Shown: piece after piece, positions 1 through 64,000 of the stretch | How the letters are laid out: each line of letters begins with the position of its first letter | Position numbering within the stretch: the stretch's first letter is position 1 | NCBI GenBank assembly: GCA_026874595.1 | Contig: CM049313.1 | Coordinates: 71,046,659 to 71,110,658, forward strand | Direction of reading: 5' to 3' | From: Sipunculus nudus | Lineage: Eukaryota; Annelida; Sipuncula; Golfingiida; Sipunculidae | DNA length: 64,000 nt | The notes under the pieces: model-generated | What the model saw: the letters and a program-made list of their open reading frames with translations, nothing else | Databases searched by the model: none | Told to the model about the DNA's origin: nothing | Made by a program: the position numbers and the translations under genes

Positions 1-345
1 CTTCTTGGATAGCTTTCTCGATTTGATGACAGGTGGCGCCACCTACTTTTATGTTTACGCTGCAGACATTCAGGCTTATATCTAAGGACTGGTTGGACAT
101 ATCCCCCTGAAAATTTCCATGTATATAGATGTCACATAGCTCTTAATCATACACATGATTGGTGGCGCCACCTGTCACCATTTTTGCACAGCATCCTTCT
201 GATTGTCTTCGGTGGGATAAAATCATTCATATACAAGTAGTGGTTCGACTAATCTGCTTTAAATTTTGCAACTGTATACAATTGACAGCTTTTTAGATTT
301 TGTGGTAGGTGGCGTAACCTACAACAAATTTCGGCTGCAAACATC
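1..345 (-). repeat. Inverted copies of the 278-bp palindrome-bearing repeat (family A)
   Basis: This stretch holds degraded units of family A in the opposite orientation to the array at 600-1745. The landmarks are GGTGGCGCCACC at 32-43 and 161-172, a mutated version near 307-318, and 'ccatttttgcacagc' next to the second copy. No coding potential is visible. With the array on the other side of the foldback at 355-585, it gives the first 1.7 kb a head-to-head layout. Confidence 0.7.
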
Positions 346-354
346 ATGCTAATA

Positions 355-585
355 CACCTCACTCTATTTTCCCTTGCCACTCAATCCATGCTTACTTCAC
401 CCGTTCCACTCTGATTTGGCGGATACACGTAATCGCTTGTCGACTACCCGTATTCTAGTTAGCAGAGCAGTTAATAACTAGAATAGGGGCAGTCGACAAG
501 CGACTACGTGTATCCGCCAAAATCAGAGTAGGACGGTTGAAGTGAGGCATGCAATGAGTGGCATGGGGAAATAGAGTTACATGTG
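355..585. repeat. Long imperfect inverted repeat (foldback)
   Basis: Left arm about 355-461 and right arm about 475-585 are reverse complements at roughly 85 percent by eye, with a spacer of about 13 bases. The best-conserved part is 'gtcgacaagcg' and 'acgtgtatccgcca' with their complements. It separates minus-oriented family A units on the left from plus-oriented units on the right. It could be a foldback MITE or the centre of a larger inverted duplication. No ORF lies inside. Confidence 0.75.
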
Positions 586-599
586 TTTCATATTAGAAT

Positions 600-1745
600 G
601 GATCTCTGCTAAGTAAACATGATTGTAGGTGGCGCCACCTATTATTTGAAACTATCCAAGATGTATAGACATGCCAAAATTTCAGGTGGAAAAGTCAAAC
701 CACTGCAGAGATATGAGTGATTTTATCCCTTAGCAGACAAACAGATGGACGCTGTGCAAAAATGGCTGCAGGTGGCGCCACCATTTTTGTGTATGTTATA
801 AAGCTATCCAAGGGCTACATTTGTGCATTTTTTTTTCTGATTGGTTAAACGAGTCCAAAGATATAAGCATTAATGTCTGCAGCGTGAGCGTGAATGAAGC
901 TGGCGCCACCTGTCATAAAATGAAGAAAGCTATCCAGGATGTATACGCATGCCAAATTACAGGTATTTTGATCAAACCACTGCAGAGATATGAGTGTTTT
1001 AACCCAAGGCAGACAAACAGATGGACGCTGTGCAAAAATGGCTGCAGGTGGCGCCACCATTTTTGTGTATGTTAGCAAGCTATCCAAGGGCTACATTTGA
1101 GTAAAATTTTTTTCCTGATTGGTCGAACGAGTCCGGAGATAGAAACATGGATGTCTACAGCGTGAACGTGAATGTAGGAGGCGCCACCTGTCATAAAATC
1201 AAGAAAGCTATCTAGGATGTATACGCATGCCAAATTACAGGTAATTTGGTCAAACCACTGCAGAGATATGAGTGTTTTAACCCAAGGCAGACAAACAGAT
1301 GGACGCTATGCAAAAATGGCTGCAGGTGGCGCCACCATTTTTGTGTATGTTATAAAGCTATCCAAGGGCTACATTTGAGTAAATTTTTTTTCCTGATTGG
1401 TCGAACGAGTCCGGAGATAGAAACATGGATGTCTACAGCGTGAACGTGAATGTAGGAGGCGCCACCTGTCATAAAATCAAGAAAACTATTTAGGATGTAT
1501 ACGCATGCCGAATTTTAGGTGAATTAGTCAACCCACTGCAGAGATTTTAACCGAAGGAAGATGAACAGATGGACACTGTGCAAATATGGTTGCAGGTGGC
1601 GCCACCTTTTTGTGTATGTTATAAAGCTATCCAAAGGCTTCATTTGTGACATTTTTTTTTCATGATCGGTCAAACGGTTTGTCACTCAGTCACATAAACC
1701 TACATATCTCGGGAACCGTTTGACCGATCAGGCTAAAAATGTAGC
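600..1745 (+). repeat. Tandem array, about four units of 278 bp (family A)
   Basis: The phrase 'cactgcagag' recurs at 701, 978, 1256 and (shortened) 1534, giving steps of 277, 278 and 278 bases. Each unit carries GGTGGCGCCACC or a close variant (771-782, 1047-1058, 1325-1336, 1595-1606) and a second, slightly different copy (901-910, about 1178, about 1456). The array ends in a hairpin whose arms, 'gatcggtcaaacggtt' at 1664 and its complement at 1715-1730, turn the sequence back on itself. Short ORFs here only mirror the repetition. Confidence 0.85.
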
Positions 1746-1774
1746 CCTTGGATGGCTTTATAACAAACACCAAC

Positions 1775-4400
1775 AAGGGACTCATTGGTCACGGCGCTCA
1801 GCTGTTATATATGATAAAAAAATACGATCTAGAAATGAGCCTCGTGCTGGTTTTGTGTGGTAATAAATATAAGCTTTTTATGAGTCGTTAGTGTTTAGCT
1901 TATGTATGATTTTGATAGTATCTTTGGAGACAGGGAAGAGGATAGATTTCATTTATTTTATTAACAAATGGAGTGCTATTGTCACACAGATTTTGACTTG
2001 GCCATATAACTTATAAGCAGCACATATAATATAAGAGTTTAACTATTTATTAAAATTTGATAACAAATATTGTGCCAAATATAATTTTTATTAAAAAATA
2101 AGAGAATCATATGATTTTTTTAAAATAAAATATATCTGAAATGATAATTAGAATAATATTATAGAATATATTCATGAATGCATTCATAAATACATTTCGA
2201 AAGTATTTGCACTGGTATTCATATACTTTCATTTTTACCTGAATTCCCATTCTGATGCAAGAAATTTTATAATGGAGTACATATTCATATTCGTATTCAA
2301 ATACATTTACTAAGTATTCGCACCATGTCTGGTATTTATTCAGTTTTAACCAAACAATGATGTTGAGAATCCAGAATATACAAAATTCACACATTTAAAT
2401 AATGATCATACGTACCTGGTTTTATGGCTTTTATTTATATTTAAAAAAAATAAACGTAATATATTCATTCTGGACTAATTCCACATCAATGTACACACTA
2501 GACACAGTAGGAATATAGATTAAAATTATCAACTGCATCTTTGTCTATCATTAATTTCCATCATATGATACCTAATGATTAGTTAGAATAATATGATTTA
2601 TTTTTTTATCATTAAAATTGAACTGAAAAATACCATAGGTGACTGCATGGTGTTATTTGGAATACGTGACATTCTGCCCATCGATACAAGATTCTTATAT
2701 TATCAGTAACTGCAAGTTAATTTCCTGTTACTCATCAACTAACAAATTCCTTTTCTATTTTTCTTTAATTTGTTATTAAAAACCAATAAAAATTTATTAA
2801 TTTATTGTTTATTGTTATGTTGTTGGTTAAAACAACTACTAGATGAGTTGGGTTGGACACCTGGATCAACTGTGGCTGGCCATAAGCTGCCTGGCTGCCC
2901 CACTTTATGCCTCGCTTCAAGCGTGCATTTTTGCTCAAAGGTCAACAAGGTCAACATACAGGTGACTCAAGAGGGGCTGGGGAGAGCCAAGGTCTGACAT
3001 GGTCTTATAAAAACATTAATAAAAGCTACAATTTTTGGCCAATTTCTTTCAGCTTTCTAAACTAAAACGCTGAAATCCTTAAGTGTGCATGATATGAAAA
3101 TTATATCAACAGTGCTTACAGGAAACAAACGTGCCATGGTCAAATTTGGGCAAAATTTATGGTACTAATTTTATATTTATACTAATAACTTATAAATTTT
3201 GAAAAATTCAGAACTAATTTTGAGTATTCAATTGAATCTTGATTAAATAATGTTACAGCCCTGACAAAAAATCTATAGCTTCAGCAATCCTCTTGTTAAG
3301 GGAGTAAATATATGTCTTGATTTTTTACCAAGTGCATAATGTTTGGGCCCATAACTTAAAACAATTACGCAATACTGACATCATTTCTGGCATGTGCATA
3401 GCGAATGTATAGAAAAATAAATATATTAAACATGATTAAAGTCAGATCTGCGGTTTTAATATTAGGCAGTCTTGAAGTGTAACAATGGGTTTTTAATGGA
3501 AAAATGAAGTTTTTCATTAATATCTCGAAGGTATTAAGTCCTAGTGACCAAATTCTTGGCATGGTAGGGAAATTTGGAGACATCTAACTGTATGCCAAAT
3601 TTCAGGAATTTAGAGCTAAAGCTGGGGAGCTTAGCTCTTGCAAACTGCATAACACTAGCTTGATGTAAACAATGTTACATGGTGCTTGAAAACTTGAATA
3701 AAATCTACAGTTTTTGATCAACTGGTTTCAAATTTTTGGTGTTAACAGACGAAATGCTAACAAAAACATGCTGTGAAAATCAAATCCACAGTATTTACAG
3801 GAAAAAAAGTGTCATGGTTAAATTTGGGCAAAATTTAAGGTACCAATTTTTTATTTTTGCTAATATTTTAAAAAATTTAAAAGATTTTGATCTTATTTTG
3901 GGTATACAATTAAATTTTGATTAATTTAAATTATATTACTGGAAAAAAGTCCATAGCTTTAACATGTTTTGTGTTAAGTGATCTAATATCTTTCCTGATT
4001 TTTTACAAAATGCATTATGTTTGGGCCCATAACTTTTTTAAAATTATATAATAGAGACATAATTTCTGGCATGTACATAGGAACTATATTTAGGAAAATT
4101 TATGGTAAATATGAGGCAATACAGATGAGTGGTTTTGATAATAGGCAGTCCTGAAGTGTGAAAATAGGTTTTTAATAAAAGAATTGAGGTTTTTCCTTAA
4201 TTTCTCAAAGGAACAAGGTCGCAAAGACCCAGTTTTCGGCTTGGTAGGAGATCTTGGGGACATCTAACATTCTGCCGAATTTTGGATTCCTAGGTCTTAC
4301 GGTTTCAAAACGTGCCACATCTACGGACAGACGGACGGACGGACGGACGACGGACAATGGACCACGACAATAGCTCAGATGACTTATAGTCAGCTGAGCT
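1775..4400 (+). mobile_element. Non-coding element with conserved ends, copy 1 (body E)
   Basis: It starts with 'AAGGGACTCATTGGTCACGG' followed by CGCTCAGCTG. It ends with a (CGGA)n tract (about 4325-4350), then GACGGACAA, then a terminal hairpin with arms AGCTCAGATGACT and AGTCAGCTGAGCT. Flanking DNA on both sides reads as one interrupted family A copy ('ttataacaaacac' on the left, 'aaaaatGGTGGCGCCACC' on the right), which fixes the ends to within a few bases. The body has no ORF of note and contains two related units about 678 bp apart ('gtttgggccc' at 3341 and 4019). Most of the body is shared with 18790-22802. The superfamily is unknown. Confidence 0.75.
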
Positions 4401-4800
4401 AAAAATGGTGGCGCCACCTGCAACCATTTTTGCACAGCGTCCATCTGTTCATCTGCCTTGGGATAAATTCACTCATATCTCGGCAGTGGTAGGACTTATA
4501 TACCTAAAATTTTGCAGGTTTATACATCCTAGACAGATTTCTTGATTTTATGAAAGGTGGCGCCACCTTCATTCACGTTTATGCTGTAGACATTCAAGCT
4601 CATATCTCGGAAACCGTTTGACCGATTGGGCCACAATTTTGCGAAATAATTAATAAAAAATAAAAATACGAAAAAGAGGTTGCGCCATATTCAAAAATTT
4701 TTGCACTGCGTCCGTCTGTTTGTCTGCCGTGGGATAAAATCACTCGTATCTCGGCAGTGGTTTGATTAAGATCACATGGAGTCATGGATAGGTCAATTTC
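4401..4800 (-). repeat. Family A repeat resumed after the element insertion
   Basis: This continues family A in minus orientation, with GGTGGCGCCACC at 4407-4418 and about 4557-4568, 'ccatttttgcacagcgtcc', and 'ggaaaccgtttgaccgatt' near 4607. It joins logically to the family A sequence ending at 1774, so the element at 1775-4400 interrupts one copy. Confidence 0.7.
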
Positions 4801-4887
4801 TGATAAATCGACACATTAGAAAATATAACAGACGTGGAGTTATGAGAAAACGGAAGTCATATTTTGCAAGGTATAGATGCCCAGATG

Positions 4888-5330
4888 AGGTCATAAGGAT
4901 TATGGTCCGCAGTTTTCCTGCGAAGAATTCGCATGATTCTCACACAAATGGGAATTCGGACACTTGACCAGAAGTCCAGGACACCACTAGACCAATGGAA
5001 TTGACTGTTAAAAAAACAAGAACTAATAAAGATACAAAAGAAGCTCACAAAGACCAATTAATGGTATTATAAGACCACAGGGTTGCACATTCACAAAACA
5101 CACTCACCACACTAGCTCTGCAAGTCTTTTGTACAGAAGAACAAAAAACATTACTGCTTACAGCAAAAAAGCTCCTGCAACCTTCAATAGAAACCAAAAA
5201 AAAAAAAAAAGAAGAGAAGCTACACAAATCAATGCAAAAGCTGGCGTACTACTATTACAGAACAGCTAAAGACCTTCAAGATCTGAAAGGCCAAAGTGTT
5301 AGACTGAAACCAATTAAACGGACATAATCA
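4888..5330 (+). pseudogene. Ty3/gypsy integrase relic (core end and C-terminal part)
   Basis: Translation around 4895-5000 gives an integrase-core remnant, 'GPQFSCEEFA' then 'FSHKWEFGH', followed by a decayed 'TNG' block before the catalytic Glu region. After a frame change, 5047-5328 reads in one frame with a single stop as 'TLLLTAKKLLQPS' and 'YYYRTAKDLQDLKG' then 'VRLKP'. That is the usual C-terminal pattern of K02A2.6-type gypsy integrases. The first catalytic Asp region, protease and reverse transcriptase are absent, and no LTR was found nearby. It is an old fragment with no likely function. Family assignment rests on motif recognition only. Confidence 0.6.
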
Positions 5331-5639
5331 GGAGAAATTATGCCTTTACTTTTTCACTATCAGTTAATTTTTGCTTTATACAAAAGTTTCCCATCAAAAC
5401 TATCCCAGCACACACTCATATTTTCTTATATACTTTATTATGGCTCTGCGTGTTGGTAAACAAAGCCCTCGTGTGTCTGTTTACCATCAAAACGCCGCGT
5501 GACCGTAGGTCCGATTGTGAGCCGCAGCAAGGGATGTTTCAACCGTTGGGAACAAGTATTACATTTTTAGGGCCAATCAGTCAAGGCATCTCCTGATGGA
5601 CTCGGGTTGTGGCCCGGTCAATACACGCGCTGTGTTTAA
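5331..5639. other. No gene seen; short inverted repeat
   Basis: No coding signal is visible. A small inverted repeat, 'TTGGTAAACA' near 5453 and 'TGTTTACCAT' near 5481, could form a hairpin. GC rises toward 5600, next to the MITE. Confidence 0.4.
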
Positions 5640-6037
5640 GCTGTGTTTCCATTCATCCGTAAATCTCGTACGTCTCATACGCAAAAAATCGGATCCCTCT
5701 TTTTAAGATGAACTCTTTCCATATGTACGTTTTAACGTGCTCCGCAAGCGTATCCGCAAAAACGGACAGCATCGAAACGGATCGGTGAGCGATTCATCCG
5801 TTTTGCGGATGGCAAAAATGTCTACATTTCCCAACAGTGTCCCAGCGCCAGGTGTGATGAGACATATTGACCTTCTTCCTGCCTGTCGTCCTTGCAGTTT
5901 CAAAAGAGGCACGTTAAAGGGTATCCGTAAGAAAAACGTAAGTACTTATGGAAACAGTTTTGACGGACTGCATGCGCACTAGGGAGCGTACGTACGTCTC
6001 TTGCGGATACGAATTTAACGGATACATGGAAACACTG
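5640..6037. mobile_element. MITE with about 22-bp terminal inverted repeats
   Basis: The left end 'GCTGTGTTTCCATTCATCCG' at 5640 is matched by the complement of 6016-6037 ('GCAGTGTTTCCATGTATCCG'). Both continue into T/A then 'AAAT', and both interiors have 'CGTACG' and 'ATACGC/ATCCGC' motifs. The element is about 400 bp with no transposase. No clear target duplication is seen, so the DNA-transposon superfamily stays open. Confidence 0.65.
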
Positions 6038-6109
6038 CTTTATTATGTTGACACCTGTGATCTCGCCCGGGGCCACTGATTTTAACACGCGTTTACAGGA
6101 GTAAGCAAA

Positions 6110-7413
6110 ATGTTTGAGAGCAATATTTTGGCAGATAGAGATTTAATTTAAAGGGAAGAAGCTATTTTCCGTGATAATTCAACATGTCCCGATTATTTTG
6201 TTGGAAGGTGCTCTCTCATATTAAAGAGCGGCGCTAAAAGGGCACATGTTCTTGCAAAGACTGTTAATTATTTTTCAGAGTTGTTCACTGATGTGGAAAA
6301 CAGCCAACTATGACGCTGACTTCAAATCTTAAATCATGCAGAGGCTTACTAGAAGTTGTCGTTTAAGTGAAAGAAACCAGGAAGCTTTTTTTGATGAGAA
6401 AATAACAGACTTTGAACTGACATATGCTGACATAACTGAAAACTGAAAAAAAGGAAAGACAGCAGGTCCTGATATTTTTTTCTGCTCATGAAACATGTAT
6501 AACATGTAATACTCGGGGACAAAAATTTCAAAACTAAACACCTTGACATGTGTGTTTATACGATCTAATCTATCAAGTAGACACATCCCGAATGAGATTA
6601 ATTTTGGTTTAATTGTTATTATATTAAAAATCCATCGTAGAAAAATGTAGCCCAGATAACTACAAGGATGTCATCTTACTTCCTTGTTTCTATAGATTGC
6701 TCGAGATAATTATTCTGAATACAGCTGAGAAGTTTTCACATTATTAAGGATGTCTTTACAAGATAATATGCAAGGGGTCTTCCAGCTAGGTCTTTGGGCC
6801 TTACACACTTCATTTAACCTTCGTTAATGTGTATGTCACACTTTTAAAACGCTGTTCTCACATTTATGCCTGTGTTCTCGACAGTGAAAAAAAACTTTTG
6901 ATAGGTCAGAATTTTTTGTTAAATTTTATGATTTTGGTGTAACCGGGGTCATGTTGCACCTCCTTCGGAAGATTTCCTCTTAACTGACCTGCGCAGCACT
7001 TTCTGCCCGCCATAGAAGCGAAGCCAATAAATTCGTCACACTTTTCGTCAGGGAGGCGTTTTATCGCATTGGCTAAATCTTTCATATATAAATGGGCTTC
7101 TTTTCAAACTGTGAAACTGTGGCCGTAGGGCCAAAATAAAAAGGATCCCCGACAAGCAGATGATGTGCGCTCCTTTCCGTTAAAACGCCATCCGGATTAC
7201 AATGCAGGATCAACATTTACTATGATTATGTATGTTAATGGCGGTTTTCGTATATTTTTAATGAAAGAGCCCTCATGGTGTTCGGGGAATCCTAACATTC
7301 ATCCCGATAAAAAAACTTAACAGCAGATCATATAAATTGGAAATGAACAAATTCCTGTGACTAATAAAATTAAACACCTGGGAACTGTAATCAATGCTAC
7401 TTTGTCATCACTT
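6110..7413 (+). pseudogene. Non-LTR retrotransposon reverse transcriptase relic, 5' piece
   Basis: Reading across several frames gives non-LTR reverse transcriptase blocks in the right order. 'SCRLSERNQEAFFDEKITD' and 'KKGKTAGPDIF' lie near 6345-6475, then 'NYKDVILLPCFYRLLEIIIL' (6660-6720), 'GVFQLGLWALHTSFNLR' (6775-6830), and finally 'VTNKIKHLGTVINATLSS' (7357-7410). Many stops and shifts separate the blocks. The stretch 6900-7060 does not fit and may be an insertion. The sequence stops at 7413, where a hAT element begins, and resumes at 10286. I did not assign a clade. Confidence 0.65.
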
Positions 7414-7739
7414 CAGGCCTCGAATTTGACGACCGGCAACCGGCAAATGCCGGTTAAAATTGGCTGGCTGCCGTCAGCCACGATCCTGACCGGCAGCTTG
7501 CTGCCGGTCAAAAAATTCCTCACTGCGTCCTTTTCGTCTGTACACAATCACAATCGCAGCCACTCTATATGCTTTTTAATTTAAAAAAAACTTAGTGTTA
7601 CTGGTTCCCCGTTTACGAGGAAACTGGCCTGGGAAACCAGCAAATGAGCCGATAGTCTCTTACAGTGACACACAGTGGTGCTAAGCTAGCCACCATTCGG
7701 ATCTACTCGGGCAAATTCCGGGAACATTTCAGATAAACA

Positions 7740-9158
7740 AGTGACCCATGAGTCATGACGCTAAGCCGACTGACATGTTGACAATATGTCCTTGCACAGA
7801 CAACTAATTAAGGTAATGTAGGTGGCATCATTGTTCATGCATATTAGCTTAAGTTCATCAAGACCCATAAGCACAACAAATCTGATTACAAACCAACCAG
7901 CCTTTCAGGCAATTTGTGTGTATTTTGCATTATTTCTACTGTGCTCAAACATAACCCAAAACTCTGAGAATATAGTTCACTGTGACCCAATTTCAGGTTT
8001 CTGGGGAGAACTTTTGAGGAACTCTCAGGATGTCAAGTTAGAAGCTTCTCGGCCCAAAGGTTATGATTTGTGTCCTACTTTGGTATCAGATTTTCAATTA
8101 TTCTAAGGGGTCCTTATATTTATAAGCCCCATAGCTCAGAAAATATGGGTAACAGAGACCTAAATACACTTTTCCAAGGAGATGTTCATAGACCTCCCTG
8201 GATTTTAGGTTAGAAGAATCAAGGTCCAATGTTTATGATTTGTGCCCTGCTTAGGTATCAAATTTTTAATTATGATGGGGGGGTGCTTATAAGCCTATAG
8301 CTCAGAGAATATGGGTAACAGAGACCTAATTTCAGGTTGCCATGGAGACTTTTCATGTGAGTCTCTGGATGTAAAGTGGGAAGATTCTATGTCTAGTTGT
8401 TACAATTTGAGCCCTGTTAACAGATGACGGCATCTTTTGAGGTCTCAAAAATATATAAAAAAATAGTTAAAAAATCGAAAAAAAAAACAGGTGGCAACAC
8501 CAGGCTGCAGAAACTGATGAAAAACTCCATTATGAATATCCATGCAAAGAATCATGGTGATCAATGCATTAATTGTTCAGATACTTGAGCTTTTGTATCA
8601 AATTTTTCATTATTCTGAGGGTACTTCGGAGCCCCATAGCTGTAAGAATATGGGTAACAGAGACATAATTCAAGGTTTCCAAGAAGACTTTTCTGGGACC
8701 TCTCTGGATGTAAAGTGAGAAGATTCCAGGTCCACCGATTACAAGTTTTGCCCTGTTAACAGATGACGGCATCTTTTGAGGTCTCAAGAATAGAGAAAAA
8801 AAATCGTTAAAAAAACCCCAAAAAATACAGGTGGCGCCACCAGTCTGCAGAAACTGATGAAACACTCCACGATCAATATCCATGCATTAGTTTTTCAGAA
8901 ATTTGAGCTTTTGTATCAAATTTTTCTATTTTCTGTGGGGGTACTTCGGAGCCCCATAGCTCAAAGAATAAGGGTAACAGAGACCTTATTCTAGGTTTCC
9001 AAGGTTTTTACATGGACCTCTCAGGATGTAAAGTTAGAAGATTCTAGATCAAGCGGTTACGATTTGTGCCCTGTTAACGGATAGACGGCCGGACAGCCGG
9101 ACGGACGACGGACAAAAAGTGATTGCTAAAGCTCAGATGACTTACAGTCAGCTGAGCT
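7740..9158 (+). mobile_element. Non-coding element with conserved ends, copy 4 (body B)
   Basis: The head is 'gtgacccatgagtcatgacg' then 'ctaagc', a degraded form of the head seen at 1775 and 18790. The tail has the CGGACGG/GACGGACAA tract (9076-9115) and the terminal hairpin 'AGCTCAGATGACT'...'CAGCTGAGCT' ending at 9158. The body has three or four related units ('ggtaacagagacc' recurs near 8145, 8305, 8652 and 8971) and a GGTGGCGCCACC at 8830-8841. Its right part matches 12930-13203. It lies inside the hAT element. No coding potential. Confidence 0.65.
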
Positions 9159-9249
9159 AAAAACGGCTGCCCGTCGGCCAATCAGAAAAATTATCTTTTA
9201 TGGCCGGCTGTTATCAGCCAATCATAGCTAAGCGTAGCGGTTACTGAAG

Positions 9250-9320
9250 CGTGGGCTACACTGCTACGCGTTATCCGATTGGTCCGCTATATAAGGATAT
9301 TGGTAATACAGTTTCGCGGG
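9250..9320 (+). promoter_or_regulatory. Candidate promoter of the hAT element
   Basis: An inverted CCAAT box (ATTGG, 9278-9282) lies just before a TATA box (TATATAA, 9288-9294), about 245 bases upstream of the ATG at 9538. A polyadenylation-type AATAAA occurs at about 9402. The ORF downstream reads in the same direction. The box spacing is tighter than usual, so this is suggestive only. Confidence 0.4.
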
Positions 9321-9537
9321 AGACTACATCGTATCCACGCTGTGTTCAGTTGTAAAAACCCGCGTACCTCGTGTTTAACATACATTTTATATCAATAAAT
9401 ACTGGGAACACCATAAATATATCTATTATAAGGTCTATCATCGTCCAAATTAGGCCTGCTATTAAATTTTGACCTGGTAAAAACATTCCCATTTCCCAAC
9501 CCTCGTCCGTGTCTCCATTTCATCCACCGTCGTCACG

Positions 9538-10077
9538 ATGGCTGAATCAGTAAAACTTAGCACTGTCAGAAAATGGCAAAGCCAGTACGACTGGTTGCAG
9601 TACGAAACTGACGAATATGGTTACGTGTTATTGATATGGTGCAGCCTTTGCAGACGATAAAAGGGGAGGATTTTAAGTGCCAGAAATTTTAGTGCAAAGT
9701 ATGTCGAGGGTACACAAAATATAAAGTTGGACATGGTGAAACACATGCTGGATAGGACCTGCATACACTTGCCTTACGAATTTCACTGGAAGAATTAGAG
9801 GCGGGGCCCAGTAAATGTAATCGGCCTAAGGAGGGTGTTTTCGTCAAAGCCTTTGCACTTCAGGAAAAAGATGCTCGGGACAAGTTAGCAAAACTAATTG
9901 AAACGTCATATTTCACTACCGAAGAAGAACTCCCCTTCTCCCTCTTTCCAAAACTAGTTGAACTGGAGAAAAAACATGGAGCCGATCTTGGAAATGCTTA
10001 CATAATTGATAAGATCAGAAGAGGCGAATACAGGAAGAGCAGCAAAACAGTTTTGAGGACTGGCCAAAGATGACTCG
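9538..10077 (+). pseudogene. Broken hAT-like ORF (Cys-containing N-terminal region)
   Basis: An ATG at 9538 opens 40 codons ('KWQSQYDWLQYETDEYG', then a C-x2-C 'CSLC') before a stop at 9658. A shifted frame continues with 'GRILSARNFSAKYVEG'. From about 9795 a third frame reads 'KLAKLIETSYFTTEEELPF' then 'LFPKLVELEKKHGADLG', and stops near 10071. This order of a W...WL...C-x2-C head and an 'ELPF..FPKL' block resembles hAT-like proteins of the ZNF862/C17orf113 type. The catalytic domain and C-terminal dimerisation region are absent. An AATAAA follows at about 10110. The assignment is by pattern recognition. Confidence 0.5.
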
Positions 10078-10285
10078 GGGACACCTGTTGACTATTTGTC
10101 CGTGAATGATAAATAAAACATACTTTGATATTTCTTTTTTCTTATTTAGACTTTATTCCAAATAAAATAGTTCAAACAAATGAAAAAAATTGAAAAATGC
10201 CTGTCAAATTTCTTTGTTGCCTGTCAAGTTCAAATTTGACAGGCAGCAGTAGCTTGTTATTTTCAAAAATGAAATTCGAGGCCTG

Positions 10286-11040
10286 CATTTAAAAGATGTG
10301 CCACTTAGAGGAAAAGAGACTTTCATGTCCTTGGCTGGCAGCGGTGTTCGGCAAGGGGGCCGAAACCCGTTGAATATATGTATATGATATATAAGGCAAT
10401 AGTGCTTCCACGTGTACTGTATGCCGCGATGCTTTGGCATTCTATCTCGTCAAATGATATGGTCTGTCTTGAGCAAATGCATCGGTGATGTCTTGAAAAA
10501 GCCCAGGTATAGCCACAGATGAGGAGATTTGACATAGCAATTAGTTTACCTGGGATCACACGACAAAAGGCATTCACAGGTAGGATTAAATTATTATTTT
10601 CGGTTTGCTACACCGAAAGGAAGCAAGTATAGTTTGCCTCCGCATTCTCATGGTCCGCTAATCCAGTTGCATCTCTATAGACAAAGGTGGTCCTCTGAGG
10701 AAGTGAATGGTTCGGTGGCAGAGTACAGTTTCCTATTGTACAAGTATGATCTACTGCCCAATTTCTTTAAGAACATTTTTCAATGAAAATTTACCAGAGA
10801 AAAGGTATTAGAAAAATATTGTCACTAACAAAATTGTCCAGTACGAAGATAGATAATTATATCTTCGTACATCTCATAATTCTGAATGTTCAATGTTTGT
10901 GCAAATTAAGCCGAAATGTTTTATCTGCAGCCCTTGCTTTGAATGTATCAACGCTGTCCCAATCTCTCTCCTTAATATAATGTATATGGTACAGCTGTCA
11001 GCATCATATGGCGAATTACTATCTGCCCCATGAAATGTTA
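10286..11040 (+). pseudogene. Non-LTR reverse transcriptase relic, 3' piece
   Basis: This resumes the relic interrupted at 7413. Blocks include 'GKETFMSLAGSGVRQGG' then 'NPLNIY' (10315-10380), a decayed 'ASTCTVCRDALAF' region, 'ANASVMS' near 10478, and near 10530 'DIAISLPGIT'. These are the C-terminal landmarks that follow the 'KHLG' block in many animal non-LTR polymerases. Later segments ('RQRWSSEEVNGSVAEYSFLL' near 10680) look like the poorly conserved tail. Stops are frequent. The join to 7413 across the hAT is coherent. Confidence 0.6.
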
Positions 11041-11850
11041 TGTCATACATGTTGAAAACTTGTATGACACACACCTAACTTTTGCATTTTTCATTATGTG
11101 ATGCGACTTTCACAGCCTGTATGTGTATATTGTATGTTGTATATTACACAACCGTATGTATTTCCATTTTGCTGTGTTTTCTGAATAATCTTGACGATAT
11201 TGAACTTATACAACTTATCCTAAGTAAAGAAACAGATTGTTTATCTGAACATGATCATGTATTCTTCATGTACACGTGTTATGTTTTGAGGTATAAAATG
11301 ACCTACTACTGCCGGAATCGCACATACGGCCTTAAAACCAGTGTGCGAGTAACCGTGAATCTGTATTGCGTAATCATGAGGACATTAAGCTGTTTTGCAT
11401 ACCTATTTTCATGTTTCTCAATATATTGTATGTTTCACTTTTTTCTGAACTGAACTGATTGTATACTCTTCCAATTCTGAGTAATATAGATTATTAAAGA
11501 AACAATCAATCACTAGAGTAGTGTTCATTTTGATTCAACACAGCTAAATGACTCGATCCGCAGCGCAGCACAGCTAACTTAACCGATATTTTAATTGGAA
11601 TATGAACAATTATGCACAGGTAAATACGGCAGGTTGTGAAAAGTTCTCTGATCTTGTTATTAATTATACGAGCTACTGTGTGTCTTCTCACTTGGTTTAT
11701 ATCATCTGCGCGCGGTCAACAACGTTCATTCACCAAGGAAAACGGCCTGACAAAAGATATAAAAACAACATATGATATCATGAAATAAAGATGAAATAAA
11801 ATAACAGATGGGTCCCATAAGACCCCGTCGCCGAAATCCGGTGCGTTCCA
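11041..11850. other. AT-rich sequence, no gene seen
   Basis: Probably 3' untranslated sequence of the non-LTR relic followed by unrelated DNA. An open frame of 123 codons (11082-11453) is hydrophobic and Cys/Tyr-rich by composition, shows no domain, and is treated as chance. Nothing else is supported. Confidence 0.3.
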
Positions 11851-12029
11851 AACAAGGCCTACAGGCCTAATGCGAACCTGTGCATTGGGAAATACACCAG
11901 GTATAATGCTTCAATGCTGGACCATGACTTCTCATGTATATGAACAATGCAGGTACTAAACATTTTGAATAAGAAACAATTACACAAACATCACTGCTGA
12001 AATTCTGGCATGGGTGCACACAACACAAC
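11851..12029 (+). repeat. Family F repeat, left piece of copy 1
   Basis: It begins 'aaacaaggcctacaggccta' then 'atgcga', matching 'aaacaaggcctacagccc' at 18060. It is cut at 12029 by an element copy, and related sequence resumes after 13203. Confidence 0.55.
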
Positions 12030-13203
12030 TAGGGACCCATGGGTCTCACCGCTCAGTTGAATATGTCTATAATATTTTGAAGGAAATTTTTCAGAATGAC
12101 AGTCCTGTGACCTTAATCAATGACCTTGTAACCAAAAAATCTTAGAACTTAATATCCTTGAACTTGCAGCATTAGGATTATTGTAACAAATACATAAAAA
12201 GTGACCTTGACCTCTGACCTGATAACCTCAAATTCTCCAGATTTCCTCACTTTGGGCAAGTAAGCCATGTGTGAACGTTGGAAAGTTCAGGATGAAAAGT
12301 TTGATTTACAGTGTATCCACAATCTTTTTAAAGATGTGGCTTCTGTTACCTTCATCTTAGATCGCTGGACCCTGAAAATCAAAATGAATTTTTTGAAGTT
12401 TGTCTGTCTATCCAAAGCAGAATTATCATCCATAAACTAATTTGTGAATGGATGGGCCCTGTGACCTTGACCTTTGACCTATGACCAAAAAATCAAACAG
12501 AATCTTCCCCTAGTGGCAGGTTAGCAATATCCTGAAGATGGAAGGTTTGCGATGAAAAGTTTGGCTTCAAATGCATACACATTCCTTAGTGGTGGGCCAT
12601 TTATAAGTTAAGTTTGAAACCAATATATCAAACTTAACTGGAGTTATCATCTGGAAACTAATTTGTGTGGATGGACGGATTGACAGACAGACAGACATAC
12701 AACAGACAGACTGACAGACAGGGTGATTAGTATAGGCCATCCACTTGTGATCAATAAACACACCAGGCTTTGGGACACCAGATGTAATGACAGCTGAGAA
12801 ACTGACATGATTGTTGTCATTTTATAGTAAATAAATAGAAAAATATTTGTTAAAATAGGAAAACCACCACGTTTCAGGAACTGACAAAACTAGTCATGGT
12901 CAATATTCAAGGCAAAATTCATGACAAATCATGCATTAATTATCAAGATATTGGAAGTTTTGTATCAATTTTTTTCTATTCTTGGGGGTACCTTCAAGCC
13001 CCATAGCTCAAAGGAAAAAGAACGCAGTGACCTAATTTCAGTTTTCCAAGGAAATTTTCAATTGACCTCCCTGGATGTTCACTTAGAAGTTTCTAGGACA
13101 AGCTGTTATGATTTATGCCCTGCTAACAGACGGCCGGAAGTCCAGACGGACGACGGACAAAGCGCCATTCCTATACCTCAGTTGACTTACGGTCAGCCGA
13201 GCT
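12030..13203 (+). mobile_element. Non-coding element with conserved ends, copy 3 (body B)
   Basis: The head is 'AGGGACCCATGGGTCTCACC' then GCTCAG. The tail has GACGGACGACGGACAA (13145-13160) and a degraded hairpin ending 'GGTCAGCCGAGCT' at 13203. The right 300 bases match body B of 7740-9158 ('gccccatagctcaaagg', 'ccctggatgt'). The left part contains phrases with 'TGACCTTGACCT' (about 12208 and 12465). The flanks are 'gcacacaacacaact' and 'aaaaatgattgtagctggca', again an A-rich target beside a palindrome-like GG-C-CC motif. No ORF. Confidence 0.65.
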
Positions 13204-13990
13204 AAAAATGATTGTAGCTGGCACCACCAGTCTTGTATGCAAAAGGTTTCAGAGATATATACATATGCCAAAGTTCAGACTGATATATCAAACCCCTTCT
13301 GAAAATAAGCAGGAACACACACTGTGCAAAAAATTATTGTAGGTGCACCACCAGTCTTGTATACGACAAGTATACGATAATTAAAATACGATAGGTATAA
13401 TTATGCCCAATTTCAGGATGACATATCAAATTCCTCTATAGAAACAAGCAGGCACAAAAGTCACACACTGTGCAAATGTCATTGTAGGTGGTGACACCCG
13501 TCTTGTGAGCGAGAAACCCATCAAAGACACATAGACAGGTCAAAATATTAGGCCAATACAACAAACTTACCTTGGGGCTGACCACGCTTAGGTGAGAAAG
13601 GCTTGGGTGAGAAAGGCAGTTGCCCCGAGTAAACTGTGACAAATTTACTAGCTCAGGCTACTGCACTGAGTGAACTCATGACCTGCACCTGGCTAGAGTG
13701 GGTGAACTTTTGACCTGTACGTGGCTGCACTGAGTGAACCCTTGACCTGTTGCCTAATCTGATACAGTTGGCAGTCTGCCAAAGCTATAAATAGATTGGC
13801 TTCACATGCAGCCCTGAGGGGCATGGCACCCATGAGGTTATCACATGGTGCCCATGAGGTGTTCACATGTTCCCCATCAGGGGATCACATGCCTTATGTA
13901 TGGCTGCACTGACTGACCTTTTGACCTTTATCTGAATGAACTCTTGATCTATTGCCAAATCTGAAACAGTTGGCAGTTTCTTAACCTATG
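13204..13990 (+). repeat. Family F repeat, internal sub-repeats
   Basis: Sub-units with 'ccaccagtcttgta' recur at about 13226 and 13350, with a weaker one near 13495, each followed by 'tttcag..gatatatcaaa'. The same series occurs at 18190-18480. No coding signal. Confidence 0.55.
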
Positions 13991-16510
13991 TAAATATACA
14001 GAAACAATCTTGGCCTGTTGGCAAATATGTTTACACATTCTGAAAGACTTTGGCTAAAATGCTTTTTTTCCAGCTGAAATATTCATAAACTTTTTATCAA
14101 AATATCTAGAAAAATAAAAGATTCAGTTCTTTCATTGTTAAAGGCCCAATAATTCCGCCAAAAATCATTCAAGTGAACTTGAACAAAGGCCACCTAAGAA
14201 TAATTTTTGTGCCATGTTACAGAAGTAATAATTAAAACAATAATTTTTTAGAAGAACAGTTTTGCAGTCCTCAGTTTGAGTTAGACATAATAATGGCCAT
14301 AAGACCAACTTAAGTTTTTCTGATATGATTTAAAGAACCATGTCCTAGGATAATTCTTTTGAAAAATTGAACGATTCAACTTGACAGTTTCATCATCAAC
14401 ATTTTAAGCTGAAAGAGGCTAAAATTATGAGGTTTTTGCCCATAAAATGTCATAAGAGGTCAATGTAGGTGGCACATCAAAATCTGTAACTTCAAATATG
14501 AGTCATGTGACCAACATTTGCACAATACTTGGTAATGCTAGCTTCTGTCATTTCTGAGATAACTATGTCAGTATGCTTACTTGGACAAATGACCTTTTAA
14601 ATTCATTTAACTCCACTAAAATTCATCAAATGCAAACCATTTGAACAAACTTGAGAGTGCTTGCCTCTGGGATCATGTCTGTAAAATATTGAACAATTTG
14701 GCTGGACCGTTTACAAGAAGACTTTTAAAGGTTTTTCAGCTTTTCCCCTATAAAATCTAAGTAAATGCAGATAGCAAAAAACATAAGCTGAATCCCACAA
14801 CATTTGGTATGTGACAGATAATTGCATAAAATCTGGGGATGGTAGCTCCTGCAATTCCTGAGAAATTATGGGTTGATATGCAGATGACCAATGACCCCCG
14901 TACAAAAAAAAGGTCAATGCAGGTGGCGCCACCAATACCTAAATTTCATATATGATTCATATATGACCAACACTGGCATAACATTTGGTGATGATAGCTG
15001 TGGCCGTTTCTGAGATTGTCATTTTAGTATGCTTTTTTGGACAGATGACTAGGTTCAACTTCCTGTAATTCGGCCAAAATTCACAGAACTTGAACCATTT
15101 GAACAAATTTGAGAGAGATGGTATAAAAGATTATTTCTGTGAAATATTGAACAAATTGGCTCGACCGTTTCAGATGAGAAGATTTTTAAAGGTTTTTTAG
15201 CTTTTTCTCTATAAAATCTAAGAAAATGCAGATTTTTGTCAGATGGCTAATTTTTTGCATTAGATTTCATGATGCTAGCTCCAGTCGTTTTTGAAATAGT
15301 ATGGGTTAACGTATACCTGTGATTGTAAAATTACCTGGCATGAGGAATATCTAAAATCATAAATTTACATTTTTTCAAAGTTTTTAAAAAACATTCTTGT
15401 CAATATTAACCAAAGATAACCTGAAATCTAAATGTCTCGAGGCATGATGTAACGGATGCTGATAAACTGGTTCCAGGCTAGATGTATCTGCTTCACACAG
15501 CTAGCATATATGGTAAAATGAGTCAATTCAATCTTTATTATTCAGCCGAAATTCATTCTTTGGAACCATAAAAGACAATTATTATAAGAATTATTCAGGG
15601 GATTATTCTTGTAAAATATTAAACAAATTGGCCTCAGTGGCGTCAGTCAAAAACGTTTTGCAGGTTTAAAACTCATATGGGAAAATAAAGCAAAATGGCT
15701 AAGTTAAGCTTCCAATAACTCAGCCAAAATCACTGAACCAAAACCATTAGAACAAACTTGAATTATCAACATCTAAGGATAATAAATGTGTGAGATTTAA
15801 GAATATGGCCCAGTGGTTTCTGAGAAGAAGATCATTGTAGCAACTGAGCTAAAATGGGCTGTTATGGCATATGACTAAATTCAGCTTCCCATAACTCAGC
15901 CAAAAGTCACTGAACTGAGACCATTTGAACAAACTTCAGAAAGCATTACCCTAGGATCATTTCTGTGCGATATTAAACAATTTGGCCAAATATGTTTCAG
16001 AGAAGAAGTTTTTTGTAGCTGTCAGTATGATACGGGCACTGATGAGCCCCGTTCAAAAAAGGCCAAAGCAGGTGGCGCCACCAATACCTGAAATTCAGAC
16101 ATGACTCATGTGACCAACATTGGCATAAAATTTGGTGATGACAGCTCCAGCCGTTTCTAAGATCGTAATTTTAGTATGCTTTTTTTGGACAGATGACTAA
16201 GTTCAACTTAGTCACCGAACTTAAACCATTCGAACAAACTTGAGAGAGATTGTTCCTGGAATCATTTCTGTGAAATTTTGGACAATTTGGCTGAACAGTT
16301 TCGGCGAAGAAGATTTTTAAAGTTTTTTTTAGCTTTTTCTCTATAAAATCTAAGAAAATGCAGGTAGCCGAAAAATAAGCAAAATCCGATAGAGTTTTTT
16401 AGATGAATAATTTTTTGCAGAAAATTTCTTGATGCTAACCCTTGCCATTTTCAAGATAGTATTAGTTAACGTACAGACGACGGCCGACGGACGACGCCAC
16501 ACCATCGCAT
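13991..16510 (+). repeat. Family C repeat, internally repetitive
   Basis: Repeated blocks include 'ctataaaatctaag' at about 14749, 15210 and 16340, 'gaccaacat' blocks near 14512, 14967 and 16110, and GGTGGCGCCACC at 14922-14933 and 16071-16082. It ends with a GACGGACGACG tract (about 16478) and 'tatgctcacaggttcgctaa', a weaker version of the hairpin tails elsewhere. No gene is visible. Confidence 0.55.
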
Positions 16511-18055
16511 ATGCTCACAGGTTCGCTAAAAAATATAATCGTGCGTTATAAACCACATCTACTGGTTACCGGAACATCTGCAGGGCAGAAAGAAGGTGCA
16601 TCACGGGAGTTGTCTACCAACAACCAGTTAGAGCAAAATATGCAAGTAATGAAATGACGACAGTTTGGGAACCACACAGAAAACCTTAATAGAGAATTAT
16701 TTTTTATTCCAAAAAAAATATGATTTCACCAAAGATCTTGAAACAAGTAAGAACAAGGGGGGGAGGGGTGCTATGAAACTGATCGTTCAGCACAGGTAGT
16801 AATGGGGCAGTTGTCCATAATTTCGTGTCCGCTGGTCTCGTTCTGCAGGAGGTCGTATAATCCAAGTGCATTTAACTAGAAAAAACGATCCGTGCTTTAG
16901 TAAAACAATCTGAATCGTTGTTCTCGGTGGTCGGCCAGATCAGGTTAATATCATAATCCCCCCAATACACACATTACAAAAGAACTTTCATAACGTGCTT
17001 ACTTTCCCCCGCTTCTGCGGAACGGGGGACATTGATTTGGGCTTGTCTACCTGTCCCTCTGTCTGTCTGCCTGTCCGTCCGTCAGGTTCGTTTCCGACCG
17101 ATAACTTTTCTAAATATTATCGGATTTCATTCATACTGGGTCAGTGATCGATCTCATGCATAGCTTGGTTGGCATTGGTTTTGGAGTGTCTGTCTCACAA
17201 ATAATTCCCACCAGTTCAAAATAAAATTATCAATTTTTGGTCCAATTTCTCAATGTTTTAGTTTTTATGTTTGCCTGCAGATGCCTCCACATGTCATAGT
17301 GGATCTGTTTAATTTTTAATGTGCCCTCAAGTTTTCTCCACAGTTCATAATTTTGGTTGCTTATCAAGCATGAAGGACAACAAGATTCAAAAGCTGGGGA
17401 CATTATCTCCACGAATTTGCTTGTGTTCATTTTTAGAATATATTTTATTAATATTCCATGATGCCTTACTTAACTCTATCATAGAAACCCTATCTACAGA
17501 TGAGTTTTAAACATAGACTTGTTAATTGTCAATCAAGTATTATACCTGTATTGCTGTAACTACATACAATTCAAAAGAATTAGCAAAATATAATGTAAAG
17601 ACATTAATTCCTATTAAGTATCTTAAAATTTAGAGGGTAAATTATAACCTAAATTTCAAAATGTTCTGATTAAATCAAAGTATCTTATAATTCAGAGGGT
17701 AAAATATGAATTTAATTTCCAAATACTCCAAAATATTTAATCATAATATATTATAATTCAGAAGGTAAAATTTAACTTTAATTTCCCAATACTCTGATTA
17801 AAACATTCTGCTTTGAAGATCAGTTATTTATTAAGTTAAAAGAGACTTGCCCATCTAGTTCATTACATTTAAGATTGTATTCTAAATAAAATTCATCTTG
17901 TATGGATTACTCATGAATATTGATATTATACATTAATTTCCGTATTAAATATTAATTTATATTTTAATAAAGAAGATACTATATTGTGGCATTATGGATT
18001 TTTTAGTGATTTTACTTTTATAAAATTTCTTTCCAATTCAATTTCAACATTTAAT
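16511..18055. other. No gene seen; small AT-rich tandem near 17.7 kb
   Basis: At 17007-17030 'cccccgcttctgcggaacgg' followed by 'ggg' forms a short hairpin followed by CTGTC/CCGTCC repeats, probably the start of another repeat. At about 17610-17810 a unit of roughly 65 bases ('ttcagagggtaaaa') occurs three times. The rest is AT-rich without recognisable content. Confidence 0.35.
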
Positions 18056-18059
18056 TATT

Positions 18060-18789
18060 AAAACAAGGCCTACAGCCCTAATGCGATCCTGTGCATGGGA
18101 TATACATTAGGTATGTTGCTTCCATGATAACATGCTTGGTGGTTTCAAGTACGATGTGAAAACTAAACATTTAAAAAACAAGTATGTATACATATGCCCA
18201 ATTTCAGGTTGATATATCAAATCCCTACTTATGTATAAGCAGGGACATAACACTGTGCCATAATTAATGTAGATGGCACCACCAGTCTTGTATACAACTA
18301 ATCTGATATGTATAGAAATGCACAATTGCAGGCAGATATATCAAACACCTCCCGTGAAATAAGCACAGACATACACACTGCAAATGTCATTAAGGAGTCA
18401 TTGTACAAGAATGCCATCAAAGAAGCAATATACAGGCCAACATTTCAGGCTGGTATATCAAACTTCTCTTGAGTCAGATGCACTGGGCTGACCAAGCTCA
18501 ATTGAGGCAAGCAGTTCCCAAAAGTCAAGCGAAGCAATTTGGCAGGTGCAGCTACTGCACTTAATGAACTCTTGACCTGTGCCTGGCTGCACGGAGTGAT
18601 TCCTGACCTGTTGTAAAACCAGGTACAGTTGGGCGGCTGCAAAAACTATAAATAGATCTAGACTGAGACTTGGCCAGTTGCCAATTCTGAAATAGCTGGG
18701 AAGCTATTTATAGATACAAACTCTATCTTGCCCAGTCTATTCCCATACAACTGAAAACCTTTACCACTAGGATAATTCCTGTGAAAAAC
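18060..18789 (+). repeat. Family F and C pieces left of element copy 2
   Basis: It starts 'aacaaggcctacagccctaa' like 11851, and continues with sub-repeats carrying 'ggcaccaccagtcttgtata'. The last bases, 'taccactaggataattcctg', resemble family C at about 14342. Family C sequence then resumes at 22803, so the element at 18790-22802 interrupts a pre-existing repeat. Confidence 0.55.
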
Positions 18790-20145
18790 AAGGGACCCAT
18801 GGGTCACGGCGCTCAGCTGATCATGATTGGACTATAAATGTATCACCATTGTGATACTATATTGAGTAGATAAAGCTTAGAATATCATGGTCATGTTGGG
18901 CATATAATGTAATATGTGAGTAAATTATATATAAAATAACCTGACTGATGGATTAATATGGAGTAAAATATGGTGGTTTATTTTTTATTTATTTGGGAGG
19001 GATCAACAAAAGCAATTTATTTGAGCAAATATGAATGCAATGACAGTATGCTAAGCAGTGGTATAATGATGATAAGGCTATTTGTTGAAGGATCTATAGT
19101 GTATGGAAAACTGCAAGAGTTCAATTTGACAGATACAAGGTTATGATTAACTATGCTGATGAGGGGATTTATGAATTTGTGACTGTATGACATAATATCT
19201 TGACAAGATCGGTCTTGACAAGGTGCATTATTTTGATGCCCCTCACGTCTACATATTACACAATATTGACATAAATTCTGGCATGTACATAGGTACCTAT
19301 GGACAAATGGTCAACAGTACTGAACCACCTGGAAGGTTAAAATCTTAAAAATATGATGAAATGTAGATAATGTTTGAGAGGAAGAGGTAATCTGGGCCAT
19401 GGTTGGTTTATATGATTGAAGAAAATGTTGCAAATAATATTTGAGACCTGACCATGTCTTTCCATTGGTTACCTTTTTGATAAGCTGTTGACAGTTCAAC
19501 TGTTTACACATTTGTCTGATGAGATCCAATTTATTTGGTAAACCTTTTTTATCAATTTTAAGATATGTATACAGTTGCCATAACGTCCCAATTCCACGGG
19601 TGCAATGACTTGATTGGGGGGGGGGGGGGGTGTTGTGTTATGATCAGAGTTACAATGCCTCTGTCTCTCTGTAGATATTTTCTTTAATTATTAAATTTTA
19701 TGCTATAGCCATAGAACTATTGTTCACAGTGCCAAGAAGCATAGCCTCAGTGGGATGAAGAAGGGGATGGTGAGAGTTACAACACCCTTGCATATACATA
19801 CAGGATATGAAATTTAATTCAACAGTGCTTATAAAAAAAAGTTTATTCATGAACATTAAATATTTGAAACAGACAGAAAGATGGAGAAACAAAGCAAATA
19901 ATTGTTTCCCCATTCTACTGAGCCAAGGAAAAATTAACAATATTTGCATTTATTCCTTTTTTTCATTACATAATTTTAATCCAAGTTTCCGAATGTTACT
20001 ATAAATTTACAGTATAACATACATGTGATTGTGAATATTTCAGTTGATTCACATTTCTAAATTGCATCAACATTAATAGCTAATGTATCTAGTTTATAGT
20101 ACCTGTCAACAGAATGGAATGGAGGGAGGAAGGGAGGTAATTAGG

Positions 20146-20181
<36 letters not shown>

Positions 20182-22802
20182 AAGAAAGATGGAGAAAGAA
20201 AGAGAAAAAGCAGGGGAGAGAGAGAAAGAAAGAGAGACCAAGACTGCCAGAGAGAGAGAGAAAGAGAGGCTCTCTGGTAATTACTGCCTGACCCAGCCTG
20301 ACCCAGACACTCACAGTGGCAGTAGGTCAGACCTGAAGGTGTTATGTAACTGCCCAGTGCACTGCATTTATACTGATCTGATGTAAACAATGAAGACATG
20401 GTACCAGGAAACTTAAAAAAAACTACAGTTTTTGATCAATTGGTTTCAAATTTCAGATTTTAACAGATGAAATGTTAACGTGTACATGCTGTGAAAATTA
20501 AATCCACAGCAGTAACAGGAAAAATTTGAATATTTATATTATTTTAAATTGTATCAGGAAAAAGAGAAAAGTATTCTCAGCTATAAAACTAATACATGTG
20601 TTAAAATTAATCCAAGGATCAAAACACCCAATATATCATACCAGGAGCAAACTGGTTGTTTGGAATGTTTAATTTTATGAACTGAAATAAAGGACCAGCA
20701 ATATAAATTTTGATTATTTAGCCACTATCATGTAACAACTGATACAACCATGAGTTATAAGTCAAACAAATTAAAATCCTTAATGAGCACTTGTTTGAGT
20801 AATATTTTAAATTTTTGACATTTATTTATTATTTTAATTTTGTAATAAATATAAACCAACAAGTTAAACACCTGGAAAAGACCTGGAAATTTAGATTAAT
20901 TTAATATAATTAACTTCATCCTTGTCTATCATTATCTTGCTTCATATAATCCCTAATAGTAAACAACAATTTATTTTAATTATTTATTTTTCATTTTTAT
21001 GGTTGAAATGAAAAATACCCAATGGTGACTGCATGGTGTCATTTGAAATACAATTTTGGCCATCCATGGAAGATCCATAAATGATCAGTAATTGCAAGGT
21101 AAACCCCTGTAACTCATTAACTTTAAATTACTTTTCCATCTATTTTTTTAAGTTCTTATCATAAACCAAGAATTAAAAAAAAGTTTATTGTTTATATGTT
21201 TATGGCCTAAACAAATACTAGTGGAGGGGGTTGGACAGTTATATCCAGTTGAAGCCACCCAAGAGCTGGCTGGCTGCAGAGTGCCGCGCTTCAAGCATGC
21301 ATAATTGGCCTGAAAGGTCAATGTGGGGACATAAAAGAGGGGCTTCAGTACAGCCAAGGTGTGATATGGTCTCATAAAAACTTTCATAAAAGCTAGTTTT
21401 TGACCAATTCCTTTTATAACTTCAGAATTTAGAAGCAAAAATCCTTACGTGTGCAAGATAAGAAAATTAAATCAACAGTGCTTACGGGGAAAAAACATGC
21501 CATGGCCAAAGTTGGGCAAAATTTAAGGTACTGATTTTATATTTATGCTAATAACTTATAAAATTTGAAAAATTCAGAACTAATTTTGGGAATACCCTTG
21601 AATCTTGATTAAATAATGTTATATCCCTGGCAAAAAATGTCTACCTTCAGCAATTTTCATGTTAAGAGAGTAAATATATTTCTTGATTTTTTACAAAGTG
21701 CATTATGTTTGGGCCTAGAACTTAAAACAATTACACAATACTGACATCATTTCTGGCATATGCATAGCGAATGTATAGAAAAATATGTATATTATATATG
21801 ATCAAAGTCAGATCAGTGGTTTTGATATTAGGCAATCTTAAAGTGTAACAATGGGGTTCTAATGGAAAAATGAAGTTTTTTCTTAATATCTCGAAGGAAT
21901 GCAGTCCTAGTGACCAAACTTTTAGTATGGTAGAGGATTTGGGGGACATCTAACTGTATGCAAAATTTAAGGAACTTAGAGCTGAAGCTGGGGAGCTGAG
22001 CTCTAATAAACTGCATAACACTAGCTTGATGTAAACAATATGTGACATGGTGCTTGAAAACTTGAATAAAATCTACAGTTTTTGATCACCTGGTTTCAAA
22101 TTTTTTGTTTAAACAGTTAAAATAGTAACAAAAACATGCTTTGAAAATTAAATCCACAGCAGTTACAGGGAAAAAAAACGTGCCATGGTCAAACTTGGGC
22201 AAAATTTAAGGTACCAATTTTATATTTTTGCCAATATTTAAAAAAATTTAACAGATTTTGATCTAATTTTTGGTACACAATTAAATTTTGATTATATAAA
22301 GTAGTATTACTGAAAAAAAATTCCTACCTTTAACACTTTTGGTCTTAAGTGACAAAATATCTTTCCTCATTTTTTTACAAAGTCCATTATGATTGGGCCT
22401 ATAACTTTTTTAAATTAAATAATACTGACTTAATTTCTGGCCTGTACATAGGAACCATATAGAGAAATATTTATGGTAAAAATGAAGAAAACCAGATGAG
22501 TGGTTTTGGTATTAGGCAGTCCTGAAGTGTGGAAATAGATTTCTAATAAAAAATTTAGGTTTTTCCTTAATATCTCGAAGGAACGAAGTCATATTGACCC
22601 AATTTTTGGCATGGTAGGAGATTTTGGGGACATCTAACTGTATGCCGAATTTCAGATTCGTAGGTCCAATGGTGTCGAAACGTGCCAGTCTTACGGACGG
22701 ACATCCGGACGGACAGACGGACGGAAGGACAGACAGACAGACGGACGGACGACGGACAATGGACCACGACTATAGCTCAGATGACTTATAGTCAGCTGAG
22801 CT
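18790..22802 (+). mobile_element. Non-coding element with conserved ends, copy 2 (body E, long)
   Basis: The head is 'AAGGGACCCATGGGTCACGG' then CGCTCAGCTGA. The tail is (CGGA)n at 22690-22760, GACGGACAA, and the hairpin with arms AGCTCAGATGACT and AGTCAGCTGAGCT ending at 22802. From about 20800 on it matches copy 1 (2400-4400) in the same orientation, including the two body units ('gggcct' landmarks at about 21710 and 22394, 684 apart). It is 1.4 kb longer on the left, where it includes a G-run (about 19617), a GA-rich microsatellite and a third, partial body unit (about 20380-20540). No ORF is credible. Confidence 0.75.
20134..20280 (+). repeat. GA-rich microsatellite
   Basis: Purine-only (GA)n with interspersed GAAA units. 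ORFs rich in Arg/Glu on one strand and Ser/Leu on the other are artefacts of this composition. Confidence 0.9.
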
Positions 22803-22980
22803 AATTAAAACATTCAGCTTGACAGCTTTAAAACATTTTTTATGCTGAAAGAGGCAAAAATTACGAGGTTTTTGTCCTTTAAAAAAACAGGTCAACATAG
22901 GTGACGCCACAAAAGCTCAATTTCAGATATGAGTCATGTGAACAACATTTGCACAAAATTTGCTGAGGCCTGCACCTGTC
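22803..22980 (+). repeat. Family C fragment right of element copy 2
   Basis: 'gctgaaagaggc' and 'atatgagtcatgtga' match family C at about 14408 and 14497. It is the continuation of the repeat interrupted at 18789. Confidence 0.6.
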
Positions 22981-23229
22981 ATGTGTTTTTACGCATGGCT
23001 ACATCGGGTCTTGACTGGACTTGGTGCTGGACTTTTCTGGAATGGAGTAGAATCTGAATGTTGAGGTGTGTTCAGACGTTGTGGTGTGTTACAATACTGG
23101 CTTTGAGGCACACGTTGCTCCTTGAGTAGGGACATTGTTACCTGGTGTATTGGTGACTGTCTCTGAAACTGGCCAATTCTCAGCTGGTGTGGCTGGAGAA
23201 GTCATTACTCGGCTGGCATTCAGTATGAG

Positions 23230-24213
23230 CCTTTAAAGTGAGAGCCTCTAATGTCTTTGATTGAGGCGATATTTCTGATCATTACTTTCAATGATGTAGC
23301 TTCTTGGAGCCTCATGTTGTTCATTGACTTTGGCTGGTAACTGCAACTGATTCTATGTATCTGGGTACGGAACTATCCAAACAGAATCACCAACAGTTAG
23401 AGCAGAAGATCCTTACCTGGGTGGTTATTATGGTAATACCTCTCTCTCATATTCTTGTGATCAAGTCATCTGTTTATTTCTGCATGATCAACAGCAGCCG
23501 GCTGCGTAAATCACTGGCAACATGGATCTTGGTCCTTGGTCTGAGTCCCATTAATAAGAAAGCTGGTGAAAGATCACAATTCTCCACTGGTGAAGTTCTG
23601 TAGTCTAACACAGCAAGCTGTTTATCACTACACTTGGACCAAAGTCTTTTCACATTTTATACTCCTCTCTCAGCTTCACTATTTCACCGGAGAAAAGCTG
23701 GTAATGATGTTTTGTGTTTGATACCAAAGGCAGTACAGAAAGAGGAGAATCCTTAGACTGAGGCCCATTATCTGATTTCAGCAGGTCTGGGAGACCAGGT
23801 CTACAAAACTGATATTTAAGAGGGTCAATTGTTGTCTTGCTAGTATGATCATGGAGTTTAAGTCCCTTAAACTCCTTGGTATGATCCTTCAGCTGGTCAA
23901 CTTCAATATACTTTGAGTAGAAATCCACTAGCAGTAGATACTGTTTGCCATCAAACTCAAAAAGATCTGTTCCTAGCTCACACAAAGGCTGTTCTGTTTT
24001 TGTAGGTCTAAACATTTCCGTCTGTTATTTCTATTGGTATGTTGCACACAGACTGCATTCCTTCACAGCATTTTCAATATTAGTGATCACACCTTGCCAA
24101 AAGAAGGCTTCCCTTGCCCTATCTTTATATTTGCTGATTCCCATATTGGTTTTCGTGGATATGGGCAAGCATATCATGTAACATTTAATTTGGCCTGGGT
24201 GGTCAACCAGCAT
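23230..24213 (-). pseudogene. Ty3/gypsy integrase relic
   Basis: Minus-strand frames give the zinc-binding region ('RAREAFFWQGV' then 'CSLCATYQ', 24031-24130), the first core block ('LGTDLFEFDGKQYLLLVDFY', 23930-23990), and 'LLKSDNGPQSKDSP' (about 23740-23780) with the second catalytic Asp. The C-terminal tail follows ('LDYRTSPVE', 'LSPAFLLMGLRPRTK' near 23535-23610, and 'LPAKVNEQHEAPRSYII' near 23300-23350). Frames change and stops occur in the tail, and the catalytic Glu block is poorly kept. It is a decayed copy. Its orientation is opposite to the gag and reverse transcriptase fragments to the right, so they are probably separate events or an inverted copy. Confidence 0.65.
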
Positions 24214-24289
24214 CTGGATGGTTTACCAGCAGAGAATTAAATCTTGGCAAGAATTTAATGCTAAATGCCTGCAGTATGTTGCCTCCAAC

Positions 24290-24580
24290 CATACACACTC
24301 CTAAGAGAATTTTAGCAGATTCAAACGGGGACAATATGAGAAATGTGATAGTTTTGTCAACAGCTTTAAGCTATTAGTCAAAGACTCTGGATATCAAGTA
24401 AAATATTGTATGCTCAGAGATGCTATTGTTCATATCATGCCGCTTCTAACAAAAGTGTTTAGAAGAGGGTGATGGACTTCCTTTAGCCAAAGCCATACAT
24501 ATTGGATAAAATTATGGACTCTTTGAAAGTTTTTGGGGCAAGTATTGATGAAGACCCAAAGTCACAGTAAGAAAAACAGT
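24290..24580 (+). pseudogene. Ty3/gypsy gag relic
   Basis: One frame at about 24318-24440 reads 'CDSFVNSFKLLVKDSGYQ' then 'KYCMLRDAIVHI', and near 24470 'EGDGLPLAKAIHIG'. This is the order of capsid-end motifs in gypsy gag proteins. No nucleocapsid knuckle was found. It is short and disrupted. Confidence 0.5.
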
Positions 24581-25370
24581 GCATAGGTTCAGTGAAAAAA
24601 AAACAGTCAGTCGAGGGGGATGTCAGAAAAAGATCAAGAGACTTGTAAAGATATGTGGTAGGTGAAAGAGACAGTGATGAAAACTGGCTAGCAAATGTTA
24701 ATGGAAAGGCAAGAACTTATAAATGCAAATAGAACCTGCTGCCACCCACTCATTATTGCCATATAAGCAAAGGCCAAAATTGCATTACCGTAAAGACAAT
24801 GTTCAGTGCCGTTCACATGACAATATAAGGTTAAATAGAAATTTTACACTTACTACCCAATTTTTTTCAGCAGTTGCCACCAATATGAGGACCCAATGTA
24901 CCACTCCTGAACCTGAGCAACACCAGTGTATAAGGCTCTAATGAAAACAAGCAACAATTGACATTTTTGTTTATTAGTGCATATGCTTCATGACTTAGCA
25001 AAATGTAAGTAAATGACTTTAGATTCATATAGTATAACATATTTGTAACTCCGACAAGCAGCGATTCTGTGTCCAAGTTGCAAACTTTTGGGAAAGGGAA
25101 GCCATACTTCACCCAGTATAGGGATCATGGGCCCAAGTGCAGATGTAGAGAATGACCAAATCCTAATTCTCGTTTTAGAGCAAGAAGCCTTGGTGTCAAA
25201 GATGGAAGGTAGCCCTAAATGTGTCCGCAAACGGTGGGGGATGAGGACTTGTCGATAGGTATTGACTTCTGGAGATAGATAGCAGCTGTTAGGACTGTTT
25301 CATAAGCAAAAGGATGCCTTCAGGCAAGAAGATGACTTTGGATGTTTTGGGCAAGGCCAGGTACTAAAGC
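24581..25370. other. Degraded sequence between gag and RT relics
   Basis: Likely remains of protease and early reverse transcriptase regions, but no motif could be read with confidence. Confidence 0.3.
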
Positions 25371-25745
25371 AAGCTGGACCTTGATGCAGCATACCATTTA
25401 GAGAAGGTCGCACCTAAAGACCGACATAACATAGTGTTCACAACACCATTTGGTTTATGGGAATATGTAAATATTCCATACAGCCTCACTTATGCCCCTG
25501 TCACCTTTTGTAGTATGATGGCCCCAATGTTTTGAGAGGATATCCTGTGTATCCTTACAGTCTACTTTGACATAATTGTGTATTCCCCCATAACAGAGGA
25601 GCACATTGTTCATTTAGATGCTATATTCTAAAACCTGAAGGCACATGGACTGCAATTACAGTCAGGGAAATTTCGATTGCTGTTCAAGGAAGTAAAGTAT
25701 TTAGGACGCATTATCTCTGCAGAGGGTATAGTTACCTACCAGGAA
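25371..25745 (+). pseudogene. Ty3/gypsy reverse transcriptase relic
   Basis: A single frame reads 'SKLDLDAAYHLEKVAPKDRH' (first catalytic Asp), then 'IVFTTPFGLWEYVNIPYSLT', then 'YFDI' at 25564-25575 where the YxDD active site is expected, then 'LKAHGLQLQSGKFRLL' and 'VKYLGRIISAEG'. The frame carries three stops. The last active-site Asp has become Ile, so the protein would be inactive even without the stops. Confidence 0.7.
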
Positions 25746-26460
25746 AAGGGTACTGCTAAGCTAAAGTATGGAAGGCAGATACAGTCAAATCTACCAAATA
25801 ATCATACTATGATCACACTACCAGGGATCGTCCTGATCTGCAGATAGGCCAACAAAAGCTGTGGGAACATGTTGGGAATCCTGATCGTACATTGTGTTTA
25901 CACTGGCTGGAAATCAGTACAATCCCATTCAAAGGATCTTAAAAATATTTCCTGAAAGCCGCTAGTGACTTCATCCCGTGACACGTGTACCCGCAAATCT
26001 AATGCTCATAGGGATCATGATTCACCAATCCGCAGTCAGAATTCACCAGCTCATATCAGATAAGTATTAAAAGCCCTGTGACATCCACCCGTAATTAGAA
26101 ACCTGAAAGACTCACTAAAACCATCTAAAGTTGCGCACTTATAGGACAACTTAAATAACAGTTATTTTGGTTGCTGACCAATATCTCTTGCCTTGGTAAC
26201 TGCTCTAAATTCATTAAGCACTAAATTATTCAATGTCAAAGTATTGTTCCTTTTTGTAATGATTGGTACATTTTGTAACAGTGTACATAATTGAACAAGG
26301 TCAAAATCATCTACTTGCAAGTTGTTATTGTGAGTTTCAAGAAAATCCATCAAAGCCCTGGTTAGTTATCGCAGTATAACTAAAAGTTAACAGACAGACA
26401 GACAGACACGTCCTGTGATGGACGGGCATATAAAAGTGCATAAAAATTCGAAAATAAAAC
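25746..26460. other. No gene seen
   Basis: Mixed sequence ending in a (CAGA)n tract at 26390-26408 and 'cctgtgatggacgg', which resembles the tail of a dispersed repeat. A 63-codon minus-strand ORF (26162-26353) shows no domain. Confidence 0.3.
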
Positions 26461-26700
26461 AGGTGGCGTTACAAAATGCACATTTTTTTTAACAATAAAG
26501 GTGGCGCCAAGAGTCTGCAGGAACTAATGAAAGACACCTAGTTCAATATCCATGCAAAGAATCACGGTGATCAATGCATTAGTTGTTCAGATATTGGAGC
26601 TTTTGTATTATTTTTAGCTCAGCTGACCGTAAGTCATCTAAGATTTAGCAATCACTCTTTGTCCGTCGTCCGTCCGGTTGTCCGTTCTTACAGCAGGCAC
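26461..26700. repeat. Body B fragment joined to an inverted element tail
   Basis: 26480-26610 matches body B ('gtggcgcc', 'gagtctgcag', 'tccatgcaaagaatca'). At about 26615 it meets the conserved tail in reverse: 'tttagctcagctgaccgtaa' and then 'tttgtccgtcgtccgtcc'. The head-to-tail arrangement is reversed relative to the other copies, so this is a rearranged or chimeric copy. Confidence 0.55.
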
Positions 26701-27340
26701 ATTGTGAGGCTAATTGTAGGTAGAAAGTGACATTGTGAGCCTAATTTTCCTAGTGAGACTAGTCTCACAAGGGGGGGTTGTTCTGTGTGTACAAGTTGAC
26801 ATTGTGAGTCATTTAAACATAGTTAAGCTCACAAGGGTATGGACGATTTTTCCTTGATTTGTCCAAGTTGTACTAGTCCACATTGATGGATAAGTATTTT
26901 AGGTGGCGCCATCTTGCGGAGGCTGGATGGAGTGACAGGTCACGTGGTTAAAGCTCATAAGGTACGGTCATTTATTTAACTTGATTTCCACATTAAAATG
27001 TATGTGAATAAAAAGAATTGTTATGTTATTTGTAAATGTTTGAAGGGAACTAAAAATTTATATATCAAAAGGTAACATAAATTTTAGTATGTTGAAGTAA
27101 ACGAAATTTTCTAAGACGATGCGGAATGATTTTGGCGGGAAAATTTGCGACGTCTCTCACAGAGGGACTACTTTACGGTGCAGTGTACGGTCAAAATATT
27201 ATAACTGTTTGCTTATTTCCGTGACTCGATATAAGTTTGTTCAGATTAAGTTTTGATGTAGGCCTAGCAGATAATATGATGTTTCGAGCGAGATATTTAC
27301 AACAGAAGACGGTCGGGGTTTTTTTTTTTTTTTTTGCCGT
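26701..27340. other. No gene seen
   Basis: Contains a repeated phrase 'acattgtgag' (about 26699, 26730, 26799) and one more palindrome variant (about 26902). GC and CpG rise toward 27100-27400. Confidence 0.3.
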
Positions 27341-27358
27341 GCACTAATCGGCCCAATG

Positions 27359-27368
27359 ACGCATGCGC
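27359..27368 (+). promoter_or_regulatory. NRF1-like site upstream of a possible first exon
   Basis: 'acgcatgcgc' matches the GCATGCGC core of NRF1 sites, which often sit close to transcription starts of animal genes. It lies 17 bases before the ATG at 27385. The link to a real promoter is inferred. Confidence 0.35.
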
Positions 27369-27384
27369 AATGCCAATACTGAAA

Positions 27385-27441
27385 ATGGAGGACGAACCCA
27401 AAGCGAGGAAGCCCCGAGGCCGTGGAATTGCAAACAAAATG
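27385..27441 (+). CDS. Candidate first coding exon of a host gene
   Basis: The frame from ATG 27385 reads MEDEPKARKPRGRGIANKM and is followed at 27442 by GTAATT, a fair splice donor, leaving phase 0. 'KPRGRG' resembles the core of an AT-hook, which would fit a nuclear protein. The ATG follows an NRF1-like site and a locally CpG-richer stretch, which is unusual in this repeat-dominated window. Weak points: no matching downstream exon was recognised, the donor is not strong, and a T17 run lies just upstream. If real, the gene runs to the right through the LTR elements. It could also be chance. Confidence 0.3.
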
Positions 27442-27444
27442 GTA

Positions 27445-29505
27445 ATTATCAACATCATAGCCCGCAAGACAAGGCATAGCGTGGCTGTCTTAGTGAATAG
27501 ACAAAGAGTTTCATGAGGTCTGCTTACGGATTAGCCCTGCCTTGGGCTTTAGTATTTGCGTTTACTAATAAAATGCTTAAAATAAAACGTGATTCCATGT
27601 ACCAATAGACTTAACTCAGGGCCAGCTCTTATCACTAAAGCCCTGTAAAGTCCATATGGGGAATCCCTAGTATTTGCATATCAGGCCGTCAATCCTCATG
27701 TGAGTGGCATCGTTGCTATGAGAACGCTAAAAGCGGTCCCACAGCTCGACCCGCTTGATAACATTCGCACTGAAATCATGTTACATGGTGGCCCACACAT
27801 GGCGCTCGTGTCCTATGATATATCTCTGCTGAACGAATATTACGGGCCATGGGCCAAATGTAAGTGCATATTGTAGACACTATCACAAATAGATAAAATT
27901 CCTTCTTCCGAGATGACAAGAGCAGTTGGCAGCATTTGTCTGAACCCGTGTATTAACTGTCAAATTGCGACTCGCGAAATGTGATTGTTTCAGTCAACCG
28001 GTACATTTTGACTGCACTCATCGCGTGGTGCACCTGAATATCTCGCGCTGATTGGCTGAGCCAGAGTTTGGCCTACATTATTTTTAAACAGGCCAACTTT
28101 GAACTTGGTAGTCCGATAAACGTTTACACTGAGGCTGAGGGTTATAGTCTTTTATAAAGTCTCGCCGAACTCAAGTGACGGTCTAAAACTATAAAGACAA
28201 ATTAAGTGGAAATATTAGTAGCCAATTGGAAGCCCGGAATAGGCGATGACTGAATGAACCATGCTGGTTTTTAAAAAGGTTCTGGGAAAGACCACTCCTG
28301 ACGTCACTGGAAAAGACCTTAGTTCAGCGAGGCGGTGATGTGTGGCGCTGACCGTCCGGGACCGGCCAAGATTACCAGCCCATGAAATCAGAAGGTCAGA
28401 TAGTGGCAAATTAGTTATATGAGTTGCAGCAAGATTGCGGTACCGATACTAAATGCGACAACGCGGGAACGTTTGATTTCTCTGTCAGAAGCAACAATTA
28501 AGTCATAAATATTTCATGGACTGGGCCAGTCTATTTACGGATCAGTGCCTGTAGGTTGTGTTTCCCTAATTGGCTAACATCGCAGCAGTTTTCTGTGGGG
28601 CACGATATTGAGGAAAACGCAAAATTAATACTACTTTAAGATTTTCAACTTGCTCATAATTAATAACGGTTCATGGTATAAACATGAAACTTAAAGTATA
28701 TAATCTTTAAATGTTAACCTTTTCTATGATATGAATATTTGTAATGACATATCAGCAGTTTTCTCTGTATAAGCAGGTTAAAATACCCTTTGCCTTACGG
28801 GCCTCCCGTTGCGTATTAATCGATTCTGAATGAGTGAAATAAAGCAAAATTATCAGAATATTTTCATTTTGATGATAAAAATCGTCATCTTGATTCTGAT
28901 AGCCCATAACATTTTCTATTCGGTGGTGAAATTGTTTTTAATTAGAAGGAACTATTTTTTTGCGCATTCAATTATTTCGTGGCCGGGGTAAGTACGAAGG
29001 TTTTGAAAACTGACAGTTCAGTCGGCCAGCGTGACCGGGGAAAAGTAGAGTAAGTAGAGAATAGGTGATCTAACTTATAATGTCATAATTTCTCAAGAAT
29101 TAGCGTATAATTTAGTCAATCAAATATTTTGGGTAAATTTGTGTAACAAAATGTTTTTAAAATATCACTTTGACGGACGCTAAAGTGAATCGTATGTGAG
29201 CGATATTAAGATAAATTAAGGAGAGTGTTGACCAAAGCTTTGATTCCATGAACATGCTGTTATGAGCGATAGAAAGTTGATGAAAAATAATCATATGACT
29301 GTTTTGCAGAATAGATGGTTCTTTTACAAACAGATAGTGCAGATTCAAACATGCAGGTTAAGAATGTATTTTTTTTTTAAATTCCAAGTGCTTATTTCAT
29401 AATAATTATCTTTTGATGCGCAAAAATTCTAGTGTGTTTCTGAATATTTTTATGAACAATATCTGTATATTTTACAATTTTAGGTTTATTTTTGAAAGTG
29501 GCTAA
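27445..29505. other. Non-repetitive stretch without recognised genes
   Basis: Less repetitive than the surroundings. A full cAMP-response-type palindrome TGACGTCA lies at 28299-28306 in a GC-richer segment (28260-28410). A 64-codon minus-strand ORF there has no recognisable domain. If 27385 is a first exon, this would be its intron 1. Confidence 0.35.
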
Positions 29506-29509
29506 ACAA

Positions 29510-29700
29510 CATATACATACATACACAGACTAACACATATACACATACATATATATACACATATAATGCATGTATATATGTGTGTGTGAGTGTGTGTATA
29601 CACAAACACACAACACACACACACACACACACACACATTTTTATGCCCCCACCTTCGGAGGGGGCATTTAGTGTTAGCTTTTCCATCAGTCAGTACGTCA
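29510..29700. repeat. (CA/TG)n microsatellite and a TGCCCCC hairpin repeat
   Basis: Alternating purine-pyrimidine tracts run from 29510 to 29637. They are followed directly by a hairpin with arms 'ATGCCCCC' and 'GGGGGCAT' around 'accttcgga' (about 29643-29668). The hairpin looks like the end of a dispersed element that grew out of or next to the microsatellite. Confidence 0.7.
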
Positions 29701-29879
29701 ATCATAGAATGTTAAAGTTTATGTTAAAGTTTTTCTTAGGGCCTTTAACATTCAGAATGCTTACAGATATGCCTCTCATATCTTGTATTCACCTTAGGAA
29801 ACTGGCTCCTGCTGGAGCATATGTTTTATAAACATTTTCTTTTCTAGTTATATATACGAAGCCCACATTAGAATCTTGT

Positions 29880-30125
29880 CCTTTTTAAAACTGGGCCAGT
29901 CCAGGTTCAAGTTTGGATCTGGATTGGCCCAAATCACAATTTTAATCCAATTAAAATTTTGAAATGAACTGGTCCAGATTATAATCCTGAGTTGAAGACT
30001 TCAGGATTGAGATCTGATCTGGGTTATTTTAAACTGGGCCAGCCCAGATTAAAATTTTGATCAAGGCCTGTCAAGAAAACAGACCTGTGGTGGACTAATT
30101 TAAACTGGGCCAGCCCAGTTCTGAA
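29880..30125. repeat. Short dispersed motif 'aactgggccag' in three copies
   Basis: 'aaactgggccag' occurs at about 29888, 30031 and 30102, followed by 'tccag', 'cccag' and 'cccag'. Related broken forms lie between. It reads as a small degenerate tandem, non-coding. Confidence 0.5.
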
Positions 30126-30399
30126 CCATGAATTACTTCAATAGGCTAGCTTGACTGCAAGTTTTTTTGTTTACAGTTGATTCAAAGAGAAATTCGTTTT
30201 AACTTGTATTGCAAATTAATTTTTTATTTTATCTATATTGCAAACAGGAAGCAACCTTTAAACATGATAAAAAGAGTCTCTCTAATACATATGTGACCAT
30301 TTCAGTTTTTTCACACTTCCTCACTCAGGACTCCTGCAGGGGAGGCTTTATCTAGTTTCCATTATTATTTTATTTTTAACATTATAACAATGAGCTTAC

Positions 30400-30480
30400 T
30401 GTAGTATCCGTCCCCAGTTCCGGTACTCGGATTATTGTTATCTGTCAAAGTGCTGTGGACCCCGGTGCATGCTGGGAGCA
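30400..30480 (+). repeat. 5' LTR (81 bp, probably internally deleted)
   Basis: It starts TGTAGTATCC and ends GCTGGGAGCA, matching 34281-34360 at about 95 percent. A TGG primer-binding start follows two bases later. The 3' LTR may extend to about 34460, in which case this copy has lost about 100 bases. Confidence 0.6.
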
Positions 30481-30526
30481 TTTGGCGACGGAACGGGGTA
30501 TTATAAGTCGAAACAGACCAAGAACA

Positions 30527-30862
30527 ATGTCGACACGTGTGACGGAAGAAGCAACGTTGCCCCTAAGCGGTCTGCCCGGAATATCAGCGTTCGACGCGGT
30601 TGGTGAGCCAGCGACATTGGCTCCAAGATGGCAGCGATGGGTCACCGAGTTCAAACTCTATGTTGCTGCGACTGGAGTACGGAATGATACGCAGAAGCGA
30701 GCGCTACTGCTTCATCTTGCGGGACCAGGGGTAAGAGACATTTTCTCCACCTATAGTGTAGACGAACGTGGAAGTGATAATGATTACGGACGTGTTCTAA
30801 CATGTCTTAATGAGCATTTTAAACAAAAGACGAACATCCCGATGGCCAGACAGGCATCCTGA
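30527..30862 (+). CDS. Truncated gag (capsid N-terminal part)
   Basis: The ATG at 30527 (MSTRVTEEATLPLSGLPG...) is preferred over the in-frame ATG at 30455, because 30455 lies inside the LTR. The frame contains 'RWQRWVTEFKLYVAATGV' and 'KRALLLHLAGPGVRDIF', typical of the start of a gypsy capsid. It stops after 'KQKTNIPMARQ', where the capsid should continue. The rest of the capsid and the nucleocapsid knuckle are missing, and protease sequence follows within about 50 bases, so an internal deletion near 30855-30900 is likely. It cannot form a complete capsid. Confidence 0.65.
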   Translation: MSTRVTEEATLPLSGLPGISAFDAVGEPATLAPRWQRWVTEFKLYVAATGVRNDTQKRALLLHLAGPGVRDIFSTYSVDERGSDNDYGRVLTCLNEHFKQKTNIPMARQAS

Positions 30863-30899
30863 ACACGGATCCGTTAGAACCAATAAAAACGGTCATACC

Positions 30900-32186
30900 A
30901 TACTATCTATTATCTATTATGTACCTGTTAATGTTGTTATCGACTCAGGGTCAACATGTAACATGATTTCATCAGACACAATTGATAAAATTCAGTCTGA
31001 ATGTGACAGTAACATAAAATTGCATGTTTGTTCAGATAATGTTTATGCCTATGGTTCAGATTCACCAATGCATGTTGTAGGGAGGTGTAATTTGAATATT
31101 GTGGTAGAACAGGCGGGGACCCAGTGTGAAGCTAATTTTATTGTCGTACCTGGATCTAGGGCTACACTGTTGGGTAGAGCTACATCAGAGTATTTTGGAG
31201 TACTAAAGGTAGGTTTACATGTCAATGCAACTCATAATGCTACCAGCCCAGATTTATTGAACAAACTGAAAGAGAAGCATCCAAATGTGTTTCAGGGCTT
31301 TGGTAAACTAAAGAATTATCAGTTGAAATTACATTTAAACACAGATGTAAATCCTGTTGCCCAGCCAGTACGCAGGATTTCTTTTAGCATGAGACAGAAA
31401 GTAATTGACAAACTGGCAGAGTTGAAAAAACTGGATGTCATTGAAAAGGTTAACACCCCTACCACATGGGTTAACCCTTTGGTAACAGTAGAAAAGCCAA
31501 ATGGGGACATTCGAATATTCTTAGACATGAGGCAGGCTAATCAAGCTATTGTGAGGGAAAAACATCCTGTGCCTACTGCTGCTGAAACCTTGCGGGAAAT
31601 TTCAGATGCCCGTGTGTTTGCAAAGTTAGATTTGAACATGGCTTTTCACCAAATTGAGCTCCATCCTGATTCCCGTGATATAACCACTTTTGCTGCACCC
31701 AATGGTTTGTTTAGATATAAACGTCTACTTTTTGGGGTTAATATGGCTACAGAAAAATTCCAGCAAATAATTTGGCAACTTATTAGAGATTGTCCAGGGG
31801 CACAAAACATGCATGATGACATTCGTGTGGTTGGTGAAAATGAGAACCAGCTATACGAGAGAGTAGAAAACGTAGTTCGCAAACTAGATGACCATGGTTT
31901 AACGCTTAACCTTCCCAAATGCGTTGTTGGTGTAGATACTATGGTATTCATGGGTGATACACTCACGTCTGATGGGCTGAAAGTTTCTGATGACAAAGTC
32001 AGGGCCTTTGTTGAGGCACCACGCCCGGTTAACAAGTCGGAGCTCCGGAGTTTTTTGGGGCTATCTCAGTTTTGTTCCAAATTCGTAGCCGGGTTTGCCA
32101 CAATATCTGGTCGGCTGTGGGATTTGACCCGCAATAAAGCAATTTGGAAATGGGGGAGCGCGAAGAATTTGCGTTTGAAGAAATGA
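30900..32186 (+). CDS. pol: Protease and reverse transcriptase (pol, first part)
   Basis: The open frame begins before 30900; the ATG at 30810 is only a frame boundary. Protease is marked by 'VVIDSGSTCNMIS' with the DSG active site near 30935. Reverse transcriptase follows: 'LDMRQANQAIVREKHPVP' (31530), 'FAKLDLNMAFHQIEL' with the first Asp (31620), and the active site M-H-D-D at 31809-31820, which keeps both Asp residues. The thumb follows, with 'ELRSFLGLSQFCSKFV'. The frame is lost at a GGGGG run (32152-32156), where the next frame carries on in register. The enzyme copies element RNA into DNA. Catalytic residues are intact. Confidence 0.8.
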   Translation: MLSIIYYVPVNVVIDSGSTCNMISSDTIDKIQSECDSNIKLHVCSDNVYAYGSDSPMHVVGRCNLNIVVEQAGTQCEANFIVVPGSRATLLGRATSEYFGVLKVGLHVNATHNATSPDLLNKLKEKHPNVFQGFGKLKNYQLKLHLNTDVNPVAQPVRRISFSMRQKVIDKLAELKKLDVIEKVNTPTTWVNPLVTVEKPNGDIRIFLDMRQANQAIVREKHPVPTAAETLREISDARVFAKLDLNMAFHQIELHPDSRDITTFAAPNGLFRYKRLLFGVNMATEKFQQIIWQLIRDCPGAQNMHDDIRVVGENENQLYERVENVVRKLDDHGLTLNLPKCVVGVDTMVFMGDTLTSDGLKVSDDKVRAFVEAPRPVNKSELRSFLGLSQFCSKFVAGFATISGRLWDLTRNKAIWKWGSAKNLRLKK

Positions 32187-32446
32187 AGAGGCGGCTTACC
32201 TCAGCCCCCGTGATGGCATATTTCAAACACGACGCTAAAACTAGAATAATTACAGATGCCTCGCCGATTGGTTTAGGGGCAATCCTAGAACAAAAACAAA
32301 GTGATGATCAGTACAGGCCAGTATATTATGCCAGCCGTAAACTGACTGATGTTGAGCAGCGTAACTCTCAGTTTGAAAGAGAGGCTCTTGCGGTAAAATG
32401 GGCTTGTGAGAAGTTTAGAAGTTTTTCTTGTATCTCAGTGGTATAG
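32144..32446 (+). CDS. RNase H, first half (frame-shifted)
   Basis: It continues pol after the GGGGG shift: 'EFAFEEMKRRLTSAPVMAYF', 'TDASPIGLGAILEQ' with the first catalytic Asp, and 'RNSQFEREALAVKWACEKF' with the Glu. The frame is lost at TTTTT (32422-32426) and resumes in the next ORF. The start here is a frame boundary, not a true initiator. Confidence 0.75.
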   Translation: MEMGEREEFAFEEMKRRLTSAPVMAYFKHDAKTRIITDASPIGLGAILEQKQSDDQYRPVYYASRKLTDVEQRNSQFEREALAVKWACEKFRSFSCISVV

Positions 32447-33153
32447 AGTTCGAAATATGCACTGATCACAAGCCACTGTTGCATGTTTTCAGTCCACGTT
32501 CCAAACCGCCATCCGCGCGCATTGAAAGATGGTTACTTTATTTACAGCAATTTACATTTCATTTGTTGCATGTACCTGGCAAGCACAATTATGCAGATGT
32601 GCTGAGCAGACTGCCAGTACATGACACTACTCGTGAGTCAGATGGCCATACAGAGTTATTTGCATACACCGTTGTTACGGATTCCGTACCGGTAACTCTT
32701 ACTTTAAAGGCAATAGAAAATGCCTCTGTAGCTGACGAAACGCTTCAAACCGTGAAAAATTGTATAAAAAACAGTGATTGGTCAAAGCTCTCTGGTACAA
32801 TTTATAAAGCCGTTAAAGATGAATTATGGATATATGGGGACTTAATCATGCGTGGTAGTCGAATCGTTATGCCGGAGGAGTTGTGGGAACAGACTATTTC
32901 ATTGGCTCACGAGGGCCATCAGGGCATGGTCCGTACAAAATCTAGACTTCGGAGCAAAGTATGGTGGCCCAATATGGACAAGCAAGTAGAAAAACGAATT
33001 CAGTCTTGCCACCCCTGCCAACTGGTAGGCACACGACCAAAGCAGGAACCCATGATATCGACTACATTACCTAGTGGTCCTTGGTCAGAATTGGCTGTAG
33101 ACTTATTAGAAATTCCAGGGGGGGGGGGGGAATCACCTATTGGTGGTTATTGA
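32428..33153 (+). CDS. RNase H end and integrase zinc-binding domain
   Basis: It opens with 'CTDHKPLLHVF' and 'HNYADVLSRLP', the last RNase H motifs. The HHCC integrase domain follows: 'HEGHQGMVRTKSRLRSKVWW', then 'CHPCQ'. The first integrase core Asp is in 'SELAVDLLEIPGG'. The frame breaks in a run of 13 G (33118-33130). The integrase core continues immediately in the next frame. Confidence 0.75.
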   Translation: MYLSGIEFEICTDHKPLLHVFSPRSKPPSARIERWLLYLQQFTFHLLHVPGKHNYADVLSRLPVHDTTRESDGHTELFAYTVVTDSVPVTLTLKAIENASVADETLQTVKNCIKNSDWSKLSGTIYKAVKDELWIYGDLIMRGSRIVMPEELWEQTISLAHEGHQGMVRTKSRLRSKVWWPNMDKQVEKRIQSCHPCQLVGTRPKQEPMISTTLPSGPWSELAVDLLEIPGGGGESPIGGY

Positions 33154-33721
33154 CTATTTCTCGCGTTGGCCTGAAGTAGTTCTCTTGAGGAAAACTTGTG
33201 CATCTCGTGTAATACATTGCATGGAGGCTATGTTTAGAACCCATGGCCTTCCAGATACAATAAGGAGTGACAACAGTCCGCCATTTGCTTCCCGTGAATT
33301 TGAAAGTTTCCGAGAGTTCCTAGGTATAGCTCATAAGAAAGGTATTCCATATTGGCCTCAAAGCAATGGTGAGGTAGAAAGGTACAATAAAACTGTTCTG
33401 AAAGTTGTCAGAATAGCCCAGCTTGAAGGGAAAGATTTGAAAAGGGCATTAGAGGAATTCCTCTTCCATTATCGTACAACACCCCACACTGTAACAGGGA
33501 TTTCACCTGGGGAACTTTTGATGGGTAGAAAATTGAAAGATAAATTGCCCAAGTTAGTTATACCAGAAGATAGAATCACTGAAGCTGATTGGCAGATTCT
33601 ACTGAGAGATTGGGATGCACATAGAAAGTTGAGACAGAAAGAATATGCAGATTTGCACAGATCAGCTGTTAGCAGTAATATTGATGAAGGTGATTTGGTG
33701 TTACTGGGGCAGAGAAAATAA
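33140..33721 (+). CDS. Integrase catalytic core and linker
   Basis: It starts 'VVIDYFSRWPEVVLL'. The second catalytic Asp is in 'TIRSDNSPPFASREF' and the Glu in 'PQSNGEVERYNKTV'. 'LFHYRTTPHTVTGISPGELL' follows, as usual for gypsy integrases. The frame ends in 'EGDLVLLGQRK'. A shift at an A-rich run leads to the next ORF. This is the enzyme that inserts the element DNA. Confidence 0.75.
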   Translation: MVVIDYFSRWPEVVLLRKTCASRVIHCMEAMFRTHGLPDTIRSDNSPPFASREFESFREFLGIAHKKGIPYWPQSNGEVERYNKTVLKVVRIAQLEGKDLKRALEEFLFHYRTTPHTVTGISPGELLMGRKLKDKLPKLVIPEDRITEADWQILLRDWDAHRKLRQKEYADLHRSAVSSNIDEGDLVLLGQRK

Positions 33722-33747
33722 ATTGTCACCTACTTATACCATATAGA

Positions 33748-34041
33748 GTGGTAGAGAAGGAAGACAAAGCAGTTGTGATAGGAAGCACGACTGGTGTAAG
33801 GAAGATGAGAAGTACAGGACATTTAAATAAGTATTTTATGCCAAATAATAACTCCAACACAAACACTGTAGAGAATACAGATGTAGACAGCAATGATGAT
33901 GTTTTTATCCAGAATGATATTGGAAAAGTTTTACCGGATACCAGTGAGCCTGATATATGTAATGAAGGTTTACAAACTGCGCTAAGGAGATCTACAAAAG
34001 TTAGAGAGAAATCAGCTTGGATGAAAGATTTTATTCAATGA
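33748..34041 (+). CDS. Integrase C-terminal tail
   Basis: 'VVEKEDKAVVIGSTTGVRKM' then 'HLNKYFM' is the small beta-barrel-like end of the integrase. An Asn/Asp-rich linker and a closing 'VREKSAWMKDFIQ' follow, of the type that ends pol in this group of elements. It is out of frame with the core because of small shifts at 33718-33745. Confidence 0.6.
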   Translation: MVEKEDKAVVIGSTTGVRKMRSTGHLNKYFMPNNNSNTNTVENTDVDSNDDVFIQNDIGKVLPDTSEPDICNEGLQTALRRSTKVREKSAWMKDFIQ

Positions 34042-34270
34042 TTGACAGTATTATATATTAGATAGTTACAGTTTAACCATAGTTTCAGGATGCTGTAAAA
34101 TTGATAACGGACAAAATAAGACGTTACATTCCTTTGAGTCAGTATAAAATAATCCACAAATGGTCAGTTTTTAATATATATGCAAAATCATTTGCAAAGT
34201 AAGGTGGTTATTTAAACATATCATTTCTCACATATTAAATATTAATGTATGTCGGAGATATGGAGTAAGC

Positions 34271-34280
34271 GCGGGGGAGA
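34271..34280 (+). promoter_or_regulatory. Polypurine tract
   Basis: GCGGGGGAGA immediately before the TGTAGTATCC start of the 3' LTR. It would prime plus-strand DNA synthesis. Confidence 0.75.
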
Positions 34281-34460
34281 TGTAGTATCCGTCCCCAGTT
34301 CCGGACTCGGATTATTGTTTTCTGTCAAACTGCTGTGGACCCCGGTGCATGCTGGGAGCAAGAACTTGTACACACGTAGTCAGGTGGTAATAGGGCCTAA
34401 ACTTGTTGGAGTTTAGATCGAGCTCGTGTTATCTCTGGGCCACGGCCACCACACTTATAA
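34281..34460 (+). repeat. 3' LTR
   Basis: The first 80 bases match 30400-30480. It may end either at 34360 (GGGAGCA) or, more likely for LTR length, near 34458 at '...CCACCACA'. In the second case it is followed by 'cttat', close to the 'cttac' before 30400, which would be a decayed 5-bp target duplication. Confidence 0.55.
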
Positions 34461-36481
34461 TAGAGTGCTGATTTATCAAATTAGATATTTTGCTGGTGTA
34501 TATGTAAGAATTACCTTCTTACCTCATTTCAAAACACATTAGGCTCAACAGTTTTAATTGGGTATGGCAGGTGAAATTTACCTTAATTAATGCATGCGCT
34601 TTTTCAGAGTGATACTCAGTAATTTCCATTATTATTTTGACAATGAGCTTGCTATACAGTTATAAATAATTTTGCTAGCTATTTTGCTATGCGATAGATT
34701 TTGTGATATAAACATACCAGAAATGTAAATGTGTGTGGGGACATATTGCAAATATTATAGTTTGCTTGCAAATTATAGCAACAAAAACTACATTTACTCA
34801 GTATTTATTTTATTTCACATTAAAAGAAATATTAACACAGGCAATGTGAAATAAAATGTGAAGCGTAAAGACTGAATATACTATGTGAACGTATCTGTGT
34901 CGCGTTAGGGCTCGCCACATCGCATTTAGCGCGTCCCGGTCTCAGTGGCGAAGTCTTTTTGTTTACTCCTCGCCACAGTGGCGAATCCCCCTACCATACT
35001 TAGCCCAGCAGCTGATTCTTGGGGAACCAGTATCCTGAATAAATTTATCACAGAAGTCACAGAACATTCTCAGCTGTTTTGTAGTTTTTCCAGTTTTAAA
35101 ATAATCCGAAGTAAGCGTCCCACTTGTGACATCGGGAGTTTTTAGGATCCCGTCCAATCTTATATCCAATCAATGTATGCCGTTTTGTCACATTTTAAGG
35201 TGATTAATACCGTTAACAAATTAGATAAGCCGGGAGGCGCGTTTAATACATGAAATTTTAGTCCTTAACGTTATATGTATCGCGTATGAACTAATGCTTC
35301 CATTTTTTTTTTTGCATATTTAATTTACGTTCAGGATCAAATTGAATACATAACAAGCCGTTTTGAATTAAGTAGTCCTTCTGATAAGACCTTGTATTCA
35401 TATTCATAACTGGCGCTGATCAGCAAAATATTCCTCCCCACGAAATAATACAGATTCTAAGCTTCAGTTTGGTATAAAAATCAAGTTGGGTTTATATTTG
35501 TAGAGCTGCTTGAATACAATGTGAATCCAAAAATCCATCATTAATTTGGTTGACATTGTATTGAATTATGCAAAAAATTTATCAAAATGATCGATATTGT
35601 GTCTACTATCGACCTATGATGTTGAGATATAGATTTAAATTATCGCGCGCAAGCGCACCAAACGCACGGCGGCTAGCTCTGCAAGATGATAATATGGCGA
35701 CCTCATGGAAGGTGATAGAATAAGTCCAAAAAATTGGATTTTCAGAATGACATATGACGATGTTTTCACAACAGCCTGCATGGGTGATAATAAGGGAAAT
35801 TAATGGAGCTGTCACGATGCATTCTTAAATTGATTATTCACAATTTTTAAAAAAAATTTTAACAGTCCAAGCCAATTTTCATCCGGATTGTTGAGAATAA
35901 ATCAATATTACACAACCATATTACCATTGCAAAATAAATCAACATGATTATAAAAAAAACTAGTCTGTATATTAGCTAATACAAATAACAAATGAGAATA
36001 CTTTAATTCCCAGGCGTTTAACTGGCCACTATATATGCAACACCATTATTCCCCGGGTCCCGATGAAATAAAGCACATCAAGGCTACCATGGGTCGTCTA
36101 AGGCTTGCTTTTTTTCAAAATTATATGAGTGTAACCAAAAAATTCTTTATTTTAAAACATTATTGTGCTCTAAAGAAAATTTTTGGACTGCCTGGGCCCC
36201 GTCCAGGCCCTTCGACCCCTAGTATGATGTACCGGCTGACCCCCCCCCCCCCCCCCCCCCCTCTGAGGCCCTGTGCATTATTTTCATTTTTTGTCAATAT
36301 ATTATAAAACTATCGCTTTATAAATCATTTTTTTAATTCGTGATGATTATGTTAAAAATGTTGCGTGGCGTACACAACATAACGTAATTCGTTTTTATCG
36401 CTAACAATATTGTAATATATCATAACCGCCAACAACTTAGGCACATTCGGTAGGTTTAATAGTAGAGTTTTGCGGATACTA
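34461..36481. other. No gene recognised; C20 run
   Basis: 34621-34660 resembles 30358-30400 ('ttccattattatttt', 'acaatgagctt'), so both flanks of the gypsy element share an older repeat. GGCGAA-rich phrases lie at 34905-34985. A minus-strand frame at 34963-35145 contains 'MFCDFCDKFIQDTGSPRI' and is protein-like but unrecognised. 'atatggcgacctcatggaag' followed by GTGATAG near 35692 could pass for a tiny first exon, but support is weak. A C20 run lies at 36241-36260. Confidence 0.3.
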
Positions 36482-36667
36482 TGTGTTATGTTGTGTAAAA
36501 CATAAGAAGATAAGGATTAACTGCCTTTAATGTCCAGAATCACATACAACCAACCATGCAGCATGGCACTGGTTCAATGAAGCGGGCGGAAACGGAAGTG
36601 GCCCCCAATCAGGGTGGCCGTGTAGACTGGTGCATGCACTATTGTGCACTCTTGTTAATACATAACA
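36482..36667 (-). repeat. 3' LTR with adjacent polypurine tract
   Basis: On the minus strand it begins TGTTATGTATTAACAAGAG and ends ACACAACATAACACA (TG...CA, about 186 bp), with an ATTAAAGG signal inside. The minus-strand AAAAAGGGAGGA (36668-36680) directly before it is the polypurine tract. No second copy exists in the window. Confidence 0.65.
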
Positions 36668-36932
36668 TTCCTCCCTTTTTAGCTTGTGGCATATACCAAA
36701 CTATTCACTGAGTCCTTGTAAAATGTTCCACGAAATATATCAAAGATGCACAATATATGAGGAGTTAATTTAACCATGTTCTATTAAAAGTTTCAAATAA
36801 ACATGTTGTCGTGATTTCTATCAAGGTATGGACTTTTATGACATTTAAGAAATAATAATACTAAAGTAACAAGTAACTATCCAGGGCAGCGATCCGCCTA
36901 CACCACTGGCTCTAACATCACAAATCTAAGCG

Positions 36933-37592
36933 TTACAGTGTTTGGCCTAATCTTTCTGACCGACATGGTTCAGCGGTCAATTTCACACACTCTGCTGACT
37001 CGTCTTGATCTGTTTGGCGAGTTGAATCCTCTGCATGCTGCTGTTCACCCGACTGACCAGCAGTGGGTTGCGGTTCATGTCGAGGAGGTTCAGGTGCCAT
37101 GATCGAGCCTTCACCTGGGGGTAAGGCAGGTTCTTCCTCCCTGTACAGAGGGGGGCTGACTTGACGATGGAGAAGTTGATCATGGTGTCGTCTCCAGCAA
37201 CGACCATCGGCGAGCCTGACTAAACTCGACACAGGGCCTGTACACTGTTCAATCACTCCTGGCAACCATTTAGTGTTACCAGAATAGTTACGAGCCAACA
37301 CGGTGTTGCCAGTCTCAAATTCACGTAAACGTTCATCAGCTTTTATTATGCCTTCTTGCCGAACCAGTACACGACCACTGACACAAGGCCGAAGAATATC
37401 CAACCTGCGTCTCGGGCGTCTATTCATTAAGAGTTCTGAATGACATACTCCAGTAGCTGACCTGTAACCCATAAGTACCCGATACAGTCTAGATTCAAGA
37501 TCACCTGACTGAGTTTTTCTAAGTCCATACTTAATCGTTTCCTCTGCACGCTCCGCCAATCCATTGCTTGATTGATGGAAGGGAGCTACCAA
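36933..37592 (-). pseudogene. Integrase C-terminal half
   Basis: It starts in the core with 'APFHQSSNGLAERAEETI', which contains the catalytic Glu. It continues through 'VLMGYRSATGVCHSELLMNR' and a 'VLARNYSGNTKWLPGVI' barrel-like segment to a Pro/Gln-rich tail. It is open for 219 codons, but the preceding core is broken, so the product could not be functional. Confidence 0.65.
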
Positions 37593-37869
37593 TTTTTGAC
37601 GAATACCGATCTCACGACAGAACTGTTGGATTCCTCACTGGCAAAACATGGGCCATTATCTGAAACGATTATGTGTGGCAATCCATGTGTGGCGAATGTC
37701 TGTCTCAGCTTCCTTACAGGTCACATGAGCATCAATAAACTAATACAATAACTAATATCATCTTCCCATCAACTGGTCCAGCATAATCAAGATGGAGACG
37801 GAACCAGGGTTTCCCTGGATACTCCCATGGGTGTACTGTAGCTTTAGGAGGATTTCTGGAATGTTCCTG
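37593..37869 (-). pseudogene. Integrase core, broken part
   Basis: The minus strand reads 'YPGKPWFRLHLDYAGPVDGK' with the first catalytic Asp, then a stop, then pieces such as 'HSKW' and 'FCREIGIRQK' in different frames. The second Asp region is poorly kept. Confidence 0.55.
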
Positions 37870-38154
37870 TCATTGCGAACAACTTTTCACTAGTTGCTCT
37901 ATGTCTTTATCTAACTTCGGCCACCAGCAGTAGCTTCGCGCAAGATCTTTCATGCGCACGATACCCAAGTGCGAATTATGCATCTCTTTTAATACCAACT
38001 CTCTCCACTTGGGCGGTATAATCACTCTGGACCCCCACATGATACAACCTTGATGTATGGACAGGTCATGTCTGATGTGAAAGTATGAGTCTAACTGGGA
38101 GTTGGGAGAACTCTTGGGCCAACCCTGCAGAACAAAGGTCTTCACCTGAGCCAA
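37870..38154 (-). pseudogene. Integrase zinc-binding domain
   Basis: 'HNSHLGIVRMKDLARSYCWW' followed by 'LDKDIEQLVKSCSQ' is the HHCC region. The last Cys is replaced or lost at the frame break, so zinc binding would be impaired. It overlaps the preceding RT-RNase H frame by a few bases. Confidence 0.6.
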
Positions 38155-39107
38155 AATTGGATTTCTAGTGCCGTAAGTGGTGTACTGTCTAGAAGATCTA
38201 TTGCTAAAACATACTCTTGCGGCAAGGGAGTAGACAGAGGTCTGAGTGGCAAAGGTAATCGGCTGAGTGCATCAGCGTTACAGCTCTTTGACCCTGGTTT
38301 GTGGTAAATCTGATGATTATAAGCAGACAGAGTAAGTGCCCACCTTTGGATCCTAGCTGCTGCTGTATGCGGAATTGGCTTGTCGTTTTTCAGAAGTTCA
38401 AGAAGAGGTTTATGGTCTGTATATATATCAAATGGACGACCGAACAAATACTGGTAAAACTTTTTGACACCGAACACAATTGACAAAGCTTCTTTTTCCA
38501 ATTGCGAATAATTCATCTCTGCTTTGGTCAAAGTACGGGATGCAAATGCAATTGGTTTGTCACCTTCTGAATATGGATGTGAAATCAAAGCTCCAATTCC
38601 GTACGGCGAGGCATCACAAGTGAGAGTAATCTCTTTAGCAGGATCAAAATGAACCAATACTGGCGCCGTCTTGAGTATGATTTTGGATTGTTCAAAGGCC
38701 TCTTGCTGAGCTGTAGACCATTCCCATGGTTTGTCTTTCTGCAACAACTGATAAAAGGGTGCCAGAGTACTAGATATATTGGGTAGAAAGCGAGCGTAGT
38801 AGTTCAACATACCAACATATGACTGGAGCTCTGTGATGCAAGTGGGTGCTGGCGCGTCTGTTATGGCTTGCACTTTGTCCTCCATGGGTTGTAATCTATC
38901 CGAGTTAATCTTGTGGCCTACATATACAACTTCACTGGCTCCAAAAACACATTTCTCTTTCTTGAGACGAAGCCCAGCTTGACTAAACCTGGAGAGCACT
39001 TTTTCCAGGTTTTTACGGTGTTCCTCATCTGAATGTCCAGTGATGAGGATACCGTCGAGATACACAGAAACATGCGGAATGTCTTTCAAGAGGTTTTCCA
39101 TGGGCAT
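38142..39107 (-). pseudogene. Reverse transcriptase palm/thumb and RNase H
   Basis: The active site reads Y-L-D-G near 39060 instead of Y-L-D-D: one Asp codon is now GGT, so this polymerase is dead. The thumb 'ELQSYVGMLNYYARFLPN' follows, then RNase H with 'LTCDASPYGIGALIS', 'YSQLEKEALSIVFGVKKF', 'YTDHKPLLELL' and 'NADALSRLP', all catalytic residues present. The frame is open for 321 codons, which suggests moderate age. Confidence 0.75.
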
Positions 39108-39395
39108 TTGGAATAATCCTGGGGCAGCCGAAATGGGTAGCCTATTGTGTGTATTTATAACAACTATTCATCTAATCTCATTTGTAGATATGCATCACTG
39201 AGGTCTATCTTTGTATATGTCATGCCATCTGCTAGGCGAGCATATAAATCATCAATCCTCAGAATAGGATATTTGTTGGTAGCAGTTGCCTGGTTCACAG
39301 TCATCTTAAAGTCACCACAGATCCGCAGTTTCCCAGTACTTTTTAATACTGGAACTATAGGTGCAGCCCATAAGTAATCTTCTGCATAATTTCAT
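39108..39395 (-). pseudogene. Reverse transcriptase fingers
   Basis: 'APIVPVLKSTGKLRICGDFK' then 'KIDLSDAYLQM' (first catalytic Asp) occupies about 39180-39380. A stop and small deletions separate it from 'APGLFQMPME' at the start of the next block. The copy ends near 39395 in AT-rich DNA. Confidence 0.65.
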
Positions 39396-39619
39396 GAATT
39401 TTTACTTGGAAATCATTAGTTATGTTTTAAAATTCCTTATTTAAATTTCATCTGTCCAGCTTTATGGGCAAACAGTTAAAAATTAATAGATATTCATGAG
39501 GAATGAACAAAAATCATAGAAGTATAACCAAAAAATGTAACATTTATATTTGACCTTAAACAATTAAGCCAAATAGGGAGTTTAGGTGTCAACGTCCATT
39601 GCAAATTGAACAAATTGTG

Positions 39620-39885
39620 AGCAGTAAAGCGATAAATGTAAGCCCAGAGTATTATGCCACCAGTGACTGACAGATATCCAAGAACATGATATAATGTAGG
39701 CCCACAAGAAGGAACACATTTGTTCTGCCCAGAATGTAAAATGGGCAGTGACAGTTGTTGAAGCCAGTATGACATGCAGGCCCACAAGCTTGGACAAAAT
39801 GGAAGCTCAGAATGTTAGACCCACAGTGATGGTAGGTACAAAATATTCTGTAGGCCCACAAGTAAGAACCAGATTGAAGGCTCTG
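39620..39885. repeat. Tandem array with 'taggcccacaag' sub-units, left part
   Basis: Sub-units of about 75 bases carry 'aggcccacaag' (about 39696, 39778, 39852) and 'cagaatgt'. The sequence is the same as the array at 46563-47420. The LTR element 39886-46562 sits between the two parts. Confidence 0.8.
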
Positions 39886-41022
39886 TGTCACCCCTAACTT
39901 AACGTGAAAACTTTACAACGGATATATCCTATAAAACCATACGATGGGTTTACGCTCGCCACTTGATTTCACTCATCAAGAAATTAGATCCCGGTCATTA
40001 CAGGTGACATTTCCAGGTTCTTTTAAGGACGTGTATTAAAATACCAGACAATCATACACCCAGATCAATAGAAACTATGAGACATCAGGTTAAATTCACA
40101 AATATAATTCAAGACAATACTTACAAAGATGTAGATGTGTGTGTGCGTTGATGTGTCAATACGATAGTCCTTCACATTAAAAATACAGGATATTTACCGA
40201 GTCCGTGGTTTGTATAAAAACCAATAAAGTCCAGTTCCTTCAGAGATCTCTGGTTACTGTTTTGTGTAGAATCTAGCGTATGGTTAGCAGCATATAGTCT
40301 TTCTGAGTTTAGCGATCTTCAACTGATCTTGCTTGTCAGCGACCCGGGTAGGTTTACGATCACATGAATGCAATAGCGCCCTTTGTTTACGTAGAGCTTA
40401 GAGTCCTTGACCTTGCTCGTGTACCAATGGTTTCTCGGCTTACGGCGGTTATGTTTCTAGGTCAAGCTGAACTAGGCCGGCAGGTGACGAGCGCGCTCTC
40501 TCTATATCGCCAATACGAAGCTCTTTCGGCAGCACGGCTGAGTTCTTATGAGCTGGGTCCTTGCCTCATGCAGAAGCTTGCTTCTATGCCGTTTCTGGCG
40601 TTTCAATGTTCATACTCCCGTTCGTGCGTGCTGCCACCTCAAGCTTCAAGACCCAACTGAAGGCAGCTTCCAGCGTCTCTCCCTGAACTCTGACGTCACA
40701 ATCGTCGTCACAATACGGCGATCCGGTTCTCTGATTGGCTCATTTCTCAAGTGTCCCATATAAGGATATATGTGACCTAGTTTGACTGTTAGCGTCACCT
40801 TGGCGACCCACATACCAGAAATAATTACACACGATGCGTGACACGGATAAATCAGCTGATAGCCGATGGGATTCCATTCAAGAATACACAATATATATAT
40901 ATACAATCAAGACCTGTCAACGCTTTAGGATGACGTTTCACGTCAATATCAATAGAGAACAGACTTCGTTAAACTATGATACAAAACACCGTACATATTG
41001 TCACCGATTTCTGGTGACATCA
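39886..41022 (-). repeat. 3' LTR, complete (1137 bp)
   Basis: On the minus strand it begins TGATGTCACC and ends GGGGTGACA (TG...CA). The direct repeat to 45466-46562 is nearly perfect over its whole length. A 98-codon ORF inside occurs identically in both LTRs and is not thought to be a gene. Confidence 0.9.
40691..40770 (+). promoter_or_regulatory. CRE, CCAAT and TATA-like cluster in the LTR
   Basis: TGACGTCA (40691-40698), ATTGG (about 40734) and CATATAAGGATATATG (about 40758) follow each other. This order suits transcription on the plus strand, antisense to the element. The TATA-like block is close to symmetrical and could also serve the sense strand. The same cluster lies in the other LTR at 46271-46350. 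Confidence 0.4.
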
Positions 41023-41036
41023 CCCCCTCCCTTTAA
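41023..41036 (-). promoter_or_regulatory. Polypurine tract
   Basis: On the minus strand AAAGGGAGGGGG ends exactly at the TG of the 3' LTR, which fixes that boundary. Confidence 0.85.
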
Positions 41037-41240
41037 GGAAAATACACAGTATTTTCTCGATACATCGTATCGTTCTATCTTACAGGGTCCAGCTAAACAT
41101 ATTTACATGTAGCAATACATAGCAATACATAAGGGTCATGTAACAAGTTGTCATTAGTACATGCCCACGGTCTATGACACAGGGCAAAAATCTTGTACAT
41201 GTTTAGACTTAACTGGCTAAACATTATAGCTCATTACATC

Positions 41241-41836
41241 CTAACACTCAGGCAGTCTGCTAAGAAAATCAGGTCCATGGTTTAGTTTACCTGACACTGC
41301 TTCAATATCAAATCTAAACTCTTGTAGAACCAGTGCCCATCTCATTACTCTCTTATTAGCACATTTTGATTTGCTAATACACTTTAATGGTTTGTGGTCG
41401 GTCTGAATGGTGAACGGTCTACAAGCCAGGTACATCTCAAATTTCTGTACAGACCATACAATTGCTAATGACTCTTTCTCGATGGTGGAGTAATTTCTCT
41501 CCCTGGGTAATAGTTTACGACTGGCATAAGCTACTGGGTGCATGATCCCCTCGTGTCTTTGCATCAGGATACAGCCAATACCCACATCAGATGCATCACA
41601 TTTCAAATAAAATCGTTTACTGAAATCAGGTAGCTTCAGTATGGGAGGGTCTGACAGTTTAGCCTTTAGAGAACAGTACGCGTTCTCGTGTACGGGTTTC
41701 CAGTCTAGTTTGTTAGGTTGACCTTTACGCGTTAGATCAGTCAAGGGCACCGCTATTTCCGCATAGTTTGGCACGAATTTTCGATAGTACCCTGTAAGAC
41801 CTAGGAATGCTCGCAAAGCCTTCTTTGTCTTAGGTC
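41241..41836 (-). CDS. End of reverse transcriptase plus RNase H
   Basis: The open frame starts near 41836 with 'TDRPKTKKALRAFLGLTGYY', the thumb end of reverse transcriptase. The fingers and palm with the catalytic Asp residues are absent. RNase H is complete: 'LKCDASDVGIGCILMQ', 'YSTIEKESLAIVWSVQKFEM', 'IQTDHKPLKCI' and 'NHGPDFLSRLPEC', with D, E, D, D in place. No ATG is needed if it was once reached from the upstream ORF. It lies downstream of integrase on the same strand and in a different frame from it. As it stands the element cannot copy its own RNA. Confidence 0.8.
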
Positions 41837-41838
41837 TA

Positions 41839-44745
41839 TCAGTGCTCTGTTTCCCCGTCTACACCGTCAGGATCATGTATAGAATCAGGTGCGCCCTTGG
41901 CTACCACTGCCAGAATATGCTGGGGCTCGTTTCTAGCATGGTACCGTTTCAGCATATTCACGTGGAAGGTTTTAACCTTATCGCCAATCTTAATCCGATA
42001 GTCTAAGTCCCCAACCCTGTTTACAATAGTATAGGGGCCTTTCCACTGTACCATTAATTTGTTCCGCTCCGTCGGGAGTAACAACAAAACTTCGTCTCCG
42101 GCCTCAAACCTGCGCGTGCATTTACCTCTATCATATAACAGTCTGTGTCTGTTCGCTGATTTGTTCAACGCCTCTCTAGCTAACGCGCATGTGTCGCTTA
42201 GTTTGTCTTGTAGGTCCAGGACGTATTGGTACGTGGTTTTAGTCTCGACGCTAGTATCTCGCTTGGTCCACAGATCCCTTAGAATCCCCATCGGTCCTCT
42301 AACGATCCTACCATAGAGCAACTCAAAGGGTGAGAACCCTGTGCTCTCATGTGGCGCTTCTCGGTACGCAAAAAGCACGGCGCTGAGGTACCGATCCCAA
42401 TCTCGCGGTCTTTCCTCGCACATCCGTTTCAACATTAACTTTAACGTTCCATTGAATCTCTCCACCATTCCGTTGCACATAGGATGGTAAGGAGTAGTGG
42501 TGAGCTGTCTTACAGACAAAACACGGCTAACTTCTCGCATGAGGTCTGACGTAAATTGTGTTCCCATGTCAGTAAGCACCTCTGACGGCACTCCTAACCG
42601 CGCATAAATATCAACTAGCGCATCAGCCACAGAGACTGTATCTATGTTCTTTAAAGCAACAGCCTCCGGATATCTAGTGGCATAATCCATAACGGTCAGA
42701 ATATACCTGTGACCTCTCTCAGACGCTGGATGGATCGGCCCAACCAGATCCATCGAAATTCTACGCCAGGGCTCATCAATTAATGGCATCTGGCCTAACG
42801 TAGCTCCAGGCACCTTGCCTTTCGGTATGGTTTTCTGGCAAATGGGACAGGACTTGCAAAACTCAGCAATGTCATTATAATTCCCTTTCCAGAAAAACTG
42901 AGTTCTCACGCGGTCGTGCGTTTTGTCTATGCCCTGATGGCCCGCCATAACCGCTTCGTGGCCCATCCTCATTACGTCGTACCGTAACGTCTGAGGTACC
43001 ACCACTCGAGATCCATCTTGATCTCCCCGTTTATCACTCACAACCCGAACTAAATATCCGTCCTCAATTCTAAATGGACTATCATTTCTAGCCTCTCTAG
43101 CTAGCCTCCAATACGGCGCTAAAGACCCATCCTCCTCCTGCGCCTTCAAAAATTCGGCCGGACTCACATCGGCAAGTGGGCTTGCAACATTCAAGCTACG
43201 CGTCGGTATCTGTTTCTCTCGTGCAGCGCTCCGTGTCTCCACCGCGGACGACACCTCCTTTTGTGACTCTACACCGTCACACACTATGCCTGAGGACCGC
43301 TCAGACTTCCACGTCGGGTCCGGATCATACGGATCACGCGCTCCCGCTACGTTACCTAGCGCTAAATCACACACAGCATCCCCGACCACCATTGCCTCGA
43401 TAGTACCGACAAAGTACGCACAGTCCACATTAATCCTAGCCGTAGGAAATTGTCTTACAGACCCGTCGAACAACCTACACTCGACCTGGTGTCCGGTGAA
43501 CTGATTCGGCTCGACGTACGACTCACGTATTCCTGCCGAGGAACATCCCGAATCCCGCAGCACCCTCGCTGACTTACCATTCACCAGCCCTTCACACACA
43601 GGTAACGAGATTCCGCCTTCTGTCTGGGCAGCAAATCCTAACGACTGACTCGGACTCTCTACTTCCGGTTTCACCGCACCGACTGTCTCCGTTTCCGCCT
43701 CGACTACTGCCATTGACATAGTCTCCGGTTTCTGTTTTGGGTTATACGGGGGGCTAAAATTAGTCCTATACCTCTGCTGATCGCCAGCAGCACGCCCTAC
43801 TTGAGGGGAAGACCTAGGCCTCGACCGGGCACTAGTCTTACATTCCCGCGCCTTATGTCCCAGTTCATTACATAAATAACATCTGATGCCTCCTGATGGC
43901 TTAAATGTCTGACCGTCCGGACTGCGCTCAACCTCTCGCTTCTCTCTAGGCTGAGATACCGGTTGCGCTGGACGCGGCACATTATTGCCATAACGAGGAC
44001 CTGCTGTAAGGCTGTGTACACCGTGAGCCTCCGTATAACTCTCAGCTAAGTCTACCATACTATCAAAGTCACGACACCGTCTCTCTTTCAAAAACATAGA
44101 GAGATCCCTACTACAGCAGTTTACGAACTGCTCACACATCAACAGGATAACTACCCCGTCGTAGTCACCTCCGACACCTGCCATCCCTATCCAATGGTCT
44201 AGGTATCCACTCAGTCTCACCGCAAACTGACTCGGCGTTTCGCTTCGCTCAGGCCTACAAGTCCGAACCTTGTGTCGATAACCCTCTTCGGTCATTTGGT
44301 ATCGCTTTAACAAGGCTATCTTTAACTTATCGTAATCCATGGCCTCACTAACCGATAACTGTGTGTAAGTCCCTAGCGCCTTACCCCGCAGTAACGGACT
44401 CAGGTGTAACGCCCAATTCTCCATATCATAGCCTTGACATACAGCTAATCGTTCAAATCGCTCAAGAAACGCATCTAGCTGATCGTGAGCCTCATCAAAA
44501 GGTGGAAGCTGGATTTTCGGGAATACATCCCTACTTCTCTCTTCTTTAACCCCAGAGTCAGACTTTAACCTTAGAACCTCTAATTCGTGGGCTCTAGCCT
44601 CTCGCTCGCGCTCTAATTCCCGCTGCCTAGCTCTTTCTTCACGTTCCTCATCCGCACGTCGTCTAGCCTCAACATAATCTTGTAAAGCCTGGTCCTTAAG
44701 TCCCAAGGCCTGTCCGCATCTAACAAGTGACTCTAACGTTTCCAT
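41839..44745 (-). CDS. Gag-protease-integrase polyprotein (968 residues)
   Basis: An uninterrupted ORF from an ATG at 44745. Residues about 20-65 form an Arg/Glu-rich coiled coil. About 80-225 is capsid, whose end ('CRPERSETPSQFAVRLSGYL' to 'CEQFVNCC', about 155-205) resembles a SCAN domain. A CCHC knuckle CYLCNELGHKAREC is at about 287. The protease-like segment has 'RDSGCSS' near 398. Integrase follows directly: HHCC 'GHEAVMAGHQG'...'CKSCPICQ' (590-635), core Asp in 'SMDLVGP' (665), Asp in 'LTDMGTQF' (725), Glu in 'NGMVERFNGTL' (760), and a GPY-type end 'VQWKGPYTIVNRVGDLDYRI' (905). No reverse transcriptase lies between protease and integrase. In the Gmr1 group this order is normal, and its gag is thought to be the source of the SCAN domain. 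Confidence 0.85.
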   Translation of the reverse strand: METLESLVRCGQALGLKDQALQDYVEARRRADEEREERARQRELEREREARAHELEVLRLKSDSGVKEERSRDVFPKIQLPPFDEAHDQLDAFLERFERLAVCQGYDMENWALHLSPLLRGKALGTYTQLSVSEAMDYDKLKIALLKRYQMTEEGYRHKVRTCRPERSETPSQFAVRLSGYLDHWIGMAGVGGDYDGVVILLMCEQFVNCCSRDLSMFLKERRCRDFDSMVDLAESYTEAHGVHSLTAGPRYGNNVPRPAQPVSQPREKREVERSPDGQTFKPSGGIRCYLCNELGHKARECKTSARSRPRSSPQVGRAAGDQQRYRTNFSPPYNPKQKPETMSMAVVEAETETVGAVKPEVESPSQSLGFAAQTEGGISLPVCEGLVNGKSARVLRDSGCSSAGIRESYVEPNQFTGHQVECRLFDGSVRQFPTARINVDCAYFVGTIEAMVVGDAVCDLALGNVAGARDPYDPDPTWKSERSSGIVCDGVESQKEVSSAVETRSAAREKQIPTRSLNVASPLADVSPAEFLKAQEEDGSLAPYWRLAREARNDSPFRIEDGYLVRVVSDKRGDQDGSRVVVPQTLRYDVMRMGHEAVMAGHQGIDKTHDRVRTQFFWKGNYNDIAEFCKSCPICQKTIPKGKVPGATLGQMPLIDEPWRRISMDLVGPIHPASERGHRYILTVMDYATRYPEAVALKNIDTVSVADALVDIYARLGVPSEVLTDMGTQFTSDLMREVSRVLSVRQLTTTPYHPMCNGMVERFNGTLKLMLKRMCEERPRDWDRYLSAVLFAYREAPHESTGFSPFELLYGRIVRGPMGILRDLWTKRDTSVETKTTYQYVLDLQDKLSDTCALAREALNKSANRHRLLYDRGKCTRRFEAGDEVLLLLPTERNKLMVQWKGPYTIVNRVGDLDYRIKIGDKVKTFHVNMLKRYHARNEPQHILAVVAKGAPDSIHDPDGVDGETEH

Positions 44746-45442
44746 GGTAACGCTCTAACCTAGTAAGATTCCAGTATCTAGTAATATCCGCTCTTAAAAA
44801 TCCGTAAATACGTACTGTTAAAGCCAACCTAACGAACCGGCGGTATCCGTACAATTACACTACGGTAGCTCTACGCATCAAAATCTACTTATACGGACGG
44901 ACGGACGGAAGGTCGGACGAAGGGTCAGACGGATGGACGGATGGATATCAAGATATCAATAAACACCATGCACCTATGATTACCATGCCAATCGGGAGGG
45001 GTAAACTTACCTGTAAAGAGACCCTACCACGTGACCAATCACAAACCAGTGTAGGAAAAATTATACCAGGGCGTATCTAACAACATCAAAAATGTTCACT
45101 CTAATCTGGGTTTATATCAAACCAGTAATGATGTTCAGGTATCACTGAACTAGCATTACTCACAAAACATGCATGTGTTCTAGCCAAATCTTCAAGGTAT
45201 ATGCTAATCCTGAAACAATGTTGTGCTTCAGGTAATATTCTCACTGAATAAATATTAACTCCTAACAGTGGGGTAATTTCATTGAGCAAGTATACACTAT
45301 AACATCAGTTTGGTGTCATATCCAATTATTAATTCAGATCAACTCTAGTTTGAGTATATGAATGTCTGGTTTCAGTACTGTTTTCTCAGTTCAAAATTTC
45401 TGAAACTTACTGTAATTAGCCAGTTTTTTTAAGGCTAATTAT
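44746..45442 (-). other. 5' leader of the Gmr1-like element
   Basis: About 700 bases lie between the primer-binding site and the gag ATG. It includes a (GGAC)n-like tract at 44896-44945. No ORF is supported. It would contain the packaging signal, which cannot be recognised. Confidence 0.5.
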
Positions 45443-45460
45443 ATCCTGGCACGCTCGCCA
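45443..45460 (-). promoter_or_regulatory. tRNA primer-binding site
   Basis: On the minus strand TGGCGAGCGTGCCAGGAT starts five bases after the 5' LTR. The plus strand here ends in CCA, as the 3' end of a priming tRNA would. I did not assign the tRNA species. Confidence 0.7.
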
Positions 45461-45465
45461 TACAA

Positions 45466-46562
45466 TGTTCCCCCTAACTTAACGTGAAAACTTTACAACG
45501 GATATATCCTATAAAACCATACGATGGGTTTACGCTCGCCACTTGATTTCACTCATCAAGAAATTAGATCCCGGTCATTACAGGTGACATTTCCAGGTTC
45601 TTTTAAGGACGTGTATTAAAATACCAGACAATCATACACCCAGATCAATAGAAACTATGAGACATCAGGTTAAATTCACAAATATAATTCAAGACAATAC
45701 TTACAAAGATGTAGATGTGTGTGTGCGTTGATGTGTCAATACGATAGTCCTTCACATTAAAAATACAGGATATTTACTGAGTCCGTGGTTTGTATAAAAA
45801 CCAATAATGTCCAGTTCCTTCAGAGATCTCTGGTTACTGTTTTGTGTAGAATCTAGCGTATGGTTAGCAGCATATAGTCTTTCTGAGTTTAGCGATCTTC
45901 AACTGATCTTGCTTGTCAGCGACCCGGGTAGGTTTACGATCACATGAATGCAATAGCGCCCTTTGTTTACGTAGAGCTTAGAGTCCTTGACCTTGCTCGT
46001 GTACCAATGGTTTCTCGGCTTACGGCGGTTATGTTTCTAGGTCAAGCTGAACTAGGCCGGCAGGTGACGAGCGCGCTCTCTCTATATCGCCAATACGAAG
46101 CTCTTTCGGCAGCACGGCTGAGTTCTTATGAGCTGGGTCCTTGCCTCATGCAGAAGCTTGCTTCTATGCCGTTTCTGGCGTTTCAATGTTCATACTCCCG
46201 TTCGTGCGTGCTGCCACCTCAAGCTTCAAGACCCAACTGAAGGCAGCTTCCAGCGTCTCTCCCTGAACTCTGACGTCACAATCGTCGTCACAATACGGCG
46301 ATCCGGTTCTCTGATTGGCTCATTTCTCAAGTGTCCCATATAAGGATATATGTGACCTAGTTTGACTGTTAGCGTCACCTTGGCGACCCACATACCAGAA
46401 ATAATTACACACGATGCGTGACACGGATAAATCAGCTGATAGCCGATGGGATTCCATTCAAGAATACACAATATATATATATACAATCAAGACCTGTCAA
46501 TATCAATAGAGAACAGACTTCGTTAAACTATGATACAAAACACCGTACATATTGTCACCGAT
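45466..46562 (-). repeat. 5' LTR, outer end truncated
   Basis: It matches 39886-41022 but lacks 26 bases after 46500, where a 'gtcaa' direct repeat suggests slippage. It also lacks the last 14 or so bases at its outer end, where it joins the tandem array. Confidence 0.9.
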
Positions 46563-47420
46563 GATATTTGTGGAAGGTAGTATTATCTGTAGGCCCACAA
46601 GCTTGGACATAAATGTTTAGCCCATAATGTTAGACACAGTGATGGTAGGTACTAAATATTCTGTAGGCCCACAAGAATGAACACATTTGTTCTGCCAAGA
46701 ATGTAGAATGCACAGTGATACATGTGGTAGGTAGTATGATCTGTAGGCCCACAAGCTTGGACAAAATGGAAGCTCAGAATGTTAGACACAGTGATGGTAG
46801 GTACTAAATATTCTGTTGGCCCATCAGTAAGAACCAGATTGAAGGCTCTGAATGTTGGATGCAAAATGATATTTGTGGAAGGTAGTATAATCTGTAGGCC
46901 CACAAGCTTGGACATAAATGTTTAGCCCATAATGTTAGACACAGTGCTGGTAGGTAGTAAATATTCTGTAGGCCCACAAAAATGAACACATTTGTTCTGC
47001 CCGGAATGTAGAAGGCACAGTGATAGATGTAGTAGGTAGTATGATCTGTAGGCCCACAAGCTTGGACAAAATTGAAGCTCAGAATGTTAGACACAGTGAT
47101 GGTAGGTACTAAATATTCTGTAGGCCCACAAGTAAGAACCAGATTGAAGGCTCTGAATGTTGGATGCACAATGATATTTGTGGAAGGTAGTGTTATCTGT
47201 AGGCCAACAAGCTTGGACATAAATGTTCATTCCATAATATGAGACACAGTGATGGTAGGTAGTAAATGCTCTGTAGGCCCACAAGAATGAACACATTTGT
47301 TCTGCTCAGAATGTAGGATGCACAGTGATAGTTGTGGTAGGTAGAAAGATTTGTATGCCCACAAGCTTGGTCATAAATGTAAGCTCAGAATGTAAGACCA
47401 ACAGTGATGATAGGGACATA
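46563..47420. repeat. Tandem array with a 305-bp higher-order unit
   Basis: 'gcttggacat' with the same neighbours recurs at 46601, 46906 and 47211, exactly 305 bases apart. Each 305-bp unit is built of four diverged sub-units of about 76 bases, each with 'aggcccac' or a close variant. Long minus-strand ORFs with repeated 'SKLVGLQ' result from this regularity. Weaker sub-units continue to about 48290. Confidence 0.85.
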
Positions 47421-48600
47421 AATATTCAATAAGCTCACAAGGTATACCTTGCTTTTCAATTGTTGGGTAATGAGACTGTTTAAATTGTGTTTCAGGATAC
47501 TAATACTGTACCTTTTTTGACATAAACGAGGGAAACGAAAATGGGTGAGTCCTCTTAATGACAGTTTGTTCTTTTGTTTCTCTTTTGTCAAATGGGAATC
47601 AAAGTATAAATTATCAACTGATGATAATACAGATTTTTAGTCCTTAAAAACTGTCACCTCTTCTCAAGGTTTCAAAGAAACATGTGGGTAACTCAGTTGA
47701 AGCATATTTAGTCTTTTATATTCCAAGTATGCTTGAGAGGATATTTTAATTTCATGGCCTTGAAATTTTAACTTCAGGCAAAAATCAACAATTGAAGTGT
47801 TTTGTTAGGGAAAGTTCTGTTCTGAATAATCTTATCTTATGGTATTTTATCCCATAGCAATGAATGTCTGTCACACCAGATGTGTTTGCAAATGCTTCTT
47901 ACATTTCATCCTACTGGAGAAGACACAATATTTAAACGCTTTTGTACATGAAATTGTAAATAAAATGGTTTAGAAGAAATATCAGCAAGTGCTATTTTTC
48001 AAAACCTTCAATGGCAGGTAGTACATATATCCATGATGAATTTCTTGTAAAAAATGATAATTTTTCAAGCATTTTTTTGGGTAAAAAGTTTTTGAACACA
48101 AATGCGACTAAAATTTGTGAGAATTGCATCTTTATCTGTACACAGATAGAAGAAGACCTGTTGGATACATATTTTGTATTCAGCCTTTTATATAAAAGAA
48201 CCCTTGTACTAAATGTGTAGGCCCAGAATGTTGGACCCACAGTCATGGTGAGGTAAGGAACATGAATGTCCTGTAGGCCCAGAATGTTTTTAAAGAGCCT
48301 TGATAATGTAGTGATATCTTTGATTGCAATTTCTTGCCTAATTATAGTTGCTTCTTTTCCAAGGCAAGCGGTACTTTCCTTAAAACATTCATTTCTTTAA
48401 GTCCACAAGGAGCAACCTTCCTTCAGGTCCAAAAGGTGGACCACAAGTAATTGTGGTGATATGTATAGGGCCACACAGAGTGGCAAATTTTCAGGATGAG
48501 AATGTTAGACCAGGTGTAATTGTATATACCTTGTTTTATCTGAGGGATTAGGCATGAACTGCGTAGCTGGCTAATGAGACTAATGTGTTAATGGTATTTC
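47421..48600. other. Intron-like sequence between the exon duplicates
   Basis: AT-rich with no ORF of note and scattered degenerate array sub-units (for example 48218-48290). The duplicate segments at both ends are about 1.1 kb apart. Confidence 0.35.
47496..47544 (+). pseudogene. Decayed duplicate of an exon-like segment
   Basis: It is flanked by 'ttgtgtttcag' (acceptor) and 'GTGAGT' (a near-ideal donor). It ends 'aggga aacgaaaatgg', like the intact copy at 48603-48650, and the upstream 'gtaatgagact' and downstream 'ttgttcttttgtttct' also match. The length is 49 instead of 48 and the former phase-0 frame has a stop, so this copy is no longer a coding exon. Confidence 0.5.
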
Positions 48601-48602
48601 AG

Positions 48603-48650
48603 GGTAATTGTGCTGGACCATCTGGATGTCAGTGTAGGAAACGAAAAAGG
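48603..48650 (+). CDS. Candidate 48-nt internal exon
   Basis: The acceptor 'aatggtatttcag' ends at 48602 and the donor GTAAGA starts at 48651. In phase 0 the 16 codons read GNCAGPSGCQCRKRKR, a Cys-containing stretch followed by a basic run. Phase 1 is also open and phase 2 has a stop. A decayed copy with both splice sites lies 1.1 kb upstream. It is not assigned to a gene. It might be an exon of a host gene whose introns contain the tandem array, or part of an unknown element. Confidence 0.4.
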
Positions 48651-48659
48651 GTAAGACCT

Positions 48660-49155
48660 CCAACTGACAACTTGTTCTTTTGTTTCTGTTGCTTAATTAC
48701 CTAAAATATGTTACCAAGTTTTCTGGGGTTTTTTTTACCTATTTTATTTAGTTCACAATGCAAAAATTCATCTTGTACTGCACTGTTTATCAGAATTCAG
48801 TTTCATCCCTTATAAAATAAGATAACCCGTATTTGGCTAGCAAGCCAACTTTTTAGGGATGGAAAACAGATTAAATTGACCTGACAGTCAGTGATACAGG
48901 AAATTTCAACCTTGCAGAGCAAAACCAAAAAATCTGTGAACATTTCAGCTTACCTCATTTTGTAAATGTGTGCAATGCTGCGCTCTCCTTTTGCAATACA
49001 TTAACTTTCATTTTTTGAGATTCATTGAAAACATAAGGTGATATCAATTATTAACATATTTTTAAACATATACTTATTGCCCATATATACTTCAACAAAA
49101 ATTCAACAATAATCATTATCTCGTGTTTTGAGATTTTATGTTGTGAAAAAAACTT
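48660..49155. other. No gene seen
   Basis: AT-rich sequence with no repeats or motifs that I recognise. Confidence 0.3.
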
Positions 49156-49161
49156 ATAGAA

Positions 49162-50560
49162 ATGTATAGGGGCAGTATCTGTTTTTCGTATAGTAAATTA
49201 CTAGAGAGGATGATAGCCGAGGATACGTTAGACTACCTAGGAAGGAATACGCTCCTGTGCAAGGAACAACACGGATTTATATCAGGGAGATCCACAGTCA
49301 CAAATTTACTTGAGGCTTTAGATACATGTACAGAGCTACTCAGTCACAATGTACCGGTAGATGTCATCTACCTCGATTATGCAAAGGCGTTCAACACCTT
49401 GCCACACGAGAGACTACTAGCACAGATATCTACATTCAAAGTCAGCACTAATATCCAAAGATGGATCAGAAACTTTTAAATGCCTCGAAAACAAGGAGTG
49501 TCGGTGAACGGGTACCTATCTGATTGGGCAGATGTCACCAGTGGAGTACCGCAGGGCTCAGTGCTAGGACCGCTACTGTTCTCATTGTTTGTCAGTGATA
49601 TACCAGAGTTGCTAAATAACTATATATTAATGTTTGCTGATGACACTAAACTATACCAAGCAGTACTAGATCAACCGGGGAGACAGATCAGCAGCCTCCA
49701 GGACGATCTGAATGCAATACAGAAGTGGTCAGTGGAGATGCAAATGAGGTTCCATCCAGAGAAATGCAAAGTTATGCATCTAGGTCACAACAACCCCAGG
49801 AATGCATACACCATGAAGAAGGCAGAGGGAACAAACCACACACTCGATACAGTAGAGGAGGAGAAGGATCTAGGTGTCATCATAGATCACAAGCTAACGT
49901 TCTCCCATCACATACAGGCACAAGTAAATAAGGCTAACAGAGCCCTGAGGGCACTTAAACACACTTTCAAAGCTCTTGACAGAGAAGCATTCCTCCTACT
50001 GTATAAGAGTATCATACGGCCACATTTAGAATATGCATAAGTGATATGGGCGCCGAAATAAAGAAGGACAAGGATGCACTAGAGTACGTCCAGAGGAGAG
50101 TGACAAGGCTAGTACAGGGTATATCAGTACTCTCATACCCTGAACGCCTGGCTGCCTTACAGTTACCTTCCCTTGAGTACAGACGGCAGAGAGCAGATAT
50201 CATCCAAGTCTTCAAAATACTGAAAGGGATAGATGGTGTCAGATCAGACCGCCAGTGCCACATCTGTGGTAATACGATGCTCAAACACTCAATCAACTCT
50301 CTAACAAGGGGACATACATTCAAACTACAGGTGCACCAAACCAATCTGGGCCCAGAAGGTCATTTCTCACAGCAAGAATGACAAACAACTGGAATAGACT
50401 GACCAACTATACAGTGGATGCCACTACAGTCAACTCATTTAAGAACAGGTTAGCCAAGGAGTGGAGTAACCACCCTGACCTCTTACAGCTACGAATTTTC
50501 GTATTGAATATTGCCAAATCCCAGTCACACTGTAAGCATTTGAGTAACACGAAAGAATGA
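49162..50560 (+). pseudogene. Non-LTR retrotransposon, 3' half (reverse transcriptase)
   Basis: The copy is 5'-truncated near 49160. It contains 'YSKLLERMIAEDTLDYLGRN', 'EQHGFISGRSTVTNLLEALD', 'VDVIYLDYAKAFNTLPHERL' (first Asp), 'TSGVPQGSVLGPLLFSLFV' and the active site F-A-D-D near 49637. The thumb follows ('EEEKDLGVIIDHKLTFSHHI', 'YVQRRVTRLVQGI') and the tail 'WNRLTNYTVDATTVNSFKNR'. It is interrupted by an in-frame TAA at 49477, a TAA at 50038, and shifts near 50060 and 50375. The pattern fits the Jockey/CR1/L2 side of the non-LTR tree. Few lesions suggest moderate age. No upstream endonuclease is present. Confidence 0.85.
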
Positions 50561-51040
50561 ACGCAGCAATAAAGAAAAGGAAACTTAACCTTGGTAAAGG
50601 GTCTATGAGGGTATCTAATGACCTTTACTTAAGGTAAATACTTAAGGTAAATGTCAATACTAAAGGTAAATACTTAAGGTATAGGCTCTTGACTGATGTT
50701 GAATTGAAAAGGGCCTAACAAGTGATGTGTGAGCATATATGTGTTGTTAATTGGGGGGGGGGGGAGGGGGTATAGATCTCCTGGCTATGCTTATATGATA
50801 GCACAGTGGAGAGAGAACTCTGATGGAAAATGCCAGCAAATACCATAAGACCTCATTATGATGTCACTGTCCTGCTGCGTCACCATGACGACAGTTTGAT
50901 TTTTAACATCATTTTATGGACTATATAGCCCATGAACTTTATATGTACCTTCCTTGTCCGCACAATATCTAAAAAAGTTCACTATTTATTTTAATAAAAT
51001 TTTATCTGAGTGTAGGCCATAGACAAAAGAAGAACCCTTT
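50561..51040. other. Post-LINE sequence with a short repeat
   Basis: 'aaggtaaatactt' phrases repeat at about 50631-50680, perhaps the 3' end of the non-LTR element. A G-rich run lies at 50753-50770. No gene. Confidence 0.4.
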
Positions 51041-51049
51041 CTATGTTGG

Positions 51050-53800
51050 GGTCAGTTTGTTGCTTGCCGGAAATCTTCGATTTCTGCATGCAGGTTGGTC
51101 AGTCGCGAATGTCTGTTTGTCTGTCTGTCTACTCTCTACAGGCCAGTATTTTGCGGCAATTGCTTTCAAACTTACACAGCTGATAGACAAGCAAAAGTCC
51201 TGGAGGCCTACTGTTTTTGGGCAAGATAGGTCAAAGGTCAAGGTCAAGGTCATCAAAACTTCTCAAAACGGTTTTTCTTCACATCTTTGTTACTATTAGT
51301 CGTATCCATGTTACGAATTTTGGGGGAAATTCATGATATTCGAAAATAAGGGGTCTTATTTTTCTAACTTTGTCAGTTTTAAAGCTAGAGAGGTCTATTT
51401 TTTTGCATCAGGTAGCATACATGCATTGCTATTTGATAATATTAAAAGTCTCGCAATATCTCGTACAATATCTCGACAAACGAGATATTTCGAGATTTTA
51501 TTAAACTTGCCCTGGAGGCCACAGTTTTGCAGGAATCTTTCTGCAACTTACATATCGTAAATCCTATATTATTATCTCGAAATCATTTTTTCATTTTTTG
51601 AATGCGGTCGCTAAGGGGCGCTGGATCGAAACCTGCCCAACATATCATGTTTTGGCCATATCTCCTTAACTATAAACCTCAATTACATAAACTATAGCTT
51701 ATTTTCTTCTTCTGAGTCTTTTCTATAACCTAGTAAAGTCATCTGGTCTCAATCTTGTGTCACTTATTCAGTTGGTCTTTCGGTTTGTCAGTTTTCCTCA
51801 AATTCGCGTGCTTGCTGGTTCTTGCGTCTTACATTTAGCATTCTACAGGCCACAGTTTTGCAGCAATCCTTTTGAAACACGTACATCTTATTTGTTACTC
51901 TAATATATCGAAAGTTATATTCATTTTCCGGATATAGCCACTAGGGTGCGCTGCACCTCAACCACCAAAACATATCATGTTTTAGCCATATCTCCAAAAC
52001 ATAAACTGTAGCTCATTTTTCTCATCTTTATATTCCCATCTTTTGTCTGGTAATCTGTTATCATATATGTGTCAGTATGTCTGTCTATTCGTCTTTTGTT
52101 GTCAGCTTAGTCTGCTTGCTTGTTGTGTTGTCTGATATGTTATTCTACAGGCCAAAACTTCTCAGCAAACGCTCTCAGGGTCTCCAAATGATAGAAAACC
52201 GACAATATGTTCTGTCTGTCCGTCTGTCTGTCATTTCATCTGTCTGTTTGTCAGTCTGTGTACTCTCTTCAGGCCACTATTTTGCGGCAATTGCTTTCAC
52301 ACTTACACAGCTGGTAGACAAGCCAGTCCAGGAAGCCTTTTGTTTTTTAGGCATTATAGGTCAAAGGTCAAGGTCAAGGTCATCAAAACTTCTCAAAACA
52401 GTTTTTTCTTCATATCTTTGTTACTATTAGTCGTATCTACATCAACAATAGCTCATTTTCTTTGTCATTCCAAGGCCGTTCTTCCAGTGTGTGAATGCCT
52501 CAAATTTGTCGTAACCTTGGTTACACATTTTCGGGGGAAAGTCATGGTATTCGAAAAATAAAGGACTAATTTTGCTAACTTTGTCAGTTTTAACGCTAGG
52601 GAGTTTTAGGGTTTCGCAATATGTAGCATACAATGAGTCCTATAAGATTTTAGTACAAGTCTTGCAATATCTCGCACAATGTCTTGTGATTTAACTCTTA
52701 GTGATAGCATAGAGGCCACAGTTTTGCAGAAATCCTTTTGAAACTGGTACATCTTATGTCTTACACCTATATCCAAAAACTGAGTTTTCATTTTCGGACA
52801 ATAGCTTCTCGGGGGCCACATTTCAAAAACTATAATCTTTATTTACATAAATAATACTTATTTTCTTCCTCTTGGTTTTAGTAACCTGTTTAAGTCATCT
52901 GGTCTCAATCTTGTGTCATTTTGTCAGTATGTCTGTTTGTATGTCAGTTGTCCGCAATTTCATCTGATTTCTGGTTCTTCCGTATTACTTATAGCATTTT
53001 ACAGGGCACAGTTTGACAGGAATCTTTTTGAAACTTGTACATGTTATTTCTTACATTAATATCTCGAATCGGATTTTCCATTTTTCCGGATGGCCGCTAG
53101 GCGGCGCTGTACTCGAACCTCCATAATATATTATTTTTTAATATGTCTTCAATGTTAATTTTCTTTCTCAGAGTCTTCTCCAGTACCAGGTTAAGTCATC
53201 TGATCTCAATTTTGTGTCAGTATGTCCATTTGTTTGTCAGTTGTCCTCAATTTCGCCTGCTTGCTGGTTCTTGTGTCTTACTAATAATTCTTAATAATTC
53301 TACAGGTCACAATTCTGCAGCAATGACTTTGTAACTTACACATATTGAATATTGGAACGATTTCTGGAAAAAATTAAGTATATTATTTATATAGGTAAAA
53401 GGTCAAGGTCAAGATCATAAAAAATAATTTTGTAAATATTGGTCCTATCTTCATAAACTATACCCTTTTTCTCCCTCTTGGATTTTTCCATGAGAAAGTC
53501 TACTGAATTGCCCTACGCTTTGTCAGTATGTCTGTTTATCAGTTGTCCTCAATTTCGCCTTTTTGCTGGTTCTTGCTTCTTACTTATATCATTATAAAGC
53601 CCACATATTTGCAGCAATCACTTTGCAACTTATACATAACATGCTTTGGGACGATTTCTTGGGCTGCAATGTCATTTCTATATATTCAGGAATAAGATGG
53701 ATCATTGAACAAGTCATGACCTTGGTATTTCTGTCTGTTAGTTTGTTCGTCCGGCAGTTCTTATTTATGGACCACGTCTCCTAGTATTCAATTTTCTTCA
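51050..53800 (+). repeat. Degenerate tandem array, units of about 300 bp
   Basis: The phrase 'caggccac..ttttgcagcaat' recurs with variation at about 51140, 51517, 51847, 52270, 52713, 53000, 53303 and 53595, usually after GTCTGT-rich text. Some units carry 'aggtcaaaggtcaaggtcaa' followed by 'ggtca' (about 51228, 52368, and a shorter form at 53399). No ORF is credible. It resembles a non-autonomous repeat that multiplied locally. Confidence 0.65.
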
Positions 53801-53884
53801 CGTTGTGTACACCGCTTATAATTGAGAAGACATTCGTTCCAGACTGTTCGTCAATTCTTGCACAAGATCATGAATAACAAAAGA

Positions 53885-53986
53885 TGAATTCAAACAATAT
53901 ATTTTATTACATAGAAGTAAATATAATGAAATACATATACACGTATATAAAACAATATATTTTATCACATAGAATTATATGAATAA

Positions 53987-54046
<60 letters not shown>

Positions 54047-54060
54047 AGATTTCATTTATT
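53885..54060. repeat. AT-rich duplication and (TA)n microsatellite
   Basis: 'caatatattttat(t/c)acatag' occurs at about 53897 and 53953. It is followed by an uninterrupted (TA)n tract at about 53995-54043. Confidence 0.85.
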
Positions 54061-54194
54061 GTCACATTGCAACTTTTTAATGATTAACAGAGTTTTTATC
54101 ACTGACATCTGCATGATGCAAGTTCTTCGGTTGCAACGTTTTTGTGGTATATACGGTCGACATATACATGAATCTTCAAGTTATTTCAGTTATA

Positions 54195-54625
54195 GTGACA
54201 TTGCTACAGGCTGCTTATCACACAGGCTGCCACCTACTGTGACCAAATGATGTAACCACCTTTTTCTCCAATGAGACTTGTTAATTGCATGTATCCCAGA
54301 AGGTAATTTGGTCACGCCAGCACTGGTTTTGATATACTGGTACGACATACTGCTTATTCCCGGAGAGACCGACAGTGCTTATCACACAGCCTGTCGCATC
54401 CTGTCCCTAAGTTTCGTAACCATGCATGTAAGAAATAGGCGATGGTGCGCCACTGGTTGTTCCCGGAAAGACCGATCGTGTTTATCACACAGTCTGTCGC
54501 CTCCTGTCCCCCAGTGACGTAACCACCCATGTCGCGAATGAGCGATGGTGCGCCACTGTTTGTTCCCGGAGAGACCGACCCTGATTATCACACAGCCTGC
54601 CACCTCCTGTCCCTAAGTGACCTAT
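54195..54625 (+). repeat. 105-bp tandem repeat
   Basis: 'atcacacag' recurs at about 54208, 54379, 54484 and 54589; the last three are 105 apart. Units share 'cctcctgtccc', 'gcgatggtgcgccactg' and 'cccggagagaccga'. Overlapping ORFs on both strands follow from 105 being a multiple of 3. Confidence 0.75.
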
Positions 54626-55219
54626 CCATCCAATTCCAAATGAGACCGGGACAATTCAGAATCAAGGAAACATAGTTATTTCGTAATACCGCACCCTTGT
54701 CCAGACTTGTGATTTTTTTAAAAATTTATCTAGATAATCTTAATTAATCTAGTCTTATTTAATGTTTAAATATACAAAACAGTAATTGTAATTACATATG
54801 TGTAACAACGAATTCTTATGGTACATTGTTACAAGAAGGTACAATGGATTAGTGCACACAAAGAGCAACAATTTCTTCATCATTGTTCTACTTTGCATTG
54901 TTCTTACTTTCTATACATGGCATATGTACGGAACAATAAACTCCTCTGCTGGTCATTTTGGTATGGAACGGTGTTTGAGTACCGAGCATCATCTCTCTGA
55001 CCCATTTTCTTTTTGCAGAAAGCGTTTGGTAGCAATAATATACTAAAAATTATTTATATTCATAATACAATCAACTTTTTAAAATAATGAATATTGGGAA
55101 TTCTCAATCTATCAATAAAGAATTAACAACAAAACATTTCAATCATAAACTTATATAAACCATAATAATAATAATAATAATAATAATATGACAATGGTGA
55201 GTAATAACAGTATAGAGAT
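54626..55219. other. No gene seen; (AAT)n tract
   Basis: An (ATA)n/(AAT)n stretch lies at about 55161-55188. No other feature was recognised. Confidence 0.35.
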
Positions 55220-57709
55220 CAGACATGGGGCAATCGTAATCATTAATCGTAATCGATTACAATCAATTACATATTTGTTTGCAAAAAGCAAAAGTAAAGC
55301 AAATTTATTGTAATCGAAATCAATCAATCTTCCAATGTAATCGTAATCATGATTATTAGATATCATTACACTCATTACATTTGTATTTTCTGATTTTAAA
55401 CAGCTACAGTTAATGTTTCCTTATAAACTGATCTTTCATGCTTACCACTGATGAAAAACCATTAAGAATATTCAAATGTTGTTACTTCTGACAACCATCA
55501 AATTATTTTCAAGTAGTAGTTGTATCTGATGGAAGATAGCTGGATTGTGTGTGTGTGAGCATTTTCAGATTAAATAAGAGAGGAATAAATAAAATCATTG
55601 TTTTAAATTTCATATATGTCATGTTTAGTGTGGTCTTCATACCTTAATTAAAGACCATGTGAAGTGTTCACTATAACAGCTCTTATCTATACTTATTTGT
55701 ATAATTGGTATTGCAAAAATGACCATGCAGTTAAGTGAGCCAGGTATTATTAACCTGCCGGTCACCTCATGAGCAAATCACCTCATAAGTATATGAGCAA
55801 AGCTATGATTAAATATGGTCATGATTATTTATCCATACATATTAACCATAAGCAGACACCTTTGTACAACATCTTGACCACATCAATGATTATATGTTCA
55901 GCAGCTTACATGGCTTAAATGCATGTAACAGCATATCATACCTTAAAGGGTAAGTTTTTACATTTTAATGGATAAAATAAAGAAGTGCTGCCCTATGTCT
56001 TCGATTTACATGCATCTTTACTGAATATAAAACAAAATTCAAACATAAAGGAATTTCTGTTATGTATGCCCAAAGCCACTAGCTACACCAGCTGGAGAGC
56101 AGTATTTGCTTAATTCTTTTTTACATCTTGTATTTACAAACTCACGGTCAGGTTAATCCTGTTTAGTAATGATCAGCTAATTAGCTGAAAAGGATAAGGG
56201 TATTGTACTACAGAGGGAGTCCAGCATCGGTCCAAGAAGTGTACACTGAGATAGATATCAAAAGAGTAGGCTTCCATGCAGCATACTGTCTGCCTAAGCA
56301 GTGCTCTTAACCAGCTATTGGTCTTCCGCACCAGAACACCTCATGCTCAGGCTTTGTGGGATATGTAAAGTTATATCCAGTTGGTGAGAACCCAGATGCA
56401 GCCCATGCAGTGGGTATTATTAGGTCACAGATAATAATGCTGGTGCTCTACTCTGGCCCATGTTATGTAATATGTGAGACTGGCAACAAGTATAGACTTA
56501 CAGTGCTGAACAGTCAAAACATACAACACAATAGACAGGTACATTTGTACAATATCATGTCCAGTGGTAACTGCAAATACGAATCTGTCAAAAAATCAGA
56601 CGTTTAGATTTCATCAGTTCAATATTTTTATATACAGTAAGCTCTCTCCTGAAAATGGAGGAATCAAAGCACCTGAACAGACCTGGGCATTTTGGTAAAT
56701 GTATCTATCTCCTCAATGTTACAACGACCATACTTTTGGCCCAAAGAAACCACATTAAAAATCATATATTTTTTTACCCACCCCACCCTGCACAATCATG
56801 AAAAAGACAACCTTCAAGGGCCTGCAGGGCGGGATAGGCTGCAGACCCCGCAGCCAGGGGGCGGTTTCTGGCCCACTCAGATTTCTGGAGCATTAAAACA
56901 ATCAGCCATGCAACTCTCTCATTTGTATACTGTGGTTGCCTTTTGGTTCACGAGGGTTTTAATTTCGCGATATTCGCGAATGGGAAATAATCGCGAAAAT
57001 GACACCCTCGGGAATAATTGGCCAATTGAGTGTGTCCTTCTGATTAAGTGTAGCCAATTTTTGAATGAGAATAGGTTAGAACAGTAAGAAATCTTAATAT
57101 AAGTTACATCCATGCAGGTATAGGGAAAACATTCCCTTAAATTTGAACTAAAGAACCTGTGCTGTGTGTACGTGCCCATCCTTATATGAGGAGAATATCA
57201 CAAGCTCATGAATTATTCTCAAATTATAATACACACAGCAATGGCTTTACCAAAGATTTGATATAGGTTCTGGTGAGATCGCGAAAATGACACCCTCGCG
57301 AAACATTAACAATGGAGAAATCGCGAAATTTCAGCCTCGCGAATATGAAGCCAACCACAGTATATGAGCAAATCAACAAAGTGCATCAAGCATTTGAAGT
57401 GATGTAAATAATTCCTTCAGACTATTTCATTTTTTCCTATCTTGATGAGACTAACTGTCAATGCTTTGCACAAGTTTTCTGTCCTTTGATGCATCTGAAT
57501 GAAGGTAAAGTATGCAATTCTTGTGTTGGATTTTAGCAATATTAAGGTTTGTAATCATGGCTGTAATCATGATTACTTTTTGAAGTAATCATTAAGTAAT
57601 CGTAATCGTAATTGATTACATGAAATTTTGATGGTAATCGTAATTGGTATCATTGACTTTTAATGAAATCGTAAACGATTACATATATCAAGTACTCATC
57701 CAATGTCTG
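55220..57709. mobile_element. hAT element with 8-bp target duplication, non-autonomous
   Basis: The left end is CAGACATGGGG at 55220 and the right end is the complement of CAGACATTGG ending at 57709. The flanks ATAGAGAT (55212-55219) and ATAAAGAT (57710-57717) agree at 7 of 8 bases. CAG...CTG ends with an 8-bp duplication define hAT transposons. Both subterminal regions (55230-55380 and 57545-57690) are dense in TAATCG/CGATTA motifs, probable transposase-binding repeats. No transposase domain was found in the 2.5-kb interior. An 83-codon ORF (56356-56607) is unrecognised. Confidence 0.8.
56928..57362. mobile_element. CGCGAA-rich MITE nested in the hAT element
   Basis: The ends are TACTGTGGTTG and CAACCACAGTA, extended by GGCTT-type matches and 'CGCGAGG' about 20 bases in. 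TA flanks both sides (56926-56927 and 57363-57364), as for Tc1/mariner-type insertions. The interior repeats 'tcgcgaaaatgacaccctcg' (56990 and 57281). No transposase. Confidence 0.75.
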
Positions 57710-57880
57710 ATAAAGATAACGTAACAATTTATTTTTGAAAATGTAAAGTGTTAGATAAAATATTTAGATTATATTATTTCATTGTCATTAATATCAATAA
57801 CCAATATATTAAAAAAAATACAAAAATATTAAAGTGTGAATGAATAAAAATATAATACTGATAACAGAACAGTATAATTA

Positions 57881-58046
57881 AATGGATACCGTATGAATAC
57901 AATGTAAAATATTTCATTTGTTCTTGAAGCTTCAAAATGTTATGTCATGATCGGAGAAGTATAAATGGATACCGTATGAATACAATGTAAAATATTTCAT
58001 TTGTTCTTAAAGCTACAAAATGTTATGTCATGATCGGAGAAGTATG
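57881..58046. repeat. 83-bp tandem duplication at the Helentron 3' end
   Basis: 'aatggataccgtatgaatac' starts at 57881 and again 83 bases later. Each unit also includes 'tgttatgtcatgatcggaga'. The duplicated text covers the last codons of the endonuclease domain and its stop. Confidence 0.85.
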
Positions 58047-58530
58047 TGTCATGCACTTCTGTACTAACTCCCAGTGTACCAACATTGTTGTGGTATATAT
58101 GGTCTATCAGCGTCCCTCTGTCAGTTGTAGGGATTCTTACAAATTGTTCAAACCCGAATTCCTTCATTAATACAACTAATTTGCTTTCTTGCTATTCATT
58201 CAAGCCATCAATAAAGTCACCCAAAACAAACACTGGCAAATCCAAGGGTAAAGAGGAGATGACAGAACGAAATCTTCGGCAAAAGTGCTCAAGAGGGTAA
58301 CACGGTTTTCTGTATGCAACAACAACAATCATTTTTGATCCCTGAACTTTTAACTGTACAATTTTACATTCCAATGCCTCACTCTCTACAGTTATCTCCT
58401 CTGATTTTAATTTCTGCTTTACACATACCATCATACCGTGCAATCCACCGTGGTTCTGTTTCGATGGTATATTGTACCGGAATATGCGATACTGGTACTT
58501 TTTCGAAAAAAATATCCAAATTGTGCTCAT
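57997..58530 (-). pseudogene. Endonuclease domain, C-terminal part
   Basis: 'GGLHGMMVCVKQKLKSE' and 'LECKIVQLKVQGSKMIVVVA' are followed by 'LPVFVLGDFIDGLNE' near 58200, where GDFN is normal. After a stop comes 'FVRIPTTDRGTLIDHIYHNN', ending with 'TYFSDHDITF', which holds the catalytic His. The end at 57997 is a true stop in this frame. This nuclease would nick target DNA. The domain is broken by a shift near 58530 and a stop near 58190. Confidence 0.7.
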
Positions 58531-59008
58531 CTGTCAAATATGTTTCGGTGAAACACATCACATCTGAGCGATTGAAAATGCGGGCTTGTCTAGCAGTTAA
58601 CAGGTCGGGAGGTTTGGGGAGAAAATAACGTACATTCAAATGACCAATGATTGTCCACTCAGGGTTTCGTTCCATCAGATTCAGGTCTTCAGCTGGTATT
58701 GTATTTTGCCGCATTTCTTCCATTTCATCTTCGATTTTCTTGTTCGCCTTAATTCCAGCCGCATCAAAGTCTACGATATATAAACCTTCCAATGTCTTCA
58801 CATGACTAAATGCAACATAAGCCTGTCCTTTCCCAAAGCACTTTGCCTTTTTCATGTTCACAACAATTTTGTCTACGGTGAGACCCTGGCACTTGTGGAT
58901 GGTTACTGCCCATGATAATGTTAATGGAAATTGTCGTCTTGCTATCTGAGTTCCCTTTCTGTTTCGTTTTTTCGAATCTTGCTTCATGTCTCTTGTCCGC
59001 AGTTTCAA
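58379..59008 (-). pseudogene. Helicase C-terminal motifs and start of endonuclease
   Basis: 'ARRQFPLTLSWAVTIHKCQG' and 'QAYVAFSHVKTLEGLYIVDF' are the last two PIF1-family helicase motifs. After a linker, 'EWTIIGHLNVRYFLPKPPD' and 'SDVMCFTETYLTDEHNLDIF' begin the endonuclease, the latter with the catalytic Glu (ET). The fusion of helicase and endonuclease in one frame is direct evidence for the Helentron type. Confidence 0.8.
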
Positions 59009-59235
59009 ATCGCTTCTGTGAAGTGTTCATCTTTTCTAAATTGACCTGCCCAGTGCTGTCAATCTTATCATCTGATGCATGGATGTATATTAGATGGTCT
59101 TCATTTGGCTCCAGTTCCTTCAATTTTATCAAACTCCTTTCACCAACGTCACAATTGTATGCAAAAACGTGCTAAGCGTCATGTGAATAATTTGGATCAT
59201 CTTCCGCTGTCTGTCGTGATTGTAATAATGAAATA

Positions 59236-59466
59236 TCAGCATCGGTATGGTTTCCCCGTTCTAATGCGAAAAAGCATTTCAGCAAAGGAACAGTCGTCTT
59301 TTTGACGCATCACCTCCTGCAATTCATGTAGATGGAATTTGTCTTTCCAAAGGTTACCTTGTAATCTTTCGACAGAATCTTTCACCGGTTGATAGATCTG
59401 TGACTGTAATACCAAGGGGAGTTGATACATGTCTCCAACTGCCAAGATTGAAACATTTCTGAACAA
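59236..59466 (-). pseudogene. Helicase middle part
   Basis: 'VSILAVGDMYQLPLVLQSQI' is helicase motif III (usually GDxxQLPPV). 'LWKDKFHLHELQEVMRQKDD' and 'FAEMLFRIRTGK' are motif IV-like. It is separated from neighbours by short broken segments. Confidence 0.7.
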
Positions 59467-59489
59467 AACTGACTCATCTGAGTGTCCTT

Positions 59490-59816
59490 TTATTTCTGCA
59501 GACGTTTGTGTATGTCCAGTAACATATCAGATCCAACCATAGATATCTCGTCAATGATTAACTGCAGATTTTCTAGTTTTGACCTAAGTGTGTTCAATTT
59601 GTCAAAAGAAATATGATCACCATCATACTTCCTAGTCTGCAGCGATAAAGCAGAATGTATTGTCATACCACCTATATTAAAAGCAGCGACTCCAGTGGGC
59701 GCAGTTAAAAGCACAGTAATGTCTGAAATGCTTATAGCGTTTGACATGCGAAATAGTTTTCTTACATCAGAGTGTACAAGTTTGATGACGTGATTTTCCA
59801 ACACCACCTGGTCCAC
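59490..59816 (-). pseudogene. Helicase Walker B part
   Basis: '[20 protein letters not shown]' (motif Ia) and '[20 protein letters not shown]' (Walker B, DE near 59552). It follows on from the Walker A frame after a short deletion. Confidence 0.75.
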
Positions 59817-60195
59817 TCAAGAACACATGATAAGGTCTCACAATTTTCTTTTGTTTCAAAGCTAAAACAGCTTGCTTACACCATTTTCTGTTGAAGGATA
59901 CGATTCGTGTTTGTTCCTTATTCAAACTGCGTACCATTTTACGGTATTCATCATCAGGTAAAATTTGTCTCTCGGCCTCAGTTTCATATCGCGCGATAAT
60001 TTCTGAAGTATGATCGGACTTGGGGTTTTCGATAAGTTCTGCATTGGCGTCAAGATCTTGCTGATCAATGTCTCTTTCTACCTCTACACCCTCATTTTCA
60101 TCTTGCAAATTGTTATGTTCAGCACCAGGTGCAACATTTGCCCACGCATTTTCAGGCGGTCCAAACTCAGCATTATTTTGGATTGCTTGTTCCAC
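59767..60195 (-). pseudogene. Helicase Walker A part
   Basis: 'EYRKMVRSLNKEQTRIVSFN' leads to '[12 protein letters not shown]' (Walker A, about 59792-59825). Directly after it the frame is lost: a 2-base deletion in a CA repeat would explain why the following motif lies in another frame. ATP binding might survive but the helicase could not. Confidence 0.75.
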
Positions 60196-60201
60196 GAGTT
60201 C

Positions 60202-61170
60202 TTAATTTTCTGTGTATTTTGCTTCATTTTCAGCTATCAAGTCCTGTATGTTAAAGTAATGGGACGCAAAATCAGGAAAACCACCCAACAGATCAACATC
60301 TTCGTTACGCCATGGTAGATATAGCATCAGCTTTGCTCGATAGAAGTCACTTGGATCTTTTTCAATACTAAACTTGTGAAATCTTATTACTGCTGGACGT
60401 GTACGTTTGTACATCATACCAGCATTATTATTCAGTTTGATCTCTTTTGTTAGTTGTGCTGGAACATCCTCTTGTACATTGTCCGTATCTAACACCCCTT
60501 GTACAGAGTCATTTTCCTCATCATTCATGTTTCCATATCTCACTTTATAGAAAGCTGCGAACTCTGCTAAACACATATTTTCGATGCAGATAGGCCTCAA
60601 AGAATATCGTTCAATGACATTGCTCTGGAAAATGTTTTCCTCTTGATCTTCTAATTCATCCAATTCTTTCTGTGGTTTCAGAACAGCTGCTCGCACATCT
60701 TTTGCATCTGTAATAACAAATATGACTTCTCTGCTGAATCTTTTCATGGGCATCGATAATATTCGGTAAACAGCTTCTTGAGCACTGACTTTACGATGAT
60801 TTAGGAAAACCGAGCCTACACGTCGAAGCATGCATTTGATCTTTTGGTCTTTATACTCTCTACATACTTGTTGTAGCAGCTCCCCAATGCCTTTTTCATT
60901 TTTGGTCATATAGGCAGCAATGTACATAACACATGCGTACGCATCTATGATGTACTGTATGTCCATGTTTGCCTGCCAGGCTTTCAGTATGACTGGGTTG
61001 TATGGATTGATAAAACTTTCTGTTGGCGACCTCTTTAACACTATTGTTTTGCCTCTTTGTGAAACTAAAAACTGTTGAATGTAGTCTTGCAGGGAAACAC
61101 AGGCTTTCTCTAGAATCTGTTCCAGCGTGGCGTCTTTTGATGTATCCTCATCAAACATTACATCTTTCAC
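60202..61170 (-). pseudogene. Rep domain, tyrosine region, and linker to helicase
   Basis: 'CVSLQDYIQQFLVSQRGKTI' and 'IIDAYACVMYIAAYMTKNEK' (about 60890-60950) form the two-tyrosine motif of Helitron Rep proteins, where Tyr attacks DNA. 'HRKVSAQEAVYRILSMPMKR' follows, typical of the Rep-helicase linker. The frame is open for 322 codons and is the best-preserved part of the protein. Confidence 0.8.
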
Positions 61171-61619
61171 TCTTTGGAGTACACGGGATGCACAATGTTT
61201 TTTTCAGTTTTGCCATTTCATCATCTGGTTCTTTTGCAATGAGTGTTACGGGGCTAGGTGGTCTAGGAAAGCTGAATCTACACGGTCCTTTCTTCTTGCA
61301 ATAACTTGAGTGAGTGTGAGTTTGCAAATCCTTGACTAGTTTTTTTCAGAGTTTCGTCTTCATCACCAGGTACTGCACATGTAATGTATTTGTCAACAAA
61401 TGATGCAACCGTTTCATCTGCATCTGAGTCAATTCTCGGTGCATCTTTCACCTATAAGAGTGTATGTGCATGAGGAGAACCACGAGCTTGAAATTCTATT
61501 CGAATAACGTAGTCAACTATTTCCCTCAATGGTTGAGCTTTTGATTTCAGGACATCTCTGAACAACAGTTCTAATCTGTACTGGAACTGGCGTGCAGCAG
61601 TGACTGGGTCTCTTCTCAG
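61171..61619 (-). pseudogene. Rep domain, HUH metal-binding motif
   Basis: 'YVIRIEFQARGSPHAHTLL' contains the HUH motif; CAT-GCA-CAT lies at 61464-61472. The Trp expected two codons after the motif's 'LL' block is a TAG stop (61452-61454). 'VKDAPRIDSDADETVASFVD' follows. More stops lie at 61170-61350. The region binds the catalytic metal used in nicking. Confidence 0.75.
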
Positions 61620-62177
61620 TCATTGTGATCTCTCAGTAAAAGATAATTGTTTCAGATCATCATCGGTCAATATTGTCCCATACTGTCTCGCTATTGTTTG
61701 AATCACGTCAGGCCATTGCATGTCAGCAGCAGAAACTGTTAAAAACCACGTTGGTATTCCCAGCTGTCGAACCATGCCTAAAACGTCATAAAATACAGTT
61801 TGGAAATAGGCCGGAGTTCCCCTGACGTTTTTCAACATTCTGTAGGCTTTATCTGATTTTACAAAACTTTTCATCTGTTCTACATTTTTTACCATGCCTG
61901 CAGTCAGACGTTTACCTTGAAAGTGTCTTCCACTAGCCCGTCGGAAAATGTAGTGATTAATGTCACCTGTAACTTGGTTACATTCCGTTGCATATTGTGC
62001 ACTGAATATGTACTCAATAGATCTTGAAAACCTGCCATCAACATCAAGCAATCTTTGGTTGAAGTATTTTCGAGGATTCAAGTGCACAGGTCGTTCAGCT
62101 GTCAGCGCATTTGTTCCATCAGGATACTTGTCAGGATTAGATAATTCCTCGAAGTTAGGATCACTCAGAAGTGGCAT
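61620..62177 (-). pseudogene. Helitron-like N-terminal domain
   Basis: 'NPRKYFNQRLLDVDGRFSRS' and 'EYIFSAQYATECNQVTGDIN' are signature text of the Helitron-like N-terminal family. 'GMVRQLGIPTWFLTVSAADM' then 'QWPDVI' follows. It is open for 185 codons. A shift near 62210 separates it from the OTU frame, while the protein text on the two sides is continuous. Confidence 0.75.
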
Positions 62178-62190
62178 TGGTTTTGCTCCA

Positions 62191-62922
62191 TCAGCTGGTG
62201 CAACACATTATTTTGTTCAGTAATTCAGGATCTTCATTCAACATACTTGTTTCATATGGTAGTCCTCGTACTTTAGATGCTTCTTCAAATGCATATTCAT
62301 CCTGTTCTCTTAGGTCTTCGTCGTCTTCGGAACATGACATGTTTCCATCAGCCTTGTCATAGACAGTTTGTATGCTCTGAGCGCTTTTACTATAGTCCTG
62401 GCAAACATCGTATTCATTCATTTCTACAGCAGTTTCGGTGAATGGCTCAAATATCACATAATGCGACTGCCCCAGAAGTCCGAGATTAATTTCCTGTGTT
62501 TCACTACTTGCAAGCCTTGGGTGTATTGTGTGAACCATAAGAGCACTTGTTGAGTGAACCTTCACTTTCACTGTATACATGTCTGCTAAAGCCTGGCGCA
62601 CCAGATGATTACCCCAACTTTGATTTCTTAAGTCATCTATGTATCTTATCCACTGGATTTCTGTTTGGGTGTCCCGGTCTGTCATTTGATTAACTAACAC
62701 ATCTTCAGCAGTCGGCTGTTCGGTGTCAGCATTTGCATGGTCTTCACTTTCCATTCTAGTAGCAACAAATTCAATGTAATTTTCCTTGTTCTCAATCATA
62801 TAGTCAGCCACTTGGTTACGCAAAAGAATGACGTTCGTATATGTTATACCTAACCTCTCAAGATGGTCCCAAAATGCATAAAACATACAATTTCCATCTC
62901 CTAGAACATCCATAACATGCAT
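62191..62922 (-). pseudogene. OTU-type cysteine protease domain
   Basis: 'VLGDGNCMFYAFWDHLERLG' holds the catalytic D-x-x-C. 'SWGNHLVRQALADMY' is the middle OTU block, and 'LGQSHYVIFEPF' holds the catalytic His. All three residues are present. OTU domains cleave ubiquitin and are a regular accessory of Helentrons. Its role there is unknown. An in-frame TGA at 62923 separates it from the upstream coding region. Confidence 0.8.
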
Positions 62923-63285
62923 TCAACCCAGACTGGCCATGGTCATCAATTTTTCATAGTCATTTTGACTATCACTCACATTAGTCACAGAAACAACTTC
63001 AGTATGGTAACGCTTTTTCTCAATGACGTTTCCTTTTCTGTTCATTTTTTCTTCAGTTTCATTCTGTTTTTCAGTTGAACGGTCATTTTTGTCTGTAGGA
63101 GAAACAGCGTCCCAAAACATAGAACCATCATTTGTCGAATCTTCTAACCAATTTTCATTAATTTCAATATTTGCATAATGTGGATTTTCTTTCTTAAGCC
63201 ATCTGAGAGCATTCATCACCACATCAGGCCTAACAGAATCATACATGTAGTAAGAAGAGTGTTTCAAACTTCGCTTTAATTTCAT
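62923..63285 (-). pseudogene. Conserved Helitron segment before the OTU domain
   Basis: 'MKLKRSLKHSSYYMYDSVRP' then 'NALRWLKKENPHYANIEINE' is text commonly found upstream of Helitron Rep in animals. A low-complexity Lys/Glu/Asn linker follows. The frame connects upstream to 'LPRLPSESQVVG', which lies in a different frame from the next ORF, so a shift lies near 63350. Confidence 0.65.
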
Positions 63286-63656
63286 TCCAACAACTTGCGA
63301 CTCTGAAGGTAGTCTCGGAAGTACCTCACATACCGCATCAAGTTTTGCTGGGACATAAACTGCTGGTCCATGAATTCCATGTTTTTCCCTCTAGGTAAGC
63401 CTACCATTTTCATGAAAGCGATTCTTTGGCAAACAAGTCTAAGTTCAAGCGTATTCAGATCTGCAAGTTCCTTTAGTGGATCTATTAAACACAAATTATT
63501 TGCTTTGGACTGTGCGGGCAGTTTCCCTTTTTTAAGTGTCAAGTGGCATGTTCTACATATCCATTCTTCATTATTGTAAGAGGTTTGACGAAATGCCAGT
63601 ACATGTTGCAAGAGAGACTGTGACACCTTGTTATACTTCTCTTCTTTCAGATGCAC
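63282..63656 (-). pseudogene. Cys-containing N-terminal segment
   Basis: 'NEEWICRTCHLTLKKGKLPA' contains a C-x2-C-H pair. 'LELRLVCQRIAFMKMVGLPR' follows, typical of this region in animal Helitrons. It is preceded in frame by a TGA at about 63660. Confidence 0.65.
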
Positions 63657-63659
63657 AAC

Positions 63660-64000
63660 TCACATCCTAAACATCAAGCGATGACAACTACAGCACACGT
63701 AATTTGCAGAATGTCGTACTTTTTCTAAGAATTCTGAAATAACAGTTTCATTTTCAGGAACAATATTACGGCATTTCTGTCGGTGCTTTCTTTTATAACA
63801 TGCTGCTTCGCTCAATCTTTGTTGGGTTTCCTGTTCCGTTTCTTTCGCTCTTAATTCGTTTTTACGTCTTGAGTCAAGATCAAGTCTTTCTCTTTTTTCT
63901 TCAATTGTTTCTGACTGACGCGATTTACTTTGTCGCTTCCTTTGGCAAGAGAGCCTTGTTTGCTTTTTCTCAGGAGTTTCAAGTTCACGTTTCATTAAGT
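63660..64000 (-). pseudogene. Basic N-terminal region of the Helitron protein (partial)
   Basis: Lys/Arg/Glu-rich helix-like text ('EKKQTRLSCQRKRQSKSRQS' and similar) is followed by 'YVCCSCHRLMF' with a C-x-C/C-x-x-H cluster. The frame is still open at the window edge, so the real start may lie outside. The ATG at 63995 is only the first one visible. Confidence 0.6.

Follow-up and report, generated by a model that had tools for sequence, protein, structure and literature searches.

A 64,000-nucleotide stretch of Sipunculus nudus DNA (the window) contains non-coding elements that share their ends but differ in their bodies, which raises the question of what kind of mobile DNA they are and what moves them. 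They are very probably HINEs (non-autonomous Helentrons), mobilised in trans by autonomous members of the group that reside in the same genome and have the same kinds of end.

Copies in the window and across the genome

The four shared-end elements of the original prediction are real, with heads at 1775, 7739, 12030 and 18790 and tails ending at 4400, 9158, 13203 and 22802. Their polarity had been read in reverse: the supposed tail hairpin is the 5' end and the supposed head is the 3' end, and Helentron polarity corresponds to the minus strand of the window. At up to three mismatches the window held seven head matches (0.29 expected by chance), comprising the four elements, two of the same palindromes read from the other strand and one unrelated match (36080). 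A fifth, truncated copy, missed earlier, was detected on the opposite strand within an E-type fragment, with its 5' end at 26616–26644.

1772–4400, minus strand: copy 1, probable HINE with B-type body (~2.6 kb); 3' end at 1772–1804, 5' end at 4372–4400
7736–9158, minus strand: copy 2, probable HINE with E-type body (~1.4 kb); body matches an autonomous Helentron on C10
12027–13203, minus strand: copy 3, probable HINE (~1.2 kb in total) with E-type repeats in its 5' third; 5' match to autonomous copies
18787–22802, minus strand: copy 4, probable HINE with B-type body (~4.0 kb); body match to copy 1; paralogous empty site
26616–26684, plus strand (opposite orientation): fifth copy, truncated to its 5' end and microsatellite, in the E-type fragment 26491–26608

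The bodies had been sorted into an E set (copies 1 and 2) and a B set (copies 3 and 4), which was incorrect. Copies 1 and 4 have a common body (80.7 % identity over 1933 bp), as do copies 2 and 3 (76.8 % in a 280-bp match at the hairpin end, with further, weaker repeats), while only the ends are common to copies 1 and 2 and to copies 3 and 4. Two kinds of 3' end were present, ACTT in copy 2 and CCCT in copies 1, 3 and 4. In copy 3 a 5' part of E type is followed by a CCCT-type 3' end, a mixed make-up that module exchange would predict.

Across the 1.43-Gb genome there were 11 362 exact occurrences of the 16-mer head (5678 plus, 5684 minus) and 25 393 of the hairpin tail (12 900 plus, 12 493 minus), and none of either reversed control. 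Pairing of heads with tails was counted for the 71 exact heads in C1:0–2.914 Mb, accepting an exact same-strand downstream tail within 8 kb. This check, proposed with the original prediction, came out in its favour: 44 heads were paired, compared with a circular-shift mean of 13.1 and maximum of 26, and the paired elements spanned 1.6–7.2 kb. A tail lay on the wrong side of 27 of the 71 heads, which is compatible with nesting yet blurs the pairing.

Anatomy of the ends and insertion sites

Each element starts at a T-run with the 5' subTIR AGCTCAGCTGACT, and the 3' terminus consists, in order, of the 3' subTIR, the palindrome GACCCATGGGTC and then CCTTGTT or ACTTGTT. The parts are as follows, all on the minus strand unless the strand is not given.

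22790–22802, minus strand: 5' subTIR of copy 4 (AGCTCAGCTGACT in Helentron polarity)
4388–4400, 9146–9158 and, with two changes, 13191–13203, minus strand: 5' subTIR of the other copies
22774–22786, minus strand: IR of copy 4, complementary to the 5' subTIR (AGTCATCTGAGCT) and 3 nt from it
4372–4384, 9130–9142 and 13175–13187, minus strand: IR complementary to the 5' subTIR, other copies
22690–22757, minus strand: GTCC-type microsatellite beside the 5' end, copy 4
4321–4353 (copy 1) and 9075–9112 (copy 2), minus strand: GTCC-type microsatellite
21360–22655, minus strand: central tandem repeats of copy 4, two ~0.68-kb units (self-matches)
~2997–4282 (copy 1, ~0.68-kb units) and 7955–9089 (copy 2, ~0.34-kb units): central tandem repeats (self-matches)
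18811–18820, minus strand: 3' subTIR of copy 4, an inverted copy of the 5' subTIR (GCTCAGCTGA on the plus strand)
1796–1805, minus strand: 3' subTIR of copy 1, one change
1779–1790, minus strand: 3' palindrome of copy 1, imperfect (GACTCATTGGTC on the plus strand)
7743–7754, minus strand: 3' palindrome of copy 2, one arm change
12034–12045, minus strand: 3' palindrome of copy 3, perfect (GACCCATGGGTC)
18794–18805, minus strand: 3' palindrome of copy 4, perfect (GACCCATGGGTC)

In copy 3 the microsatellite is reduced to a remnant, and for tandem repeats there is no more than a weak self-match. The 5' subTIR and IR form a hairpin of -9.8 kcal/mol (z -4.5, folding against shuffled sequence). In coding copies of one autonomous subfamily (A5) the 3' end holds an inverted subTIR match of 11 bases (GTCAGCTGAGC); the match is 10 bases (TCAGCTGAGC) in copy 4, with one or two changes in copies 1–3, so the window copies lie slightly under the 11 bases of the 11–13 bp criterion. 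The 12-nt 3' palindrome was perfect in 22 of 32 ends and in two of the four window copies. It folded no better than shuffled sequence (z 0.77, 0.09 and -0.41), and its arms had no clear covariation across the 32 ends, with 163 of 5000 shuffles reaching the observed value.

The A-rich flanks originally described were borne out. In Helentron polarity TTTTT precedes 18 of 25 5' ends and T follows 88 % of 32 3' ends, counts that pool coding and non-coding ends from the DNA stretches examined. When 13 pairs of joined flanks were compared with the stretches examined from the same genome, a paralogous empty site was identified for four: copy 1, copy 4 and, at C1:2.23 Mb, two copies that are nested. 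The joined flanks differed from these sites by a net 2–4 bases and, as originally noted, no target duplication was seen. The empty site of copy 1 sits in a 278-bp repeat array; that of copy 4 (14345–14531) is weaker, its left side being just 23 bases. The joined flanks (320 bp) of the outer element at locus L022 correspond to uninterrupted copy 4 body at 95.3 % identity. One pairing in a nested locus (L021) was discordant, differing from its paralogs by ~17–21 bases. No spanning match was found for eight of the 13 pairs, including copies 2 and 3. Of the two copies said to interrupt another repeat, copy 1 does so by its paralogous empty site; the interruption by copy 2, whose flanks had no spanning match, was not confirmed.

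Coding copies with the same kinds of end

A search for a long coding member with the same ends had been suggested, and such members were found elsewhere in the genome as Helentrons encoding Rep and helicase. Both ends were present at three coding loci (C17:35.63, C5:42.91 and C10:71.60 Mb), whose mutual homology begins at the T-run before AGCTCAGCTGACT and ends at CACTTGTTT, and whose last 1026–1131 bp are 98.6–98.8 % identical. Elements of this A5 subfamily are ~15–16 kb long. Four copies were read on both sides, one of which, on C13, has the 5' end and no recognisable 3' end. The subfamily's 36-mer 3' end occurred 17 times genome-wide, with three of the 17 at coding loci (C5, C9 and C17).

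The C17 copy has Helitron_like_N, PIF1 helicase and, weakly, C-terminal Exo_endo_phos domains. The Rep (HUH) and PIF1-type helicase are in one protein (PF14214, 98.6 bits; PF05970, 82.3 bits). Exo_endo_phos (PF03372) scored 25.5 bits against a cut-off of 24.5 when the C-terminal 257 aa were scanned alone and 20.9 in a longer piece, and a search of solved structures gave no endonuclease match for the coding copy. Its N-terminus matches Herpes_teg_N rather than OTU.

A sense-strand 3' end of this kind, accepted within 9–11 substitutions, lay downstream in 10 of the 11 loci of the clade that were read and in none of the seven other Helitron_like_N loci read (Fisher P=2.5e-4; 9 of 10 clade loci and P=4.1e-4 after removal of one segmental duplicate). 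As a control for chance neighbours, the coding-locus stretches contained 14 ends in sense and two in antisense. The ACTT and CCCT kinds are both found on coding loci of the clade, and the end at C8:29.79, a locus 88 % identical, is a divergent CCCT one; the ends track the protein only roughly.

The E-type bodies match the autonomous copies directly. From base 1 onward, 948 bp of copy 2 align with the 5' region of the C10 element at 80.8 % identity, and the first 340–375 bases of copy 3 have 68–75 % identity to the 5' region of autonomous copies, where its remainder is unmatched. For the B type, the 3' end of copy 4 matched at 34 of 34 positions below a Helitron_like_N/PIF1 frame at C7:71.19 Mb, and homology of this locus with an independent copy at C3:10.58 stops at that end. 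These two loci gave the 3' end only, with no autonomous 5' end found in ~19 kb (C7) or 10 kb (C3) upstream. The C7 frame has a stop after the PIF1 match and continues for 170 aa in the same frame. With this stop codon and the missing 5' end, the B-type driver was not seen intact.

Homology boundaries were examined at C17, C5, C10 and C7:71.19 with C3:10.58. At other coding loci the end could be that of a neighbouring element, and a second sense-strand 3' end was present near four of 10 loci.

Identity, mechanism and rival explanations

The original prediction knew of no named superfamily with such ends. A matching signature is, however, published for HINE/DINE-1-like Helentrons, as described in parts of PMC4067079 and PMC7492417: subTIRs, an adjoining IR and microsatellite, central tandem repeats, a 3' palindrome and insertion at TT. 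The elements are an abundant new family within a known kind of mobile DNA. Their anatomy, their empty sites, the ends held in common with coding copies and the origin of the E body are directly supported; the biochemical steps are modelled on published Helitron and Helentron work. In the likeliest course, an autonomous copy would supply the Rep (HUH nuclease) that nicks the 5' end and the helicase that then displaces a single strand; the process would halt at the 3' subTIR and palindrome, and the single-stranded copy would be joined into a T-rich target with no target duplication. Only the ends would be required, leaving the bodies free to differ. One autonomous subfamily is the source, through its 5' repeats, of copy 2 and of the 5' third of copy 3, and in copies 1 and 4 the other body is combined with a 3' end that belongs to a related subfamily. 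The idea of one machinery with different passengers holds for the common ends, the different bodies and a machinery encoded elsewhere, although what supplies it is not a single element but a Helentron clade made up of several subfamilies.

In the accounts given in PMC7492417, Cg_HINE of the Pacific oyster is alike in having a 5' subTIR, IR and GTCC/GTCY microsatellite on one side and a 3' subTIR and palindrome on the other, central tandem repeats, a T-rich target without duplication, and unique combinations of flank and central repeat, a likeness of description rather than sequence. The oyster elements spread satellite-like repeats, and their authors could relate none of 10 autonomous elements to them (PMC7492417), whereas in Sipunculus nudus coding loci that share the ends could be identified. 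DINE-1/HINE elements and Helentrons of Drosophila, mite and mosquito, as outlined in PMC4067079, have the same order of parts, and coding and non-coding copies with common ends, again alike by description and not by sequence. Their autonomous Rep/helicase protein carries a C-terminal endonuclease, only weakly matched here. The A5 elements of Sipunculus nudus differ in being ~15–16 kb long and in having N-terminal Herpes_teg_N in place of OTU. The title of PMC4067079 names DINE-1 the highest copy number repeat of Drosophila melanogaster.

The original prediction named two candidates, of which the non-autonomous Helentron stood. The other, an undescribed terminal-hairpin transposon with its own transposase, whose resemblance to Helentron ends would come from neighbouring insertions, is now very unlikely. 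Such elements are common enough to adjoin many genes by chance, extra ends lie near several loci, and the autonomous B-type 5' end was not found, all of which would suit it. It is largely refuted by the three autonomous copies in which both ends are the start and stop of homology; the sense-strand ends, concentrated at clade loci and rare in antisense, and the derivation of the copy 2 body from the same autonomous element also argue against it. Canonical Helitrons or Helitron2, in place of Helentrons, are about equally improbable. The Rep/helicase core is the same, and Helitron2, a rolling-circle element, also has asymmetrical inverted repeats and palindromes at both ends (PMC4067079). The target, however, is T-rich or TT rather than A|T, the subTIR, IR and microsatellite are all present, and the coding copy has a weakly matched endonuclease-like C-terminus, a domain not described for Helitron2 in the relevant part of PMC4067079. 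A cut-and-paste MITE or fold-back origin, which the strong 5' hairpin and very high copy number might suggest, is the least credible: the four empty sites lack target duplication, the ends are asymmetric, and the coding copies matched Rep and helicase domains but no DDE transposase.

For the preferred reading as HINEs, a single genome provides coding as well as non-coding copies whose ends match, several coding subfamilies that can be told apart by their 3' ends, and non-coding bodies bearing one or other 3'-end kind, so that which Rep reads which end becomes directly testable. The exact matches, more than 11 000 for the head and 25 000 for the tail, also form a rich set of filled sites. Strands were balanced (50/50) over the genome as a whole but not at the start of C1, where the first 100 heads (to 5.0 Mb) were 84 plus and 16 minus and the first 100 tails (to 2.9 Mb) were 93 plus and seven minus, in long blocks. 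It is a rather doubtful suggestion that insertion direction is set regionally, for example by replication-fork direction or another strand asymmetry near some chromosome ends. Several tail variants agreed in this bias, and the flanks were unrelated in the few copies read.

Anatomy and insertion of the elements in the window

Four elements, all with minus-strand polarity, were present where the original prediction had placed them:

1775–4400, minus strand, copy 1 (head 1775, tail end 4400)
7740–9158, minus strand, copy 2 (head 7739, tail end 9158)
12030–13203, minus strand, copy 3 (head 12030, tail end 13203)
18790–22802, minus strand, copy 4 (head 18790, tail end 22802)

These elements are a large new family of non-autonomous Helentrons (HINEs), an already known kind of mobile DNA, with the head as the 3′ end and the tail hairpin as the 5′ end. 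In the 1.43-Gb genome, the two strands hold 5678 and 5684 exact copies of the 16-base head, and 12900 and 12493 exact copies of the hairpin tail; reversed controls of head and tail gave 0 matches each genome-wide. As predicted, heads and tails belong together, since same-strand pairing (44 of 71 heads with a downstream tail within 8 kb) exceeded the values from 2000 circular shifts (mean 13.1, maximum 26) in C1:0–2.914 Mb, the span covered by the first 100 listed heads and first 100 listed tails. A wrong-side tail lay near 27 of these 71 heads. The predicted grouping of bodies (copies 1 and 2; copies 3 and 4) was wrong, as the members of those pairs have their ends alone in common. A common body was found instead in copies 1 and 4 (80.7 % over 1933 bp) and in copies 2 and 3 (76.8 % over 280 bp, along with weaker repeats). 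A fifth 5′ end, at 26616–26644 on the strand opposite to copies 1–4, lies within a fragment of the E-type body.

On the minus strand, the 5′ part consists of a T-run, AGCTCAGCTGACT, 3 nt and AGTCATCTGAGCT, then a GTCC-type microsatellite (copies 1, 2 and 4), and is followed by the body (tandem repeats in copies 1, 2 and 4), TCAGCTGAGC, GACCCATGGGTC and CCTTGTT or ACTTGTT. By sequence comparison, GCTCAGCTGA, the block behind the head, is an inverted copy of the tail's TCAGCTGAGC. Folding of AGCTCAGCTGACT with AGTCATCTGAGCT gave a hairpin (−9.8 kcal/mol, z −4.5). For the 3′ palindrome, neither folding (no better than shuffled sequence) nor a covariation test gave support. PMC4067079 gives the same order of parts for DINE-1/HINE elements, and PMC7492417 gives it for the Pacific oyster element Cg_HINE.

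Insertion was assessed by searching 13 joined flank pairs for empty sites within the DNA stretches examined. A paralogous empty site was found for four of the 13 (copy 1, copy 4 and two nested copies at C1:2.23 Mb), and a spanning match was absent from these stretches for eight, including copies 2 and 3. The copy 4 site aligned at 77 % over 192 columns, with just 23 bases on the left side, and the joined flanks of the outer nested copy matched the uninterrupted body of copy 4 (95.3 % over 320 bp). At one nested locus (L021), one pairing lacked ~17–21 bases of its paralogs, which represents a small deletion or a wrong end pairing. The net gain beyond the predicted block was 2 to 4 bases, which fits ends …T/AGCTC and CTTGTT/ (slash, boundary) with an ambiguous T. 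Direct tests established the ends, their boundaries and the coding partner, and no target duplication was seen at the four empty sites. In the stretches examined, TTTTT precedes 18 of 25 5′ ends and T follows 88 % of 32 3′ ends.

Together with the anatomy, what is known of Helitron-type Rep/helicases makes rolling-circle copying the best explanation. Copying would begin at the 5′ subTIR end and stop at the 3′ palindrome, and the single-stranded copy would be joined into T-rich DNA; we infer the steps of nicking, strand peeling and termination, and the bases read by the Rep.

Coding Helentrons with the same ends

The Pfam domain Helitron_like_N had at least 143 matches in the genome, all clades included. 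Six of these loci were chosen first, by open-frame length, and a near-exact end search of them gave one end, at C17. Four of the six (A1–A4) were rejected as partners: they have ~31 % protein identity to C17 and belong to another clade, as does the Helentron at 58–64 kb of the window, and these ends were absent within the stretches examined. Long head–tail pairs on C1 were also rejected as coding members. The frames in one (L026:3210–6517) matched endonuclease and reverse transcriptase and were those of a non-LTR retrotransposon that lies inside a HINE in the same orientation; the other long pairs held nested HINEs and no long transposase-kind frame.

At C17, a sense-strand 3′ end lies below a 2342-aa frame, and at C17, C5 and C10 alike this end is ~4.68 kb below the Rep domain. 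A 5′ end with inverted repeat and microsatellite lies farther upstream in all four of C17, C5, C10 and C13, and inter-copy homology starts at the T-run preceding it. On the 3′ side, C17, C5 and C10 are 98.6–98.8 % identical over 1026–1131 bp, with similarity ending at CACTTGTTT; these three elements span ~15–16 kb. The 3′ side read at C13 held no recognisable 3′ end. A second 5′ end lies within the first repeats at C17, C5 and C10. This resembles a tandem arrangement in which the internal units have lost their 3′ end, as also noted in PMC7492417. Same-strand 5′-end pairs 232–258 bp apart were also seen at C1:190972/191204, 223501/223759, 455490/455728 and 879876/880113; the last pair, covered by L026, consists of a short 5′ fragment of B type adjoining another 5′ end, a pattern that likewise fits loss of a 3′ end from tandem copies.

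The C17 frame contains Helitron_like_N (98.6 bits), PIF1 helicase (82.3 bits) and DUF6570 (44.7 bits). Its C-terminal 257 aa alone matched Exo_endo_phos at 25.5 bits (cut-off 24.5) and a longer piece at 20.9; a solved-structure search gave no endonuclease match. The N-terminus of this Helentron subfamily (A5; the C17 copy and close relatives) matches Herpes_teg_N (48.0 bits; L018:3–2327, C17, minus strand), whereas the window's Helentron of another clade has OTU in that place. A literature search combining Herpes_teg_N with Helitron found no paper.

The reverse complement of copy 2 aligns with the C10 element from the first base onwards (80.8 % over 948 bp), which makes copy 2 a shortened form of the 5′ repeat region of that Helentron with an ACTT-type 3′ end. 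Copy 3 aligns with that C10 region over its first 340–375 bases (68–75 %), and its remainder gave no match there except short microsatellite matches. Copy 3 consists of a 5′ part of this kind joined to a CCCT-type 3′ end. Copies 1 and 4 have the first 60–120 bases alone in common with the C10 element. Their 3′ ends match the C7:71.19 locus, with 34 of 34 bases identical for copy 4 and 2 of 33 differing for copy 1. C7:71.19 encodes Helitron_like_N and PIF1 in a 1658-aa frame, followed by a stop and 170 aa more in the same frame, and is 97.4 % identical to an independent copy at C3:10.58, with homology ending at the 3′ end. This putative B-type driver is only half shown, because its 5′ end was not found within ~19 kb upstream at C7 or 10 kb upstream at C3; homology between the two copies still extends to the upstream edge of the sequence read. 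For one subfamily, coding partners were thus recognised through both ends, and for another through the 3′ end, whereas none is named for oyster HINEs in the available part of PMC7492417 or in the literature listings searched.

Non-coding copies far outnumber the Helitron_like_N matches of all clades (at least 143). The exact 36-mer of the A5-subfamily 3′ end occurs 17 times in the genome, three of them at coding loci (C5, C9 and C17). There are 4850 occurrences of the tail variant TTTCAG, which C5, C10 and C13 carry at their 5′ end and C17 carries there with one change.

Agreement between ends and protein

The genome was searched with 499 aa of the C17 protein (86 of 414 candidates scored), giving at least 101 matches. 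The 3′ side was read at 11 clade loci.

Clade loci with 3′ side read (contig:Mb)
C17:35.63
C5:42.91
C10:71.60
C9:52.35
C13:9.11
C8:29.79
C8:22.65
C8:33.94
C7:71.19
C7:70.98
C3:10.58

A sense-strand 3′ end was found at 10 of the 11 (up to 9 or 11 substitutions allowed) and at none of seven other loci (A1–A4, C8:39.04 and, read over 1.8 kb only, C7:16.04 and C3:41.77; Fisher P=2.5e-4, or 4.1e-4 leaving out C7:70.98, a segmental duplicate of C7:71.19). C8:39.04, C7:16.04 and C3:41.77 are absent from the 101 matches listed. Over all coding-locus stretches there were 14 sense and 2 antisense 3′ ends, with two sense ends apiece at C10, C8:33.94, C9 and C3. The homology boundary was tested among C17, C5 and C10 and between C7:71.19 and C3:10.58 only. 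The 3′ end was ATCATGACCCATGGGTCACTT at four loci with 98–100 % protein identity (one change in C10), GTCATGGCCCATGGGCCACTAGT or one change from it at two loci with 84–86 %, and GCCGTGACCCATGGGTCCCT at three loci with 65–66 %. Ends and protein correspond only roughly: C8:29.79 (88 %) breaks this order with GATGTGACCCATCGGTCCCTT, a CCCT-kind end that carries several changes.

Orientation on C1 and neighbouring repeats

Orientation was block-wise over megabases in C1:0–5 Mb, while it is 50/50 overall in the genome. The first 100 heads listed on C1 comprised 84 plus and 16 minus in 15 runs (shuffled mean 27.9), the first 100 tails 93 plus and 7 minus in 5 runs (shuffled mean 14.0), and both lists contained a minus block at C1:1.235–1.331 Mb. 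TTTCAG tails at C1:3.13–3.19 Mb were oriented against neighbouring heads. Six copies read on C1 (five plus-strand, one minus-strand) had unrelated flanks, apart from two lying in the same kind of HINE body. A control repeat, GGTGGCGCC, was not clustered (40 runs versus 40.4; first 100 of 2878 places, merged to 81), nor was a LINE protein motif, too sparse with 100 of 446 matches listed; a pattern from a presumed LINE end matched itself alone. Taken whole, each of two further marker lists showed clustering (P about 0.0016), and cross-list pairs agreed in orientation in 31 of 41 cases at 20–100 kb (P=0.0015) and 28 of 78 at 100–400 kb. A genome-wide rule was rejected, because beyond 5.05 Mb, with near copies merged, neither list was clustered (P=0.77 and 0.14). 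Chromosome ends follow no one rule (first 100 of 394 places: C3 right four minus, C4 left three minus, C2 left one minus, C3 left one each, C1 left plus). The bias on C1 is a local feature.

Other repeats and coding elements were observed in the window:

57980–64000, minus strand, second-clade Helentron broken into multiple frames, matching OTU and Helitron_like_N
30801–33721, 36933–39167 and 41241–44754, both strands, LTR-retrotransposon-like frames
352–594, two arms like a long palindromic (fold-back) element
648–1676 and right flank of copy 1, tandem array with a 278-bp unit containing GGTGGCGCCACC

The HINE-type ends were absent from the examined stretch of the window's Helentron, which has a region resembling the C-terminus of A1, where an endonuclease was suspected by eye. 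Among the LTR-retrotransposon-like frames, a reverse transcriptase match was tested for 30801–32186 only. The fold-back arms have matches near the C17 Helentron and in another stretch read (L023), and an exact 31-mer of the 278-bp unit occurs 2878 times in the genome.
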